Positions 1-64,000 of a stretch of DNA of 64,000 bases are shown here, one piece after another. This DNA is from Corynebacterium glaucum (GTDB lineage Bacteria; Actinomycetota; Actinomycetes; Mycobacteriales; Mycobacteriaceae). The notes under the pieces were generated by a model. That model was given only the letters and a program-made list of their open reading frames with translations, did no database searches and had not been told where the DNA came from. The stretch is taken from positions 2,220,674-2,284,673 of the forward strand of contig NZ_CP019688.1 in assembly GCF_002287505.1 (NCBI RefSeq). Reading direction: 5' to 3'. Position numbers and translations under genes: made by a program. How positions within the stretch are numbered: position 1 is the stretch's first letter; the number at the start of each line of letters is the position of its first letter.

Positions 1-1646
1 TCGTGCCCACCATGTGGCTCTCCCCGCTCGTCCTCACCATTTGCACGGTGGTCTTCGGCATGTTCCCGGCGTGGTTCTCGGGGGCCTTTAACGATTACTT
101 GGGAGTGCGCTTCCCGGCCGTCGATAAGCAAGAGCTCAAGCTGTGGCATGGGGTGACTGTGCCGCTGATCCTGACTGTGGTGATTGTTGCTGCTGGTGCG
201 GTGATGTTCTGGCAGCGTGACCTGGTGCGGCGCGCGCAGCCCGAGCGGCCGGCGCTGGGTGACGCCGACGCGGTGTGGGACAACCTGCTCAGTGCGCTGC
301 GCACGCTTTCGCTGCGCCTGACGGCGTCGACGCAGCGCGGCTCGCTGACCATCAACCTGGCCGTGATTTTTGCGACGCTGATGGTGGTGCAGCTGGCGTA
401 CCTGATCCTCGGAGAGAGCAACAGCATCCGCATGATCCTGTGGGACAGCACGTGGCAGGGCATCGTGGTGATCATCATGGTGGCCATGGCCGTGTTTGCG
501 ACGCTGCAGAACAACCGCCTGTCCGCGCTGGTGATGGTGGGGCTGACCGGCTACAGCCTGGCGATGATCTTCGCGCTGCACGGTGCGCCCGACCTGGCGC
601 TGACGCAGGCGCTGGTGGAAACCATCGTGATGGTGATCTTCATGCTGGTGCTGCGCAAGATGCCCACCGAGGTCGAGCCGCGCACCGACGACAACCGCCT
701 GCGCGCGTGGCTGTCCATCGGTGTGGGGCTGAGCGTGACCATCGTGGGCATGACCGCGATGTCCGCGCGCGTGGCGGAGCCGATTTCGAAGGACATGCCG
801 GACCTGGCGTACGAGATCGGCCACGGCCGCAACACCGTGAACGTGCTGCTGGTGGACCTGCGCGCGGCCGATACGTTCGGCGAGATCCTCGTGCTGGTGA
901 TCGCCGCGACCGGCGTGGCCAGCCTGATCTTCGGCACCGGTAAATTCGGCCGCGCTTCGCGCCGCCCGACGCTGTCTACCACGAAGGCGCGCTGGCTCGC
1001 CGCCGGCGTGGCCACCGAGACGGAGCAAAACCGCTCCATCATGGTCGATGTGGTCACGCGCATTCTGTTCCCGTCAATGATGCTGCTGTCCGTGTACTTC
1101 TTCTTCTCCGGCCACAACGCGCCGGGCGGCGGTTTCGCCGGCGGACTTGTTGCGGCGCTTGCGTTCTCGCTGCGCTACCTCGCGGGCGGGCGCGAGGAGA
1201 TCGAGGAGGCGCTGCCCGTCGATCCGGCGAAGCTGCTGGGTACCGGTGTCATGATCTCCTTCATCGCGGTGGTCACGCCGATGTTCTTCGGGTACCCGCC
1301 GCTGATAAGCAACTACGTCACGCTTGAGCTGCCGCTGATCGGCGAGTTCGATGTGCCGAGCGCGCTGGTCTTCGACGCCGGGGTGTACGTGATCGTCATC
1401 GGCCTGATCATGCACGTGCTCACCTCCATGGGCGCCTACCTCGACCGCGAGGAGGACCTGCGCAAGGAGCGTGCCCGCGACCGCGCCCGCGAGCTGCAGG
1501 AAAAGAACCTGAAGCGGCGCGGCAAGCAGGCAAGGTTACGGCAGGCTCGTCAAGAGGAAAGAGCCGGCTTTGCGACGGCCGGTTCAACCGCAGTCGGCAC
1601 CACCACGCTGGACACCCGCGACGCCACAAAGGAGGGCAACGACTAG
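1..1646 (+). CDS. mrpA: Mrp antiporter subunit A, C-terminal part with fused MnhB domain (5' partial)
   Basis: The reading frame is open from the left edge, so the N-terminal half of the gene lies outside the window. The visible 547 residues hold several membrane helices of the MrpA/NuoL-like family. They are followed by an MnhB domain with the typical stretch FFFSGHNAPGGGFAGG (about residues 365-380). The tail is basic and charged, about 70 residues long. In actinobacteria A and B are commonly one polypeptide, and no separate mrpB follows here, so the fusion explains the missing gene. The stop codon touches the mrpC start (TAG immediately before ATG), which indicates translational coupling. 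The complex exchanges cytoplasmic Na+ for H+ across the membrane and supports pH and salt homeostasis. Confidence 0.93.
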   Translation, partial: VPTMWLSPLVLTICTVVFGMFPAWFSGAFNDYLGVRFPAVDKQELKLWHGVTVPLILTVVIVAAGAVMFWQRDLVRRAQPERPALGDADAVWDNLLSALRTLSLRLTASTQRGSLTINLAVIFATLMVVQLAYLILGESNSIRMILWDSTWQGIVVIIMVAMAVFATLQNNRLSALVMVGLTGYSLAMIFALHGAPDLALTQALVETIVMVIFMLVLRKMPTEVEPRTDDNRLRAWLSIGVGLSVTIVGMTAMSARVAEPISKDMPDLAYEIGHGRNTVNVLLVDLRAADTFGEILVLVIAATGVASLIFGTGKFGRASRRPTLSTTKARWLAAGVATETEQNRSIMVDVVTRILFPSMMLLSVYFFFSGHNAPGGGFAGGLVAALAFSLRYLAGGREEIEEALPVDPAKLLGTGVMISFIAVVTPMFFGYPPLISNYVTLELPLIGEFDVPSALVFDAGVYVIVIGLIMHVLTSMGAYLDREEDLRKERARDRARELQEKNLKRRGKQARLRQARQEERAGFATAGSTAVGTTTLDTRDATKEGND

Positions 1647-2138
1647 ATGGAAGCGAACCTGTTCCTCCTCATCGGCTCCGGCGTGCTGATCACCTGCGGG
1701 GTGTACCTCATGCTGGATCGCGCATTGACCAAGATGATCATGGGCGTGCTGTTGATCGGCAACGGCGGCAACCTGCTGCTGCTGCAGGCAGGCGGCCAGG
1801 CGGGCTCCCCGCCGATCCTTGGGCGTTCCTCCGAGGTGGTCGCGGAGATGGCGGACCCGCTCGCACAGGCGATGATCCTCACCGCGATTGTGATCTCGAT
1901 GGCGCTCGCGGGCTTCATGCTGTCGCTGGCCTACCGCCAGTACCGCTACCGCACGGACGACATCATCGAGCGCGATGAAGAGGACCGCGCAGTGGCCACG
2001 CGCCCGACCACCCCGTCGGCCGCACCGGATCACGACGCTTCCGACGACCCGGAGACCGGGCGCCTGTCGTCTTCGGGCGACGCCTTCGGCCCGCACTTCT
2101 TCGAGAACCCGGTGAGGGAGGCCGACGGTGAACGCTAA
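1647..2138 (+). CDS. mrpC: Mrp-type Na+/H+ antiporter subunit C
   Basis: This 163-residue protein has three hydrophobic segments in the first about 110 residues and the MnhC/NuoK-like motif MGVLLIGNGGNLLLL. The remaining about 50 residues are hydrophilic and make it longer than the usual 110-125 residue subunit C. The ATG directly follows the mrpA stop codon, and the 3' end overlaps mrpD by 11 bases. By family it is an integral membrane subunit of the hetero-oligomeric antiporter, related to the NuoK subunit of complex I. Confidence 0.93.
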   Translation: MEANLFLLIGSGVLITCGVYLMLDRALTKMIMGVLLIGNGGNLLLLQAGGQAGSPPILGRSSEVVAEMADPLAQAMILTAIVISMALAGFMLSLAYRQYRYRTDDIIERDEEDRAVATRPTTPSAAPDHDASDDPETGRLSSSGDAFGPHFFENPVREADGER

Positions 2139-3912
2139 CCTTCAGCAGTTCGCGGACACCGCGCTAGTCGCGATGCCGTACCTCACGGTCATGCCGCTGA
2201 TCCTGCCCGCCGCAGCCGCCGGCCTCATCCTGATCTCCGGGCGCCACCTGCGTACCCAGCGCACCATCGCACTGTTCACGCTCTTCGCGCTCGCCGTCAT
2301 CTCCGCCACGATGATCATCGCCGTGGACATCCACGGCATCCAGACCGTGCAGATGGGCGGTTGGGACGCACCTATCGGCATCACGCTTGTGAGCGATCGC
2401 TTATCGACGATCATGCTGTTCGTCTCATCCATCGTCCTGTTCGCAGTGATGTGGTACGGCATTTCCCAAGGTGTTCGCGACGGCGATGAAGATGACCCCG
2501 TCGCGGTGTTCCTGCCGATCTACATGCTGCTGTGCATGGGCGTGAACCTGTCCTTCCTCGCAGGCGACCTGTTCAACCTTTACGTGGGCTTCGAAGTCTT
2601 CCTCGTCGCCTCCTATGTGCTGCTGACCATGGGTGCCTCCCCGGGCCGTGTGCGCGCCGGCATCGGGTACGTGATGGTTTCCATCGCATCCTCGATGGTG
2701 TTCATCTTCGCCCTTGCGATGATCTACTCCGCGGTAGGCACGGTGAACATGGCGCAGGTAGGCATCCGGATGGAGGAGATCCCGCAGGGCACCCGGGCTG
2801 CGATCTTCGCTACCTTGCTCGTGGCGTTCGGCATCAAGGCGGCGATCTTCCCGCTCGATGCCTGGCTGCCGGACAGCTACCCCACCGCGGCCTCACTGGT
2901 GACGGCCGTCTTTGCGGGCCTGTTGACCAAGGTCGGCGTGTACGCGATCATCCGAATGCGCTCCACCGTGTTCACCGATGGCTCGCTGGATACGCTTTTG
3001 ATGTGGGTTGCGTTGCTCACCATGATCGTCGGCGTGATGGGCGCGCTCGCCCAAAATGACATCAAACGTTTGCTGTCGTTCACCCTGGTCAGCCACATCG
3101 GCTACATGATCTTCGGCATCGCGCTCGGCTCCGTCGCCGGGCTGTCCGGCGCGATTTTCTACGCAGTGCACCACATTTTGGTGCAAACCTCGCTTTTCCT
3201 CGTGGTCGGCCTGGTGGAGCGCCAGGCTGGCTCGGCGCAGCTGCGCCGCTTGGGCTCGCTGATGTACACCGCACCCTTGATCGCGATCCTCTACATCATC
3301 CCGGCGCTAAACCTCGGCGGCATCCCGCCGTTCTCCGGATTCCTGGGCAAGATCATGCTTATCCAGGCAGGTGCGGAGGACGGCTCCTGGCTGGCGTGGG
3401 TACTCATTATCGGCGCCGTGGTCACCTCTCTGCTCACGCTCTACGCAATGATCCTGGTCTGGTCGAAAGCGTTCCTGCGCGACCGCAACGACGCCCCCGA
3501 AGGCGATGTCGCCATGGCGCGACCATCCACCTTGGCGGACCGCTACGCCACGACCACCGTCGCCGAGCGCCAAGACCCGGGCCGCATCCCGGTGGGCATG
3601 ATCATGTCCACCGCGCTGCTGGTGACCACGTCGCTATCCATGACCGTGCTCGCTGGCCCGATCTCGGACATCACCGACCGCGCCGCACAGTCCACCCAGG
3701 ACCAAGCGATCTACCGCGACGCGGTACTCGACGGTGACCTGGACAACCCGACCCGGCGGCCGGAGGAGTTCGCTAAACCGTCATCCGGCGCCGGTGGCTA
3801 CGATTCGCTGGAGCAGCGCAAGACACTCGGTGAGGAGCAGGCACCGCAAACCACCGGTGTGACCACCGAACAGGTGCCGGTCCCAGTCAACGGCGAAGGC
3901 GGTGACCAGTGA
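2128..3912 (+). CDS. mrpD: Mrp-type Na+/H+ antiporter subunit D
   Basis: This is a 594-residue polytopic protein of the proton-translocating NuoL/M/N family. Conserved segments include NLYVGFEVFLVASYVLL and the region around GIKAAIFPLDAWLPDSYPTA, where the lysine and aspartate belong to the ion-translocation path. A hydrophilic acidic tail of about 80 residues follows the last helix and makes it longer than typical MrpD (about 500). A GTG start is chosen because it overlaps mrpC by 11 bases and leads directly into the first helix. The end overlaps mrpE by 4 bases. Confidence 0.94.
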   Translation: MNANLQQFADTALVAMPYLTVMPLILPAAAAGLILISGRHLRTQRTIALFTLFALAVISATMIIAVDIHGIQTVQMGGWDAPIGITLVSDRLSTIMLFVSSIVLFAVMWYGISQGVRDGDEDDPVAVFLPIYMLLCMGVNLSFLAGDLFNLYVGFEVFLVASYVLLTMGASPGRVRAGIGYVMVSIASSMVFIFALAMIYSAVGTVNMAQVGIRMEEIPQGTRAAIFATLLVAFGIKAAIFPLDAWLPDSYPTAASLVTAVFAGLLTKVGVYAIIRMRSTVFTDGSLDTLLMWVALLTMIVGVMGALAQNDIKRLLSFTLVSHIGYMIFGIALGSVAGLSGAIFYAVHHILVQTSLFLVVGLVERQAGSAQLRRLGSLMYTAPLIAILYIIPALNLGGIPPFSGFLGKIMLIQAGAEDGSWLAWVLIIGAVVTSLLTLYAMILVWSKAFLRDRNDAPEGDVAMARPSTLADRYATTTVAERQDPGRIPVGMIMSTALLVTTSLSMTVLAGPISDITDRAAQSTQDQAIYRDAVLDGDLDNPTRRPEEFAKPSSGAGGYDSLEQRKTLGEEQAPQTTGVTTEQVPVPVNGEGGDQ

Positions 3913-4424
3913 TGCTGCACGGATTCAAGAATCGCTTCCGTGGGCCGTTCGTCGTTTGGCTCACACTGATGTGGATCCTGCTGATGGGCGAGCTGAGCTG
4001 GGGAAACCTCGCGGCTGGCGTCGCGCTCGCGGTCCTCCTCGTGGTGCTGCTGCCACTGCCGGAAGTGCCGCGCCAGGATACGAAAGTGCACTGGGGCAAA
4101 CTCGTCGCCTTTATCTTCATCTGGGTCCGAGACCTATTGGTGGCATCGGCGAAGGTGGCGTGGCTCGCGCTGCGTCGTCAGGAGCCGCCGCCGAACGCCA
4201 TCGTCCGGGTGCCGATGCGCGTGTCGTCGGAACTGGTCCTCTACCTGGCCACCTGTGCGTACAACCTGCAGCCGGGCGGCTCCGTCACCGACATCGACAT
4301 CGCCAACCGTGAGTGGACCATCCACATCCTCGACGCGCGCGACGAGGCCGCGGTGCAAAAAGAAATCCGCAACGTGCAGACACTGGAGCGCCAGATGATC
4401 GAGATTTTCGAAGGTAGGAGGTAA
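3909..4424 (+). CDS. mrpE: Mrp-type Na+/H+ antiporter subunit E
   Basis: A 170-171 residue MnhE-family protein with N-terminal membrane helices and a conserved cytoplasmic part (AIVRVPMRVSSELVLYLATC; SVTDIDIANREWTIHILD). The start is either the GTG overlapping the mrpD stop or the ATG immediately after it; the two differ by one codon. A purine-rich AGGTAGGAGG just before the stop at 4424 serves as ribosome binding site for mrpF. It belongs to the same antiporter complex as its neighbours. Confidence 0.92.
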   Translation: MMLHGFKNRFRGPFVVWLTLMWILLMGELSWGNLAAGVALAVLLVVLLPLPEVPRQDTKVHWGKLVAFIFIWVRDLLVASAKVAWLALRRQEPPPNAIVRVPMRVSSELVLYLATCAYNLQPGGSVTDIDIANREWTIHILDARDEAAVQKEIRNVQTLERQMIEIFEGRR

Positions 4425-4427
4425 GCG

Positions 4428-4706
4428 ATGGACGCCACCGTGTACAACATCTTCCTCGGCGTCGCGGCCGTGCTGATTGCCGTGGGGTTCGTCATACTCG
4501 CCTGGCGCGTGATAGTCGGACCGGATTCCATGGACCGCGTGCTGGGCAACGACGCCATCACGGCCTCCCTGCAATGCGCGCTCGCGCTCTACATCTGTTG
4601 GACACTGGACACCACCGTGGTCAACGTGATGATCGTGATCGCGCTGCTCGGATTCATCTCTTCGCTCTCCGTCGCGCGTTTCAGGAAGCGGGATGGTTCG
4701 CTGTGA
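4428..4706 (+). CDS. mrpF: Mrp-type Na+/H+ antiporter subunit F
   Basis: A small 92-residue membrane protein with three hydrophobic helices and the MnhF motif AWRVIVGPDSMDRVLGNDA. This is the normal length for the family. A strong AGGAGG lies about 5 bases upstream of the ATG. Its TGA overlaps the proposed GTG start of mrpG by 3 bases, as expected for the conserved mrpF-mrpG junction. Confidence 0.92.
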   Translation: MDATVYNIFLGVAAVLIAVGFVILAWRVIVGPDSMDRVLGNDAITASLQCALALYICWTLDTTVVNVMIVIALLGFISSLSVARFRKRDGSL

Positions 4707-5128
4707 TCACCGACATCATCTCGCTCATCTTCATCCTCCCTGGCGCGTTCATGGTCTTCTCCGCGGCGGTGGGCACCGTGCGCTTCAAGTCCACTCTTGC
4801 GCGCGTCCACGCGATCACGAAACCGCAGACCACCGGTCTGCTGCTCATGATCACCGGCACCATGATCCGCCTCGTCGGCGCACCGGATTTCAGCGTCTAC
4901 GAACGCGGCGACATCGGCATGATGGTCCTGTTGGTCATCTTCGCGCTGATGACCAACCCGGTCACCGCGCAGCGCCTCGGCCGCGTCGCCCGTATGGAGG
5001 GCCTCTACGGCCCGGAGGAAGACCTCACGGTCAACGAGCGCCCAGCCACCTACCACCCAGGCCGCGTCAACCCCACCAGCGATGCCACCAAGACCCAGAA
5101 GGCAGGGAAGTCCGGCAAGGATGTTTAG
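4703..5128 (+). CDS. mrpG: Mrp-type Na+/H+ antiporter subunit G
   Basis: The protein is about 141 residues, starting at a GTG (ITDIISLIFILPGAF follows the start) that overlaps the mrpF stop. A longer in-frame extension upstream lies wholly inside mrpF and is not MnhG-like. The family signature is GTVRFKSTLARVHAITKPQTTGLLLM. A hydrophilic tail of about 50 residues follows the last helix. This is the last gene of the operon; the next gene is convergent. Confidence 0.9.
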   Translation: MITDIISLIFILPGAFMVFSAAVGTVRFKSTLARVHAITKPQTTGLLLMITGTMIRLVGAPDFSVYERGDIGMMVLLVIFALMTNPVTAQRLGRVARMEGLYGPEEDLTVNERPATYHPGRVNPTSDATKTQKAGKSGKDV

Positions 5129-5152
5129 TTACCCGGTTATTTACCCGGTTAG

Positions 5153-6289
5153 TTACCAGGTCAGCTCAGTCATCTCTTGCACAGAGCTCTTGACGACGGC
5201 GCGCCAGTCCCCCGTTTCCTCATAAATCCGGCGCTGCCGCTGGTATCCCGCGCCACGCTCCAGGATGTCCTCAACCAGCCGCAGTTCCTCGACGCAGTCG
5301 AGGTCCTGGGCGATGGGCAAGAGCTCGTCGACAAGCAATGAAAGCTCTTCCGACACCCACCGCTCGTCTGTGGCCCTGCTGGTGATGACGACTGCTTCGA
5401 GGCCGTAGCGCGCGCCGCGCCACTTGTTTTCCGCGACGTGCCACGGCTGGAGGGTGGGGAGCGGCTCGCCGGCTTCGAGCATGCGGTCGTAGTGCACGAC
5501 CAGGCAGTGGGTGAGCGCGACGATGGCGGCGAGTTCGCGCAGGTTGGAGGTAGCGTCGGAGATGCGGACCTCGATCGTGCCCCATTTCGCGGCGGGGCGG
5601 ACGTCGAAGTGCATCGAGCCGGTGTGGTTGATCACGCCGGAGGTTTGTTGGTCGTGCATAAAGCCGACCCACTCGTCCCAGTTTTGGAACTGGTACGGCA
5701 TACCCGCGGTGGGAAGTTGCTGGTAGAGCATGGTGCGGTTGGACGCGTAGCCGGTGTCCAGGCCCTCCCAGCCGGGGCTGGATGCGGAAAGGGCGAGCAG
5801 GTGCGGGTACTTCGTCATGATCGCGTTGATGATCGGCCAGACTTTATCCTCGTGGCTGATGCCGATGTGGCAGTGAATGCCCCACAAGAGCATTTGTTTG
5901 CCCCAGTACTGGGTGCGGTTGATGATCTCCTCGTAGGTGATCTTCGGGCTCAGCGCCTGCTCGCGGAAGTCGGTGAACGGGTGGCCGCCACCGGCCCAAA
6001 GCAGCAGGTTCTGGCGCTTTGCGACGTCTTGGATCCGCGTCAGGTCGCGCTGCAGCGCGTCGACGGCCTCGCGGGTGTTCGCGCACACGGGGGTCACCAG
6101 CTCGATGGTGTTCTGGAGGAACTCGCGCTCGAGGTGCGTGTCGGGATGCTTTGCTACGACTTCGTCGATCACGTCTGCCGCCCTGGGCACGAGGTCGAGC
6201 GTTTCCGGGTCAAGGACGCCGACCTCCCACTCCACGCCGAGGGTGTTGTCGGTAGAGCGGGCGAAATCGCGGAACGGATCCATTGCCAT
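5153..6289 (-). CDS. GCS2-family carboxylate-amine ligase / glutamate-cysteine ligase-like
   Basis: A protein of about 378 residues from the preferred start [10 protein letters not shown]; in-frame extension to 6334 is possible but weakly supported. Family landmarks are [12 protein letters not shown] near the N-terminus, [22 protein letters not shown] and [22 protein letters not shown], which carry metal and substrate-binding residues of the GCS2/YbdK family. These enzymes form gamma-glutamylcysteine or related amides using ATP. The physiological role in mycothiol-producing actinobacteria is not settled. The neighbour order matches M. tuberculosis Rv0433 beside Rv0431/Rv0430. Confidence 0.85.
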
Positions 6290-6370
6290 GGTGGGTAAGT
6301 GTATTGGCTGGGGTCCGCGGCGTAGGTCTCGCACCGGATTTGTATTCCGGCGACGGCGGTGCGCCAGGCG

Positions 6371-7468
6371 CTACCTGGTGAGGACGACGGTGATCGCGTT
6401 CCGGTTTCCGGCCGCCGGCTCCGGCAGCCCGGTCGCGCCCTGCGGGAGATCGTTGTTCGCGCGCGGGACGCCACCGACTTGCTGCGCGATGTCTGCCGCA
6501 ACCTGCTCCGCACCCGGAACCTGCGGGTCGAAGAACACGGTGGTCTCCGGGAACACACCGTATTGCTGCTCCGGCATGTTCATCGTCGCTGGGTCGGGCG
6601 AGTTGTTGGCCACGTTGAACTGCGAGTCCAGACGCGCTGCGGTATCGGAAGCCGCATTCGGCACTCCGGAGTTGTTGAACACGAACACCTCAGCGTCGGC
6701 TGCGGTGAGCGCCGCACCGTCCGCTGCCGGGGCAGCGGGAGCCGGTGCCGGCGCGTTCGGGTCGTCTGCGCGCGGTGCGTTCGGATCTTGCGGGTTCGCG
6801 CCGTCAGCCGCGGTCGCGTTCGGATCCTGCGCGCCGGTCTGGCCAGCCCCCGCACCAGCATCCGCACCCGAATTTGAACCCGCCCCCGGCGCGCCGGTGT
6901 TGGCAACCGTCTCAGTCGCCGCGGTCGTGGCCTCGGTGCTCGCCGGCGCCGCGTCGTTGTCCGCACCGCGGTTCTGCGTCATCGCGTAAATGCCCCACAG
7001 CAGCAGCAACGCCGCCACCGCGATCAGGATCATCGCAAGCCCGCGCTTGGGCACCCCATCAGCAGCAACGGCGCTCGAGCCAGTAGAGCTTTTCGCTTGT
7101 CGACGCCCCTTTCCACGCACTTCTCCATCCCCACGCTTACCTCGCGTCGCAGCTGCGGTGCCCGCGGCACCAGCTGCCGCCGCACCAGCGGCAGCGGGGA
7201 TAACGGAGGTGTTGTCGTCGTCAGCGTATTCACCGTAACCATCGGCGTACTCGTCGTATTCGCCGTAGTCTTCGTACTCCTCGTCGGCGTCGCGACGGTG
7301 GGCGCCACGGTAGTCGTCGACATCTTCGAACTCGACGTAGTCGGCCGCGTCATCGAACTGATCGGCTTCATCGGCGTCGACCGGGTAGGCGTCGTGCGGC
7401 TCGAGGCGGCCATCATCCCCGTGGTCACCGCGGTCGCCGGGGTTGCCGAAGTTGTACTTAGTAGTCAC
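6371..7468 (-). CDS. VirR-like envelope protein with LytR_C domain
   Basis: A 365-residue single-pass membrane protein. Residues 1-90 are extremely rich in Asp, Glu and Tyr (repeats such as EYDEYADGYGEYADD), followed by an Ala-rich and a basic stretch. The helix is at about 143-163 (GLAMILIAVAALLLLWGIYAM). An Ala/Pro/Asp/Gly-rich external linker runs to about 255 and is followed by a LytR_C domain (AEVFVFNNSGVPNAASDTA onward). Position and architecture match M. tuberculosis Rv0431 (VirR), which affects envelope permeability and vesicle release. The acidic cytoplasmic N-terminus is unusually long. The function here is inferred from homology and synteny only. Confidence 0.82.
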   Translation of the reverse strand: MTTKYNFGNPGDRGDHGDDGRLEPHDAYPVDADEADQFDDAADYVEFEDVDDYRGAHRRDADEEYEDYGEYDEYADGYGEYADDDNTSVIPAAAGAAAAGAAGTAAATRGKRGDGEVRGKGRRQAKSSTGSSAVAADGVPKRGLAMILIAVAALLLLWGIYAMTQNRGADNDAAPASTEATTAATETVANTGAPGAGSNSGADAGAGAGQTGAQDPNATAADGANPQDPNAPRADDPNAPAPAPAAPAADGAALTAADAEVFVFNNSGVPNAASDTAARLDSQFNVANNSPDPATMNMPEQQYGVFPETTVFFDPQVPGAEQVAADIAQQVGGVPRANNDLPQGATGLPEPAAGNRNAITVVLTR

Positions 7469-7503
7469 ACGCGAGACATTAGTCTCAAGTCACAGTTGAG
7501 GGT

Positions 7504-7728
7504 TTACGACGCGCCGTTGAACGAGGCGTCGCGAAGCCTTTGCAAACGGCGAACCAACTGGGGGCTTGACTCGAGCGCATCGGGTGAGTCGAGCAGGGCG
7601 TTGAGCCGCTGGTAGTAGCGCACGGGGGTGATCCCAAGTTCCCGCTGAATCGCTTCCTCCCGCGCGCCGAGCGAACGCGGAGCGTGGGCGGCGAAGTCGA
7701 GGACGGCGATATCGGTCTGGGAAAGCAT
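7504..7728 (-). CDS. DUF3263 family protein (Rv0430-like)
   Basis: A small protein of about 74 residues beginning [19 protein letters not shown]. An upstream ATG extension would run into the def promoter and is not favoured. The sequence matches the short helical DUF3263 family, which is conserved beside def and virR in mycobacteria. The pattern [25 protein letters not shown] looks like a winged-helix or sigma-like helical pair, so DNA binding is plausible but not shown. It is divergent from def with only 16 bases between the start codons. It probably shares a transcript with the VirR-like gene downstream. Confidence 0.8.
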
Positions 7729-7744
7729 GCCTAATATATACAGC
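7729..7744. promoter_or_regulatory. Candidate bidirectional -10 element for two leaderless transcripts
   Basis: Only 16 bases separate the divergent start codons. They contain the near-symmetric TAATATATA (7732-7740). Read on the plus strand, TAATAT ends 7 bases before the def ATG. Read on the minus strand, TATATT ends 4 bases before the DUF3263 ATG. Neither gene has room for a ribosome binding site, so both are likely leaderless or nearly so. This is inference from spacing. Confidence 0.5.
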
Positions 7745-8317
7745 ATGACCATTAGACCAATCGTGATTTACGGCGACCCCGTCCTGCACGCGCCCACAAA
7801 GGAAGTGACGCAGTCGGTTGCGGAGCTACAAGAGCTCATCGCCGACATGCACGAGACCATGGACGCCGCACACGGCGTTGGCCTTGCCGCGAACCAAGTC
7901 GGCGTCCCGCTGCGGCTGTTCGTCTACCACTGCCCGGACGGCGAGGAGATGCGCCGCGGCACCGTGATCAATCCCGTGCTGGAGACCAGCGAGATCCCGA
8001 AGACCATGCCGCGCGACGACGGCGAGGACGACGAGGGTTGCCTCTCGGTCCCGGGCGAGGGTTGGCCCACCGGCCGCGCGGACTGGGCGAAGGTCACCGG
8101 GTTGGACGAGAACGGCAAGCAGATCGAGATCGAGGGCACTGGTTTCTTCGCGCGCTGCCTGCAGCATGAGGTCGGCCACCTCGACGGCTACGTCTACACC
8201 GACGTGCTCACGGGCCGCTACAAGAAGGAAGCCAAGCGCGCGATCCGCGATAACGGCTGGACCGAGGCCGGCAACACCTGGCTGCCGGGCACGGACCCGG
8301 ACCCGTTCGGACACTAG
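7745..8317 (+). CDS. def: Peptide deformylase
   Basis: A 190-residue enzyme that removes the formyl group from nascent N-terminal Met. The three family motifs are present: [10 protein letters not shown] (motif 1, GxGLAAxQ), EGCLSVPG (motif 2, with the metal-binding Cys) and [10 protein letters not shown] (motif 3, where HExxH appears as H-E-V-G-H). The start [15 protein letters not shown] is chosen because it fits the family N-terminus and lies just after the AT-rich -10 element. The GNAT gene follows after 13 bases, so they are probably cotranscribed. Confidence 0.96.
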
Positions 8318-8330
8318 GGCCCCGCGCAGC

Positions 8331-9317
8331 ATGTCGCGGATTTTCCGCTCCGACCCGGTTTCTGTCGGCGACCGCGTCGTCGTGCGTCGCGTGCGAGGCG
8401 AGCTGGCCAGTGACGTCATCGGCATCGTCGAATCCGTCTCCCCGCTTCTCGTGCGCCGCGGCGACGAGCTGGTCGACATCGGCGAATACCACGTGATGAA
8501 GCGCCTCTCGCCCCGCACCGTCCGCAACTCCGACATCCGCGCGATCGAAGCCGCCACCGCCCGCGCGTTCCCAGGTCAAGAGCAATTGCTTATCGACGGA
8601 TGGCTGCTCCGCGCCGGCGCCGAAATCGCCGAACGCTCCAATAGCGCGACCCCGATCGGCCACTCCGCAGGATTCGGTGTTGTGCCGCTCGACGCGATCG
8701 AGGCGTTTTACCGCGAGCACGACATGCCGGTGCAGCTGCTGGTACCGGAGCGCATCGGCAAGCCGGCGCTGCGACTGATCGAAGCCGCCCCCGAGCGCTG
8801 GGAGCTCGGCGAGGAGATCGTGGTGATGAGCGCGGAGCTGGGTGAGATGGGCGCAGGCGAAAGCGGCGGCGCAGGCGGCGGCGCGCCAGACCCCGACGTC
8901 CGCGTCGACGTCCGCGTCGACACAGCACCCGACGCGGACTGGCTGGCCATGTACCACTACCGCGGCCAGGCGCTGCCCGAGGGCGCGGTGCGGGACCTCG
9001 CGCAACGCATCGACGGCCAGATCGGCTTCGCGCGCCTCACGCTCGACGGCCGCACCATCGCAGTCACGCGTGCGACCATCACCGCCTCCGACGACGGCCG
9101 CAACTGGCTCGGCTACTCGGCGGTGGAGGTCGCGCCCGAGTACCGCCGCCAAGGATTGGGCACGCGTCTGGGCAAAGCTGTGCTGGCCTGGGGCACGCAG
9201 CAGGGCGCGGACAACGCGTACCTGCAGGTGCGCGCCTCGAACGCCGCCGGCATCGGGCTGTACGAGAAGCTCGGCTTCGTCGAACACCATCGCCACCGCT
9301 ACGCACGCTTGCGCTAA
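8331..9317 (+). CDS. GNAT-family N-acetyltransferase (Rv0428c-like)
   Basis: A 328-residue protein starting MSRIFRSDPVSVGDRVVVRRV. The N-terminal about 60 residues form a small beta-rich region, and the C-terminal GNAT fold has the acetyl-CoA loop VAPEYRRQGLGTRLGKAV (R/Q-x-x-G-x-G/A pattern) and a final ASNAAGIGLYEKLGF. A Gly/Ala-rich linker (GESGGAGGGAPD) separates the halves. It lies between def and xthA as in M. tuberculosis. The substrate is unknown; acetylation of a newly exposed N-terminus is only a guess from the def neighbourhood. Confidence 0.85.
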   Translation: MSRIFRSDPVSVGDRVVVRRVRGELASDVIGIVESVSPLLVRRGDELVDIGEYHVMKRLSPRTVRNSDIRAIEAATARAFPGQEQLLIDGWLLRAGAEIAERSNSATPIGHSAGFGVVPLDAIEAFYREHDMPVQLLVPERIGKPALRLIEAAPERWELGEEIVVMSAELGEMGAGESGGAGGGAPDPDVRVDVRVDTAPDADWLAMYHYRGQALPEGAVRDLAQRIDGQIGFARLTLDGRTIAVTRATITASDDGRNWLGYSAVEVAPEYRRQGLGTRLGKAVLAWGTQQGADNAYLQVRASNAAGIGLYEKLGFVEHHRHRYARLR

Positions 9318-9342
9318 AGACGTTTCGGCTAGTCTGTTCACC

Positions 9343-10134
9343 ATGCGAGTTGCCACTTGGAACGTCAACTCGGTGCGCACGCGCGCCGAGCGCATCGCCG
9401 CGTTCCTGGAGCGCACTGACATCGACGTGCTGTGCATGCAGGAAACCAAGGTGGCCGACGCGAAATTCCCCTACGCCACTTTCGAAGCCGCCGGCTACGA
9501 GGTCGCGCATGTGGGAACCAACCAGTGGAACGGCGTCGCCATTGCATCGCGGGTGGGGCTTGAGGATGTGCGTGAAGAGTTCGCGCGCCAGCCGTCGTTT
9601 AGCAAAAGCGGCGACCCGGTCCGCGAGGCGCGCGCGGTGGGTGCGACCTGCGGCGGCGTGAACATTTGGAGCCTGTACGTGCCCAATGGCCGGGAGATCG
9701 GCGACCCACATTACGACTACAAACTACAGTTCTTGTACAGCCTGTGCGGTGTGGTCGAGGCGTCGACAAGCAGGCTCCTGTGCGGCGACTTCAACATTGC
9801 CCCGCGCGATGAGGATGTTTGGGACATCGGCTGGTTCGAGGGCAAAACGCACGTGACCGAACCGGAGCGCGCGGCGTGGCAAATGCTGCTCGAGGCCGGG
9901 CTGACCGAGGTCACGCACGATGACCGCTTCAGCTTCTGGGACTACAAATCCATGCGGTTCCAGAAGAATCAGGGCATGCTCATCGACTTTCTGCTGGCCA
10001 CAGAGCCAATGCACACAAAGCTTATCGACGCCTGGGTGGACGTGGAAGAACGCCAAGGCAAAGGCGCCTCCGACCACGCGCCGGTGATCGCCGATTTTGA
10101 CACGCGGACGCTGGAGCTCGACCAAGTCCGATGA
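9343..10134 (+). CDS. xthA: Exodeoxyribonuclease III / AP endonuclease
   Basis: A 263-residue EEP-superfamily nuclease starting MRVATWNVNSVRTR. The catalytic set is visible: WNVNS, the metal-binding Glu in MQETKVADAKFP, LYVPNGREIGDP, the GDFNIAPRDEDVWD motif and the terminal SDHAPVIADF. It repairs abasic sites and trims 3' blocks in DNA. Its end overlaps the cardiolipin synthase start by 4 bases, which links a DNA repair gene to a lipid gene in one likely operon. Confidence 0.95.
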   Translation: MRVATWNVNSVRTRAERIAAFLERTDIDVLCMQETKVADAKFPYATFEAAGYEVAHVGTNQWNGVAIASRVGLEDVREEFARQPSFSKSGDPVREARAVGATCGGVNIWSLYVPNGREIGDPHYDYKLQFLYSLCGVVEASTSRLLCGDFNIAPRDEDVWDIGWFEGKTHVTEPERAAWQMLLEAGLTEVTHDDRFSFWDYKSMRFQKNQGMLIDFLLATEPMHTKLIDAWVDVEERQGKGASDHAPVIADFDTRTLELDQVR

Positions 10135-11603
10135 CCCTGACCCTGGACCTGTCGTGGTGGCAGCTGGCGCTGATGGTGGTCGATTACGCCATCAAATTCG
10201 TCATGATCGGCATCGTGCCGGGCAACCGCAAACCGTCCGAGGCGAACGCGTGGCTGCTGCTGATTCTGCTGCTACCCATCGTGGGGCTGCCGTTGTACCT
10301 GCTTATGGGGTCAAAGCTGATCTCGCGGCGGCGCCACCGCATCCAAAATCACGCCAATGACGCGTTGAACAACGTCCACGGCGAAATCAGCGACTATCCC
10401 GCCGAACTTCCCGCGGAGACGGCGTCGCTTGTGCGGCTCAACCGGGCACTCACCGGCTACCCCGCGCTCTACGCGCACGCGCCGTACCTGTGGACAGACT
10501 ACGACCTCACCATGCGCAGGATTGCACAGCTTATCGACGGCTCCGTCAGCAGCGTCGACATCGAAATCTACGCGGTGGCCTGGGACGACACTACGGCGCC
10601 GGTGTTCGAGGCGATGGAGCGGGCGGTGGCGCGCGGGGTGCACGTGCGGTTGCTCTTTGACCACATTGGGTCGCAGAAGTACCCCGGGTTCCGGCGCTTG
10701 AAGCGGCGTTTGACCGAGATCGGCGTGGACTGGCACATGATGCTGCCGCTGGATCCGCTGCGCGGCCGATGGCGCCGCCCTGACCTGCGCAATCACCGCA
10801 AAGTGATCGTGTTCGACGGTGAAGTCGCGATGATCGGCTCGTTCAACCTCATCGACCGCGGCTACCTGATGCCCGGCCACGTGCGCCACGGGCGCCAGTG
10901 GGTCGACGCGTTTGTGGAGCTCTCCGGGCCGGTGGTCACCTCCATCGAGTCCATGTTCGCCGTCGACTGGTTCACGGAATCCGGCGAGGTCATGGAACTC
11001 ACACCGCCGGAGCAGATTGACGACGCTAGTGCTTTGGACGTCAACGTCGTCCAGCTCGTCCCATCTGGGCCCGGATTTTTAACCGAGCCGAACCTGCGGA
11101 TGTTCAACGCAATGATCCACCACACCCGCGACCACTTGGTGCTGTGCTCGCCGTACTTCGTGCCGGAAGACTCGCTTTTGGAGGCCATCACCTCTGCCTG
11201 CTACCGCGGCGTACGGGTGGACCTGTTGGTTGGCGAGAAGGCGGACCAGTTCATGGTGCAGCACGCGCAGTCGGCGTATTACCAGCAGCTGTTGCAGGCG
11301 GGCGTACACATCTGGGAGTTTTCGGCACCGTACGTGCTGCACACCAAGTTCGCACTGGCAGATCCGGGTTCCGACGCCGCGGTCGGCGTCGTCGGATCCT
11401 CCAACATGGACATTCGTTCCTTCTCGCTGAACTACGAAAGTTCGCTGTTCATCGCGGGCGGTTCGCTCCTGCCGCGGCTCTTCGAGCTGGCGGAGAACTA
11501 CCTCTCCGTCTCGCGCGAACTGACGTTGGAAGTGTGGGACCGCCGCCCCTGGTACCGCCGCTACGTCGACAACGTGATGAAGCTGACCTCCGCCGTGCAG
11601 TAG
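10131..11603 (+). CDS. cls: Cardiolipin synthase (phospholipase D type)
   Basis: A 490-residue membrane enzyme with two N-terminal helices (PLDc_N; LLLILLLPIVGLPLYLLMGSK) and two phospholipase D domains. The HKD motifs are present as NHRKVIVFDGEVAMIGSFN (about residues 222-240) and HTKFALADPGSDAAVGVVGSSN (about 404-425). These enzymes condense phosphatidylglycerol units, or PG with a related donor, into cardiolipin. The length is normal. The start overlaps the end of xthA. Confidence 0.93.
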   Translation: MTLTLDLSWWQLALMVVDYAIKFVMIGIVPGNRKPSEANAWLLLILLLPIVGLPLYLLMGSKLISRRRHRIQNHANDALNNVHGEISDYPAELPAETASLVRLNRALTGYPALYAHAPYLWTDYDLTMRRIAQLIDGSVSSVDIEIYAVAWDDTTAPVFEAMERAVARGVHVRLLFDHIGSQKYPGFRRLKRRLTEIGVDWHMMLPLDPLRGRWRRPDLRNHRKVIVFDGEVAMIGSFNLIDRGYLMPGHVRHGRQWVDAFVELSGPVVTSIESMFAVDWFTESGEVMELTPPEQIDDASALDVNVVQLVPSGPGFLTEPNLRMFNAMIHHTRDHLVLCSPYFVPEDSLLEAITSACYRGVRVDLLVGEKADQFMVQHAQSAYYQQLLQAGVHIWEFSAPYVLHTKFALADPGSDAAVGVVGSSNMDIRSFSLNYESSLFIAGGSLLPRLFELAENYLSVSRELTLEVWDRRPWYRRYVDNVMKLTSAVQ

Positions 11604-11753
11604 CGCCCCGCCCCCGCCCTTGCCGCTCCGCTCCCGCTGCCGCCACCCTCACCCCCCCGCTGGGCAAATTCACACCCGCCCCACTAACCCCTCCATCCAC
11701 TTCCGACACATGACTCCCACCCGCAAGCCCGGCAGACCTAACCATCCATCCGC

Positions 11754-11859
11754 AAACCCGGACAATAGCCACAAACCCGGATATCTACCGCCCCTTACGT
11801 ACAACATGTCACACATAATGCCCCCCAGATATCCGGGTTTGCGGCTATTGTCCGGGTTT
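11754..11859. repeat. Long palindromic repeat, family copy 1
   Basis: The left arm (11754-11786) and right arm (11827-11859) are inverted copies of 33 bases with one mismatch. Each arm contains two AAACCCGG units, one followed by ACAATAG and one by ATATCT. The 40-base loop holds CTTACGTA, which recurs in the loops of the two other copies at 20306-20392 and 53288-53374. It sits between convergent genes and could fold into a very stable hairpin. Confidence 0.9.
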
Positions 11860-11895
11860 GGCCTCAAAGCTCCCAGCAACAGCTGGACGTCCCGA

Positions 11896-11946
11896 GCGAG
11901 ACCAGGCCTGAATCGAGACCAGGCCTGAAGCGAGACCAGGCCTGAA
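11896..11946. repeat. Three tandem 17-bp units
   Basis: The unit CGAGACCAGGCCTGAAG is repeated three times with one or two changes. It lies just beyond the stop codon of the minus-strand AbiEi-like gene. Each unit contains the palindrome AGGCCT. The function is unknown. Confidence 0.85.
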
Positions 11947-11965
11947 ACCCGACCCGAACGCCGGC

Positions 11966-12916
11966 CTAATCGCCCCGGAAGCCCCAACCACCTTCCGGCT
12001 CCCATCGTTCGTCTCCGGCAGGCCGCCCCGGCGCGCCACGAAGATCGGCTCGCGCCTTGGCCTCCCGAACACGAGCCACGCAATCGGACTCGTTACGCAG
12101 AATCTCTGACGGGAACAACCTGATCACTTCATACCCCTGTTCTTTGATGAAGTTCTCGCGTTGCAGCTGCTTGACCACTGTCCCCTTCGCAACATCTTGA
12201 TACTTGCTCGCACCGTCGATCTCGATGGCCAACTGCCCCCACAGAAGATCCACCCGAAACGGCCCGATCCATTTCTGCACTTCAACCGCGATGCCGTGCT
12301 CAGCGAGGATGACCCGGAACAGCGACTCGTACGCCGACTCGGAGAGATGAATGCTCAAATCGAACGCGTCGTGCGCTCGGCCGATGTACTTGTGCCCCGC
12401 CATGCGTTTCAAGTGGTCATGGACTTCTTTCCACTTTGCACGCTGTTGTCCAAGCGTAAGACCAGCGAACAGACTGTCCATCGCCACGACACCGTCGCGC
12501 GGCGAGTGAAACCGCGCGATATCGATAGCGGAGCGGATCGGCGTTGTCACCCGCACTTCCCCGTGCGCGCCGACCGTGGTGATGTCACTTTCCAGAAGCC
12601 GCACATACCTGTACAAAACGCCATCCGGCCACTGCGAACGCGGCGGCGGATTGCCACTCGGCATCGCCAACTCCACCGACGCCGTCTCATTGCTCAGAAT
12701 CCATAACCCGTTCAAGCAACCAGCAGACCGCCCTATAAGGACAGACTTCCTGCCGGTGATCCCCACGGCGTAGCACCGCAACGCTGATTTTTCATGGCGC
12801 TGCAGCGCATACCATTCATCTTCCAGAACGTACTTGGACGCGGTGAGCTGCACACACGTATGCTGCGCAGCGCTCTTCCGGCCCAGTAACAGTCCCCCCA
12901 GTTTGTCTGTTTCCAT
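11966..12916 (-). CDS. AbiEi antitoxin-like / DUF559 domain protein
   Basis: A 316-residue protein. The N-terminal two thirds resemble the AbiEi/transcriptional-regulator-like proteins common in actinobacteria, and SAIDIARFHSPRDGVVAMDSLF is a typical segment. The C-terminal part contains FRVDLLWGQLAIEIDGASKY, an arrangement (D, then ExD) of a PD-(D/E)xK/Vsr-like nuclease fold such as DUF559. No partner toxin gene is adjacent, so this looks like an orphan of the family rather than a toxin-antitoxin pair. It is flanked by repeats on the 3' side. A role in DNA binding or phage defence is inferred only. Confidence 0.65.
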   Translation of the reverse strand: METDKLGGLLLGRKSAAQHTCVQLTASKYVLEDEWYALQRHEKSALRCYAVGITGRKSVLIGRSAGCLNGLWILSNETASVELAMPSGNPPPRSQWPDGVLYRYVRLLESDITTVGAHGEVRVTTPIRSAIDIARFHSPRDGVVAMDSLFAGLTLGQQRAKWKEVHDHLKRMAGHKYIGRAHDAFDLSIHLSESAYESLFRVILAEHGIAVEVQKWIGPFRVDLLWGQLAIEIDGASKYQDVAKGTVVKQLQRENFIKEQGYEVIRLFPSEILRNESDCVARVREAKARADLRGAPGRPAGDERWEPEGGWGFRGD

Positions 12917-12948
12917 GTGCCTCCCCCGCGAGGGAGGCTACCAACCCC

Positions 12949-13680
12949 CTACGCGTCGCGCACGGTCAGCGACACGACGCCAAGCACCCACACCACCACG
13001 GCCCACGCCGCAAAGATGCCCAGCGACTGCCAAACGGTCATCCCCTCAGCGGCCTGGTTGTTCATAAAGCCCATCAAGTTGCTAAACGGCATGTATTTCA
13101 CCACGTCCTGCCCAATTTTCGGCAGCAGCGCCACGATGGTCTCAATCACAAACATCATGCCCAGACCGATCACCACCGACGCCGTCGTGTTGCGCGTCAG
13201 CCACCCCACACCCTGCACAAACAGGGTCAGCAGCACCATCCCCAGCGGCACCGCCCACAGCGCACGCTGCGTCGCCTCGCCCGTCTTCCAATCGGCAGCG
13301 ACCGGCGCGATCAGGTCACCGAGAACAAACCCAGCCACCACAGCAATCACCGAGGCCACAGCCACAATCAAGGCTCCGAGCAAAAGCTTGACGACGGCCA
13401 CTTCCCAGCGCTTCGGCCGCAACCGGAAGTTCGTGGCCTGGATTCCATAGCGGTACTCCGTGGTCACGATCATCGATTGCTGCACGATCACGATGATGAT
13501 CGTGGTGAGCGCGACCACGGCCACCACCAGCGTGGGGACGTAGAGCTGGTTGCTCAGGCGAGCCGACCAGCCGAAGAGGGCACCGAACAAGGCGCCGAAC
13601 GCGATGATGAGGCCGGTGGTCCACCAGAACGACGCGGTGGAGCGCAGCTTGGTCCATTCGGCGGGGAATTGGTTAAGCAT
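12949..13680 (-). CDS. ABC-2 type transporter permease
   Basis: A 243-residue membrane protein starting MLNQFPAEWTKLRSTASFWW, the usual N-terminus of actinobacterial ABC-2 permeases. Six hydrophobic helices are visible, for example LYVPTLVVAVVALTTIIIVIV and ALWAVPLGMVLLTLFVQGVGW. Its start overlaps the end of the ATPase gene by 8 bases. The substrate is unknown; similar pairs export lipids, peptides or drugs. Confidence 0.88.
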   Translation of the reverse strand: MLNQFPAEWTKLRSTASFWWTTGLIIAFGALFGALFGWSARLSNQLYVPTLVVAVVALTTIIIVIVQQSMIVTTEYRYGIQATNFRLRPKRWEVAVVKLLLGALIVAVASVIAVVAGFVLGDLIAPVAADWKTGEATQRALWAVPLGMVLLTLFVQGVGWLTRNTTASVVIGLGMMFVIETIVALLPKIGQDVVKYMPFSNLMGFMNNQAAEGMTVWQSLGIFAAWAVVVWVLGVVSLTVRDA

Positions 13681-14695
13681 TCGGCACCTCCGGGGAGTTG
13701 GGCTGGGACGGCTGTGCGGCGTGGCGGCCGGCGGATGGCTGGGCAACCGGCGCGGAGCCCGCGGCGTACTGCGTGTGGCCTTCGGTGGACTGCATGTATG
13801 CCTCCTCGAGGGAGGCGCGGCGCTCGGTGAGCTCCGCGAGCTGCACGCCAGCGTGGAACGCGAGTGCGCCGACCTCGTCGGAGCTGACGTCGGCAACCTC
13901 GAGTACGGGGCGGCCGTCTGCGTCGACGGAACGCGTGACACCAGCACCAGCGTTGCCGGCGCCTTCTAGCCCGCGGCGTAGCGCCTCTTCCAGCGCAGGC
14001 AGGTTGTCGCCCGCGGGGCGCACGACGGTGGTCACGCGCGAGTTGCCGCGGATGAAGTCCGCGACGGAGGTGTCGGCGACCAGGCGGCCGCGGCCGATGA
14101 CGATGAGGTGGTCGGCGGTCTGCGCCATCTCGGCAAGCAGGTGCGAGGACACGAGCACGGTGCGGCCCTCGGCGGCAAGGGCGCGAAGCAGCCCGCGCAC
14201 CCAGCGAATGCCTTCGGGGTCGAGGCCGTTGACGGGCTCATCCAGAATCAGGTACTCGGGATCACCTAAAAGCGCCGCGGCAATACCCAGGCGCTGGTTC
14301 ATGCCCAGCGAGAACCCGCCGACGCGCTTGCCAGCCACATCCGACAACCCGACCAGCGCCAGCACCTCGTCGACGCGCGACTTTGGCAGCCCGGCCGCCT
14401 GCGCCTGCCACAACAGCGACGCCCGCGCGGAGCGGTTTGGGTGGACCCCCTTCGCGTCCAACAGCGCTCCAACGGTTTGCGCTGGTTTGTCCAGGTTGGC
14501 GTAGGCCGAGCCGTCGATAAGCGATTGCCCTGCTGTGGGCTTGTCCAACCCGACGATCATGCGCATCGTGGTGGATTTGCCTGCGCCGTTGGGGCCGAGG
14601 AAGCCGGTGACGCGGCCAGGTGGGACGGTGAATGTGAGGTCATCGACGGCCGTGACGGCGCCGTAGCGCTTGGTCAGACCTTGTACTTCAATCAT
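13673..14695 (-). CDS. ABC transporter ATP-binding protein
   Basis: A 340-residue ATPase. Walker A is GPNGAGKSTTMRM (about 35-47), the signature is FSLGMNQRLGIAAAL, and Walker B is YLILDEPVNGLDPEG. Beyond residue about 220 there is a DUF4162-like C-terminal region and an Ala/Pro/Ser-rich tail of about 45 residues. The gene overlaps the NUDIX gene by 8 bases upstream and the permease by 8 bases downstream, so the three form a tight operon. Confidence 0.92.
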   Translation of the reverse strand: MIEVQGLTKRYGAVTAVDDLTFTVPPGRVTGFLGPNGAGKSTTMRMIVGLDKPTAGQSLIDGSAYANLDKPAQTVGALLDAKGVHPNRSARASLLWQAQAAGLPKSRVDEVLALVGLSDVAGKRVGGFSLGMNQRLGIAAALLGDPEYLILDEPVNGLDPEGIRWVRGLLRALAAEGRTVLVSSHLLAEMAQTADHLIVIGRGRLVADTSVADFIRGNSRVTTVVRPAGDNLPALEEALRRGLEGAGNAGAGVTRSVDADGRPVLEVADVSSDEVGALAFHAGVQLAELTERRASLEEAYMQSTEGHTQYAAGSAPVAQPSAGRHAAQPSQPNSPEVPNA

Positions 14696-15149
14696 GTGTG
14701 ACAGTATGCCTCAGCACCGCATCAAGCGACGCGGCGAACCCCGGGTGGAGCGGCAACTCACGCAAGTTGTCCAGGGGAACCCAACGAAGCTCCTCGCTTT
14801 CCTCGTTGGCCTCAAGCGGGATCTGCTCGCCGCCGCTCGTGTGCGCGAGCACGGTGGTGTAGTTCCAGCCGTCCCGCTCGGTGGTCAGCAGCTCGCCGCG
14901 GACCTCGACAAGCGCAGGGTCGATGCCGCACTCTTCCACCGTCTCCCGAATTGCTGCCTCAGCTGCGGTTTCGTGGCTGTCGCGCGCGCCGCCCGGAATC
15001 CCCCAGGTGCCGCCCTGCGCCGTCCACCACGCGCGGTGCTGCATGAGCACGGTGCCGCCCGCTTGTAGGAACAACCCCGCTGCGCCGTAGAGCCCCCAAT
15101 ACTTCGCGCCGCCTGCGCCGTGCACCCATCCGTTTCCATCGCCGAGCAT
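14688..15149 (-). CDS. NUDIX hydrolase
   Basis: A 153-residue protein starting MLGDGNGWVHGAGG. The NUDIX box is GGARDSHETAAEAAIRETVE followed by ECGI (GX5EX7REUXEEXGU pattern). The preceding WTAQGGTWGIPGG is typical of MutT/ADP-ribose pyrophosphatase-like members. The substrate cannot be told. The longer in-frame extension toward 15563 overlaps glnX and is not credible. It is divergent from glnX with a 36-base spacer. Confidence 0.9.
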   Translation of the reverse strand: MLGDGNGWVHGAGGAKYWGLYGAAGLFLQAGGTVLMQHRAWWTAQGGTWGIPGGARDSHETAAEAAIRETVEECGIDPALVEVRGELLTTERDGWNYTTVLAHTSGGEQIPLEANEESEELRWVPLDNLRELPLHPGFAASLDAVLRHTVTHD

Positions 15150-15170
15150 ACCCCCACTTTCGCACAGATT

Positions 15171-15185
15171 GGATATTCTTGGGGA
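15171..15185 (+). promoter_or_regulatory. Candidate -10 for a leaderless glnX transcript
   Basis: TATTCT at 15174-15179 ends 6 bases before the chosen glnX ATG. No Shine-Dalgarno sequence has usable spacing, so a leaderless mRNA is likely. The spacer to the divergent NUDIX gene is only 36 bases. Confidence 0.4.
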
Positions 15186-16622
15186 ATGGTTCAGCAGTTG
15201 AGCGAGCGCGCCCCCGAGCCATCGCTTGACGACGAATGGCTCGATCGGCTCGACACCATCGAGGGCCAGCCGGAGCGCCGCACGACCTGGCAAATGTTGC
15301 AGGACACGTTCACCGGCCCGGCGCGGATGGCGCGCAGGACGTCGGTGTTCATGGCATCGACGCCGGGGCAGATTATCGCCATGATGATGGTGTTGACGAT
15401 TGCGTTGCTCGCCGCTGGGTTTTCCATGAGCCAGTCGATGGGGTCCCGCCAGCGCGCGCTGGACACGCTGACCACGGCTACTGAGCCGATGAGCCACTCG
15501 GCGCACCTGCTGTACAGCTCCCTGTCGTCTGCGGACACGGTGGCGACGTCGGGTTTTGCGCAACCGGGGCTGCTCTCGCGGGAGCAGTTGGCGCTCTACA
15601 TGGCTTCAATTGACCGCGCGGCGGTGACGGCTGCGGACATCTACGAGGGCGCGGTGGTCGCGGAGTCGATGGACAGCGGCAGCGGCTTCGGCGTGGCCCA
15701 GGAGGGCGAGATCACGGGCTACGTCACCGAGATCCTGCGCGACCTGCCCGTGTACACGGCGCTGATGGAGCGCGCGAAGGTGAACCAGCGCCTGGGCAAC
15801 CCGGTGGGCGTGGCGTACATGACGGAGGCGAGCACCGTCATGCGCGAGCAGATGCTGCGCAGCGCGGACCGGTTGTCTTCGGTGACGCAGCAGGAAGTCG
15901 CCGCCGAGGTGAAGCGGCTGAGTTCCCCGCAGTGGGTGCCCATCAGCGGTCTCATTGCGGCGCTGGTGTTGCTCGCGGCGGCGCAGTGGTGGCTCTGGCG
16001 TGTGTTCCGGCGGCGGTTGAACCGCGGGTTCGTGGCCGCGACGCTGTGCATCGTGGTGGCCATCGTGTGGGCGGGTGTGTCCAACTTCCAGTCGTGGCAG
16101 TCCGGTGTCGTGGGTTTCAACCAGGCCGCTCGCCCCTGGGAGCAGCTCACCGACGCCCGCATTCAGGCGCAGGAATCGCGTACCGACGAAACGCTCGCCC
16201 TCCTATCGCGCCGCTCCTTGACCCGTTCCGCACAGTCCTTCGACCTGACCTACAAGAACGTCTCCGAGGCACTCGACGCGTTCGAGGAGGTCTCCGGGGC
16301 GCCTCCAGAGCTGCTCTCCGCGCGCCGGGCCCTCGACGAGTGGGCAGCCGGGCACAACGAGCTTTCCGCAGCGCTTGTCGACGGCCGCTTTGAAGCCGCC
16401 ACCGACATCCTCAACGCCCGTCCCGGCTCGGCGGAAGCTTTCGCGCAGCTGGACCAGGACCTGCAGCACTTGATCAATGAGTCGCGGGAGAACACCCGCA
16501 TTTATATCACTGCCTCACTGGATGCGACTCGGCTGGTCTCTACCGCCGTCGCTGTGCTGACACTGCTCGCGGTGGCGTGCATTTGGGTGGGCATTCGCCG
16601 CCGGCTTGGGGAGTACTTCTGA
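15186..16622 (+). CDS. glnX: GlnX-like membrane signal transducer
   Basis: A 478-residue membrane protein starting MVQQLSERAPEPSL. One helix lies near residues 62-85 (IIAMMMVLTIALLAAGFSM), two near 255-305, and one near the C-terminus (LVSTAVAVLTLLAVACIWVGI), with helical extracytoplasmic regions between them. In C. glutamicum GlnX links the amino-acid-binding lipoprotein GlnH outside the cell to the kinase PknG inside. The same order glnX-glnH-pknG follows here with 1-base overlap and direct contact, so the assignment rests mainly on architecture and synteny. Confidence 0.88.
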   Translation: MVQQLSERAPEPSLDDEWLDRLDTIEGQPERRTTWQMLQDTFTGPARMARRTSVFMASTPGQIIAMMMVLTIALLAAGFSMSQSMGSRQRALDTLTTATEPMSHSAHLLYSSLSSADTVATSGFAQPGLLSREQLALYMASIDRAAVTAADIYEGAVVAESMDSGSGFGVAQEGEITGYVTEILRDLPVYTALMERAKVNQRLGNPVGVAYMTEASTVMREQMLRSADRLSSVTQQEVAAEVKRLSSPQWVPISGLIAALVLLAAAQWWLWRVFRRRLNRGFVAATLCIVVAIVWAGVSNFQSWQSGVVGFNQAARPWEQLTDARIQAQESRTDETLALLSRRSLTRSAQSFDLTYKNVSEALDAFEEVSGAPPELLSARRALDEWAAGHNELSAALVDGRFEAATDILNARPGSAEAFAQLDQDLQHLINESRENTRIYITASLDATRLVSTAVAVLTLLAVACIWVGIRRRLGEYF

Positions 16623-17740
16623 TGCGCGGCGCAGCGCTGAAACGCGCGCTGGTCGGGAGCGCGCTCGCCGGTTGTACCCTCGCCGGCTGCGCCGCGAGCC
16701 CGCCGCCGCTCCCCGTAGAAGATCCGCCGCTGACCTACCGCGTCGCCCCGCAGCCGCCCGGCTCTGAACTCGACCCGCCCGGAATCCCGCCTGAAGGTAA
16801 CTTCACTGGCGGAGACGGCAGCTGGGAGTGGCCCGGCTCGCTTCCTCCCGGCTCGGAGGAGGACCGCGAGGGTCCGCACATGCAGCGCATTCGCGACCGC
16901 GGCCGCATCATCGTCGGCGTGGACCAGTCGCAGTACCTGCTCTCCTACCGCGAACCCACCCAGGGCGACTTGCGGGGTTTCGAAGTCGACCTCGCCCGCG
17001 AGGTTGCCAAGGACATCTTCGCGCCCGACGACGCGACAGCAGACGAGCTCAAGGCCGCCGCCGCGAAGGTGGACTTCCGCTTCGTGGAACCTTCCGCCCG
17101 CGCCGAAACGCTTCGCGCCGGGGACGTCGACATTGTCATCCGCACGATGACCATTACCCCGGAGCGCGCCGAACTGGTCGACTTCTCCACGCCCTACCTC
17201 ACCTCCCACGTGCGCGTGCTTGCCCCGCGCGACCGTGGCATTGCGAGCGTCGACGACCTGCGCGACCGAACCATCTGCGTGGTCGACGGAACGAACCTGG
17301 TCAACCTCGTGCGAGCGGAGATGCCAGAATCGCACGTCCTACGCACCCGCAGCTGGTCGGATTGCCTCATGGCCACCCAGCAGTTTCAAGCCGATGCGGT
17401 AATTGGCGACGATGCCGTGCTCGCCGGCATGGTCGCCCAAGATCCGCTCGCCCAGATCTTCTCCGACCCACTCGCCGAACAGCTCTACGCCGTCGGCGTT
17501 CCGAAGGGTCATGATGATCTTGTGCGCCAAGTCAATTACACCATTGAACGCGTCAGCCGTGACGGCACCTGGAGCAGGCTCTACAGGCAGTGGTTGGGCA
17601 ATTCGCTTTCCAACGCCTGGCTGCCGCGCCGCATGTACCGCGACGTCTCAGCCGAAGCAACGTCTGAAGCGCCTACTGAGTCGCCTACTGAGTCAACGAC
17701 CGAATCGGAAACCGAAACAGCGACAGAGGAGGCGAGCTAG
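16622..17740 (+). CDS. glnH: GlnH-like solute-binding lipoprotein
   Basis: A 372-residue lipoprotein. The signal peptide ends in the lipobox LAGC (about residues 18-21, LAGCAAS), and a Pro-rich spacer follows. The periplasmic binding domain begins near RIRDRGRIIVGVDQSQYLLSY and has the features of polar amino-acid binding proteins, such as LRGFEVDLAREVAKDIF and DIVIRTMTITPERAELVDFS. The C-terminus is a Thr/Glu/Ser-rich tail. In this operon it acts as an extracellular sensor of glutamate, glutamine or aspartate and not mainly in transport, since no permease or ATPase accompanies it. Confidence 0.9.
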   Translation: MRGAALKRALVGSALAGCTLAGCAASPPPLPVEDPPLTYRVAPQPPGSELDPPGIPPEGNFTGGDGSWEWPGSLPPGSEEDREGPHMQRIRDRGRIIVGVDQSQYLLSYREPTQGDLRGFEVDLAREVAKDIFAPDDATADELKAAAAKVDFRFVEPSARAETLRAGDVDIVIRTMTITPERAELVDFSTPYLTSHVRVLAPRDRGIASVDDLRDRTICVVDGTNLVNLVRAEMPESHVLRTRSWSDCLMATQQFQADAVIGDDAVLAGMVAQDPLAQIFSDPLAEQLYAVGVPKGHDDLVRQVNYTIERVSRDGTWSRLYRQWLGNSLSNAWLPRRMYRDVSAEATSEAPTESPTESTTESETETATEEAS

Positions 17741-20254
17741 ATGGCGATCGAGCGCGGAACCAGCGAAGACAGGGGCCCTGATTCCGGCCCCGATCCCACC
17801 GAAGCGGTGCTCTACGACCCGTTCGTCGACGATGATGATGATGCTGACGATGATGATGCTGACGATGATGATGCCGGCGACGACGGCGGCTTTTCGCAGG
17901 AGGAACCGGACACCGAAGCCGTAGCTTTCGACCCGTTCGCGGAGGACGATGACGAAGCGGTCGACGAAGACGACGAGGATTCCGGCATCAGCGACGCCGC
18001 CTACGCCGAACTCGGCGACATGGCGGGCCTACTCAAGGACCTCGAGAAGTTGCGGCGCGGAGGCGGTCGCGAGGAGACGTCGCAACGCTCCAGGCTCCAA
18101 GCCCTGGATACCTTCCGCGAGCGGCGTGGCACGCGCCGCGCGAGCCGGATGGTTGCCGATGGCATGGTGGAGCTGCCCTGGGTGCAGCCCGCCGAGCCGA
18201 AAGAGGCGTTGCACGACCCGACCGCTGCGGTGGTGCAGAAGGGGATCCCCGCCCCCGCCCTGCACCCCGGCGATGTCGTCGCGGGACAGTACGAGATTCT
18301 TGGCGTGATCGCCCACGGCGGCATGGGCTGGATCTACCTGGCGCAGGACCACTACGTGGCCGGACGCGTGGTGGTGCTGAAGGGTCTGCACTCCACCGAC
18401 AACCCGGACGAGGCGGCTGCTGCGGCGGCGGAGCGCGAGTTCCTCGCGGACATCACCCACCCCGGCATCGTGAAGATCTTCAACTTCATCGACGACCCAC
18501 GCGTGCCAGGCGGATTCATAGTGATGGAGTACGTGGGCGGGCCGTCGTTACGCGAAGCGCGCAAGGCTGCACCCGGACACCTCCTGGAACCCGACATTGC
18601 GATTGCGTACATCCTGGAGGTGCTGCCGGCGCTGGGGTACCTGCACTCGCGCGGCGTGGTGTACAACGACCTGAAGCCGGACAACATCATTGTGACCGAG
18701 GACCAGGTGAAGCTGATCGACCTGGGCGCGGTGTCCGGCATCGGTGCATTCGGCTTTATCTATGGCACTCGCGGCTTCCAAGCGCCAGAGGTGGCCACGG
18801 AGGGCCCGACGATCGAATCCGACATTTACACCGTAGGGCGCACACTCGCGGCGCTGATCATCGACCTCCCGACTTCCGACGGCGTCTACGACCCGGGCAT
18901 TCCCACCCCGAGCACCGAGCCAATGTTTCGCCGCTACATCTCGCTCTACCGCGTCATCGCGCGCTGCTGCCACAAAGATCCCGCGCTCCGCTTCCACTCA
19001 GCAAAGGCGCTTGAGCTGCAGCTTCTCGGTGTGCTGCGCGAACTCATCGCGGTGCGCGACGGCAAGACCTACCCCGCGCAGCACTCGCTTTTCTCGCCGC
19101 AGCGTACGACGTTCGGCACAAAGCACCTGGTGTTTCGCACCGACCAGCTCATCGATGGCATCACCCGCACCGTCGAAATCACCCCGCAGGAAGTCGTCGC
19201 CGCGCTGCCGTCGCCGCTGATCAACCGCCACGACGTCGGCGCCGCGATGCTCCAAGGATCCTCGTATGCCGAGCCCCAGGAGACCCTGGAGACGCTGCGC
19301 CAGGCGATGCGCACGCCGCAATACAAAGAATCGATGGAGATCCCGTTCGCTGTCGTGCGCACCATGCTCGACCTCGGTCTCACCTCGCAGGCGCGCTCGT
19401 GGCTCGGCTCGCTCGACGAAAAATACGGCGAGAACTGGCGTTTCTTCTGGTACTTCGGCGTGGTCAACCTTCTCCTCGGCGACTTTGCGCAAGCTCAGCG
19501 CGACTTCTCCCGCGTCCTGGGCATCCTCCCCGGCGAGGCAGCGCCCAAGCTCGCCATCGCGGCCGTCGATGAGCTCTTGCTCCAGCAAGCAGGTCTCAGG
19601 GAGGAGCAATTGCTTGACGACGACCTGGCCCGCGCCTGTGCCGGCATCCGAACGTCTCTGGACGACATTCCTTCGCGGGTGTTCCAGGATCTCGTCGCAG
19701 CCGGCGTACTGGACGACGAATGGTCGATGGTTGCCGACAACCCCGCCATGCTGCGCTTTCACGCCATGCGCCTGTATTCGCTGGTGTGGTTGGCCAATCC
19801 GACGACGGTGTCGTCGGCGTTCGGGCTGGCTAGGCAGTTGATGAACGAAGGCGAGGTAGAGTTGGCCGTCGCTGCGCTGGATCGCGTTCCGCAGTCCTCG
19901 CGCCACCACCGGATGGCGCAGCTCACGGCGATATTGTGCCTGGTGGCGCAGGACCTGACCGAGGCTCGTATCCGCCGCGCGGCGCGTCGCTTGGAGGAGA
20001 TCCCGTCCACCGAGCCCAGGTTCTTGCAGGTGAAGATCTTCGTGCTGCGCGCTGCGCTGACGTTCCTCCGCCAGAACAGGGTCTACGGCGCTGCGTCGCA
20101 CAAACCGCTCTTCGAGTACCCCTTCAACGTGCGCGGACTTCGCCGCGGCCTGGCGATCACCCTGCGCGAGCAGGCCCGCGTCGCTCCGTACCCGCGCCAC
20201 CGGTACGCGCTGGTGGACATGGCGAACAAGGTTCGCCCCGCCACCTGGTTCTAA
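17741..20254 (+). CDS. pknG: Serine/threonine protein kinase PknG
   Basis: An 837-residue soluble kinase. The kinase domain is at about 184-440, with the Gly-rich loop IAHGGMGWIYLA, Lys214, the catalytic YNDLKPDN (Asp310) and DLG. A long helical TPR-like C-terminus ends HRYALVDMANKVRP, as in mycobacterial PknG. No Cys pairs precede the kinase domain, so the rubredoxin-like domain of M. tuberculosis PknG is absent. The N-terminus has two copies of a TEAVxxDPF motif (Thr20 and Thr58) around an Asp-rich run. These are probable autophosphorylation and FHA-docking sites. By homology it phosphorylates OdhI and so relieves inhibition of 2-oxoglutarate dehydrogenase. Confidence 0.95.
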   Translation: MAIERGTSEDRGPDSGPDPTEAVLYDPFVDDDDDADDDDADDDDAGDDGGFSQEEPDTEAVAFDPFAEDDDEAVDEDDEDSGISDAAYAELGDMAGLLKDLEKLRRGGGREETSQRSRLQALDTFRERRGTRRASRMVADGMVELPWVQPAEPKEALHDPTAAVVQKGIPAPALHPGDVVAGQYEILGVIAHGGMGWIYLAQDHYVAGRVVVLKGLHSTDNPDEAAAAAAEREFLADITHPGIVKIFNFIDDPRVPGGFIVMEYVGGPSLREARKAAPGHLLEPDIAIAYILEVLPALGYLHSRGVVYNDLKPDNIIVTEDQVKLIDLGAVSGIGAFGFIYGTRGFQAPEVATEGPTIESDIYTVGRTLAALIIDLPTSDGVYDPGIPTPSTEPMFRRYISLYRVIARCCHKDPALRFHSAKALELQLLGVLRELIAVRDGKTYPAQHSLFSPQRTTFGTKHLVFRTDQLIDGITRTVEITPQEVVAALPSPLINRHDVGAAMLQGSSYAEPQETLETLRQAMRTPQYKESMEIPFAVVRTMLDLGLTSQARSWLGSLDEKYGENWRFFWYFGVVNLLLGDFAQAQRDFSRVLGILPGEAAPKLAIAAVDELLLQQAGLREEQLLDDDLARACAGIRTSLDDIPSRVFQDLVAAGVLDDEWSMVADNPAMLRFHAMRLYSLVWLANPTTVSSAFGLARQLMNEGEVELAVAALDRVPQSSRHHRMAQLTAILCLVAQDLTEARIRRAARRLEEIPSTEPRFLQVKIFVLRAALTFLRQNRVYGAASHKPLFEYPFNVRGLRRGLAITLREQARVAPYPRHRYALVDMANKVRPATWF
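17829..17882 (+). repeat. GAT-rich tandem repeat in pknG
   Basis: GAT codons are interrupted every fifth codon by GCTGAC, giving 15-base units that encode DDDAD-type acid runs at about residues 30-48. The repeat is in frame, so unit gain or loss would change only linker length. Confidence 0.85.
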
Positions 20255-20305
20255 CCCACCCCGTCACGACCCGGCGCCCCGGCAGTCGAAGCGGCTTGCA
20301 GACGC

Positions 20306-20392
20306 AAACCCGGATAGTTGCGCGGCCTTACGTATGGAAGTTCACGCGTAAGGGACTGGAACTATCCGGGTTTGTTGCTGTTATCCGGGTTT
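20306..20392. repeat. Palindromic repeat, family copy 2
   Basis: AAACCCGGATAGTT (20306-20319) is inverted at AACTATCCGGGTTT (20360-20373), and a further TTATCCGGGTTT follows at 20381-20392. The inner loop holds CTTACGTATGGAA and the partial inverse CGCGTAAG. It lies between convergent pknG and ackA and may act as a bidirectional terminator. It is close in sequence to copy 3 at 53288. Confidence 0.9.
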
Positions 20393-20441
20393 GACGCCGG
20401 GGTGAGGCGCAGCGGGGCCGACGCGCGCCCCGGTACGAGCG

Positions 20442-21647
20442 CTAGCGGATCTGGGACGCCAAGCGCGCCGCCTTCTGCGCGATCGCGAGCTCCTCGTTCG
20501 TCGGCACGACCAGAACCTTTGTCGTCGAGTTGTCGGTGGAGATGATGCGCGGGCCATCGTTAGGCAGGTCGTTCTTCTCCGGGTCGATCTCGATGCCGTA
20601 CATCCTCATGTTGTCCAGGGCGTCTGCGCGCACGTGCTTGTCGTTCTCGCCGACACCCGCGGTGAAGGTGATGGCATCGACGCGGCCGAGCGCGATCATG
20701 TAGGAACCGATGAAGCGGCGCAGCTGGTTGATGTAGACGTTGTACGCCAGCCAGGCGTTTTCGTCCTCATTATCGATCATGGTGCGCAACTCGCGGAAGT
20801 CGTTGACACCGGAGAGGCCCTTCACACCGGACTGGCGGTTGAGCAGGTTGTCGATCTCGTCGATGCTCATGCCGCCCTGGCGGTACAGGTGGAAAATGAT
20901 GCCCGGGTCGATGTCGCCGGAACGCGTACCCATGACCAGACCGGCAAGCGGTGTCAGGCCCATCGAGGTGTCAATCGCGTGGCCGTTTTCCACTGCAGAG
21001 CAAGACGCGCCGTTGCCCAGGTGCAGCACGATCTGTCGGGTGTGCAACGGATCGCGGTCGATGAGTGCCGGGACTTGCGAGGACACGAACTCGTGCGAGG
21101 TGCCGTGGAAACCGTAGCGGCGCACCAGGTTCTTCTCCGCCACCTCGGCGTTGATGGCATACAGTGCGGCGGCCGGCGGCAGGTCGCGGAAGAAGCCGGT
21201 ATCGAACACTGCCACGTGCGGAATGTTCGGCAGCAGTTTGCGCGCGACCTCGATGCCGTCGATGTTGGCGGGGTTGTGCAACGGCGCCAGCGGGATGAGC
21301 GTACGGATCATCTCGACGACCGGATCCGAGATCAGCTCCGGCTGGGAGAACACCATGCCGCCGTGGACCACGCGGTGACCAGCGGCAACGATGTCCAGCT
21401 GGGTTGGTCCGACACCTTTGGCGTCGAGAAGCGCGAAGGTCTCCTCGAGACCGACCGCATGGGTGGCAACTTCCTTCTGCACGACGTACTTCTGCCCCGC
21501 GTGCTTGACGGTGATGCGACCGGAGGGTTCACCGATCTGCTCGACAAGGCCGGAGACGAACGGCTCGTCGGAGGCGGAAGCGGTTGGGTCGACGATCTGG
21601 AACTTGATCGAGGACGACCCGGAGTTAATAACTAGGACGTAGGGCAT
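20442..21647 (-). CDS. ackA: Acetate kinase
   Basis: A 401-residue enzyme that interconverts acetyl phosphate plus ADP with acetate plus ATP. Family signatures are [15 protein letters not shown] at the N-terminus, [18 protein letters not shown] and [20 protein letters not shown]. The length is normal. It lies 5 bases downstream of pta on the same strand, so they form the usual pta-ackA operon for acetate overflow and uptake. Confidence 0.97.
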
Positions 21648-21652
21648 AAAGC

Positions 21653-23005
21653 TTACTTCTCCCCCGCCTGGATCGCGGTGATGGCGACGGTGTTGACAAT
21701 GTCCGGCACGGTCGCGCCGCGCGACAGGTCGTTGACCGGCTTGTTCAAGCCCTGCAGAACCGGGCCGACGGCGAGGGCGTTACCGGTGCGCTGCGCGATC
21801 TTGTAGCCAGCGTTGCCTGCCTCCAGGTCCGGGAAGATGAACACGTTGGCCTGACCGGCGACCGGGGAATCCGGGGCCTTCTTCTTGCCCACGCCCGGGT
21901 CGCATGCCGCATCAAACTGCAGCGGGCCGTCCACGACCAGGTCCGGCTTGGCCTTCTTCGCCTCCTCGACAGCCTGCACCGCGCGGTCCACGTCCGGACC
22001 GGAACCGGAGGTGCCGGTGGAGTAGGACAGGATGGCGACCTTCGGATCGATGCCGAACTGCGACGCCGTGTGCGCAGAAACCGCAGCGATCTCACCGATC
22101 TGCTCGGCGGTCGGGTTCGGGTTCACCGCGCAGTCGCCGAACGCCCACAGACGCCCGCGCATGATCATGAGGAAGATCGACGAGACCACGGAAGCGCCCG
22201 GCGCAGTCTTAATGATTTGGAAGGACGGCTTAATGGTGTGCGCCGTGGTGTGGGCCGCGCCGGACACCATGCCGTCGGCAAGACCCTTGTGCACCATCAT
22301 CGTGGCGAAGTAGGAGATGTCCTTCATCGTCTCGCGCGCCTCGTCGAGGGTGATGCCCTTCTTCTTGCGCAGCTCAGCGAAGTCGGCGGCGAACTCCTCG
22401 AGCAGCTCCGACTCGAGGTGGTTAATGATGTGTGCTTTCGACAGGTCCAGGCCCAGGTCAGCAGCTCGACGCTTGATGTCCGCCTCATCGCCCAGAATGG
22501 TCAGCTCCGCAACGTCCTGGCGCAGCAGCTGATCCGCGGCCTGCAGGATGCGGTCGTCCTCACCCTCCGGCAGCACGATGTGCGAGTGGTTCTCCTTCGC
22601 CTTGGCAATCAGCCAGGACTCAAATACGGTCGCAGACATCACCGGCTCGGCCTCGAGCTCTACGCTTAACGACGACCCGTCGCCAAGCTGCTGCCCCGTG
22701 ACCACCGTGGCTGTACCGCCCAGCTCTTCAACGCGGCGCTGCGCGAGGGTCGCTGCACGCTCATCATCAGCCACCAGCACCACCGGCACACCGAATGCTG
22801 CGGCGACTTCGGCATCGAAGTTGTAGTCGCCGGTGCCGACGAACAGGGCGTCGCCGGTGTTGATGCCGGAGTTGTAAACCTCGGCGATTTCGGTGCCCTC
22901 AATCTGCTTCGGTTCAAGCCCGAGCTGGGACGCGACAGCGGTGATGTCAATGCCGTCAAGCGAGCGGTTGACAGAGGTGATCAGCAAAGACTTGCTTTCA
23001 GCCAT
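21653..23005 (-). CDS. pta: Phosphate acetyltransferase
   Basis: A 450-residue enzyme that transfers acetyl between CoA and phosphate. The N-terminal about 110 residues ([20 protein letters not shown]) form a short form of the DRTGG/P-loop-like region. The catalytic PTA_PTB domain starts near [20 protein letters not shown] and includes [19 protein letters not shown] and [27 protein letters not shown]-type purine-rich region and a GAAAGG lie upstream of the ATG. It is the first gene of the pta-ackA operon. Confidence 0.96.
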
Positions 23006-23150
23006 GGGGTCGCCTTTCGTAGGTGCGGTGCGGTTCGTACTTAGGCAAGTCTACCGGTGTAACTCGGCCCAGGTTGGGGTCTAGAAGGAGACCCAGCGCA
23101 CATCTAGGCACCTCACGTGGTGCGGTTCCGAAAGGCTAGAGCCGCACGGC

Positions 23151-24179
23151 CTAGCGCAGCTCGTCTGCGGCGCGCGCAGCCCGCTCACGGGCCTCCTCGA
23201 CGCTCTCGCCCGTCGAGCGCACCAGCACATCCCGCCCAAGCACCTGCACACCCGTCTCCTCAACGGACATCGCGCGCGCAAGCGCCTCCGGATCGGTGTT
23301 GGCACCGTACACAATCTGGCTCGCGCCCGGCGAGACCAGCGTGACGTCGATTGGCAAGTGCAGCGTCGCGCGGGCGTGGATCTCGAACTGATCGAGCCGC
23401 TGCGTGGCGCGAGTGAGCATGCCGTCGAGCCCGGGCAGCGGCAGCACTGCGGAGAAGTAGACGTCCTCGCCGTCGACAAACAGCTCAATCGCATAGATGC
23501 CGCGGCACTCCAGTGCGTTGGTCACACGCGCCGCGATTGAGCGCGCGTTGTCGCGCACCGTGTCCGGCAGCGGCGCTGGCTGCCAGCATTCCACCAGGTC
23601 GCCGCGCGCGTGCCGAGTCCCAATCGGCTCACAGAACCACGTCGCCAGCTCCCCCGTCGCCGGATCCACCGAGCGCGCAGTGAGAATCGTCAGCTCGTAG
23701 TCGAACTCGATGAAGCGCTCGACCACCACGCCGTGCGCCGGAAACGGCTTGAGCACCGGCGCGTTCGCCAGCTCTTCCGCGTCGCGCACCACCAGCTGCC
23801 CCCTGCCGCGCCGCGGCTTCACCACCAGCGGGTACCCAATCCGCTCCGCAAACGCCGGTAGCTCCTCAGCCGTCCGGGCCAGCTCATGGGTCAGGGTCGG
23901 CAACCCCAGCTCATCGGCAGCAGTAGTGCGCAAGGCATCACGGTCGAAGGTCACGGAACAGGTGCTTATCGACGGCACGACCTCCGCCCCCGAAGACTCC
24001 AGCGCCTCGAGATCCGATGTGTTGAGCAAGTCGTCGGCAACTGCAAAGAGGTTGGGCTGCGCGTGCGGGGCGCGGCCGAGGGTCGGCGACCAGCCGAGGT
24101 GCCGGTAGGCCGCTGCGAGCTCTTCGGCGAGCGGGCCGGAGCCGAGCACGTGGACGTGCCGGTTGGGTTGTTGGCTCAT
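23151..24179 (-). CDS. ATP-grasp protein, divergent PurT-like
   Basis: A 342-residue protein starting MSQQPNRHVHVLGSGPLAEE. It aligns by eye with formate-dependent GAR transformylase PurT: a preATP-grasp N-terminus, GYPLVVKPRRGRGQL, VVERFIEFDYELTILTARSVD and GIYAIELFVDGEDVYFSAVLPLP. It is shorter than E. coli PurT (392). It lacks the SSGKG ATP-loop and the SPRPHDTG substrate/ATP motif, which here reads LPLPGLDG. C. glutamicum has purT in a similar chromosomal neighbourhood. It is therefore either a diverged PurT or an ATP-grasp ligase with changed substrate, and activity should not be assumed. Confidence 0.6.
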   Translation of the reverse strand: MSQQPNRHVHVLGSGPLAEELAAAYRHLGWSPTLGRAPHAQPNLFAVADDLLNTSDLEALESSGAEVVPSISTCSVTFDRDALRTTAADELGLPTLTHELARTAEELPAFAERIGYPLVVKPRRGRGQLVVRDAEELANAPVLKPFPAHGVVVERFIEFDYELTILTARSVDPATGELATWFCEPIGTRHARGDLVECWQPAPLPDTVRDNARSIAARVTNALECRGIYAIELFVDGEDVYFSAVLPLPGLDGMLTRATQRLDQFEIHARATLHLPIDVTLVSPGASQIVYGANTDPEALARAMSVEETGVQVLGRDVLVRSTGESVEEARERAARAADELR

Positions 24180-24304
24180 AGATAGGAAGTATCGCATATC
24201 AAGGCGCGAACCCCCGCTCCGGTGCGAGGTCGTCGCACAGGCGCGGGGGTCGCGGAGCTTCAGAGCTCGGTCAGGCCTCCGAGAAAGCCTGCGCCACCGG
24301 AGTC

Positions 24305-25108
24305 TTAGTTCTTCTTCTCCGAAGCGGTCGGCTCGGCGGGGGAGGACTCCGAGGCGGAGGTGGTCTCAGAAGAGGACGACGACGAGGACTCGCTGGAGGG
24401 GCTCTCGGAGGCAGAGATAGTCGCCGCCGGGGTGGTGGTCTTCTTTGTCTTGATGTCGCGGATCGAGGAGCCGCCCTCAGCCGGCGGGGTGCAAGCGCTG
24501 ATGATGGATGCAGCTGCTGCAATTGCGGCAGCGGTGGTTGCCAAGCCGACGATTGCGGAGGTGAGGTTCAAGCCGTAGTTCTCCAGGGCACTGTCCACGG
24601 CCTGAACCTGGCGAGCCAGATCCTCGTTGAGAATGCCAGCCTGGCGCTGCAGCTGGGTGTTAGCGTCGCGGATCTGCTGGTTGAACTGCTCGTTGATGGA
24701 AGCCAGACCACCCAGGCCGAGCTGAGAAGCAAGTGCGAACGGCACCAGCGCTGCGAGCGGGATGCCATAGCCGATGATGTAGCCCGCACACTTCTCGCCG
24801 TCCACGTTCTTGTCACCCTCGACGCGCTTGGTGACATCCTTGTCGGACGGGCGAGCGTAGCTGGTCGGGTTTGCCGGCGTAAAGATGGAGGAGCCGTCCT
24901 CCTCATTGCGCTTAATGGATGAGCCCTTGTTCTCGCCCTCGGAGGAACCCGGAACAACAACGGTAGACAGGCTGCTGCTGCCCTCGTTCTTTGCGGAGCC
25001 CTGGTCCTGCGCGTCTGCGACCGGAGAGATAGACGGCGCGAGCAGCGCTGCGGAGACAGCTGCTGCGGCGATTGCGGTGCCCTGGCGGCGGGAGAAGTTC
25101 TTGAACAT
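24305..25108 (-). CDS. Secreted hypothetical protein with Ser-rich C-terminus
   Basis: A 267-residue protein not assigned to a known family. The start MFKNFSRRQGTAIAA gives a normal signal peptide with a likely cleavage after VADAQ, and AAAGGG precedes the ATG. The mature part has a Ser/Asn/Glu-rich N-terminal region, two hydrophobic segments (YGIPLAALVPFALASQLGLGG; ATTAAAIAAAASIISAC) and a helical segment between them. Two Cys residues at the ends of this core could pair. The last about 45 residues are Ser/Thr/Glu-rich. It begins the surface-protein island and is probably envelope-associated. Confidence 0.72.
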   Translation of the reverse strand: MFKNFSRRQGTAIAAAAVSAALLAPSISPVADAQDQGSAKNEGSSSLSTVVVPGSSEGENKGSSIKRNEEDGSSIFTPANPTSYARPSDKDVTKRVEGDKNVDGEKCAGYIIGYGIPLAALVPFALASQLGLGGLASINEQFNQQIRDANTQLQRQAGILNEDLARQVQAVDSALENYGLNLTSAIVGLATTAAAIAAAASIISACTPPAEGGSSIRDIKTKKTTTPAATISASESPSSESSSSSSSETTSASESSPAEPTASEKKN

Positions 25109-25293
25109 TGAAACCCTTTCAGGAAATTTGTGAATACCTGCAAGACTCCGCACAGCTACAATCGCTGCGAGACTCAAGCTGGATAGAGCCTACGAGCAAC
25201 ATTGTAGATCCCTTATGATTTCTATGGGGGTTAAGGCAGCCACTTTTCTTCGGCGTGTCACCGGAAGTTGCCTGAAACTCCACGTCAAGTGGG

Positions 25294-26052
25294 CTACGCG
25301 GGCTCTGCTATCACAAAAATATTGTCGGCGTAGCCCAGTGCTCCACCTACAAATTCACCGCCGCAGGTAATCAACACCAGCATGTTCTCACCGCTGGTGT
25401 CGTTCACCTCGGCCGGCATATCCTCACCCTTAGCCACCCGGAACGGTGCCTTGGTCACCTTGTACTTCGCCGGCTGACCGTCAACGTCGATAGTCACGGT
25501 GTCCCCAACGTTCAGCTGCGTGAAGTTGTATGCGAAGCCCTGTCCCTGGGTCTGGTGGTTCACGTGTCCAGTGATCACGGTGGAGCCAACTCCGCCTTGG
25601 GAACCAGGCACAGCCGACTCCACGTACCAACCCAGTCGGGAGACATCCTCCGGCGGGATCAAGGTGCCGTCGACAGTAAGTTGCACAAAGTCGATGGGTG
25701 CTGAGTCTGCTCCGAGCGACAAGGTCATTTCCTCGACATCGTCAACCGTCGTCGGGAACGCGGTGAGCTCCTGCTCCTGCTGGCCGGAATCGTCGACGTA
25801 ACCGCCTTCAGCTGGCGCCTCAGCATCCGTGCTTTCGTCCTGCTGCTCGGAGGTGGTCAAGTCGCCGGAGGCTTCGTCGGAGTCTTTGCCGCCGAGCATG
25901 AAGACCAGCGAGAGAATGAACAGCGCCGCGACGGCAATAAGGGCTACCGGGAGAATCCAGTTCCGACGCGGCTTGGCCGCGCTCGCCTCCTCCCCTGCGG
26001 CAGCATCGAATGCATCGGGGTTCGGGTCTTGGTTGGGCACAGCGGTACTCAT
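25294..26052 (-). CDS. Class F-type sortase-like protein
   Basis: A 252-residue membrane-anchored protein. An N-terminal helix is at about 31-53 (WILPVALIAVAALFILSLVFML), followed by an acidic Glu/Gln/Asp-rich spacer. The sortase fold follows, with the His motif STVITGHVNHQTQGQGFAYNF (split here only by function) and the Cys motif LVLITCGGEF. The catalytic Arg, usually shortly after the Cys and before a D-N pair, is not obvious: the equivalent segment reads GYADNIFV. Sortases of this class in actinobacteria have no well-defined substrates. No LPXTG protein is encoded nearby, although three adhesin-like genes follow upstream on the same strand. Confidence 0.8.
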   Translation of the reverse strand: MSTAVPNQDPNPDAFDAAAGEEASAAKPRRNWILPVALIAVAALFILSLVFMLGGKDSDEASGDLTTSEQQDESTDAEAPAEGGYVDDSGQQEQELTAFPTTVDDVEEMTLSLGADSAPIDFVQLTVDGTLIPPEDVSRLGWYVESAVPGSQGGVGSTVITGHVNHQTQGQGFAYNFTQLNVGDTVTIDVDGQPAKYKVTKAPFRVAKGEDMPAEVNDTSGENMLVLITCGGEFVGGALGYADNIFVIAEPA

Positions 26053-26158
26053 GCAGTTAGGTCCTCACGCGTCGGTTCGGGGTTAAAGGTCTACTGGACG
26101 GCTTCAGCTGAAGCGCGCCCATAACGGATAGAGATATTAGTGGACGGCAAGCAGAAAA

Positions 26159-26190
26159 CGGGCCGGCAGTGGTTGCTGCCAGCCCGCTTT
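26159..26190 (-). terminator. Rho-independent terminator after adhesin A
   Basis: On the minus strand a GC-rich stem (CGGGCTGGCAG pairing with CTGCCGGCCCG) is followed by TTTT. It lies about 25 bases after the stop codon of the 992-residue protein and separates it from the sortase gene. Confidence 0.85.
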
Positions 26191-26212
26191 CATGCGGTCT
26201 CAAGGGAGATTG

Positions 26213-29191
26213 CTAAGCGACGAAGCGCGCAACCCCATCAACCAACTCAGTCGCACCTGACGGCACAGACTTGATCTCCTTGCGCTCGCCCGGCTTCGCC
26301 GGCTGCTGTGCAGGCTTACCAGGGGCAGGCTGGCCCGGTGCCGGTGCAGGCTGGCCCGGTGCAGGCGCAGGCTGGCCCGGTGCAGGCTGACCCGGTGCCG
26401 GAGCAGGGGCCGGAGCTGGGGCAGGCGCAGGCTGGCCCGGTGCAGGCTGACCCGGTGCAGGCTGACCCGGTGCCGGAGCAGGGGCCGGAGCTGGGACAGG
26501 TGCCGGCTGAGAAGAGCCGTCCTTGCCCAGGAACCAGATCACAGCCGGAACCAGCGGAATGAGCGGGATCAGCGCCAGCCACCACGGCACTTCACTTGAA
26601 CCATCCGGGGTGTCGCCCGGGGTCTTCGGCGTGGTCGGCAGAGTCGGCGACGTCGGAGCCGTAGTGCTAGACGACGACGTGGTCGAGCTCGGAGTCGACG
26701 ACGGCGTACCAGTTCCCGGAACACCTGGCACACCCGGAACATTCGGGCGCGTCGTGGTCGATTCAGTCGTCGTGGTCGTCGTATCCGGCGTCGTGGTCGA
26801 TTCAGTCGTCGTAGTCGACTCAGACGGCGTGGTCGTCGTACCCGGCGTCGTGGTCGACTCAGACGTCGTGGTCGACTCAGACGTCGTGGTCGATTCAGTC
26901 GTCGTGGTCGTCGTACCCGGCGTCGTGGTCGACTCAGTCGTCGTGGTCGTCGTACCCGGCGTCGTGGTCGACTCAGTCGTCGTGGTCGTCGTACCCGGCG
27001 TCGTGGTCGACTCAGTCGTCGTGGTCGACTCAGTCGTCGTGGTCGTCGTACCCGGCGTCGTGGTCGACTCAGTCGTCGTGGTCGACTCAGTCGTCGTGGT
27101 CGACTCAGTCGTCGTGGTCGTCGTACCCGGCGTCGTGGTCGACTCAGTCGTCGTGGTCGACTCAGACGGCGTGGTCGACTCAGACGGCGTGGTCGACTCA
27201 GACGGCGTGGTCGGCTCAGTCGTCGTGGTCGACTCAGTCGTCGTGGTCGTCGTACCCGGCGTCGTGGTCGACTCAGACGGCGTACCCGGCGGAATAGGCT
27301 CCCCCGGGGTAGCCGAAGTGGTCTCAGTCGACGTCTCCGGCGTAGAGCTCTCCGGGGAGGAGGACGGCGTGTCGTCCTTGACGTAGTTGTTGGTAACTGT
27401 GACGGCGACGTTGGTCTCCTCGCCCTCGGCGATGGTGAACTGGTTGACTTCCTCGCCGCCGATGGTGATGGTCGCGCCTTCGAAGGTGTAACCCTCCGGC
27501 AGCTCGCCCTGCGGTTCACCCTCGGTAATGACAACGGTTGCACCAACCGGTGCTTCACCGGCGAGTTCTTCGCCGTTTACAGAGATGGAGCCCTCAACCG
27601 GGTCAAGGGACTCGCCCTCGGCGTTGGTGATCGCGGCCGTGATCGGGAACTGGATGTTGTTGAATGCCTCAGCATCTGCTTCGTCAACGCCCTCGACGAC
27701 CTTGTTCACCGTGAAGCCGCCGGTAGCGGGGGTTTCAGGAGTGCACTGCGCCGGGTTGGTCAGCGTGACGGCGACGTTGGAGGAGTTTTCGTCCTCGATG
27801 GTGACGCTCTGCTCGGAGAATACGGGCTCCTGGAATGTCACGCCCTCGATCTCCGGCTGCGCCTCGCTGAACTCGACGGTGGTGCCAGCCGGCAACCTGT
27901 CGTAGCCGGTGATGGTGGCACCGTCCTGCACGTAATCGGTGTAGGTGATCACGTTGCCGTCTCGGTTACCGCGGCCCTCACTGTTCTTGTAGATGTTCTC
28001 CTCGAAGCCTGTCGGCAGGGTGATGGTGACGTTAACCGGGTAGCGAGCACCCTCGAGGGCCTCGCAGTTTTCTTCCCCCTCGACCTCAACGGTCTTGGTC
28101 AGTGAGAAGGAGCCAGTGTTGACACCTTCAATGGTGCCAAAGCCGTCGGTGTTCCAGAACATGCTGGCGGAGGCTTCAGTGACGTTGCCGTCAGCGTTGA
28201 CCGAGATGTTGTTGGAGTAGGTGTCACCTTCTTTGGTGACCTCGTTCAGGCGCTGGGTCCAGTAGGTCAGGTAAATGTCCTGCCCCTCTTCCCAGGTGCC
28301 ATCGTATTCTTTGCCGTTGCCGTCGACGGTGCCTGCCTTGAACGGAGAAAGGGTGATTCGCAGCTCTTGGTCACTGACGATCTCGAAGTTCTCGTTCATG
28401 TACGACTGCTGGTCCTGAGCATCGCGCTGGGTTGCGCCCGCACGCTTAGTACCGTCCGGTGCCTCGGCATCCACGTGCTTGTGGTTGGAGCCTTGAATCG
28501 TGTCCGTGATCACGATCTGGTCAGCGTCCTTGAAGGACTCATAAGGGATGAGAATGTCCCAGATCAGGTATTCGTCGCTCAGGGAAGCGATGTGGGCGCT
28601 TTTCTCCAGGTTCTCCACACCGGTGTAGTCGGTGATCTCACCCTTCTCCTTCACGCCGCCAGGCACGTTCGCGACAGGGGTGCTCTCTTGCTTGCCCCTG
28701 ACGGTGAACGGGAAGTCCTCGTCTTCAGAGGCAGCCTCGGCCTGTGCGCGCAGACCAATGAGGCCGTTGACGTTCTGCTTACCAACGAACTCTTCGTTCA
28801 GCGTACAAACCAGGGTCTGGGCGCCAGATGCCACAGAGCATGTACCGCCGACCGCCCCGTTTTCATCCGTGAGATCGAACGAATCGATCGACTGCGGTTT
28901 GAAGGTCTCCGGAAAGTCCACCTCGAAGGTGTCACCTGCATTGAAGGGGCCGTTGGCTTCCCAGTTCATGCGAACGTCGACGACGTTGCCCTCGACGACC
29001 TCTGGCTCGCCGCGATGCTCGGTGATTTTCACATCAGAGATGGTGACGTCCACCGGATCGGCCTTCGCCATCGGTAGTTGTTTCAAGCCGAACGCACCCG
29101 CCAACGCTATGGCGACAACTGTCACCAAAGCGATGAGTGTTCGGCGCAGACCGGCTGACATGCCGGCTGCACGCTGATCGTTCATGTTCAC
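26213..29191 (-). CDS. Large adhesin-like surface protein A (DUF5979-type, conserved C-terminal tail)
   Basis: A 992-residue protein. Translation may start at the GTG (29191) or at an ATG two codons later, which has better spacing to GGAG. An export/anchor helix lies at about 14-33 and ends LPMAKA. The head at about 35-350 is beta-rich and fibrinogen-binding-adhesin-like. Two DUF5979-like modules follow (about 354-477, 490-600; e.g. NVAVTLTNPAQC, NVAVTVTNNY). A Ser/Thr stalk (STTTTESTTTPG repeats) spans about 630-814. One helix (WWLALIPLIPLVPAVIWFLG) is at about 867-887, then a Pro/Ala/Gln spacer, and the tail KSVPSGATEL...ARFVA. No LPXTG signal is present. It is probably a cell-surface adhesin anchored by its own helix. 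Confidence 0.82.
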   Translation of the reverse strand: MNMNDQRAAGMSAGLRRTLIALVTVVAIALAGAFGLKQLPMAKADPVDVTISDVKITEHRGEPEVVEGNVVDVRMNWEANGPFNAGDTFEVDFPETFKPQSIDSFDLTDENGAVGGTCSVASGAQTLVCTLNEEFVGKQNVNGLIGLRAQAEAASEDEDFPFTVRGKQESTPVANVPGGVKEKGEITDYTGVENLEKSAHIASLSDEYLIWDILIPYESFKDADQIVITDTIQGSNHKHVDAEAPDGTKRAGATQRDAQDQQSYMNENFEIVSDQELRITLSPFKAGTVDGNGKEYDGTWEEGQDIYLTYWTQRLNEVTKEGDTYSNNISVNADGNVTEASASMFWNTDGFGTIEGVNTGSFSLTKTVEVEGEENCEALEGARYPVNVTITLPTGFEENIYKNSEGRGNRDGNVITYTDYVQDGATITGYDRLPAGTTVEFSEAQPEIEGVTFQEPVFSEQSVTIEDENSSNVAVTLTNPAQCTPETPATGGFTVNKVVEGVDEADAEAFNNIQFPITAAITNAEGESLDPVEGSISVNGEELAGEAPVGATVVITEGEPQGELPEGYTFEGATITIGGEEVNQFTIAEGEETNVAVTVTNNYVKDDTPSSSPESSTPETSTETTSATPGEPIPPGTPSESTTTPGTTTTTTESTTTTEPTTPSESTTPSESTTPSESTTTTESTTTPGTTTTTTESTTTTESTTTTESTTTPGTTTTTTESTTTTESTTTPGTTTTTTESTTTPGTTTTTTESTTTPGTTTTTTESTTTSESTTTSESTTTPGTTTTPSESTTTTESTTTPDTTTTTTESTTTRPNVPGVPGVPGTGTPSSTPSSTTSSSSTTAPTSPTLPTTPKTPGDTPDGSSEVPWWLALIPLIPLVPAVIWFLGKDGSSQPAPVPAPAPAPAPGQPAPGQPAPGQPAPAPAPAPAPAPGQPAPGQPAPAPGQPAPAPGQPAPGKPAQQPAKPGERKEIKSVPSGATELVDGVARFVA
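26325..26515. repeat. Pro/Gln/Ala-encoding repeats in adhesin A
   Basis: Units of GGCTGGCCCGGTGCA and close variants are repeated over about 190 bases. On the coding strand they give PAPGQPAPGQPAP. The repeat keeps the reading frame and lies between the membrane helix and the conserved tail. Confidence 0.9.
26750..27300. repeat. Ser/Thr-stalk repeats in adhesin A
   Basis: About 550 bases are made of units such as GTCGACTCAGTCGTCGTG and GTCGTCGTACCCGGCGTC. They encode STTTTEST and TPGTTTTT on the minus strand. Units are multiples of three and near-identical, so length variation by recombination is likely. The same region is open in other frames only because of its composition. Confidence 0.92.
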
Positions 29192-29562
29192 TCCGTTTCG
29201 TTCGAGTCGGGTCTACAGCCATTACTGGAGAGGGGCTTCAGCGTGGGCTGGAAGTTGCTCCGTCCTTGGCCGAGATAGGTTTACAAAGGGCAGAGACTTC
29301 ACAGAATCTTAACAGTGTTGATACATCATGCAACGTTACGCGATGGTAGCTGCCCCAATTTCCCCCCCAAGAGCGGTACCACTTCCGCTCAAGACACCAG
29401 TTGAGGACACCTGTCTGGCCAGTGGAGCCATTAGAGCTAGGACACCCCCACCCTGGTCTGGAGGCCCGTAAGCAGGGCGGTCCGCTCGACCCAGGCCCCG
29501 CCCTCGAGCCCACAGCTCCATATGGGCGAGTCTGCTTATGGTTAGGATCTCGCCTCGGCTCT
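29192..29562. other. Intergenic region upstream of adhesin A
   Basis: No gene is supported in this 371-base stretch between two minus-strand genes. It contains the 5' region of adhesin A (GGAG near its start) and the 3' region of the first GH16-like gene. The middle (29340-29540) is GC-rich and can pair with itself in places, but no defined RNA family was recognised. Confidence 0.6.
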
Positions 29563-30942
29563 CTACATCCGGCCGAAACGGATGAAGAGGTTGCTGATTG
29601 CGCCGAAGTAGCTCCTAAGGTCAGCGAACAGCCAAGAGTAGAAGGTGGCCTGTCCCGGCTTACGATCCGATGGCTTTCTATCCTTGCCATCCTCGGCCGC
29701 CTTGACATCCTCGTCTCGATCGGCAGCCGCCTGAGTAGCGGGATCGAATAGATCCGATTCAGGGGCGATCTGCGGCACATTTTCGTGCAAGTCTTCCCTG
29801 GCAGATTCTGGTGCCGGTGCAGGAGGCGCTGCTGGAGCAGGGTCGTGCGCAGGGCTTGAAACTGGAGCAGATTCTGGTGCTGGAGCAGGTGCCGGGGCTG
29901 GGGGAACAGCAACGCGGTCAGCAGGGGCTGCTGGCGCTGGTGCCGACGGCAGAGAAGCGGGCGGCTGCGGTGCTGGAGCTTCTTGGGCCGGAGCCTCTGG
30001 GGCTGGCGGCTGCGGGGCCGGAGGTTGCTCGATAGGCAGGTTCGCTACAGCCCGGTTGGCGGCAACGCCGATCTCGGGAGAGTAGGAGAAATCATGGAAG
30101 GTGATCTCGTCGCCGTCGGCGTGCTGGTACGCCTGCTTGCCGGCAAAGAACGACTTGTTGGACTCGGTGGTCCACAGGTTGATGCGCAACTGCTGGGTGC
30201 CGGTGTCGCGGGGGATGCGCGTGGTCGAGGTGACGTCGGAAAGCACTTCGCCTTCCTCGGTCTTGGTGACGACGCGCAGGTAGTCCTTTTCCCACTCCGC
30301 GATGGTCTGGAGGGTGACCTGGCCGGCCGGGATGTCGAACTGGTCAATGTTGTAACGCGATGGACCCCAGAGGGTGTCCGGGTAGTAGGTCACGCCGCCG
30401 TGGGGAAGCGGGCGGGAGACCTGACCCCAGCGGCTGATCTCGATGAAGTCGATTTCGGTGGAACCGTGGCTGTTCTTGTGCACCTCGGCAGCCTTGTTAA
30501 GCTCCATCTCCGCCATGTCGTACGGGAAAATACCCAGTACGTTGTGCGGATCCATGTCGTTGAAGTCGGCGGAGTACTCGAAGGTGTATGTGCCGTAGCC
30601 GGTGGACTCGACTGCGTTGATCTCCACGCCGCCGCGAATGCCCTCGTTGCGGATCTGCAGATCGCCGTTCGGCAGCACCCGCGCGCCGTTCACCCACTTC
30701 GCTCGGTTGTCGGCCGGATCCGCAGCCTGTGGACCACCCCAGTCGATGACACCATCCGTTTGGCGGACAGCCCAGTCATGGCCAGACCAGTTGAACGTTG
30801 GGAACCCATACGAGGTGCTGAAGCGTTGACCGGTGCGCTGGATGTGCGCCGGCACGTCAGCAGACGCGTGCGTGGGGTATGCCCCCAGAGTGACAGCCAA
30901 GGCGACTGCTGCCGCGATGGAGATGGGTTTCAGTTGCTTCAT
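29563..30942 (-). CDS. Secreted GH16-type glycoside hydrolase-like protein 1
   Basis: A 459-residue exported protein with a signal peptide (MKQLKPISIAAAVALAVTLG; likely cut after HASA). The catalytic domain at about 35-290 has a GH16 jelly-roll pattern: GGVEINAVESTGYGTYTFEY and the active-site motif EIDFIE (ExDxxE with both acids) in STEIDFIEISRWG. A Pro/Ala-rich linker of about 100 residues and a charged stretch follow. The C-terminus FYSWLFADLRSYFGAISNLF is amphipathic and may bind a membrane or partner. The substrate is unknown; GH16 enzymes act on beta-glucans or galactans. It is paralogous to the gene at 31106. Confidence 0.8.
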   Translation of the reverse strand: MKQLKPISIAAAVALAVTLGAYPTHASADVPAHIQRTGQRFSTSYGFPTFNWSGHDWAVRQTDGVIDWGGPQAADPADNRAKWVNGARVLPNGDLQIRNEGIRGGVEINAVESTGYGTYTFEYSADFNDMDPHNVLGIFPYDMAEMELNKAAEVHKNSHGSTEIDFIEISRWGQVSRPLPHGGVTYYPDTLWGPSRYNIDQFDIPAGQVTLQTIAEWEKDYLRVVTKTEEGEVLSDVTSTTRIPRDTGTQQLRINLWTTESNKSFFAGKQAYQHADGDEITFHDFSYSPEIGVAANRAVANLPIEQPPAPQPPAPEAPAQEAPAPQPPASLPSAPAPAAPADRVAVPPAPAPAPAPESAPVSSPAHDPAPAAPPAPAPESAREDLHENVPQIAPESDLFDPATQAAADRDEDVKAAEDGKDRKPSDRKPGQATFYSWLFADLRSYFGAISNLFIRFGRM

Positions 30943-31105
30943 CGACGATGCCCTTTCTGGCCAAAGACACCCGAAACCGCCTCCGAGCTGGACGGAAACG
31001 GAACGAGATTCACCTTAAGATTCGCTTTGATCGCTTATCTTTTTCTCAGTCAGAATAAGGTACGCAGTCGCGGGATTCAACTTCTATGACAAAACAGCTA
31101 GTGAG

Positions 31106-32065
31106 CTAGCACCCGAAGAGCCCGATCCGGCAGGTAATGGGCAAATCACCCGACTCGGCATCGATTTGCTCTGCCGGCTCGCGGGCGCGCTTTGGATTGT
31201 AAGAAAAGGAACTGAAGGTGACTTCGGCAGGCTCGGCTGTGGTGAAGGCACGTTGGCCGTCGATAAGCTCTGTGTTCCTGCTGGTGACCCAAAGATTGAC
31301 GCGGAGCTGCTGCGTGCCGGTGTCTTCTGGGACCCGGACGGTGCTGGTGACACTGGATAGGACGGTGCCGTCCTCGGTAGTGGTGGTGACGCGGAGCGAG
31401 TCTTCTTCCCACTCTGCGACGGTGGTGAGGGTTTGGCGGCCGGGCGGGATGTCGAAGCGGTCGATGACGTAATCGTCGGGACGGTTATTGAATCGGGCGT
31501 CGGGGTAGTAAGTCACTCCCCCACGTGGGAGCGGAAGGGATGTGTCGCCCCAGCGGCTGATCTCGATGAAGTCGAGCTCCGTGGAGCCGGCGGAGTTGAC
31601 GTGGACTTCGTCGTAGGTGTTGAGCTCCATCTCTGCCATGTCGTACGGAAAGATGCCGAGGACGGTATGCGGGTCCATCTCGTCGAAGTCGGCCGAGTAC
31701 GTAAAGGTATAGGTGCCATACCCGGTGGATTCGACGAGGTTGAGCTCGACGCCGCCCGCAATGCCTTCAGTGCGGATGCTGAGATCGCCGTTTGGCTGGA
31801 CGGTTGCGCCTTGAACCCACTTCTTCTGACCGTCTGCGGGGTCCTCCGCCTGGGGATCACCCCAGTGGATCGTGGAATTGGTCTCGCGGACGCCCCATTC
31901 GTAGCCCGCCCAGTTGACGGTGGGGAAACCATAGTTGGACTCAAAACGCTCGCCGCGGTCGCGGTACGGATGCGTGAGGTCACCAGGCGTCTGGCTGGAG
32001 ATGCCTGCGAGCAGCAGCGGCGCGGCAAGGATTGCGGCCGCGATCGCGAGGGGGCGTTTTGACAC
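31106..32065 (-). CDS. Secreted GH16-type glycoside hydrolase-like protein 2
   Basis: A protein of about 319 residues from a GTG start (SKRPLAIAAAILAAPLLLAG follows, a signal peptide). An ATG at 32152 would add 29 residues of non-signal sequence and is less likely. The domain is closely similar to the 29563 protein: GGVELNLVESTGYGTYTFTY and STELDFIEISRWG with the ELDFIE active-site motif. It lacks the Pro/Ala linker and amphipathic tail of its paralogue and ends shortly after the fold with a Cys-containing tail (CRIGLFGC). It is probably the product of a gene duplication inside this island. Confidence 0.78.
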   Translation of the reverse strand: MSKRPLAIAAAILAAPLLLAGISSQTPGDLTHPYRDRGERFESNYGFPTVNWAGYEWGVRETNSTIHWGDPQAEDPADGQKKWVQGATVQPNGDLSIRTEGIAGGVELNLVESTGYGTYTFTYSADFDEMDPHTVLGIFPYDMAEMELNTYDEVHVNSAGSTELDFIEISRWGDTSLPLPRGGVTYYPDARFNNRPDDYVIDRFDIPPGRQTLTTVAEWEEDSLRVTTTTEDGTVLSSVTSTVRVPEDTGTQQLRVNLWVTSRNTELIDGQRAFTTAEPAEVTFSSFSYNPKRAREPAEQIDAESGDLPITCRIGLFGC

Positions 32066-32138
32066 GGTTGTGTAGATTACGCGAAGATTTGGTCTAGGTC
32101 GATTTCGCGAGGGTGCTGGCGGGTATTGGAATGCGAAA

Positions 32139-32170
32139 AGAGGCCTCAGCAACTACGTGCTGGGCCTCCA
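32139..32170 (-). terminator. Terminator after adhesin B
   Basis: GAGGCC-CAGCA pairs with TGCTG-GGCCTC around an ACTACG loop, with one bulged base. On the minus strand it is followed by CTTTT. It lies about 20 bases after the adhesin B stop codon. Confidence 0.75.
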
Positions 32171-32189
32171 TGGCAGCTTACCGAGCGGC

Positions 32190-34403
32190 TTACGCGATGT
32201 AGCGCTCGACGCTATCGGTCAACTCAGTCGCGCCGGACGGCACGGACTTGATCTGCTTGCGCTCGCCCGGCTTAGCCGGTGCGGGGGCAGGCTTCTTCGC
32301 CGGCGTGGACTGGCCCGGTGCGGGCGCGGGTGCCGGTGCGGGGGCCGGTGCCGGTTCGGACTTCGGCGCCGGAGCAGGTGCTGATGCCGGTTCAGATTTC
32401 GGAGCCGGGGCAGGTGCCGGAGCCGGGGTTGGCTTTGGAGCGTCCTGGCCCAGGAACCAGAGCGCTGCGGGCACCAGCGGGATCAGCGGCAGGAGAAGCA
32501 GCAGCCAACTAGCGTCGCTGGACCCACCCGGAGTGGTCGGCGTCGTCTCGGTGGACGGAGTCGTCTCGGTGGAGGGGCCTGGCTCGGTCGAAGTGGTGGT
32601 CTCGGTGGAGGAGCCTGGCTCGGTCGAAGTGGTGGTCTCGCTAGAGGAGCTCGGCTCGGTCGAAGTGGTCGTCTCGCGGGACGTGGTCGGCTCGGTCGAA
32701 GTGGTGGTTTCGCGGGAAGTGGTCGGCGGGGCCAGCGGGGTCAGCGGGGTCGGCGGCTCGCAGGTGTACGGGTTGATAATGGTCACCGCTACGTTCTGGG
32801 CCTGCTCACCTGCGATAGTCACAGTGACCTTGTCGCCGGTCTCTTCCTTACCGTTGACCTTCCAGCGCACGGGCTTCCACTCGACACCTTCGACCTCAGC
32901 CGGCTCGACCTCACTTATAGTGACTGTGGAGTTCTTCGGCAGGGAGTCGTACCCCTTCAGCGCAGTACCCACAACCAGCTTGTCGGTGTAGGTGAACACG
33001 CCGTCTTTCGCCTCGCCGCCCTTAGCTTCCTTGGTGCCAGGGAAATCGAAGCGCGGGTTCACAGAATCCTTCACATTCAGGGTCACCTGAACGGTGAATT
33101 CCTGGCCGGCGATTTCCTTCTCGCAGCGATCATCACCGTCGAGTTCCTTTGTCAGCTCGAAGGAGCCGCGGTCAACGCCATGAATGGTCGCATTGATGGC
33201 CGCGTTGTATGCGGCAGTGCCTTCGGCAGTCTTGTCAAACGCAGATGCCGTGTTACCAAAGGTCGTCCCGAGTGCAGGCAGCCCCTCACCGGTGTAGGTA
33301 GTGCGGTACCAGAAGCGCAGGTCCCAACCCTCTTTCCAGCCGTCAGCTGGCTTCGGGATGGTGAAGGTCGCTTGCTTCTTGTCCTCAGCAATCTTGGCGT
33401 CGATGCTTGCATCCGGGAGACGGAACGCATCTGCGCCGGTCCAGTTCTCGCCGTATTGAATGGCGTTGTAGGAGCCGCTGTATGCGTGGCTGCCGGTGAG
33501 CGAATCAGTGATGACAATGCTGTCTTGGTCTGCAAAGAGACCGTACGGGATCCAGACCTCCCATTCGATGGTCTTACCGTCTGGTTGCACCTCGCCAGCC
33601 TTGCGGAAGTCGCTTTCCGGGGTGCGGGTCAGATCCGGGATGACCTTCGGCATGTTCACGGTCTGGGTGCGAGGCTGCGCCTTCGCGCCGTCGGTGATCT
33701 CGATGTCTACGGTGCCGGATTCATTCGCACGGGGCTGACCTTGGAAGGCTACGGTGCCGTGAACCTGGTCCTTGTTCTTGAAGTTGTCGTTGAAGGTACA
33801 GGTCAAGGTGAACTGGTCGGTGAGGACGCAGTTGCCGCCGTCGAGGTCGCTCGTGTCGTCGACAAGCTTTGCCTCGATTGCAGAGGTGAGGGGGAAGAAT
33901 TTAGGGAACTTGAGCGTGAAGGAGTCACCTTCCTGCACCTGGCCAATTGCCTCCCACTCGATCTTGACCCCGACCGGCTGGTTTTGGTACAGCGCGCCGT
34001 CGCCGCGTTTCTTCGCACCCTCACCCTCAGTGATGGCGATGCTGGTGATGGCCACCTTCGAGTTATCCGTCGGCTTCAGCCCCGTAAACGAGGGAGCCGC
34101 GGCGGACGAGCTGTCCGCGGCTTCGGAAGCGGCTGCTGCACCAGTCTCGGGCGCAGCACCACCCTCAGCCTGCTTTTCCGCAGCCGGTTCCGGGGTCTGG
34201 GACTTCGAGGCTTCACCGGCCTGCGACGCCTCTGCCGCTGGAGTCTCCGATGCGCCCGCCGTCGGCTCAGCATCCTGTGCACCAGCGGTCGGCGCGTTCT
34301 TAATGGCAAACATCGTTGTCGCCACAAGCGCGATTACCGTCACCACGGCAATCAGCATTCTCTTCAGGCCGGGGCGGCCTGCATACGCGCTATTCAAGTT
34401 CAC
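32190..34403 (-). CDS. Adhesin-like surface protein B (DUF5979-type, conserved C-terminal tail)
   Basis: A 737-residue paralogue of adhesins A and C, starting at a GTG preceded by AGGAGAG. An N-terminal helix at about 15-35 is followed by a region rich in Ala, Glu and Ser (about 40-110). The beta-rich head runs to about 400 and one DUF5979-like module lies at about 408-548 (NVAVTIINPYTC). A shorter stalk of TTSTEP-type repeats spans about 554-624. The membrane helix is SWLLLLLPLIPLVPAALWFL (about 630-650), then a Pro/Ala/Lys spacer and the tail KSVPSGATELTDSVERYIA. No LPXTG. It has its own promoter and terminator. Confidence 0.82.
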   Translation of the reverse strand: MNLNSAYAGRPGLKRMLIAVVTVIALVATTMFAIKNAPTAGAQDAEPTAGASETPAAEASQAGEASKSQTPEPAAEKQAEGGAAPETGAAAASEAADSSSAAAPSFTGLKPTDNSKVAITSIAITEGEGAKKRGDGALYQNQPVGVKIEWEAIGQVQEGDSFTLKFPKFFPLTSAIEAKLVDDTSDLDGGNCVLTDQFTLTCTFNDNFKNKDQVHGTVAFQGQPRANESGTVDIEITDGAKAQPRTQTVNMPKVIPDLTRTPESDFRKAGEVQPDGKTIEWEVWIPYGLFADQDSIVITDSLTGSHAYSGSYNAIQYGENWTGADAFRLPDASIDAKIAEDKKQATFTIPKPADGWKEGWDLRFWYRTTYTGEGLPALGTTFGNTASAFDKTAEGTAAYNAAINATIHGVDRGSFELTKELDGDDRCEKEIAGQEFTVQVTLNVKDSVNPRFDFPGTKEAKGGEAKDGVFTYTDKLVVGTALKGYDSLPKNSTVTISEVEPAEVEGVEWKPVRWKVNGKEETGDKVTVTIAGEQAQNVAVTIINPYTCEPPTPLTPLAPPTTSRETTTSTEPTTSRETTTSTEPSSSSETTTSTEPGSSTETTTSTEPGPSTETTPSTETTPTTPGGSSDASWLLLLLPLIPLVPAALWFLGQDAPKPTPAPAPAPAPKSEPASAPAPAPKSEPAPAPAPAPAPAPGQSTPAKKPAPAPAKPGERKQIKSVPSGATELTDSVERYIA

Positions 34404-34488
34404 GCGGCTCTCCTCTACATTCGTCTAGGGGTCAGTTCAAGGTCAGTAAATGGAATCAAATTTTCAGACCTTAAGCAGTGACCGGACA

Positions 34489-34517
34489 ATTATGTGGCAA
34501 TGCCTGAAGAAATGCAA
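34489..34517 (-). promoter_or_regulatory. SigA-type promoter of adhesin B
   Basis: On the minus strand TTGCAT and CATAAT are separated by 17 bases, close to the vegetative consensus. The expected transcript would carry a leader of about 75-80 bases before the GTG start at 34403. Confidence 0.6.
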
Positions 34518-34697
34518 TAACAATCGTAAGCAAATTCCAAGGTTTTCTGAACCCCCAGCTAGGGCCATTGCTTAACGACGCCCACGCGAACCCCACTTCT
34601 CAAATCCCCTCCCCAAATCACCCCCGATCAGTGACCGATCAACAAGCACTCCGGCATCCCGGCGCAGCTTTCCACTTGCTGCGGCGCCCAAAACGAA

Positions 34698-34732
34698 AGA
34701 GACCGCTGCACGAACATGCTGCGGTCTCTTTG
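34698..34732 (-). terminator. Terminator after adhesin C
   Basis: AAAGAGACCGC pairs with GCGGTCTCTTT around a TGCACGAACATGCT loop that itself pairs partly. It lies about 17 bases after the adhesin C stop codon. The minus strand continues into CGTTTTGG. Confidence 0.85.
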
Positions 34733-34748
34733 TCGCTTTCGGTTGAGG

Positions 34749-37448
34749 CTACGCGATGAAGCGCTCCACTCCCCCAGTCAGCTCCGTTGCCCCTGACGGC
34801 ACAGACTTGATCTGCTGACGCTCGCCCGGTTTCGCTGGCTGCTGAACCGGCTTACCCGGGGCAGGTTGGCTCTGTCCAGGCTGACCAGGTTGCACCGGCT
34901 GGCCCGGCTGGCCCGGAGTGGTCTGGACCGGAGCAGGCTGGCCAGGTACGGGTTGACCAGGCTGTACCGGCTGGCCCGGCTGGCCCGGAGTGGTCTGGAC
35001 CGGAGCAGGCTGGCCAGGTACGGGTTGACCAGGCTGTACCGGCTGGCCCGGAGCTGGCTGCACTTCTTCCGGATGCTGCGGTGCAGGCTCGACCGGAGCA
35101 GGCGGGTTGGACGACCCCTTTTGTGCAAGTAGCCACAACACTGCTGGGACGACCGGGATTAACGGGATGAGCAGCAGCCAGGGGCTGACGCTCGAACCGT
35201 CAGTATCGCCACCCGGTGCAGGCTGACCAGGAATTCCTGTCGGCAGCGCGGGCGCGTCAGTCGTGGAAGGAGCACCCGGTTTTCCACCAGAGCCGTTGGT
35301 ATCGGCTGCGCTGGTGGCCGTGGTCGTTGCCCCGCCGGTCGGTGGAACCGGAGACACCGGTTGACCCGTCCCATTTCCATCATCCGGAAGCTCTTCAGGC
35401 GTGGTGGCACGCGGGGATGTTTCGTCGGTCGGCTCAGCTTCGCTGGTCGGCTCGGTCGGCTCAGCTTCGCTGGTCGGCTCGGTCGGCTCGGTCGGCTCAG
35501 CTTCGCTGGTCGGCTCGGTCGGCTCGGTCGGCTCAGCTTCGCTGGTCGGGGTCGGTTCCGTCTCGCTGGTCGGCTCGGTCGGCTCGGTCGGCTCGGTCGG
35601 CTCAGCTTCGCTGGTCGGGGTCGGTTCCGTCTCGCTGGTCGGCTCGGTCGGCTCAGCTTCGCTGGTCGGCCCGGTCGGCTCGGTCGGCTCGGTCGGTTCC
35701 GTCTCGTTGGTTGGTTCCGCTTCGCTGGTCGGCTCGGTCGGCTCAGCTTCGCTGGTCGGCTCGGTCTCGCTGGTCGGCTCGGTCTCGCTGGTCGGCTCAG
35801 CCTCGCTGGTCGGCTCAGTCGGCTCAGTCGGCTCAGTCGGCTCGGTCGGCTCGGTCGGCTCAGCTTCGCTGGTCGGTTCCGTCTCGCTGGTCGGCTCGGT
35901 CGGCTCAGTCTCGCTGGTCGGTTCCGTCTCGCTGGTCGGCTCCGGACAGTTCAAAACCTTGTTAGTTAGAGTTAGAGCAATGTTTTCTACGCCGTCGCCG
36001 CCAACCATGACAGCGTTACCTTCGGGTATTTCGCCTTCTGCGGTGCTCCAGCTAGGTACACCGAACTGAAAACCTTCGATCTTTGGTTCAATCTCTTCAA
36101 CGGTGATCTTTGTATTTGCTGGCAGCGATTCGTATCCCTTCACCGCCACGTCAGAACGGACCTGCTGTTGGTAGACGAAAACACCGTCGGCAGGTTGCCC
36201 CCCGGTAGCCTCTGCGGTCTTGAGAAAACTGAAATTGGGATTTGCGGAGTCCCTTACATCGAGGGCAATTTGAACCGTAAATGCCTGAGAGCTCAGCCTA
36301 TCCACACATTCCGCATCACCTTCGAGAACCTTGCTAATCTCAAAGGCCCCCTGTTTAACGCCTTGACTATTGGCGGCAGAGGCCGAGTCGTAGGTGTGAT
36401 TTTCAAGGTTGCGATCCGTGGCAACATCAGTTTGCACATTGCCTGCACTGTCGGAAATCCGCGCTTGCGCTCCGTTATTAAATCCCTCAGCATCGCTCGG
36501 GTAACCATCACCGTTGTATTCGGTCTTGTAGCTCACCTTAAGATCCCAACCTGGCTTCCAACCACCAGCGGGAGGAGTGACCGTCGCTGTGAAGCCGCGC
36601 TCATCATCAGCCAAAGTCACGTCCGCATTTGGCCAAACCTCAGTCGAAAGATCGGGGTTTTGCTGGTAGACGTACGCAACGAAGGCCCCGTTTGGTTTTA
36701 CGTAATCGTGGTTGGCGGAAGTGAGTTTGTCTGTGATCACGACTTCATTGGCGGGGTTGTCGTTATCCACGAAGCTTTCCGAGGGCAGAATGATGGTCCA
36801 GTCAATGCTCCTCGGATTCTCGTTGTACTCGATGTTCCCGTACTTCGAGAAAATGTTTTCTTTTCCGGCGGGTAGAACGTACTTAGCGACGGAGCCACCG
36901 GGAATTGCCAGCGATAACGGGCTGGTCCCCGGCTCCGTTTCAAACTCCCAATCCGGACCTGGCGCTTCTTTCAGCCCTACATTCAGAGAGATGGAACCGG
37001 AAACGGCATCCAGTCGCGATAGGGAGTCGTTGAAACGACAATTCAGCGTTTGAGTGTCGGCATCAACCCTGCACTCGCCAGCCTTATTGCCACCAACACT
37101 AAACGGGATCGGATCATTGCTACCCGGAAGGGCAATCTCATTCGGGAAAGCGATTGTCATCGTTTGCCCATCTTGGATCGACCCTTGAGCAGTCCACGGA
37201 AAGGTCAATTTGACGCGATCATTGCCAGTCAACTGAGTCCCTTCCGCAATGGGACTTCCGCCCGTCGTAGACACGGACGGCTGACCAAACTGGACAGGCG
37301 CAGCATTTTGCGCTCCCGCCGTCGGAAGTTGGCGAGCGCCGCCTACGCAAGCCGCAAGAACAGCGACCACGGTCAGGATAACGAGAAGAGCTTTCCGCCC
37401 TGAAGGCACGTGCGTATTCCTGGGAAGAGAATCCATTCGAAGAACCAT
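34749..37448 (-). CDS. Adhesin-like surface protein C (DUF5979-type, conserved C-terminal tail)
   Basis: An 899-residue paralogue of A and B; an alternative ATG lies four codons downstream (MDSLPRNTH). The signal/anchor helix RKALLVILTVVAVLAACVGG is followed by LPTAGAQ. The beta-rich head spans about 40-360 and a DUF5979-like module about 363-499 (NIALTLTNKVLNC). The stalk is built of TSEAEPTEP and TSETEP units (about 500-678), then a Gly/Ala/Thr linker. The helix SPWLLLIPLIPVVPAVLWLL is at about 752-777, followed by a Gln/Pro/Val spacer with a perfect 72-base duplication and the tail KSVPSGATELTGGVERFIA. No LPXTG. Base composition of the head region is lower in GC than the surroundings. Confidence 0.82.
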   Translation of the reverse strand: MVLRMDSLPRNTHVPSGRKALLVILTVVAVLAACVGGARQLPTAGAQNAAPVQFGQPSVSTTGGSPIAEGTQLTGNDRVKLTFPWTAQGSIQDGQTMTIAFPNEIALPGSNDPIPFSVGGNKAGECRVDADTQTLNCRFNDSLSRLDAVSGSISLNVGLKEAPGPDWEFETEPGTSPLSLAIPGGSVAKYVLPAGKENIFSKYGNIEYNENPRSIDWTIILPSESFVDNDNPANEVVITDKLTSANHDYVKPNGAFVAYVYQQNPDLSTEVWPNADVTLADDERGFTATVTPPAGGWKPGWDLKVSYKTEYNGDGYPSDAEGFNNGAQARISDSAGNVQTDVATDRNLENHTYDSASAANSQGVKQGAFEISKVLEGDAECVDRLSSQAFTVQIALDVRDSANPNFSFLKTAEATGGQPADGVFVYQQQVRSDVAVKGYESLPANTKITVEEIEPKIEGFQFGVPSWSTAEGEIPEGNAVMVGGDGVENIALTLTNKVLNCPEPTSETEPTSETEPTEPTSETEPTSEAEPTEPTEPTEPTEPTEPTSEAEPTSETEPTSETEPTSEAEPTEPTSEAEPTNETEPTEPTEPTGPTSEAEPTEPTSETEPTPTSEAEPTEPTEPTEPTSETEPTPTSEAEPTEPTEPTSEAEPTEPTEPTSEAEPTEPTSEAEPTDETSPRATTPEELPDDGNGTGQPVSPVPPTGGATTTATSAADTNGSGGKPGAPSTTDAPALPTGIPGQPAPGGDTDGSSVSPWLLLIPLIPVVPAVLWLLAQKGSSNPPAPVEPAPQHPEEVQPAPGQPVQPGQPVPGQPAPVQTTPGQPGQPVQPGQPVPGQPAPVQTTPGQPGQPVQPGQPGQSQPAPGKPVQQPAKPGERQQIKSVPSGATELTGGVERFIA
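34899..35042. repeat. Perfect 72-bp tandem duplication in adhesin C spacer
   Basis: Two copies of 72 bases (34899-34970 and 34971-35042) are identical. Each encodes 24 residues of the GQPVQPGQPVPGQPAPVQTT type. Identity at silent positions means the duplication is recent or maintained by conversion. Confidence 0.9.
35415..35945. repeat. TSEAEPTEP stalk repeats in adhesin C
   Basis: About 530 bases of units like GGCTCGGTC and GGCTCAGCTTCGCTGGTC encode TEP and TSEAEP on the minus strand. Units are 9 and 18 bases, nearly identical, and suited to slippage or recombination without frameshift. Confidence 0.92.
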
Positions 37449-37651
37449 TTTCTGCTGGTTGGGAAACGGGGTTGCGGAACCCCAAGATGACCAAGAAGTT
37501 ATGGAATCAACTTACAGGGATCCTGGCAGAAATGGAACTGGGAGAAGCGTGAGCGTGGACGTTACGGCTCAAATGTCATTCAAATAGAGCTTTGGTCTAA
37601 AACTATGTGGCCAATTTGGGTCACCACAAGAAGTGGACTTCGCCTGTTTAA

Positions 37652-38941
37652 CTAACGCGTCATAACGTCGTGACGCACGATCGTTTGATCACGCCCTGGG
37701 CCAACGCCGATGTAGGAGATCGGTGCGCCGGAGAGTTCCTCCAAGCGGAGGACGTAGTCCTTGGCCTTCTGCGGCAACTCGTTGAAGTCAGTGCAGCCGG
37801 TGATGTCTTCGTCCCACGCGGGCATCGTTTCGAAGATCGGCTCTGCGTGATGGAACTGGGATTGGGTCAGGGGCATCTCATCAAAACGCTCGCCGTCCAC
37901 GTCGTACGCAACACAGATCGGGATCTCGCCGATGCCGGTCAGCACGTCCAGCTTGGTCAGAAACAGGTCGGTGAACCCGTTCACACGCGATGCATAGCGC
38001 GCGATCACCGAGTCGTACCACCCGGTGCGACGCTTGCGGCCAGTGTTCACACCAACCTCACCGCCGACCTCCTGGAGGTACTCGCCCCACTTGTCGAACA
38101 GCTCCGTCGGGAACGGGCCTGCGCCGACGCGGGTGGTGTACGCCTTCACGATGCCCAGCACCGCGGTGATCCTCGTCGGACCGACGCCCGCCCCGACACA
38201 GGCACCACCAGCGGTCGGATTCGAGGAGGTGACGAACGGATACGTCCCGTGGTCGACGTCGAGCATGGTCGCCTGGCCGCCCTCCATGAGCACGTGCTTG
38301 CCATCGTCGAGCGCCTGGTTCAGTACATACTCGGCATCCATGACCATCGGCTTGAGTCGATCGGCGTAGCTGAGAAAGTATTCCATTGTCTCGTCCACGG
38401 AGATCGCGCGGCGGTTGTACATCTTCACCAGCATCTGGTTTTTCACATCGAGCGCGGACTCAATTTTCTGGCGCAGGATGGATTCGTCGAAGATGTCCTG
38501 CACTCGGAGCCCCACGCGCGCAACCTTGTCAGCATAAGTCGGACCGATGCCGCGGCCGGTGGTACCAATCGCGCGTTTGCCCAAGAAGCGCTCCTGAACC
38601 CGGTCGAGGTTTTGGTGATACGGCGCGACCATGTGCGCGTTGCCGGAGATCCGCAGACGAGAAGCGTTGGCACCGCGGGCCTCGAGGCCGTCGATTTCCT
38701 CAAAAAGCGCCTCGAGGTTGACCACCACGCCGTTGCCCAGGATTGGAGTCGCATTCTCAGAAAGCACGCCGGCAGGAAGGAGCTTCAGCTCGTACTTCTC
38801 ACCGCCCACCACCACAGTGTGGCCCGCGTTGTTGCCGCCGTTGGGCTTCACCACGTAATCGACCCTGCCGCCGAGGATGTCGGTGGCCTTGCCCTTCCCC
38901 TCGTCGCCCCACTGGGCACCGACGATCACGATGGCGGACAT
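37652..38941 (-). CDS. purA: Adenylosuccinate synthetase
   Basis: A 429-residue enzyme that joins IMP and aspartate using GTP in AMP synthesis. N-terminal [18 protein letters not shown] is the GTP-binding loop, and [25 protein letters not shown] and the C-terminal [10 protein letters not shown] are as expected. The length is normal. It is divergent from the conserved hypothetical gene at 38995, with a 53-base spacer that includes the palindromic CTTATATAAG. Confidence 0.97.
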
Positions 38942-38994
38942 TTCATTGCTCCTTATATAAGGGACTGAACCGCGCTTATTGTAGCGTGCGGCTT

Positions 38995-39900
38995 ATGCGT
39001 CTGATTCATTGTGCGTGCGCCACCGACGTGAGCATCCCCGGCACTGAGCGAGTGGAGCTGCCACAAGTTCCGACGCGCAAGGATTTGCGGTTTCTCGATT
39101 CGGTTGCCAAAGAGTGCATGCTTAGCGACGACACGCCGTCCCTCGCCGACATCCAATCCCGCCCAGATGTCGCCTACCTTGGTGAGCCGCAGTTTGCCGC
39201 GCAGCAACCGGACGAACGCCTCCGCATCATCGTCTCGGGGACGGACGCCGCCCTAAGCGCAGTGCTCACCCGCATGATGCGCGCTGATTACATGTGGGTG
39301 GAGGTGGCCTACATCCCAGCTGACCACAACTCCCCCGCCGCGGTTTGTTGGGGCGTGCCCGCCGAGAACCCAGCCGCTTTTGCCGTTGAGGCGCCGGTAA
39401 TGCCGGCCGCGTGTGTGCGCACTGATTCCGGTGAGACGGTCGCTGGTTCGGCAGAGATATTTCACGGGGACGGCAGAGACGAATTCGTCGGTGAAATCGT
39501 TGTGGATTCGGAAACGTTGGTGTTCCGAGACGGGGCCAAAGAGTCAGCACGCTTCTTTGGCCAGTTCGGTGCGCGACTTGTGCCCACCATGACCGCTCCC
39601 GGCCTCGCTTGCACCCCACTAGTCACTCCGCTTGACGGGCCTCTCGTAGGTTCTCATCCATCTCACTCTCCAAAGCAGCTCGAGTGGTTCAGCTCCACAC
39701 CCGGCCTGGCATGGCTCGCACGAGGCAAGCAGGTACCCGCAGGTCAGACCGATGGCTCGAGGGTGCTTACGGGGCGGGCGGTTCAGACGGGCGGGGAGAA
39801 CATCACGGTGGTTGTGGACGGCGTTCGGAAGCCGCGGCAGGTGAACCGCGCAACCTTTTATCGCCACCTGCGCGACATCCAGAGCGTCCGAATCCCGTGA
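38995..39900 (+). CDS. Conserved hypothetical protein divergent from purA
   Basis: A 301-residue soluble protein starting MRLIHCACATDVSIPGTERV. I do not recognise a named domain. It has no signal peptide or membrane helix. A segment of beta-rich sequence (ESARFFGQFGARLVPTMTAPG) is followed by a basic C-terminus (VVVDGVRKPRQVNRATFYRH). The position beside purA resembles the M. tuberculosis purA/Rv0358 arrangement. The start was chosen because longer forms overlap purA. Confidence 0.7.
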   Translation: MRLIHCACATDVSIPGTERVELPQVPTRKDLRFLDSVAKECMLSDDTPSLADIQSRPDVAYLGEPQFAAQQPDERLRIIVSGTDAALSAVLTRMMRADYMWVEVAYIPADHNSPAAVCWGVPAENPAAFAVEAPVMPAACVRTDSGETVAGSAEIFHGDGRDEFVGEIVVDSETLVFRDGAKESARFFGQFGARLVPTMTAPGLACTPLVTPLDGPLVGSHPSHSPKQLEWFSSTPGLAWLARGKQVPAGQTDGSRVLTGRAVQTGGENITVVVDGVRKPRQVNRATFYRHLRDIQSVRIP

Positions 39901-39910
39901 TTTTCCCTAC

Positions 39911-39926
39911 TGTGATAAAGATCACA
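39911..39926. promoter_or_regulatory. GlxR (CRP-family) binding site
   Basis: TGTGATAAAGATCACA is a perfect TGTGA-N6-TCACA palindrome, the consensus of the corynebacterial cAMP-dependent regulator GlxR. It lies just after the stop codon of the 38995 gene and 285 bases before the PRC-barrel gene. Confidence 0.75.
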
Positions 39927-40002
39927 TGCACGCTTTTTCAGTCAATCTTTGGCGTCCCGTTACCGATTCGCAATGGAATGGGGAGGTTCGGGGGCACGGA
40001 GG

Positions 40003-40013
40003 CGTCGATAAGC
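40003..40013 (-). repeat. Intergenic copy of the 11-mer GCTTATCGACG
   Basis: This is one of two copies clearly outside coding sequence. The other 14 exact copies lie in genes, in several frames and on both strands. Confidence 0.9.
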
Positions 40014-40210
40014 AAATGTGAACCTGCAGGTAGACCTAGCCTTGATTGCCGTACCTGAAGTTTCGATTTCTGTCGGTCGAACTTTTGTTTGATTCAGCTA
40101 GGCCCGGCGGTTGGTTGCAGAACGTGGCTAGGTTGGGACTCGTTCCCGAGAGGGAAGCCGCCCGGAAGTTTCGGGCGGACTTTCAATTACTCACTTACTT
40201 AGGAGAAATC

Positions 40211-41095
40211 ATGGCTGACTACAACCGCATTGAGGATCTGGCTAACGCAACCGCATACGACGTTGACGGCGACAAGGTTGGTGGCGTGAAGGACGTTTAC
40301 GTCAACGACACCACCGGCCAGCCGGACTTCGTTTCTGTGAACCACGGCCTGTTCGGCGGCGGCGACTCCATCGTTCCGCTGCGTGGCCACACCCTGCGTG
40401 ACGGCGAGCTGCACCTCGCATTCCCGAAGGAGCGTATCGAGGACGCTCCGGATCTGGACGAGAACGGCCACCTCACCACCGAGGATCAGGAGGCGTTCTA
40501 CCGCCACTACGGCCTGACCGACACCCAGGATGTCACCACCTACGAGACCGGTGCTGGCTACGGCGCTGCAGCAGGTGCAGGCGCTGGCGCTGGCTACGCT
40601 GCTGGCGAGTACGCTGACCGCGACCGTGCAGAGTTCGCTGACCGTGACCGCGCTGAGTTCGCAGACCGCGACCAGGCTGCCGCTCGAACCAACGAGAACG
40701 GTGAGATCATCCGCTCCGAGGAGCAGCTCAACGTCTCCACCGACCGCGTTGAGTCCGGCCAGGTTCGCCTGCGCAAGTACGTTGTCAACGAGACCGAGAC
40801 CGTTGAGGTTCCGGTTGAGCGCGAAGAGGTTCGCGTTGTGCGCGAGCCGATCACCGATGCAGACCGCGCGAACTACGACGGCAACATCGGCGAGCAGGAA
40901 GCATCCGTCACCCTCCACGAGGACCGCGTGAACGTGTCCAAGGACTCCGTGCCGGTTGAGAAGGTTTCCCTTGAGAAGGATACCGTTCAGGGCACCGAGC
41001 GTGTTTCCGAGGAGGTCCGCAAGGAGCGCTTCGAGACCGACGGCATCGTTGAGGGCCGCGAGCCGGGCCAGCCGGGTGACGCTGACCTGCGCTAG
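40211..41095 (+). CDS. PRC-barrel and DUF2382 domain protein
   Basis: A 294-residue protein starting MADYNRIEDLANATAYDVDG after an AGGAG site. The PRC-barrel domain occupies about 1-90. A Gly/Ala-rich hinge (GAAAGAGAGAGYAAG) and a short repeat AEFADRD follow. The C-terminal DUF2382 (YsnF/AvaK-like) has RVESGQVRLRKYVVNETETV and EEVRKERFETDG. Such proteins are common stress-induced cytoplasmic proteins of unknown mechanism. Codon use is strongly biased, which fits high expression. A GlxR site lies upstream and a terminator downstream. Confidence 0.88.
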   Translation: MADYNRIEDLANATAYDVDGDKVGGVKDVYVNDTTGQPDFVSVNHGLFGGGDSIVPLRGHTLRDGELHLAFPKERIEDAPDLDENGHLTTEDQEAFYRHYGLTDTQDVTTYETGAGYGAAAGAGAGAGYAAGEYADRDRAEFADRDRAEFADRDQAAARTNENGEIIRSEEQLNVSTDRVESGQVRLRKYVVNETETVEVPVEREEVRVVREPITDADRANYDGNIGEQEASVTLHEDRVNVSKDSVPVEKVSLEKDTVQGTERVSEEVRKERFETDGIVEGREPGQPGDADLR

Positions 41096-41155
41096 GCACA
41101 CTGAGGTAGCACTGAACTAACACAGTGCTAGCAAGGCGTTAGCCGAAAGCATTCA

Positions 41156-41186
41156 CCCCGATCGGGATTTCCCGGTCGGGGTTTTG
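41156..41186 (+). terminator. Terminator after the PRC-barrel gene
   Basis: CCCCGATCGGG pairs with CCCGGTCGGGG around ATTT, followed by TTTT. It lies about 60 bases after the stop. Confidence 0.9.
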
Positions 41187-41227
41187 CTATGCATGGGTGT
41201 CGCCCGCAACGCGAGTGCGGGACGAGG

Positions 41228-42058
41228 TTAGCGGCGCTTCGCCTGAAGCCGGCCGATACGGTTCGCTACTGCACGCACGATACGTTGCGGCGTTACGGAA
41301 CCCGTGATCTCCTTCGGTCCCGCGGCCTCTTCCGCCTGCCGCAGTGTGGTACGGAATTCCTCGCTCTCGGCGCCGAGCTTCTCCGTGACCATGACATCGC
41401 CGAAGCCGTAATTACGGTTCTGCTTGAAAATAGCCCGCAGGGAAGGCCGCAGCCGGTAGTACACCACCGAGTCCTCCGCGTAGTGGGGCTCATACCCAGC
41501 CAGGCCTGCCCGGATACTGAAGACAACGTCCTCACTCGCGGTGAACTCCTCATCGAAGCCGTTGGTGGCCTCAAAGACCTCGCGATGGAAACCAAAGCCA
41601 GCTCCCACCACGTACGGGAAGGCACCGTGCCACATCGGCAACCCGTGCTCTGTCGGTGAGTGGGGCAGCGTAGTCACAGTCGCGGCCGAGTTGTTGGCCA
41701 CGATGTCCATCTTGCACCCGACAAACTTGTGATCATCAAGATGCACACGCATCGCGTCCAGCCAGCCGGGCGCGACGATGTCGTCCGAATCGCAGAATAC
41801 GATGCGGTCAAATGTCGCGTTCTCCACTGCCCGGTTACGCGATCCGGGCAGCCCAAGGTTCTTCTCGTTCACTAGCAGGGTGATGCGCTCCGAACCATCC
41901 ACTTCCTCTACGGCACGCTGGACGCTACCGTCGGTCGAGGCATCGTCGATAAGCAACAGCTCATCGCCGTCCTGCAGCTGCCGCAGCACAGCTCGCAGTT
42001 GGTACACCAGCAGCGGACCAGGGTTGTAGGCGCAAATGCAGACCGAAACGTTATCCAT
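41228..42058 (-). CDS. Family 2 glycosyltransferase
   Basis: A 276-residue GT-A enzyme with the N-terminus MDNVSVCICAYNPGPLLVYQL; an ATG 8 codons upstream is possible. LLLIDDASTDGS and FDRIVFCDSDD (DxD-type nucleotide-sugar binding) are clear, and SEDVVFSIRAG supplies the ED of the catalytic site. There is no membrane helix. The acceptor is unknown; a role in cell-envelope or surface glycan assembly is likely. Confidence 0.88.
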   Translation of the reverse strand: MDNVSVCICAYNPGPLLVYQLRAVLRQLQDGDELLLIDDASTDGSVQRAVEEVDGSERITLLVNEKNLGLPGSRNRAVENATFDRIVFCDSDDIVAPGWLDAMRVHLDDHKFVGCKMDIVANNSAATVTTLPHSPTEHGLPMWHGAFPYVVGAGFGFHREVFEATNGFDEEFTASEDVVFSIRAGLAGYEPHYAEDSVVYYRLRPSLRAIFKQNRNYGFGDVMVTEKLGAESEEFRTTLRQAEEAAGPKEITGSVTPQRIVRAVANRIGRLQAKRR

Positions 42059-42107
42059 AAGCCGAACCTTAATGCAGCCCATTGGTGCCGACTAGTTGAG
42101 ATACCGG

Positions 42108-43409
42108 CTAGTCGAAGTCGAACGTCTCCGGCGGCACATTCGGCGTCGTCGACGTCGGCGCCAGCGCAGCCAACGCAGACTCGCGCGACATGCCGCACAC
42201 TTGCAGCATGTCCACGGTCATCGAACGGGTTTGCGCAAGAATCGCGTAAGCAGCAAGCACAGGCTTATCGGCCGCCCCTTCAACCGCACCTTCCACTACG
42301 TCCATGCCGGAATCCTGGGCGACGCTGCGCAGCTCCTGGACCAATCGCGGAATGACCTGGGCCTGCACTTTCTGCGAATTGACCTCGTAGAGCGCGGAGA
42401 GTTCGAGGGCGACGTTGGACAGGGCGTCGATAAGCTCGATCTGCTTTTCGCTGACGGTGTCACTGTCTTCGCAGATGACCAGGGCGCGGCGCGCGAGCAC
42501 GCGGGTGTTGCGCACGGCGTTGTCCACTGCCGGGATGACGGCGGACATGGAGCTGAGCTGACGTTTGCGGCCCCAGAGGAACGGCGACAGCGCGGCGGTT
42601 TCCTGGCCGGACTGCACGGCGGCGGACATGGAGTCGATGCGGGTTTGCGAGCCGCGGATGAGATCGAGCGCTTCGCGGATGGATTCGGGGTCAGTGGTGC
42701 TGAGGCCTTCGGCGACATCGTCAAGCACTGAGCTCATGAGGCTCATGACTTGGGCGATCTCGGAGCGCGCGGAGGTCATGGGCCCCTGCGGGATGATGGC
42801 GAGGGTGAGCAACGCGACGCTGCAGCCGACGAATGCGTCGACGGTGCGGTCGAGGCCGGTGACCTCGGCACCCGGCGGCATGATCGTGGCGATGAGGATG
42901 CAGCCGATGGCGACTTGGTTGTTCAGCAGCACCGATTTAGACAGGAAGGACGCTAAGACCAAGCTGCCGAAGACGATGAGCGCGATCTGCCAGGCGCCGT
43001 CGCCGAGGCGGTAGAAGATGACGTCGCCGACGAGGACGCCGAGGATGCAGCCAATCGCAATGTCTACTGCTTTGGTCACGCGGTCGCCGCTGGTGATGCC
43101 GATGACCAGGATCACCGCGATTGGCGCGAAGAACGGCCGTGGGTGGCCGAAGAGATCCTTGGAAATCCAGTACGCGAGGCCCGAGGCGAGGCTGGTTTGC
43201 AGGATGGGCAGCAACCGCTGGCGGACGCGCTTGAGACGCGCTTGCAGCGAGACGTCGACAGCTTTGAGGCGTTCGCGCGTGCTCATCCGCTGCGGGCGGC
43301 GCCGGCGATTCTTCTGGGCCTTGGGCGGGGTGTCCAGGGGATCAGGCGGGTTCAGCGGGCCGAGCGGGTTCTCCGGACTCGGCATTTGCGGTTTCGGGTG
43401 CTCAGGCAT
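42108..43409 (-). CDS. FUSC-family membrane protein
   Basis: A 433-residue protein. A Pro-rich and basic N-terminus (about 1-65) is followed by six helices between about 70 and 210 (FFAPIAVILVIGITSGDRV; IAIGCILGVLVGDVIF; AFVGCSVALLTLAII). A long helical cytoplasmic domain ends the protein. This matches FUSC/aromatic-acid-exporter-like proteins, which are proposed efflux components. The substrate is unknown. Confidence 0.8.
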   Translation of the reverse strand: MPEHPKPQMPSPENPLGPLNPPDPLDTPPKAQKNRRRRPQRMSTRERLKAVDVSLQARLKRVRQRLLPILQTSLASGLAYWISKDLFGHPRPFFAPIAVILVIGITSGDRVTKAVDIAIGCILGVLVGDVIFYRLGDGAWQIALIVFGSLVLASFLSKSVLLNNQVAIGCILIATIMPPGAEVTGLDRTVDAFVGCSVALLTLAIIPQGPMTSARSEIAQVMSLMSSVLDDVAEGLSTTDPESIREALDLIRGSQTRIDSMSAAVQSGQETAALSPFLWGRKRQLSSMSAVIPAVDNAVRNTRVLARRALVICEDSDTVSEKQIELIDALSNVALELSALYEVNSQKVQAQVIPRLVQELRSVAQDSGMDVVEGAVEGAADKPVLAAYAILAQTRSMTVDMLQVCGMSRESALAALAPTSTTPNVPPETFDFD

Positions 43410-43410
43410 G

Positions 43411-43446
43411 AGAAAAGCGCCGGCCTTGTCGGCGCCGGCGCTTTAC
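43411..43446 (-). terminator. Terminator after fba
   Basis: AAAGCGCCGGC pairs with GCCGGCGCTTT around CTTGTCG, between the fba stop and the start of the FUSC gene. It fits termination of fba on the minus strand. Confidence 0.9.
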
Positions 43447-43460
43447 AACTCTAGTCGGTT

Positions 43461-44495
43461 TTACTTCGAAACCGACTTACCCACGGAGTGCAGGTCCTGG
43501 CACGCCTCGATGACGCGCTCGGACATGGCCTGCTCTGCCTTCTTCATGTAGGAGCGCGGGTCGTAGACCTTCTTGTTGCCCACCTCGCCGTCGATCTTCA
43601 GCACGCCGTCGTAATTCTGGAACATGTGGGTGACAATCGGGCGGGTGAACGCGTACTGGGTGTCGGTGTCCACGTTCATCTTCACCACGCCGTAGCCCAG
43701 CGCCTCCTCGATCTTCTCCTTCTCGGAGCCGGAGCCGCCGTGGAAGACGAAGTCGAACGGGTTCGCGCCGGCCTCGAGACCGAGCTTGCGCTCCGCGACC
43801 TTCTGACCCATGTCCAGCACCTCCGGGCGCAGCTTCACGTTGCCCGGCTTGTACACGCCGTGGACGTTGCCGAAGGTAGCGGCCAGCAGGTAGCGGCCGT
43901 TCTCGCCGGTACCCAGGGCGTCGATAGTCTTCTCAAAGTCCGCTTCGGAGGTGTAGAGGTTCGCGCCGGCCTTCGCCTCGACACCGTCCTCCTCGCCGCC
44001 AACGACGCCGATCTCCACCTCGAGGATGATGTTCGCGTTGTGCGCCTTCTGCAACAGTTCCTGCGCGATCTCCAGGTTCTCATCGATCGGCACAGCGGAA
44101 CCGTCCCACATGTGGGACTGGAACAGCGGCAGCTCGCCGCGGTCAACGCGCTCCTGCGAGATGGCGATCAACGGACGCACGTACTCGTCGAGCACTTCCT
44201 TCTGGCAGTGGTCGGTGTGCAGCGCGATGTTGACGTCGTAGTTCTTCGCCACCTCGTGTGCGAACGCAGCGAGCGCCTGTGCGCCGACAACCTTGTTCTT
44301 AACGCCCGAGCCGGAACCGAACTCCGCGCCGCCGGTAGAGAACTGGATGATGCCGTCCGACTCCGCCTCGGCGAAGCCCTTGATGGCGGCGTTGATGGTC
44401 ACGGAGCTGGTGCAGTTGATGGCCGGGAACGCGTAGCCGCCCTGCTTCGCAGCGTCGAACATCTGCGCGTAGACCTCAGGAGTTGCAATTGGCAT
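43461..44495 (-). CDS. fba: Fructose-bisphosphate aldolase, class II
   Basis: A 344-residue zinc enzyme that cleaves fructose 1,6-bisphosphate in glycolysis. Class II landmarks are YAFPAINCTSSVTINAA, the zinc-binding VNIALHTDHCQKE, FVFHGGSGSEKEKI and VVKMNVDTDTQYAF. A GAGGAGG site is 6 bases before the ATG. It is transcribed alone, with a strong terminator. Confidence 0.97.
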   Translation of the reverse strand: MPIATPEVYAQMFDAAKQGGYAFPAINCTSSVTINAAIKGFAEAESDGIIQFSTGGAEFGSGSGVKNKVVGAQALAAFAHEVAKNYDVNIALHTDHCQKEVLDEYVRPLIAISQERVDRGELPLFQSHMWDGSAVPIDENLEIAQELLQKAHNANIILEVEIGVVGGEEDGVEAKAGANLYTSEADFEKTIDALGTGENGRYLLAATFGNVHGVYKPGNVKLRPEVLDMGQKVAERKLGLEAGANPFDFVFHGGSGSEKEKIEEALGYGVVKMNVDTDTQYAFTRPIVTHMFQNYDGVLKIDGEVGNKKVYDPRSYMKKAEQAMSERVIEACQDLHSVGKSVSK

Positions 44496-44589
44496 GTGGT
44501 TTCCTCCTCGTGGGAAAACTGCTTGAGAACCGTCTTACGCGTTCCAGTATGCCCCTTTGCGCGCGGCCGTGCAGGAGCCCCAGCGGCTG

Positions 44590-45783
44590 CTAATCTGCAG
44601 CTTCAATCGCCGCGGCAGCCTCGAGCAGCATCCAGCCGGCAAGTTGCACGGAGAGGTCGCGCTCATCGATCCGGAGGAGCCCAATCGTTTCGCTTATCGA
44701 CGACGGCCCCAAACCGTAGTTGTGTGGCAGCCGGGCATCTTTCGTCCAATCCGCAGGGAAAATCGGCAGGCCATCCACCTCGAGTCGGTGCGACCACAAC
44801 GATTCGGCCGAGGAGAGGACGAGGCGGGCCGCGATCTTCTTGGTGGCGATGTTTTCGCGCGAATCCTCCGGCAGACGCAGCGCGATGTCGGCGAGATAGC
44901 GCGCAAGAATGCCTTTGAACATGCCACCGTCTCCTTCGCCGGACTCCTCCTGCGGGCTGAGGATCACGCCCTGCGGATTGGCGAGGTGGAGCGCGATCGC
45001 TTGGATGATCGCGCGGATGTGGGTGATGTAGTACACCGACGCGTCGGCGCGCTCGGAGTACTCGAAGGAGTCAATGGCTTCGTCGTGGTCGAGGCCGACA
45101 TCCTCGCGCAGCGCAAGCGCGATCTCCAGGGACGCGCCCAGCACTGTGCCCTGGTTGTATGTATAGAGCTTTTCGATGAGCTCTGGGCCGTTCATGCGCA
45201 TCCGCAGCCCGTCGTAAAGCAAGCCCGTCTCTGTAATGAGGTTGTCGAAGATCCAATCCACGATCTGACGGGATTTGTCCAGGCGGCCGGTGCGCGAGAA
45301 GACGATCGCGGACGGCGCGTTAGACGGGACGTTGTAGAAGGTTTCGCCGGTTTTCCACGGCAGGACGCCGGTGATGGGGTCGATGCCGGCGAGGAGGTCG
45401 AACTCGAGGCCGTCGAGCGCGCTGGTGCGCTTGAGGCCGTCAAGCTGCAGCGCGCGGTTCCATGCGAGCGCGAGCCACGCCTTGTCGTCGTAGTAGTTGT
45501 TGGAGGTGAGCTTGCCTCTGTTGCGCCGCTGGATGCCGCGCAGGGTGTCGGCGATGCGGCGGCGGCGCGTTTTGGTGGGGCGGCGCAGGGCCGCGTCGAC
45601 CTGGCAGTCGAGGTACTGTGCTTGCCACCAGTAGTGCCAGTGCACGAACGCTTTGTCCTTGGCGCCCGCCGGCCAGGTGACCATCGCGAGGTTGGTCTTG
45701 GGAACGCCCCACACGCGCGCGGCATGGCGCTCTTGAATCGCGGATTCAGCCAGGTCAGCTCGGTGCGACCAGGTCTCAGGCAC
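44590..45783 (-). CDS. Glycoside hydrolase family 76 (alpha-1,6-mannanase-like)
   Basis: A 397-residue protein with the GH76 (alpha/alpha)6 pattern. SNNYYDDKAWLALAWNRA contains the paired catalytic Asp, and ILPWKTGETFYNVPSNAP-type and YTYNQGTVLGASLEIAL segments are typical. No signal peptide is visible, so it appears cytoplasmic. M. tuberculosis has a GH76 homologue (Rv0365c) near fba in the same way. A role in mannan or lipomannan turnover is inferred. Confidence 0.88.
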   Translation of the reverse strand: MPETWSHRADLAESAIQERHAARVWGVPKTNLAMVTWPAGAKDKAFVHWHYWWQAQYLDCQVDAALRRPTKTRRRRIADTLRGIQRRNRGKLTSNNYYDDKAWLALAWNRALQLDGLKRTSALDGLEFDLLAGIDPITGVLPWKTGETFYNVPSNAPSAIVFSRTGRLDKSRQIVDWIFDNLITETGLLYDGLRMRMNGPELIEKLYTYNQGTVLGASLEIALALREDVGLDHDEAIDSFEYSERADASVYYITHIRAIIQAIALHLANPQGVILSPQEESGEGDGGMFKGILARYLADIALRLPEDSRENIATKKIAARLVLSSAESLWSHRLEVDGLPIFPADWTKDARLPHNYGLGPSSISETIGLLRIDERDLSVQLAGWMLLEAAAAIEAAD

Positions 45784-45847
45784 GGACGGCTCCCTCTTTT
45801 GTTATCGGTCTGTGACCATCATGCCAGACGCAGACGTTGGGAATGCT

Positions 45848-46522
45848 TCACCATGCCTGAGAAATGTCTGCATGCTGGCGTACCCACGCGTGCATGGCGA
45901 TGCCAGCGGCAACCCCGGCGTTGATCGAGCGGGTCGAGCCGAACTGCGCAATCGAGCAGGTCATGGTCGCGGCCCGCTGCGCGTCGTCGGTCACGCCGGG
46001 GCCCTCTTGACCGAACAGCAACAGCGCGCGTTTCGGCAGCTTTGCGGTTTCCAGCGGCACGGACCCGGGTGTGTTGTCGATAGCCACAATGGTCAGCCCC
46101 GCCCCATGCGCGAACTCCGCGAGATCCGCCACCGTTTTGTGGTGACGGATGTGCTGGTAGCGGTCGGTCACCATCGCCCCGCGCCGGTTCCACCGCTTCT
46201 TGCCCACGATGTGCACCTCTTTGGCCAGGAACGCATTCGCGGTGCGCACGACTGTGCCGATGTTCATGTCGTGCTCGAAGTTCTCGATCGCCACGTGGAA
46301 ATCGTGGCGGCGTTTGTCCAGGTCGGCGACGATCGCGTCCAACGACCAGTAGCGGTACGCGTCGACCACGTTGCGGGTGTCACCCTCGCGCAGCAATGTC
46401 TCGTCGAAACGCGGGTTCGAGGGCCACTCCCCCTCCCACGGCCCGGCACCGTGGCGGGCTTCGGTCCACTCGGTCGGCCCGGGAACGGCGTTGGGGTCGG
46501 CGTTGGGGTTACTCGAGTCCAA
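45848..46522 (-). CDS. SpoU/TrmH-family RNA 2'-O-methyltransferase
   Basis: The SPOUT motifs are present: HDMNIGTVVRTANAFLA, ALLLFGQEGPGV and SINAGVAAGIAMHAW. The start is uncertain. No ATG lies between the pyrE stop and the conserved region, and a TTG at 46522 (LDSSNPNADP follows) would overlap pyrE by 14 bases and give about 224 residues. An ATG at 46618 would lie deep inside pyrE. The substrate is tRNA or rRNA. The order with pyrE matches M. tuberculosis Rv0380c-Rv0382c. Confidence 0.85.
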   Translation of the reverse strand: MDSSNPNADPNAVPGPTEWTEARHGAGPWEGEWPSNPRFDETLLREGDTRNVVDAYRYWSLDAIVADLDKRRHDFHVAIENFEHDMNIGTVVRTANAFLAKEVHIVGKKRWNRRGAMVTDRYQHIRHHKTVADLAEFAHGAGLTIVAIDNTPGSVPLETAKLPKRALLLFGQEGPGVTDDAQRAATMTCSIAQFGSTRSINAGVAAGIAMHAWVRQHADISQAW

Positions 46523-47048
46523 GGTCGGAGAGTCCGAGGAGGTAGCGGTAGTCCAGGCCGGCGTCGGCAAGCACTTGATTAGCCCCGGTCGCACGGTCGA
46601 CGACGGTGGCGACCGCAACCACCTCGGCCCCTTCCTCGCGGCACGCCTCCACCGCGGTCAGCGGCGAGTTGCCGGTGGTCGTTGTGTCCTCCACCACCAG
46701 CACCCGCTTGCCCACAATCGACGGCCCCTCGATCCGGCGCTGCATCCCGTGCTTCTTCGCTTCCTTACGCACCACGAAGGCATCGATCGGGCGACCGTCC
46801 GCGTGCATCACGGCGGTAGCGACCGGGTCCGCACCCAGGGTCAGCCCGCCAACGGCATCGAACTCGAGGTCCTCAGTGAGCTCGCGGATCAGCGCACCGA
46901 TCAGCGGACTCGCCTCGTGGTGCAAGGTGGCACGACGCAGGTCAACGTAGTAATCGGCTTCACGTCCGGACGACAGCGTGACCTTGCCGTGCACCACTGC
47001 CAGCTCTTTGACCAGCTCAGCGAGGCGGGCTTTTTTGGCATCATTCAT
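46509..47048 (-). CDS. pyrE: Orotate phosphoribosyltransferase
   Basis: A 179-residue enzyme (start MNDAKKARLAELVKEL) that makes orotidine 5'-phosphate from orotate and PRPP. The PRPP-binding motif is VLVVEDTTTTGNSPLTAV, and VDLRRATLHHEASPLIG is typical of the N-terminal half. It overlaps the upstream membrane-protein gene by 8 bases. Confidence 0.95.
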   Translation of the reverse strand: MNDAKKARLAELVKELAVVHGKVTLSSGREADYYVDLRRATLHHEASPLIGALIRELTEDLEFDAVGGLTLGADPVATAVMHADGRPIDAFVVRKEAKKHGMQRRIEGPSIVGKRVLVVEDTTTTGNSPLTAVEACREEGAEVVAVATVVDRATGANQVLADAGLDYRYLLGLSDLGLE

Positions 47049-47997
47049 CGGTGGGCTCCTTCGGGCTCGGCATCTCCGTTGCATTCTCCGTGCTTCCGAA
47101 GATAGACGGCGGCGCCATCGTGCGGCGCGCCCGGGTCAGATCGCTCGGATTGTGCGCGGTCTCTGCGATGCCATCGGCAATCGCGCTCACCTGGTCACCA
47201 CCAAGCGCGTGCTCCTGCGCCGGCCCGCGCACCGCGCCGGTCGTGCGCGTCGGCAGCGCAAGCGGTTCCTCGGGACGCTGAACCTTCGGCGTGTTCAGCG
47301 GCTCCTCGACCTCGGCCTCAACCGGAGCCACTACCAGCTTCGGCTCGGGCTCCGGCGCGTCCGGAATGTCGCGGGTGGGAAACGGCACCGCCAGCGGCTG
47401 TGGGTTCGCGGGCGGGAGGGTCCGCGCGGCGTCGGCGAGCCTGGCCAGCGGCTCAAACGCGGCCTCCCACTCGCCCAGCTGCACGCCCTCGCCCACCTCC
47501 GCCAGCACCCACTCGCTCTCAAACCACACCGCAACCACAGTTGCGGGCAGGAGGTCGAGCGCATCGCGCACTCGCTTATCGACGAAGCGTTGCGCCACCC
47601 CAGCGTCCGTCCCGAACACAGCGAAATCCCCGGCCTTCGCCACCTCAACGAGGTCTTCCGACGACGCCGCGTCGAAACCGTCGCGGCGCATGTCCACGAC
47701 CACGTCGCTCACCGCGCCGGTGCTCATGGCGACCACCGTGGTCGGGCCAACATCGGCAACAACCGTCTCGTGTCCACCCCAGTTGCCAGTGGCCACGTTG
47801 GTTATGGCCGACCCGGTGGCCGCGGCGCCGCGTTGCCATTCGTCGACAAGCGATGTGTCCTGCTTGACGTAGCTGAAACCATTCGCCTCGGCCCAGGATT
47901 TGCGCCCGCGGTTAGGTGCCGACGAGTCGGACACCCACAGCCACACGCCGGCGATGAGCAGGACAATCGCCAGACAGATAATTAAGTATGCCATCAA
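47041..47997 (-). CDS. Conserved membrane-anchored protein (Rv0383c-like)
   Basis: A 318-residue protein with one N-terminal helix (AYLIICLAIVLLIAGVWLWV). A mixed alpha/beta domain of about 160 residues follows, then a Pro/Glu-rich tail. No enzymatic motif was recognised. Its place between pyrE and clpB matches Rv0383c in M. tuberculosis, described only as a conserved secreted or membrane protein. Anchoring with the domain outside the membrane is likely from the helix position. Confidence 0.75.
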   Translation of the reverse strand: MMAYLIICLAIVLLIAGVWLWVSDSSAPNRGRKSWAEANGFSYVKQDTSLVDEWQRGAAATGSAITNVATGNWGGHETVVADVGPTTVVAMSTGAVSDVVVDMRRDGFDAASSEDLVEVAKAGDFAVFGTDAGVAQRFVDKRVRDALDLLPATVVAVWFESEWVLAEVGEGVQLGEWEAAFEPLARLADAARTLPPANPQPLAVPFPTRDIPDAPEPEPKLVVAPVEAEVEEPLNTPKVQRPEEPLALPTRTTGAVRGPAQEHALGGDQVSAIADGIAETAHNPSDLTRARRTMAPPSIFGSTENATEMPSPKEPTDE

Positions 47998-48058
47998 GAC
48001 GTGATGTTACTGCTCGGCGCGGCGTTTCCGCCGGTGGCACGGCCGAAAAGCGGCGTGG

Positions 48059-48913
48059 CTACATGTTGGTTGCGAGCGGGTTCTTCGGGTCTGCCGACCA
48101 CTGCGACCAGCCGCCCACGAAGTGCGTGAGCACCGGCAGGCCCGCATGCGCCATCGCGGCGAGCATCAGGGAGGAGTGGTTACCGGAACCGGAGTAGACA
48201 ATCGCGTCCTGCGGGTCGGTCTCAGGGGTGATGCCGAGGCCGGCGAAGATCTCGCGGATCGTGCCCGGGTCCTTCACCTTCACCTGATCGTGCTCGCCGT
48301 GCTTGATAAACAGCTCATCCACGGGCAGGTTCTGCGCGCTCGGGATGTGCCCGGCGCGCAGGTCGAAGACTTCGCGGCGGCCGTCGAAACGGTTCTTGGA
48401 GCGGGCGTCGATAAGCGTGCCCTCGAAAGCCTTGACTTCCTCGATGCTGGCGACGGGCATGTGCCCCTCTGACACCTCGACCTCGCGCGGCACGACGACA
48501 TTGCCGGGGCCGGCGACCGTGTCGAAGCCGTCGCCGTCCCAATCGGCGAAGCCGCCGTCCAGGATGAACACGTCTTCAATGCCAGCCCAGCGCAGAATGA
48601 ACCATGCGCGAGAGGCGAACAAGCCGTTGCCGCGGTCGTAGATGTAGGTCGGGCGGCCCGGCTCGATGCCCCACTCCTTGGTTGCCTTCGCCACAACGTC
48701 AATGCTGGGCATTGGGTTGCGGCCTTCGTAGCGGCCCGGCATGCCAGCGAGCTGCGACGCGGGATCGCAAAACACCGCCGTCGGGATGTGCTCGGATTGG
48801 AACTTCGACCAAGCTTTGCCATCGGTGCGCTCCCACAGGGCGGCGATGATGGTGTGCTTCTGGCCAGTCTTGATGCGTTCGTTCAGGGCTTCAGCGGAGA
48901 CAAAGACGCTCAT
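48059..48913 (-). CDS. Thiosulfate sulfurtransferase-like protein with Ser in place of catalytic Cys
   Basis: A 284-residue two-domain rhodanese-like protein starting MSVFVSAEALNERI. The domain landmarks are clear: VFILDGGFADWDGDG, GTLIDARSKNRFDG, GHIPSAQNLPVDELF and FVGGWSQWSADPKNP. The active-site loop of the second domain reads IVYSGSGNHSS where active enzymes have a Cys (usually YCGSG). Only one Cys occurs in the whole protein, in the first domain (AVFCDPASQ). It may be inactive or work differently. Confidence 0.85.
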   Translation of the reverse strand: MSVFVSAEALNERIKTGQKHTIIAALWERTDGKAWSKFQSEHIPTAVFCDPASQLAGMPGRYEGRNPMPSIDVVAKATKEWGIEPGRPTYIYDRGNGLFASRAWFILRWAGIEDVFILDGGFADWDGDGFDTVAGPGNVVVPREVEVSEGHMPVASIEEVKAFEGTLIDARSKNRFDGRREVFDLRAGHIPSAQNLPVDELFIKHGEHDQVKVKDPGTIREIFAGLGITPETDPQDAIVYSGSGNHSSLMLAAMAHAGLPVLTHFVGGWSQWSADPKNPLATNM

Positions 48914-48933
48914 GCGAGCCAGTCTAGCCGTGG

Positions 48934-49347
48934 TTAGGCCATGTAGCCGGGGGCTTGCTGGATTGCACCGTCGGACTCGAGGCCATCGAGCCACTCCATG
49001 ATCCCCTCACGCGGGCAGTCCGCCCCAATTGACGCCGCGAGCATCCCGCCGGGGCCCAGTTCTACGCGGCACCCGAACGCGAGCAGCGTCTCCGCGATCT
49101 GATTCGGCTCCTCCGTCTCCGGCAGGATCCGAATTGTCGACGCCCCTCCGCGCACCACCACACGGTCCACATGGAACTGCCCGCCGACCAGCACGCATTC
49201 GACGATGTCGCCGAGCGCCAGCGCCGTGTCCACAAATGGCACGCTCGCCACCACGAAGTGGTTGCTGGTCAGTTGCTGCGCCGCAAGCTGCTCGTTCTCC
49301 ACACCCGGAAGCGCGACGCGGGTGGTGATCGTCGTGGTCGGCTCCAT
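48934..49347 (-). CDS. DUF4265-like protein
   Basis: A 137-residue protein beginning MEPTTTITTRVALPG. The segment HFVVASVPFVDTALALGDIV resembles the core of DUF4265 (a xxPFxxxxLxLGDxV pattern), followed by a beta-rich half. No signal or helix is present. The function is unknown. It lies just upstream of the rhodanese-like gene on the same strand. Confidence 0.6.
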   Translation of the reverse strand: MEPTTTITTRVALPGVENEQLAAQQLTSNHFVVASVPFVDTALALGDIVECVLVGGQFHVDRVVVRGGASTIRILPETEEPNQIAETLLAFGCRVELGPGGMLAASIGADCPREGIMEWLDGLESDGAIQQAPGYMA

Positions 49348-49368
49348 GCGTGCAGTCTAGAGCAGTTT

Positions 49369-49379
49369 GCTTATCGACG
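49369..49379 (+). repeat. Intergenic copy of the 11-mer GCTTATCGACG
   Basis: This copy is in the 63-base gap between the DUF4265-like and adh genes. It extends to TTGCTTATCGACGGC, which is also found at 56415 and nearly at 8586. Confidence 0.9.
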
Positions 49380-49410
49380 GCCCCTTGTACGCGCTCCCGT
49401 CGCGTACCGG

Positions 49411-50442
49411 CTAGTACTTAATCGCCATGCGGCCGCTGATCTTGCCCTTGCGCATGTTCTCGAACACGTCGTTGACGTCGTCGAGTTCGCACGCAGTCAC
49501 GTGCGGCTTGACCAAACCGCGGGCGTAGAAGTCCAGGGCCTCCGCCATGTCCTGGCGGGTGCCCACGAGGGAGCCGCGGATGGTGATGCCGCGCAGGACG
49601 ATATCGAAGATCGGTGCCGGGAAGTCTCCCGGCGGCAGGCCGTTGAACACGATTGTGCCGTTGCTACGGGTCATGGCGATGGCCTGGCCGAACGCGTCCG
49701 GGTGGACTGCCGTGACCAGCACGCCGTGGGAGCCGCCGTCCGTGAACTCCTGGACTGCCTCGCCCGGGTCGCGGTCTTTTGCGTTGACGGCGAATTCGGC
49801 ACCGAGCTCACGGGCCAACTCGAGCTTGTCGTCCGCGACGTCGACGGCGATGACGCGCATCCCCATCGCCACGCCGTACTGCACCGCGAGGTGGCCCAAG
49901 CCGCCGATGCCGGAGATGGTCATGAACTGGCCAGGCTTGGTCTGAGCTTCCTTGAGGCCCTTGTACACCGTCACGCCTGCGCAGAGGATCGGTGCAACCT
50001 CAACCGGGTCAACGCCGTCCGGAATACGTGGCGCGTAGCGGGTATCCACCAGCATGTACTCGCCGAATGATCCGTCGACGGTGTAGCCGCCGTACTGGGC
50101 ATTGTGGCAGTAGGTTTCGCGGCCGGTGCGACAAAACTCGCACTCGCCGCACGCGGACCAGAGCCAAGCATTGCCCACCATGTCGCCGACGGCTACCGAG
50201 CGCTCACCCGGGCCGAGCTCGACGATCTCGCCCACGCCTTCGTGGCCAGGCACAAACGGCGGTTTAGGCTTGACGGGCCAGTCACCTTCGACGGCGTGCA
50301 GGTCGGTATGGCAGATACCCGAGGCATGGAGTTTTACCAGCGCTTGGAACGGGCCCGGCTTGGGCAGATCCAAGTCACGAACAGTGACATCGGGGCCGAA
50401 TTGCTCAGCCACGGCAGCTCGCATGGTGTTTGGGGTGGACAT
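49411..50442 (-). CDS. adhA: Zinc-dependent alcohol dehydrogenase
   Basis: A 343-residue medium-chain dehydrogenase. The start at 50442 (MSTPNTMRAAVAEQF) has GGAAAGG at a good distance; an in-frame ATG at 50481 lacks one. The catalytic zinc site is ASGICHTDLHAVEGDWP with GHEGVGEIVELG, the structural zinc Cys set is CGECEFCRTGRETYC, and the Rossmann motif is GIGGLGHLAVQYG. The sequence fits the AdhA group used for ethanol oxidation in corynebacteria. Substrate range is inferred. Confidence 0.92.
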   Translation of the reverse strand: MSTPNTMRAAVAEQFGPDVTVRDLDLPKPGPFQALVKLHASGICHTDLHAVEGDWPVKPKPPFVPGHEGVGEIVELGPGERSVAVGDMVGNAWLWSACGECEFCRTGRETYCHNAQYGGYTVDGSFGEYMLVDTRYAPRIPDGVDPVEVAPILCAGVTVYKGLKEAQTKPGQFMTISGIGGLGHLAVQYGVAMGMRVIAVDVADDKLELARELGAEFAVNAKDRDPGEAVQEFTDGGSHGVLVTAVHPDAFGQAIAMTRSNGTIVFNGLPPGDFPAPIFDIVLRGITIRGSLVGTRQDMAEALDFYARGLVKPHVTACELDDVNDVFENMRKGKISGRMAIKY

Positions 50443-50521
50443 CGCAACGGTACCTTTCCAGTCGGAGAATGAATGTGCCATGAGTCACACTAGGAGTTCC
50501 CAAGAGGAAAGTAAATAGAAA

Positions 50522-50545
50522 GACGACCCGTGTTACCGGGTCGCT
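50522..50545 (-). terminator. Terminator after clpB
   Basis: GACCCG pairs with CGGGTC around TGTTAC, with AAAG/CTTT extending the stem. It lies between the clpB stop and adhA. It is rather short but well placed. Confidence 0.65.
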
Positions 50546-50555
50546 TTCTGATCAG

Positions 50556-53105
50556 TTACCTCGCGTTGACGTCGAGCATCTCGCCGCCGTCGGCTACGTC
50601 GACGTGGACCGCGTCGCCGTCGCGGATGTCACCTGCGAGCAGCTTCTTTGCCAGCCGGTCGCCGATCGCTTGCTGGATCAAGCGGCGCAGCGGGCGTGCA
50701 CCGTACGCCGGGTCATACCCGCGGTCGGCCAGCCAGGACTTGGCGGCATCCGAGACGTCGAGAGTGAGCCGTCGTGCAGCGAGCCGCTCTGCCAGACCCT
50801 CGAGCTGGATCTCCACGATGCCCACCAGCTGATCCTGGGTGAGCGGCTCGAAGACCACCACGTCGTCAAGACGGTTGATGAACTCCGGCTTGAAGTGGTG
50901 CTTCACCGCCTCCATGATCTGCTCGCGGTTGCCGCCCGCGCCCAGGTTGGACGTCAGGATGATCACCGTGTTGCGGAAATCGACGGTGCGCCCCTGGCCG
51001 TCGGTAAGCCGGCCCTCGTCGAGCACCTGAAGCAGCACGTCGAAGACGTCCGGGTGAGCCTTCTCCACTTCGTCGAAGAGCACGAGCGAGTACGGGCGAC
51101 GGCGCACCGCCTCGGTGAGCTGGCCGCCAGCGTCGTAGCCGACATATCCCGGAGGGGCACCGACCAGGCGGGCGACGGAGTGCTTCTCGCCGTACTCGCT
51201 CATGTCGATGCGGACCATGGCGGACTCATCGTCGAAGAGGAATTCCGCGAGCGCCTTCGCCAGCTCCGTCTTACCCACGCCGGTCGGGCCGAGGAAGAGG
51301 AACGAACCGATCGGACGGTTGGGGTCCGCCACGCCGGCGCGCGAACGGCGCACCGCATCGGAGACTGCAACGACTGCCTCTTTCTGGCCGACGACGCGGC
51401 CCGCCAGCACCGACTCCATGTTGAGCAGCTTCTCGGTCTCGCCCTGCATCATCTTGCCCGCCGGGATGCCGGTCCACGAGGACACAACCTCCGCGATGAC
51501 ATCGGGCGTGACTTCCTCCTCCAGCATGGTCTTGGTGCTGGCCTGGCTTTCGGCAGCTGCGACCTCCGCCTCGAGCTCCGGGATGCGCCCGTAGCGCAGC
51601 TCGGAGACCTTGGCGTAGTCGCCTTCGCGCTCCGCGATCTCGGACTCGTTGCGCAGGCGTTCGAGTTCCTCCTTCGCGGACTGGACCTTGTTCACCTCGC
51701 CCTTCTCGTTCTCCCAGCGCGCCTTCATCTCGCCGAGCTTTTCACGCTGATCGGCGAGTTCCTGGCGCAGGTCGGACAGGCGCTGCTGCGAAGCCGCGTC
51801 GTTCTCCTTCGCCAAAGCGATCTCTTCGATCTCAAGGCGACGGACCACGCGCTCAAGCTCGTCGATCTCCTGCGGGGAGGAGTCGATCTGCATGCGCAGG
51901 CGCGAGCCGGCCTCGTCGACCAAGTCGATCGCCTTGTCCGGCAGGAAGCGGTTAGTGATGTAGCGGTTGGACAGCTCGGCGGCAGCGACCAGGGCAGAGT
52001 CCTGGATGCGCACACCGTGGTGCACCTCGTAGCGCTCCTTCAAACCACGCAGGATGCCGATCGTGTCCTCAACGGTCGGCTCACCCACGTAGACCTGCTG
52101 GAAGCGGCGCTCCAGCGCGGCGTCCTTCTCGATGTACTGGCGGTATTCATCCAGCGTCGTCGCACCGACGAGGCGCAGCTCGCCGCGGGCCAGCATCGGC
52201 TTGATCATGTTGCCCGCGTCCATCGCTCCCTCGCCAGACGCGCCAGCGCCGACGATGGTGTGCAGCTCATCGATAAAGGTGATGATTTCGCCGTCCGAGG
52301 ACTTGATCTCATCCAGCACCGCCTTGAGGCGCTCCTCGAACTCGCCGCGGAACTTCGCGCCTGCGACCATCGAGCCGAGGTCGAGCGAGATCAGCGTCTT
52401 GCCCTTCAAGCTCTCCGGCACGTCGCCGGCGACGATGCGGCGGGCGAGGCCCTCGACTACTGCGGTCTTACCGACGCCAGGCTCACCGATCAGCACCGGG
52501 TTGTTCTTCGTGCGGCGGGAAAGCACCTGCACAACGCGGCGGATCTCGGCATCACGGCCAATCACCGGGTCGATCTTGCCCTCACGCGCGCGTGCAGTCA
52601 GGTCAGTGGAGTACTTCTCCAGTGCCTGGAACTGCTGCTCCGGGTCCTCAGAAGTGACCTTCTTCGAGCCGCGCACGGACGGGAAGGCACCCTTCAGCAC
52701 CTCGTAAGTCGCACCGCGCTTCTTCAGCAGCTCGGCCGCTTCATCGCCACCCTTCGCGATGGCAGCGAGCAGCACCTCGGTGGACACGAACTCGTCACCG
52801 AGCTCACCGGCCAGCTCCTGCGCGGCGTTGATCGCGTTGAGCGCATCACGGTTGAAATTCGGGTTCGCTAAATTCTGGCCCTCAGCCTTGGGGTATCCGT
52901 CCGTGATCTGCGCCGCCTCGCGGGCGACGGTGTCCGGATCGACGCCCGTGGCCTTCAACACGGGAGCGGCAATGCCCTCGTCCTGCGTCAAAATCGCCTC
53001 AAGCAGGTGCGCTGGGCGGATGTCCGGGTTGCCAGCTGCCGACGCTTTTTGCAGCGCCTGCCGAATCGCCTCCTGCGTCTTCGTGGTGGGGTTAAACGTT
53101 CCCAT
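50556..53105 (-). CDS. clpB: ATP-dependent chaperone ClpB
   Basis: An 849-residue AAA+ disaggregase. It has the N-terminal Clp_N repeats, the first ATPase domain with [13 protein letters not shown] (near residue 205), the coiled-coil M-domain (about 410-530, Glu/Arg/Lys-rich) and the second ATPase domain with [13 protein letters not shown] (near 605). The length is normal. AAGGAG precedes the ATG. Together with DnaK, DnaJ and GrpE it solubilises aggregated proteins. The promoter resembles SigH-controlled heat-shock promoters. Confidence 0.97.
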
Positions 53106-53150
53106 CAGTCGCGTTACTCCTTCGTCTAATTACTTGGTTCTCGCTAGACG

Positions 53151-53177
53151 TAACGCACACGGAGTTGAGTCTGTTCC
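53151..53177 (-). promoter_or_regulatory. SigH-type promoter of clpB
   Basis: On the minus strand GGAACA (53172-53177) is followed after 16 bases by CGTTA (53151-53155). This matches the corynebacterial SigH pattern GGAAT/C...GTT. An ACTCAA half-site of the HspR operator HAIR overlaps the spacer, but the partner half is not evident. Confidence 0.6.
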
Positions 53178-53287
53178 TATCAATCCCAAAATTTCTGGAA
53201 AAAGTTGCGCGGGGGCCGCTAAGGTTCGCCCTGGGCTTGCGCGACCAAACCACGACAAGATGCGCGACCACGGCGACCCACAGCCAC

Positions 53288-53374
53288 AAACCCGGATAGT
53301 TACGCACGCTTACGTATGGAACTGCACACGTAAGGGGCTGCAACTATCCGGGTTTGGGTGTGTTGTCCGGGTTT
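53288..53374. repeat. Palindromic repeat, family copy 3
   Basis: AAACCCGGATAGTT (53288-53301) is inverted at AACTATCCGGGTTT (53342-53355), followed by TGTTGTCCGGGTTT ending at 53374. The loop has CTTACGTATGGAACT and the partial inverse ACACGTAAG. It matches copy 2 at most positions over the whole element. Confidence 0.9.
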
Positions 53375-53418
53375 GGCGGTGCTGCGGGTGGGTGCGGCAG
53401 GCGGGAGCGAGAAAGGCG

Positions 53419-54077
53419 TCAAACAGGCCGTCGAGAAGCGTCCGGCTCCCGCGACTGGCGCGAAACCGGAACCCAACGCAGCACATACGCGACGACGACC
53501 ACCCCGACCGCGATCGTGAAGGCGGCCCACCCGAAACCGGTAGTGAAACCGGCGATGACCGCGATCGGCGCGAGGATGGTCATGCCGATCTCAAACGGCG
53601 CGAAACCGACGTAGGCCACGCCGCACTCATTCAGCGTGCCGGATTTCAGCTTCGGATCGACCATCTTCAGCAGCGCGATACCGGTGGCCACGGCGGCGGT
53701 CGCCCAGCCCCAGCCGAAGATGCCGCGCTCGAGCCACTTCTCGCCGAAGAACGTCGGCGCCGCCCACAGCATCCATACGACACAGAACAAGGTGCCCAGC
53801 ACGAAGATGAGTACGAGCGCCTGCCAGTAGCCGGCAAGCGCGGCGGGGACGATGGAGGCGATGCCGAACGCGATCATGTAGTCGGTCGCCGCGCCCGCGA
53901 TCGAGCCGACGGTGTCGCGGTCGAGGTAGTTCGGGCGGCGCAGCATGCGTCCAATCAGCCCGATCACAAAGGCCATTTCTGCAGGATGAGCAGCCGGTTT
54001 CGCAACACGTTGCCGACAATCAGCAGGATAGACAGCCAGCCAATGTCGGTGAGCAGGGTATATGGCGTGAATTCCAC
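53419..54077 (-). pseudogene. Decayed GltS-type sodium:glutamate symporter
   Basis: The 5' end is normal: GTG start after AAAGGTGGG, then EFTPYTLLTDIGWLSILLIV, but this frame stops after 37 residues (at 53964). A second frame overlaps it by 13 bases, from MAFVIGLIGRM at 53976 to 53419 (185 residues). It contains only the C-terminal part of a GltS-like symporter (YMIAFGIASIVPAALAGYW; GTLNECGVAYVGFAPFEIG). About 200 residues of the middle of a usual 400-450 residue protein are missing, and the frame is shifted at the join. Translational coupling of two fragments is conceivable but loss of function is more likely. Confidence 0.78.
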
Positions 54078-54181
54078 CGGTTCCCACCTTTCGATTCTTC
54101 GGTTTTAGCAGCCACCTTAACTGACGCGCGGAGGCCTGCATAAAACCGGATCTGCCGGGTGAGCAGCTAATCTTATGGTCT

Positions 54182-55291
54182 ATGAGTATCCCTGCCGCAC
54201 TCATACAGAGACCGGGCCTGGTGCGGGCCGCGATGTATAGCCGTTTCATCGACGCATACGGGCAGCAGGGAGCCGCAATCTTGCCGGAAGGCACGCGGGA
54301 AGTGCCACAAACACTTGTCGACGCCGCCTTTTGGATCTTGTCCCATTCCCCCAACGCCAAACTACGCCCCGGTGTGATCAAACGTGTGCGGGCATGGGCG
54401 CTGGATCTGCGCCGCGTGGGCTTTCCGTCCGCGGAATTCCCGGCGGTCGCGAACATGCTTGCCGACGCCTCCGCCGCCGATTCCCAGTCCCGCGAGATCC
54501 TCGTCGCCGTCGCCGAAACGATGCGCACCGCGGTCGAAGAAGCTGACTTAGCCGGGATCCCAGCGGCATCCGCCGCGCAGATCACTGAGGTCGCTCCGGC
54601 AGGTGGGACGGACAGCGGGGTGACCATCGTCCAATTGGAAGCCGGCATCCAGGTGGATTACGCGCCCGGCCAGGTCTTGCCAGTCATGCAGGTGGGTCGG
54701 CAGGGGGTGTGGCGTGGTTTGGCGCCGGCGCTGCCGTCGAATAGCTTTGGCCAACTCGAGTTCCATGTGGACGGTGAGATTGAACCCGAGGCCGGGACGT
54801 ACCTGACGCTGGGTGCCGCGCGCGGCCCGAGCCCGGTGCTGGATTGTGAACAGGCGATGATCGCCGCGGTGGGCACCGGCTGGGCGGCGGCCAAAGCCAT
54901 GCTTTTCGGCATATTGGAGCGTGAGACCCGCCCCGATGTCCACCTGCTGATCGGTGCGGACACGACTGATGAGCTCTACGATCTGCGCACCATCGGCGCG
55001 CTGAACCAGGCACATGACTGGCTGACCGTCACCTGCGCCGTGACAGACGGCGAGGACGCCGGCCCCGCAAAGGAGGCGGGGCTGAACCACGTGTGGGCAC
55101 CGCTGTCTGCCTTCCTCGCCGGTGCGGGCACGTGGTGGGGCCGCGAGGTGGTGCTGTGCGGGACGAAGGCGCGTACCGATGAGCTGGTGCGTTCGCTGCA
55201 CGCGGCGGGTGCCGAGAGGGCGCAGAACGGGATTACCGTCGTTGCGCACGACGCGCAGTTCGACTGGGCTACCCCGCCCGACGAGGGCTAG
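54182..55291 (+). CDS. Flavohemoprotein-reductase-like protein (Rv0385-like position)
   Basis: A 369-residue protein. Residues about 1-140 are helical and globin-like in pattern (LVRAAMYSRFIDAYGQQ), and about 145-369 resemble a ferredoxin-NADP reductase/flavohemoprotein module (VDYAPGQVLPVMQVG; MIAAVGTGWAAAKAMLFGIL; HLLIGADTTDELYDL). The usual FAD motif RxYS is not visible; the equivalent region reads VWRGLAPALPSN. The globin haem ligand cannot be placed with confidence. M. tuberculosis carries a comparable gene (Rv0385) next to clpB. It is a diverged homologue and activity is uncertain. Confidence 0.6.
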   Translation: MSIPAALIQRPGLVRAAMYSRFIDAYGQQGAAILPEGTREVPQTLVDAAFWILSHSPNAKLRPGVIKRVRAWALDLRRVGFPSAEFPAVANMLADASAADSQSREILVAVAETMRTAVEEADLAGIPAASAAQITEVAPAGGTDSGVTIVQLEAGIQVDYAPGQVLPVMQVGRQGVWRGLAPALPSNSFGQLEFHVDGEIEPEAGTYLTLGAARGPSPVLDCEQAMIAAVGTGWAAAKAMLFGILERETRPDVHLLIGADTTDELYDLRTIGALNQAHDWLTVTCAVTDGEDAGPAKEAGLNHVWAPLSAFLAGAGTWWGREVVLCGTKARTDELVRSLHAAGAERAQNGITVVAHDAQFDWATPPDEG

Positions 55292-55329
55292 CCACGCTGC
55301 CGCATTGTTACCGCTTCCTTACCGCATCC

Positions 55330-56184
55330 CTACCGCATCACCGTGTTTTCGGTGATCGCGACCACCGGCAGCGCCTTGCGGGCCGCGGCGACCTCACTCA
55401 GATCGATGTCCACGATGAGCGTCTCTGGCGCGTAGCCCGCTTCAGCGATGCGCTCGCCCTGCGGGTTGACCACGGCTGAGTGGCCAATGCCGGTCGGGCC
55501 GGACTCCTCCCCCGCTTTCTCCTCCCAATCGGGCCGGGCTTGTCCGGTCGCTGCGATGAACACGCCCGCATCCAATGCACGCGCCGCGTTTAGCGCCCGC
55601 CACTGCTCGAGCTTGCCCGGCCCATCAGCCCAGCTCGTGGGCACCACGATGACCTCAGCGCCGCGTCGCGCAAGCTCCTTGAACTGCTCCGGGAAGCGGA
55701 TGTCAAAGCAGATCGCCATGCCGACCACCACACTCTCGCCGTCCGCTTCGTGCACGAACGTGACCAGCTCCTCACCGGTTCTCACCGTGTCAGATTCGCG
55801 GTAATCAAACGCGTCGTACGCGTGAATCTTGTCGTAGCCCGTGTGCGTCCCGCCGCCGGTCACCAGCGCGGTGTTGCGCACCCGGTTCACCGTCTTTCGC
55901 TCACCGTTGCTCTCGAGCACGTTGGTGTCGGCGGGGCGGAACATGCCCGCGACCACGGTTACCCCGAGCTCGTCGGCAAGCGTGCGCACCGCCGTCGAGA
56001 ACTCCCCGTCGAGTTCTTCCGCCTGCGTGTCTAGTCTGCCCTGGTCAAAGGCCTGACTTGTGGCCTCTGGCAGCACGATCAGGCTGGCACCCGCGGCTGC
56101 TGCGTCGCGGATCAGCGGCTCGATGCGCGCAAAATTCTCGCTCTTATCGGCGCCGGTGATCACTTGCAATAAGGCAATCCTCAT
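55330..56184 (-). CDS. Nitrilase-family amidohydrolase
   Basis: A 284-residue C-N hydrolase with the Glu-Lys-Cys triad in VLPEATSQAF, GYDKIHAYDAFDYRES and VGMAICFDIRFPE. The pattern is closest to deaminated-glutathione amidase/omega-amidase members (Nit1/Nit2-like). These remove amide groups from damaged metabolites. It is divergent from the small gene at 56277. Confidence 0.88.
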   Translation of the reverse strand: MRIALLQVITGADKSENFARIEPLIRDAAAAGASLIVLPEATSQAFDQGRLDTQAEELDGEFSTAVRTLADELGVTVVAGMFRPADTNVLESNGERKTVNRVRNTALVTGGGTHTGYDKIHAYDAFDYRESDTVRTGEELVTFVHEADGESVVVGMAICFDIRFPEQFKELARRGAEVIVVPTSWADGPGKLEQWRALNAARALDAGVFIAATGQARPDWEEKAGEESGPTGIGHSAVVNPQGERIAEAGYAPETLIVDIDLSEVAAARKALPVVAITENTVMR

Positions 56185-56276
56185 GTGGATAACTCTAATG
56201 CGCGTGGCAGCGGGTTATCCACAGATCGTTCACTCGCTCTTGATTTTGTTTATTTCGCTTTGGCATGGTTGTCGGC

Positions 56277-56555
56277 ATGAACTTTCTCGCCCTTTCCGAC
56301 ACCACTGCCCCCACCGCCCGCGCACACCTCCCCGACACCTCCACCCTCCCTACAGCACAGCTTTCCCCATCGCTCGCAGCCACAGCCCTCGCCGCAGTGC
56401 AGCACAAGGAGCATTTGCTTATCGACGGCACACTGCGCCGCCTAAGCAACCACCTCGACTCCATCGCCACTTTTGCCCAGACAGCCGCCGACATCGACGC
56501 TGCTCTTGACACTGCACTCGACACTGCCCTCGCGAGGTCGCTGCGCAATGGCTAG
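56277..56555 (+). CDS. Small helical protein paired with the DUF1023 hydrolase
   Basis: A 92-residue protein starting MNFLALSDTTAPTARAH, of unknown family. It is Ala-rich and helical, with LRRLSNHLDSIATFAQTAADID suggesting an amphipathic segment. It overlaps the next start codon by 8 bases, so the two are translationally coupled. The size and composition recall partners of ESX-like secreted proteins, but no WXG motif is present. Confidence 0.55.
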   Translation: MNFLALSDTTAPTARAHLPDTSTLPTAQLSPSLAATALAAVQHKEHLLIDGTLRRLSNHLDSIATFAQTAADIDAALDTALDTALARSLRNG

Positions 56556-57741
56556 CCCCGCGACCCTTCCTGCATATGCGCCCCGCCTCGACCCCAATGA
56601 GTTGCGCGCGGCTGCGTCCCTCGTGTCAAGCGCAGGGGCGACCGTATCGGCCCGCGCACGCGCCACGCGTGAGGCGGCTACTGCTATCAGTGCGACCGGG
56701 TTCGCAGGCCCCGCTCCCGATCTTGCGCTTGTTCGGCTGGCCGATTTCTCAACTGAGCTGGATGGCCACGCGCAGAGTTTGCGCCGCATCGCTGAGCTGC
56801 TCATCTGGGCCGCCCGTGCACAATCGGCGCTGGATGCCGCCGCCCACGCCGCCCAGGCGGCTGGCCATTACCGGATCATCGTCTGGCTCAACGCACTGTC
56901 GATGCAGCTTGATACGGAGCTTGCCCGCGAGATCAACCGCACCCGCGGCGCAGGGTTCGACGCGTTGGTGAACCACCCGGACACCGCGGTCCACGAGCTC
57001 CACGCGCACCACATGTCCACCCTGCCTGCGAGCACACAAGCGGTGATCGACGCTGCAGGCGGCATAGTGCTTGAGGCTGGTCCCAGCGGGAGCACAGTCC
57101 TTGTCGGTGACTCCATCGACCCGGCGCGCGTGATCACCATGGTCGCTGGCGCAACGACAGGCCACCCCGACTCCCTCGGCCACGAACTGCAGAAGGCACA
57201 GTTGATCGCCCAACGCACCAGGGCGACGGTGGTTGTGTGGCAGGGTTACCAGCCGCCGAAGACACTGCCGCGGGCGCTATCGCCGGCGTCGGCAAGCGAA
57301 GGCGCAGTAAACCTCGCGATGTTCCAGGCCGCGCTGGAGGAACGCTACCCCGATGCCCAGAAAACCGTGGTCGCCCACTCCTACGGAACGGTAGTGGCCA
57401 CTCGTGCGGCACAGCGCAGCGGTCTTCTCGCAGACGAGTTGTGGCTGCTCGGCAGCCCGGGCGTGTACGGAGAATCCGTTAATGACCTCACCCTTGCTGG
57501 GCCAGATTCTCAAGTATTTGTGGTCGACGCTGATCGAGACCCTATTCTGGCCCTCCGACGAGGAAATCAAGGTGTGCTCGGGGGGTCGTCGCCAAGCACT
57601 GCGAGCTATGGCGCAACTGTTGTGGAGGGGGTAACGGGCGACCATTCCTCGTATTTCACAGACGAGGCGTTCCTGACTGCTCTGTCACAGCCCCCGGGGT
57701 CCAAGCTGCAGAAATCGGTAGGCTCGGCGGTCGAGCGGTGA
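56548..57741 (+). CDS. DUF1023 (PF06259-type) alpha/beta-hydrolase
   Basis: A 397-residue protein starting MASPATLPAYAPRLDPNELR. An N-terminal Ala-rich helical region (about 1-160) resembles the ESX/WXG-like helical domains often joined to this hydrolase. The C-terminal hydrolase has the nucleophile elbow VVAHSYGTVVATRAAQ, a possible Asp in VDADRDPI and the late His in GDHSSYFTDE. No signal peptide is seen. Secretion and substrate are unknown. It is coupled to the small gene upstream and followed by pqo after 38 bases. Confidence 0.78.
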   Translation: MASPATLPAYAPRLDPNELRAAASLVSSAGATVSARARATREAATAISATGFAGPAPDLALVRLADFSTELDGHAQSLRRIAELLIWAARAQSALDAAAHAAQAAGHYRIIVWLNALSMQLDTELAREINRTRGAGFDALVNHPDTAVHELHAHHMSTLPASTQAVIDAAGGIVLEAGPSGSTVLVGDSIDPARVITMVAGATTGHPDSLGHELQKAQLIAQRTRATVVVWQGYQPPKTLPRALSPASASEGAVNLAMFQAALEERYPDAQKTVVAHSYGTVVATRAAQRSGLLADELWLLGSPGVYGESVNDLTLAGPDSQVFVVDADRDPILALRRGNQGVLGGSSPSTASYGATVVEGVTGDHSSYFTDEAFLTALSQPPGSKLQKSVGSAVER

Positions 57742-57779
57742 GAGCGCGCCAACAAATAGATGAACCAAAGGAGCACACC

Positions 57780-59543
57780 ATGACTAACTTTGCCACCCAG
57801 CTTGTGGCCCACTTGGAGGAGTTGGGCGTCAAGCGCATTTACGGTCTTGTCGGCGACTCGCTGAACCCGCTTTCGGACGCGGTGCGCAAGCACGGTCTCG
57901 AGTGGGTGCACGTGCGCAACGAGGAGGCTGCCGCCTTCGCTGCGGGTGCCGATGCCCTTGCAAGCGATGAGCTCGCTGTCTGCGGTGGATCCTGCGGCCC
58001 GGGCAACACCCACTTTGTACAGGGACTCTTCGAGGCGCACCGGAACGGCTCAAAGCTGCTTGCAATCGCCTCCCATATCCCGTCTGCGGAGATTGGTTCC
58101 TCCTTCTTCCAGGAAACTCACCCGGAACTGCTCTTCCAAGAGTGCTCCGGTTACTTGGAAATGGTGCACTCGGCCGAACAGGGCATGCGCGTGCTGCACA
58201 ACGCGATTCAGTCGACGCTGGCTGGCAACGGCGTCTCCGTGCTGGTTGTGCCGGGCGACGTGTTCGCTGATGATGTGGCCGACGATGCCTACACCGCCAG
58301 CGGCAACTACGCAGTGGGTAAGGAACGTCGCGTGTATCCGGACCCGCATGAGGCGGCGCGTCTCGTCGAGGCGATTAATAAGGCCGACACGGTCACCATC
58401 TTCGCCGGTTACGGCGCACGCAACGCCCGCGAGGAGCTATTCGCCCTTGCCGAGAAGATCAAGGCACCGGTTGGCCACTCCTTCCGAGGCAAGATGTACA
58501 TCGAGCACGACAACCCATTCGACGTGGGTATGTCCGGTCTACTCGGTTACGGCGCCTGCCACGAAGCGTCGAAGGAAGCTGACCTCTTCCTCATGATCGG
58601 CACGGACTTCCCGTACGTCGATTGGCTGCCGAGCAAGAACGTCGGCCAGATCGACATCGACGGCTCCCACATCGGCCGTCGCACCCCGGTTGCGTACCCG
58701 GTGGTGGGCGATGTCGCGAGCGTGATCGACAACATCCTGCCGCACATCGAAGAAAAGAAGAACCGCAAGTTCCTGGATAAAATGCTCAAGCGCCACGCCG
58801 AGCTGCTTGAAGACGTGGTGGACAAGTACACCCACAAGGCCGCTGAAGCGAAGAAGCCGATTCACCCGGAGCTTGCTGCTTCGGTGCTTGATGAGCTTGC
58901 CGATGACGACGCGTACTTCACCGTGGACACCGGCATGTGCAACGTGTGGTCCTCTCGCTACCTCACCCCGAACGGCAAGCGCGACGAGCAAGCGTCGTTC
59001 CTCCACGGCACCATGGCCAACGCGCTGCCGATGGCGATTGGTATCCAGTGCGCGTTCCCGGATCGCCAGGTCATCTCCTGGCACGGTGACGGCGGCTTGA
59101 GCATGCTGCTCGGCGAGCTGCTCACCGTGCGCCTGCACAACCTGCCATTGAAGATGATCGTGTTCAACAACTCCTCGCTTGGCATGGTCAAGCTGGAGAT
59201 GCTCGTTGCCGGCTTCCCCGACTTCGAAACCGACCACGAGCACGTGAATTTCGCGGCGATCGCCGAGGGTGCGGGCATCAAGTCCTTCCGCATCGAAGAA
59301 GCGGAAGACCTCAAGCCGGTCCTTACCGAGGCGCTCGCGTTCGACGGTCCAGTACTGGTGGACATTGTCACTGACCCCGACGCGCTTTCCCTGCCGCCGG
59401 ACATCACCTGGGACATGCTGAAGGGCTTCACCACTGCGGGTGTAAAGACCTTGACGCTCGAGGGTGGCGTGGGCCGCATGATCGACTTGGCCCGATCGAA
59501 CCTGCGTCACATTGGTGCCGCGGCATCGATCGAGTTCAAGTAG
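57780..59543 (+). CDS. pqo: Pyruvate:quinone oxidoreductase
   Basis: A 587-residue thiamine diphosphate/FAD enzyme, similar in length to C. glutamicum Pqo (579). It begins MTNFATQLVAHLEELGVKRIYGLVGDSLNP after AAAGGAG. The cofactor regions RNEEAAAFAAGADAL, WHGDGGLSMLLGELLTVRL and FNNSSLGMVKLEM (thiamine-diphosphate/metal) are clear. It oxidises pyruvate to acetate and CO2 and passes electrons to menaquinone at the membrane, so it links to the acetate genes ackA and pta elsewhere in the window. Confidence 0.95.
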   Translation: MTNFATQLVAHLEELGVKRIYGLVGDSLNPLSDAVRKHGLEWVHVRNEEAAAFAAGADALASDELAVCGGSCGPGNTHFVQGLFEAHRNGSKLLAIASHIPSAEIGSSFFQETHPELLFQECSGYLEMVHSAEQGMRVLHNAIQSTLAGNGVSVLVVPGDVFADDVADDAYTASGNYAVGKERRVYPDPHEAARLVEAINKADTVTIFAGYGARNAREELFALAEKIKAPVGHSFRGKMYIEHDNPFDVGMSGLLGYGACHEASKEADLFLMIGTDFPYVDWLPSKNVGQIDIDGSHIGRRTPVAYPVVGDVASVIDNILPHIEEKKNRKFLDKMLKRHAELLEDVVDKYTHKAAEAKKPIHPELAASVLDELADDDAYFTVDTGMCNVWSSRYLTPNGKRDEQASFLHGTMANALPMAIGIQCAFPDRQVISWHGDGGLSMLLGELLTVRLHNLPLKMIVFNNSSLGMVKLEMLVAGFPDFETDHEHVNFAAIAEGAGIKSFRIEEAEDLKPVLTEALAFDGPVLVDIVTDPDALSLPPDITWDMLKGFTTAGVKTLTLEGGVGRMIDLARSNLRHIGAAASIEFK

Positions 59544-59744
59544 CTCCGGCTTCGCCCTCCCCGCGTGGATCGTTCGCCAGTGTGATTGAACCTAGGAAAA
59601 CGGGATGCCTTTCAGCCGGGGCCAATTCGACTGAGGCAGAGTCATGGTTCCGAGGGCAACTATCACATTGCCGTCGCCTAACCCCAGTGTTGCCAGGTTG
59701 TTATCTATCCAGCGCTCGAAACTTGGGTTGAGTCGATAACATAA

Positions 59745-59786
59745 GTGAGGCCGCTACCGGGTCCCCTTTCCCGGTAGCGGCCTCAC
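59745..59786. terminator. Bidirectional terminator between pqo and hspR
   Basis: A perfect 17-base stem GTGAGGCCGCTACCGGG / CCCGGTAGCGGCCTCAC with loop TCCCCTTT. It lies between the convergent ends of pqo and hspR. The T-run is poor, but the stem is exceptionally strong. Confidence 0.85.
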
Positions 59787-59826
59787 TGTCTCCATCACCA
59801 TGACGCAATTCGCCGGGGTGCCGGGT

Positions 59827-60258
59827 CTAGCGGTTGCGCGACCGTCGTGAAGCGAATGGCTCCCAAGCCACCACCGCAGTGGAGCGCGGCACGTGAACCA
59901 GCTCGGCACCGCGACGGCGCGTTGACAACTGCGAGCGCAACTCTGACGCAGCCGCACGCTCAGCCTGCAGTTCTTCCTCAAGCACCTCGATCTGCTCGGT
60001 CAGCTCGATGATCGTCTTGATGCCGGCGAGGTTCACACCCTCCTCCTGGGAGAGATACTGCACGCGACGCAAGAGCTCAATGTCGCGCGCGGAGTAGCGG
60101 CGCCCGCCCCCGCGGGTACGCATCGGAGAGACGAGACCGAGTCGATCGTAGGTGCGCAGCGTTTGCGCGTGCATGCCTGTCAGCTCGGCGGCAACGGAGA
60201 TGACGTAGTACTGCTCGTCATCACGCACCTTGTTGGTTGATGAGTTTGAGTCAGCCAC
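59827..60258 (-). CDS. hspR: Heat shock repressor HspR (MerR family)
   Basis: A 143-residue regulator with a GTG start after AAGGAGGTG. The MerR helix-turn-helix is VISVAAELTGMHAQTLRTYDRLGL with the wing RGGGRRYSARDIELL, followed by a coiled-coil (EQIEVLEEELQAERAA). A basic C-terminal tail ends the protein. HspR represses dnaK and clpB operons by binding HAIR operators. It is the last gene of the dnaK-grpE-dnaJ-hspR operon. Confidence 0.95.
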   Translation of the reverse strand: MADSNSSTNKVRDDEQYYVISVAAELTGMHAQTLRTYDRLGLVSPMRTRGGGRRYSARDIELLRRVQYLSQEEGVNLAGIKTIIELTEQIEVLEEELQAERAAASELRSQLSTRRRGAELVHVPRSTAVVAWEPFASRRSRNR

Positions 60259-60279
60259 TTCTTCTCACCTCCTTGGGAG

Positions 60280-61497
60280 TTAGCGGGCTCCGGCCCACCC
60301 GGCGCGCGGGTTGAAACCGGAGTCCTTTTCCGCCTGCGCGTAGGTGCGCAAGGCGCTCATGGCGTTGGCGTCCAGCGCACCATCGCTCGGCACTGTCACC
60401 TCGACGGTGACCAAAAGGTCACCTGCAGCACCGGATTTGCGCTCGATGCCGCGCCCCTTCACGCGCAGGGTTCGCCCGTTCGGCGTACCCGCGGGCACCT
60501 TGACCTTGACCGCCTTGTCCAGGGTCGGAACCGTCACAGTGCCGCCGAGCGCCAGGTCACCGAACGACACCGGCACGGTGATCTCCAGATCGTCACCGGA
60601 GCGAGTGAACACCGGGTCAGGGCGTACCTGAACATGCACGAACAGGTCGCCGGATGGCGTGCCGTTCGGCCCCGCTTCGCCTTGTCCCGCGAGCCGCACT
60701 TTCTGTCCGTCGACGACCCCAGCGGGGATCCGCACGGTGATCGAACGGGTGCGACGCACGGTGCCGGTACCGTCACACGTCGGGCACGGGTCCTCGATGA
60801 CCTCACCGGATCCGCCGCAGTTCGTACACGGCCGGGCCATGCCGAACGCGCCGGAGCTTTCACGGATGAAGCCGGAGCCGGCGCACACCTCACAGGCGTG
60901 CGTCTTGCCGGTGCGGGACCCAGATCCGTGGCATGTCGTGCACGGCGCTTCGCCGGTGAGTTCCACAGGGAACGTCGTACCCTTCGCGGCCTCGCGGAAG
61001 TCCAGGGCTATTTCGGTTTCGACATCCGCCCCCCGCGACGGCCGAGCGCTCCTGCTAGCACTGCTGCCGCGGTTAAAGAAGCCACCGAGGATATCACCAA
61101 GGCCGCCGTCTCCAGCTTGTCCGCCAGCGCCCCCTCCGAAGAGGTCGTCGAAGTCGGCGGCGTCGAAGTCGGTTTGCGTCGTCGTGCGAAACCCGCCCGG
61201 AAATCCGGCGCCTCCTCCCCCTCCGAAGCGGCCACCGAATCCTCCGAAGCCGCCGGAGCCGATCATCGACTTGAACTGGTCGTACTCTTTCCGCTTTTCC
61301 TCATCGCCGACTACGTCGTACGCCTCGGCCACACGCTTGAACTTCTCCTCGGCCGCTTTGTTGCCAGGGTTGGAGTCCGGGTGGTTTTCGCGTGCGAGCT
61401 TGCGGTACGCCTTTTTAATGTCGGCGGCAGAGGCGCTTGAGGATACTCCGAGGTCACCGTAGTAATCCTTGTTGGCCCATTCTTGCTGCATCGCCAT
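60280..61497 (-). CDS. dnaJ: Chaperone protein DnaJ
   Basis: A 405-residue DnaJ1-type co-chaperone. It has a J domain with ENHPDSNPG (HPD), then a Gly/Phe-rich region (about 80-110). Four CxxCxGxG zinc repeats ([36 protein letters not shown]) precede the substrate-binding C-terminal domain. GGAGGG precedes the ATG. It stimulates DnaK ATPase. Confidence 0.96.
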
Positions 61498-61540
61498 CTC
61501 GCACCCTCCTTTCGCAATCGTTCAATATGGTTTTAGCAAG

Positions 61541-61576
61541 AAAGCCGGGGCGAGCGGTGTGTAGCTCGCGCCCGGC
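61541..61576 (-). terminator. Hairpin between grpE and dnaJ
   Basis: On the minus strand GCCGGGCGCGAGC pairs with GCTCGCCCCGGC around TACACACC, followed by TTTCTT. It may act as an attenuator or an RNA processing and stability element separating grpE from dnaJ. Confidence 0.65.
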
Positions 61577-61597
61577 CGTCGGGGATTTTTGCAGGCA

Positions 61598-62314
61598 CTA
61601 GTTGCTTGTCGACGCTTCGCCGCCAGCCGCGTTAGCAGCATCCCCAATGATCACCATTGCGTTACGGATCAGACGGTCGCCCATCTTGTAGCCCTTCCGC
61701 AATACAGTGCCGACGACTTTTTCGTCGCCTTCCGACAGGTCCTGCACTGCCTCGTGGATCTCCGGGTCGAAGGCTTCGCCCTCGGCACCGAAAGCCTGCA
61801 ACTTCTGGCCTTCCAGGATGCTGTGGAACTTGTCGCTGAAGGACTTCAGCGGGCCCTCGTTGAGGTCACCGTGCTGGGCCGCGAGGTCGAGGTCGTCGAG
61901 CAGCGGTAGCAGCTTCTCAGCGAACTTCGCCTTCGACTGCTCCGCCACCGCGGCACGCTCGCGTTCAGAGCGGCGCCGGTAGTTGGCGTACTCTGCGCTA
62001 ACGCGCTGCAGATCTTCAGTGCGCTCGGCGAGCTGGAGCTCAATGTCGGTCACTGTGCCGTCGCCGTCCGCATCGGGGTTGACCTCCCCGAGTTCAGCCT
62101 CGACCGCGTCGGCGATTTCCGCGTCCGAGACCTCCGTAAGGGGATCCTCTGCGTCCGGATCGGCCATGGTCTCGAAAGCTTCTGCCTCCGCGGCCTCGTC
62201 CGCCATGGTCTCCGCCTGATCCGGCGAGACGTACTGCTCGTCGGTGTTATCCGGTGCACCCGGGTTATCTGCCATCTCGCGGGCGGAGTTGGGGTTCACG
62301 TTTGGGTTCGTCAT
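61598..62314 (-). CDS. grpE: Nucleotide exchange factor GrpE
   Basis: A 238-residue protein. A long acidic N-terminus (about 1-90) precedes the coiled-coil (about 95-140) and the beta-domain with [23 protein letters not shown]. The acidic extension is longer than in E. coli GrpE (197 residues), as usual in actinobacteria. It drives ADP release from DnaK. The gene begins 14 bases after dnaK. Confidence 0.95.
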
Positions 62315-62328
62315 ATCCCGCTCGCTCC

Positions 62329-64000
<1,672 letters not shown>

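Follow-up and report, generated by a model that had tools for sequence, protein, structure and literature searches.

The labelling of DNA for uptake has so far been described mainly in two Gram-negative families, and uptake sequences clearly exemplify how a bacterium can discriminate own from foreign DNA. ComP, a part of the Gram-negative type IV pilus, is the one receptor shown by experiment. The genus considered here, Corynebacterium, comprises skin commensals, opportunists and amino-acid producers. In the Neisseriaceae, DUS dialects have a common invariant core, according to the cited sections of PMC3630211, and the USS of the Pasteurellaceae is described as a core with AT-rich tracts over 32 nt (PMC12616744, in part). 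In the actinobacterium Micrococcus luteus, transformation needs Flp/Tad pili and ComEC (PMC4322843); the term "uptake sequence" is absent from the main text of that paper.

The 11-mer described here, GCTTATCGACG, is like the Neisseriaceae DUS in being short, non-palindromic and hugely over-represented, in having clade dialects around an invariant core, and in that some members of the family or genus lack the signal (compare the sections cited from PMC3630211). It differs from the DUS in belonging to a Gram-positive genus, in its longer core with flanks, in its letters and in that its uptake bias is a prediction; no ComP was identified in this Corynebacterium. With the USS it has in common a fixed core with weaker flanking positions, about 30 bp in all, and a sharp drop in copies from exact to one-mismatch words (PMC12616744 and PMC1939737, as excerpted). 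Unlike the USS, it has its main T-rich flank on the upstream side of the core and a TT on the downstream side, at +16/+17, and it lacks inverted pairs that act as terminators.

Copies of the word in the window

The window is the whole stretch of 64,000 nt that was analysed. It holds 16 exact copies of GCTTATCGACG and seven copies of a G variant, GCTTGTCGACG, versus 0.07 and 0.15 expected by shuffle. All the coordinates and strands that the earlier note had given for these 23 copies are correct. Two exact copies are intergenic (40003 and 49369), as had been claimed, and the remaining ones lie inside called genes, with both strands and several frames represented; genes were called with a home-made caller (a codon-score script). 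The sites are listed with their strand in brackets and their score in an extended-site model.

119..129 (-), exact GCTTATCGACG, score 22.9
2399..2409 (+), exact GCTTATCGACG, score 18.7
8588..8598 (+), exact GCTTATCGACG, score 27.2
10020..10030 (+), exact GCTTATCGACG, score 26.9
10529..10539 (+), exact GCTTATCGACG, score 24.9
14512..14522 (-), exact GCTTATCGACG, score 29.8
23964..23974 (+), exact GCTTATCGACG, score 25.4
31258..31268 (-), exact GCTTATCGACG, score 20.1
40003..40013 (-), exact GCTTATCGACG, intergenic, score 28.3
41944..41954 (-), exact GCTTATCGACG, score 27.0
42425..42435 (-), exact GCTTATCGACG, score 29.9
44692..44702 (+), exact GCTTATCGACG, score 23.6
47574..47584 (+), exact GCTTATCGACG, score 26.1
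48406..48416 (-), exact GCTTATCGACG, score 23.1
49369..49379 (+), exact GCTTATCGACG, intergenic, top extended-site score of the window, 34.2
56417..56427 (+), exact GCTTATCGACG, within a short called gene, score 29.3
5326..5336 (-), G variant GCTTGTCGACG, score 25.2
7095..7105 (+), G variant GCTTGTCGACG, score 29.7
9761..9771 (-), G variant GCTTGTCGACG, score 19.2
16373..16383 (+), G variant GCTTGTCGACG, score 23.0
33857..33867 (-), G variant GCTTGTCGACG, score 23.6
47841..47851 (-), G variant GCTTGTCGACG, score 21.3
61604..61614 (+), G variant GCTTGTCGACG, score 21.8
7527..7537 (-), weaker site GCTTCGCGACG, score 16.8
9593..9603 (-), weaker site GCTAAACGACG, score 14.6
13386..13396 (+), site GCTTGACGACG, score 22.5
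15224..15234 (+), site GCTTGACGACG, score 21.0
16178..16188 (+), site GCGTACCGACG, score 18.2
17605..17615 (+), weaker site GCTTTCCAACG, score 14.5
18543..18553 (-), weaker site GCGTAACGACG, score 15.3
19564..19574 (-), site GCTCATCGACG, score 18.4
19612..19622 (+), site GCTTGACGACG, score 27.3
21422..21432 (-), site GCTTCTCGACG, score 16.3
22664..22674 (+), site GCTTAACGACG, score 21.0
26212..26222 (+), site GCTAAGCGACG, at a gene end, score 19.4
26666..26676 (+), site GCTAGACGACG, score 17.2
30234..30244 (-), site GCTTTCCGACG, score 22.2
34570..34580 (+), site GCTTAACGACG, intergenic, score 28.4
39120..39130 (+), site GCTTAGCGACG, score 25.0
45210..45220 (-), site GCTTTACGACG, score 16.8
46562..46572 (-), site GCTTGCCGACG, at a gene edge, score 19.4
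50999..51009 (-), site GCTTACCGACG, score 16.3
53429..53439 (-), site GCTTCTCGACG, score 26.1
54457..54467 (+), site GCTTGCCGACG, score 20.6
54735..54745 (-), weaker site GCTATTCGACG, score 14.5
55971..55981 (-), site GCTTGCCGACG, score 17.5
57287..57297 (-), site GCTTGCCGACG, score 17.6
57587..57597 (-), site GCTTGGCGACG, score 18.4
59843..59853 (-), weaker site GCTTCACGACG, score 14.6
61894..61904 (-), site GCTGCTCGACG, score 16.9

Excess across the chromosome

Exact copies are dispersed along the whole chromosome, which holds 499 of them versus one of the reversed word. In 463 kb of sampled chromosome, 108 exact copies are observed versus 1.31 expected under an order-4 Markov model; a whole-genome count near the Markov expectation, which the earlier note had named as evidence against its proposal, is thus not what is found. 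The word list for this genome was drawn from the window and loci L081-L097 (L098, trimmed by 1,327 bp at its overlap with the window, was left out with L099 and L100), and one count took in 38 of 80 loci, namely 36 of the first 38 (minus the short L024 and L027) together with L039 and L045. That count gave 270 exact copies for C. lubricantis, an environmental isolate.

The word could in principle arise as a side effect of protein sequence or of codon use, through LID, VDK or SIS peptides, but the chance of this is negligible. In-frame copies do often encode LID, as had been noticed, and that frame holds 48 of the 87 in-gene copies of the sample. Nevertheless, a synonymous codon shuffle of the 425 called genes (40 shuffles) gives a mean of 3.5 and a maximum of 7 copies versus the 87 observed, so that protein coding does not explain the excess; the same shuffle gives 3.6 copies of the G variant versus 37 observed. 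In addition, 34 in-gene copies are antisense to their gene and 20 copies lie between genes (463-kb sample), with flanks conserved there too. The over-representation therefore acts at the level of DNA, beyond coding effects, as the earlier note had argued.

Core and flanks of the site

The 11-mer forms the core, itself almost invariant, of a signal about 35 bp long. In the 463 kb, all 33 one-mismatch words pooled reach 123 copies versus 108 exact ones, and the 21 of them that alter columns 1-2 or 7-11 account for three copies in total. The core is intolerant, with a steep drop from exact to mismatched words, although columns 5-6 tolerate change. The flanks are conserved as a T-rich stretch from -3 to -1, C at +12, TT at +16/+17 and C at +21, a pattern that is also present in intergenic copies and in copies opposite to the gene strand, and that is absent from 20 control LID sites. 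The extended model finds 341 sites in 463 kb versus 16 for a reversed control. The genome is estimated to carry 1,800 sites, variants included.

Weak conservation on both sides of the core could also be left by a dispersed mobile repeat, either REP-like or a miniature transposon. Such an origin is very improbable: the core is nearly invariant and the flanks are variable, sites lie mostly in genes, and none is found in the one mobile island examined. Moreover, at three informative sites relatives change by substitution in place and not by loss of an insert. Among nine relatives aligned at the 8588 copy, three have the identical word, two are substituted without gaps and four are gapped. The word is identical in four of seven aligned relatives at 10529 and in four of 14 at 14512; the 10020 copy is kept in none of ten, and the G variant at 9761 in none of 12.

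Strand, spacing and gene context

Exact copies are divided 95/100 between the strands in the first megabase and 239/260 over the whole chromosome, and replication polarity is thus absent in this genome. This agrees with the earlier note, which had seen no strand bias and had argued against an FtsK polar signal. An FtsK-polar sequence (KOPS) was rejected, since the skew toward the terminus that it requires in each arm is absent (95/100).

The lack of polarity speaks against Chi as well. A Chi-type recombination signal, read by the AdnAB helicase-nuclease during DNA-end resection, is quite unlikely, although the word is like Chi in being dense, genome-wide and sparse in foreign DNA. The genome encodes two adjoining large PDDEXK_1 proteins, at 588 and 592 kb, which from their size and adjacency we take to be AdnAB and which would be the candidate cognate helicase-nuclease. 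Few sites occur in recently acquired DNA, judging from a GC trend and one island, both of which fit Chi too: site density declines as windows become richer in AT (Spearman 0.50, 115 windows), and a mobile island of about 22 kb, which carries a TrwC relaxase and two IS240-type transposases, has zero sites (four gaps were sampled and gene content was examined in one). The frequency of about one exact copy per 5 kb is also Chi-like, by the portion of PMC8022716 cited. By contrast, an 11-nt core with flanks exceeds the 8-nt Chi, dialects exist within one genus, and an AdnAB-type pair is present in all 18 genomes searched, whether these carry the signal or not, the nucleases being equally common in species without the word.

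The spacing of exact copies is random (CV 1.03; KS p=0.79 versus exponential), and even spacing was tested and not found. Extended sites lie mostly inside genes. No intergenic enrichment was found in the 463-kb sample, either for extended sites (37 of 341, or 10.8%, versus 13% non-coding DNA) or for exact copies (20 of 108, p=0.11). In addition, close site pairs are few and terminator pairing was not found, which, together with the lack of intergenic enrichment, argues that these are not USS-style terminators.

A binding site for an abundant protein that organises the chromosome, or for another intracellular DNA-binding protein, would be consistent with a genome-wide distribution on both strands, with random spacing, with a long and asymmetric footprint and with the lack of preference for intergenic DNA. 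This explanation is nevertheless unlikely. Drift of the spelling among clades of a single genus seems unusual for a global protein, and some 1,800 near-exact cores, mostly in genes, would seem to require a copying drive.

Distribution and dialects in the genus

In-depth sampling of 19 other Corynebacterium genomes found the word or a dialect of it in 11. One of these has the same spelling, and the others have dialects such as GCTTGCCGATG, GCTTCTCGACG and TTATTGACGCC, which are clade-specific, retain a common core and are distributed in agreement with a PknG tree. The other eight of the 19 show no clear word; six of them are taken as lacking it (uropygiale being doubtful), and the remaining two are dentalis, with CRISPR-like repeats, and S11A. 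Gene calls are poor for NML98 (53% coding) and NML140438 (58% coding).

Of 201 Corynebacterium genomes in a table counted by eye, 151 have 200 or more copies of CTTNYCGAYGNC, with a maximum of 66 for the reversed control. By comparison, 24 genomes from 15 other families of the order have only 0-5 exact copies. TTATCCACA resembles the DnaA box, TTATCGACG; a DnaA box was rejected because the spelling of the word drifts between clades. Open literature searches gave no Corynebacterium report of such a word among the matches listed, those to its letters seeming from their titles to concern primers and other topics, and a motif survey that includes three Corynebacterium genomes gives for them, in the part cited, only CRISPR-related motifs (PMC5217627).

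A probable uptake signal and its machinery

The earlier note had likened the word to uptake sequences or Chi. This likeness is supported; of the two, an uptake-type signal is favoured by the length of the flanks, by the existence of clade dialects and by the absence of polarity. The word is probably a DNA uptake sequence through which, by way of a predicted receptor, DNA of the same or closely related species would be preferred. The cells would be naturally competent, and the receptor, belonging to Tad-pilus/ComEA/ComEC machinery, would bind the word on free DNA. Recombination of the DNA so taken up could then drive and maintain the sites, and dialects would partly restrict gene exchange between clades. 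There is about an even chance that the word is, more specifically, a species-specific code read in Tad-pilus transformation across the mycolic-acid outer membrane, with dialects setting the partners of gene exchange, independently of the Neisseriaceae and Pasteurellaceae and with a new class of receptor.

If the uptake reading is true, natural competence is predicted in Corynebacterium, where little literature was found on it, and gene transfer work in harmless species would gain a handle. Corynebacterium, as an independent lineage whose pilus and envelope are different, would also allow tests of how uptake specificity arose and evolved.

The genome encodes a Tad cluster (Tad pilus), ComEA, ComEC and DprA. 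Tad pilus genes with comEA/comEC recall the Flp/Tad transformation of Micrococcus luteus in the cited text of PMC4322843. The Tad cluster, ComEA, ComEC, DprA and AdnAB-type nucleases are also present in sampled signal-less species, so that the machinery does not explain which species carry the signal. Indeed, presence or absence of ComEC, ComEA, TadA, Tad pilins, DprA or AdnAB-type nucleases does not separate the two kinds of species in the genomes covered (18 in two machinery searches, AdnAB-type nucleases among them; 30 of the 38 ComEC genomes for ComEA; 20 and the present one for Tad pilins). Among the genomes compared, TadE could not be matched convincingly in parakroppenstedtii, suicordis (E 0.036) or ACRPH (0.068), and its matches in mendelii and TAE3-ERU12 are doubtful; a search for Ssd in the sampled stretches of glyciniphilum and SN15 found none.

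Charge pointed to no receptor candidate among the Tad pilins of this genome. With their first 20 residues removed, these are acidic (pI 4.9 for Flp, 4.4 for TadE and 4.9 for TadF), unlike the DNA-binding minor pilins that the cited part of PMC12616744 describes as electropositive.

Abundance of the word and selection on DNA

The 16 copies of the exact word, GCTTATCGACG, and the seven of its G variant, GCTTGTCGACG, were all found at the positions that the earlier note had claimed, where 0.07 and 0.15 copies, respectively, are expected in the window. On the whole contig holding the window (2,518,659 bases), the count that the note had asked for gives 499 exact copies (239/260 by strand) and a single copy of the word read backwards. 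Likewise, against a Markov background (order-4 model), 108 exact copies are seen versus 1.31 expected in a sample of 462,673 bases, composed of the window and twenty evenly spaced 20-kb stretches of the same chromosome.

The note had also proposed that selection acts on DNA, while remarking that in-gene copies often encode LID; both statements hold. With 425 genes called in the sample, 87 exact copies are genic, 20 intergenic and one on an edge. LID is read on the same strand in 48 of the 87, 34 are on the opposite strand and five occupy the other two same-strand frames. When synonymous codons were permuted within each gene, 40 shuffles retained a mean of 3.5 and a maximum of 7 copies versus the 87 seen, and the G variant went from 37 in-gene copies to 3.6. 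By this shuffle, a coding effect does not account for the excess.

Shape and placement of the site

The 33 one-mismatch words sum to 123 copies in the sample, very unevenly distributed along the core. Columns 1-2 and 7-11 are nearly intolerant (three copies in total for 21 words), columns 3 and 4 have 10 and 11 copies, and tolerance is found in column 5 (A to G 40, A to T 19, A to C 14) and column 6 (T to A 16, T to C 5, T to G 5). Conservation extends beyond the core, with T-rich positions -3 to -1, C at +12, TT at +16/+17 and C at +21. The 20 intergenic copies show this flank pattern, as do 35 copies overlapping an opposite-strand gene, and it differs from that of 20 LID control sites using different codons. 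A 42-column model of core and flanks finds 341 extended sites in the sample versus 16 in reversed sequences at the same score, which extrapolates to about 1,856 per genome, or about 1,770 once the reversed control is subtracted; 50 are inside the window.

The suggested lack of strand bias is borne out in the first 1.00 Mb, where orientations number 95 vs 100 (p=0.77). On the assumption that the contig begins near the origin, this stretch would correspond to a single replication arm, because sampled GC skew is mainly positive to 1.32 Mb; it is mainly negative from 1.45 Mb, with exceptions. Distances between 195 copies are consistent with random scatter (CV 1.03, KS p=0.79). In the sample, no intergenic enrichment is observed for extended sites (37/341 vs 13.0% non-coding) or exact copies (20/108, p=0.11). 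Neither a bias to convergent gaps (5/36) nor hairpin pairing (11 site pairs closer than 100 bp, four of these inverted) is seen.

Dialects across Corynebacterium

Outside the genus the exact word is rare, at 0-5 copies in 24 genomes drawn from 15 further families of the order. Within the genus its counts span 0 to 679, with at least 100 copies in 16 of 36 sampled relatives.

Exact-word counts in Corynebacterium genomes
Marseille-P3884: 679
gottingense: 478
tuscaniense: 407
HMSC074A01: 359
74A: 353
HMSC05H05: 289
riegelii: 285
lubricantis: 270
aurimucosum: 128
jeikeium (two genomes): 5 and 4
glyciniphilum: 0

Word statistics on 80-150 kb samples from 19 genomes revealed clade-specific spellings, or dialects.

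Dialects of the word
KPL1814: GCTTGCCGATGCC
J010B-136: GCTTGTCGATG, plus A and T variants
TAE3-ERU12: GCTTGCCGACG and GCTTTCCGACG
S30M: GCTTGCCGACG and GCTTGTCGACG
hylobatis: GCTTCTCGACGCC
NML98-0116 and NML140438: (T)TATCGACGCC
suicordis: TTTTCGACGCC
ACRPH (jeikeium group): TTATTGACGCC
parakroppenstedtii: CTTATCGACG and TTGCCGACG
riegelii: same spelling as the window

Most dialects have in common the skeleton GCTT-N-Y-Y-GA-Y-G-CC. In all eleven listed genomes, in-gene words exceed each of 20 synonymous shuffles, although the margin narrows in hylobatis (13 vs a mean of 1.6 and a maximum of 5) and where words have nine letters; numbers for suicordis TTTTCGACGCC are small (three in genes, six between).

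The pattern CTTNYCGAYGNC, which does not capture the jeikeium and suicordis spellings, has at least 200 copies in 151 of 201 Corynebacterium genomes and fewer in 50 (table counted by eye). Its reversed control never rises above 66 and is lenient, as genomes without the exact word still have about 100-140 matches; for instance, genome G003 has 137 despite 0 exact copies. The largest count, 1,639, belongs to the Corynebacterium genome G238 and is about twice the 808 of C. glaucum.

Gain, loss and history of the signal

Eight window sites near pknG were aligned with relatives. The exact word is retained in 3/9 aligned relatives at 8588, 4/7 at 10529 and 4/14 at 14512, at 66-80% identity; other relatives have one to several in-place substitutions, and gaps occur in a number of rows, mainly those of distant relatives. 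Thus, at these three clearly aligned sites, which are few, copies look to be gained or lost by substitution rather than insertion. The word is in 0/12 aligned relatives at 9761 and 0/10 at 10020, most rows being gapped, and no relative aligned at 7095, 16373 and 23964.

The PknG encoded in the window groups within Corynebacterium, adjoining C. riegelii, according to the tree and homologues. In this tree (39 rows, several on long branches), each of the genus's two deep halves includes genomes with the signal. It was not found in samples of glyciniphilum and SN15, of one clade that also holds the little-sampled avicola, feces_ps and RUG12810, nor in those of mendelii, meridianum and TAE3-ERU16, of another; S11A and dentalis samples gave no clear word, and uropygiale is doubtful. 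The simplest reading is a signal ancestral in the genus with at least two losses. Separately, the word lists of mendelii (loci L107, L223-L226) and dentalis (L241-L244) are dominated by CRISPR-like repeat words such as CCCCGCTCACG.

Sites and foreign DNA

Site density climbs with GC across 115 windows of 4 kb (Spearman 0.50): the two windows below 56% have no site, and those above 65% have about 1 per kb, whereas base composition alone, by arithmetic, predicts a slight opposite trend favouring AT-richer windows. The emptiest of four large gaps, about 22 kb at ~700-722 kb of the C. glaucum chromosome (G000; L279, L280), has no extended site; the other three have 0.46-0.68 sites per kb vs an average of 0.74. 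Ten proteins scanned in the emptiest gap comprise one TrwC relaxase, two IS240-type transposases, one MFS transporter, two with domains of unknown function and four without a Pfam match.

Reading of the signal and uptake machinery

The most likely reading, which we hold with some confidence, is that the word is a DNA uptake sequence, because its core is over-represented and intolerant of change, its flanks are weak, it lacks polarity, its spelling differs by clade and its sites are few in foreign DNA. Uptake sequences share these same traits, according to portions of PMC3630211, PMC1939737 and PMC12616744. A Chi-type site is a rival, but Chi sites are described as short and polar in part of PMC8022716; a nucleoid-type site is another rival. 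Among the open-paper matches listed, none reports a signal of this kind for Corynebacterium.

The C. glaucum genome encodes Ssd, TadA, TadB, TadC, two TadE-like minor pilins and a small Flp-position protein (DUF4244), as well as ComEA, ComEC and DprA; its Tad pilins are acidic. ComEC is in 38/38 genomes (37 Corynebacterium and one Nocardia), T2SSE/TadA in 36/37 and ComEA in 30/30 read, and the same machinery is present in species without the signal. According to PMC4322843, machinery of this kind performs transformation in Micrococcus luteus, and the combination of Tad and competence genes is called frequent in actinobacteria. Across the genus, most Rv3654c-like minor pilins (TadF-like; L255, L257-L276) have in common a pair of cysteines and an AGP-type end.

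Other repeated elements in the window

A second dispersed element, an inverted arrangement of CAAACCCGGATA spanning about 90-110 bp, has three window copies, each between called genes.

Copies of the second dispersed element
11753-11860: CAAACCCGGATA inverted
20305-20393: CAAACCCGGATA inverted
53287-53375: CAAACCCGGATA inverted

Finally, the genes of three large proteins (DUF5979, Big_8; 26213-29071, 32190-34358 and 34749-37160) contain long tandem arrays, whose repeat letters match the most frequent 12-mers of the window.
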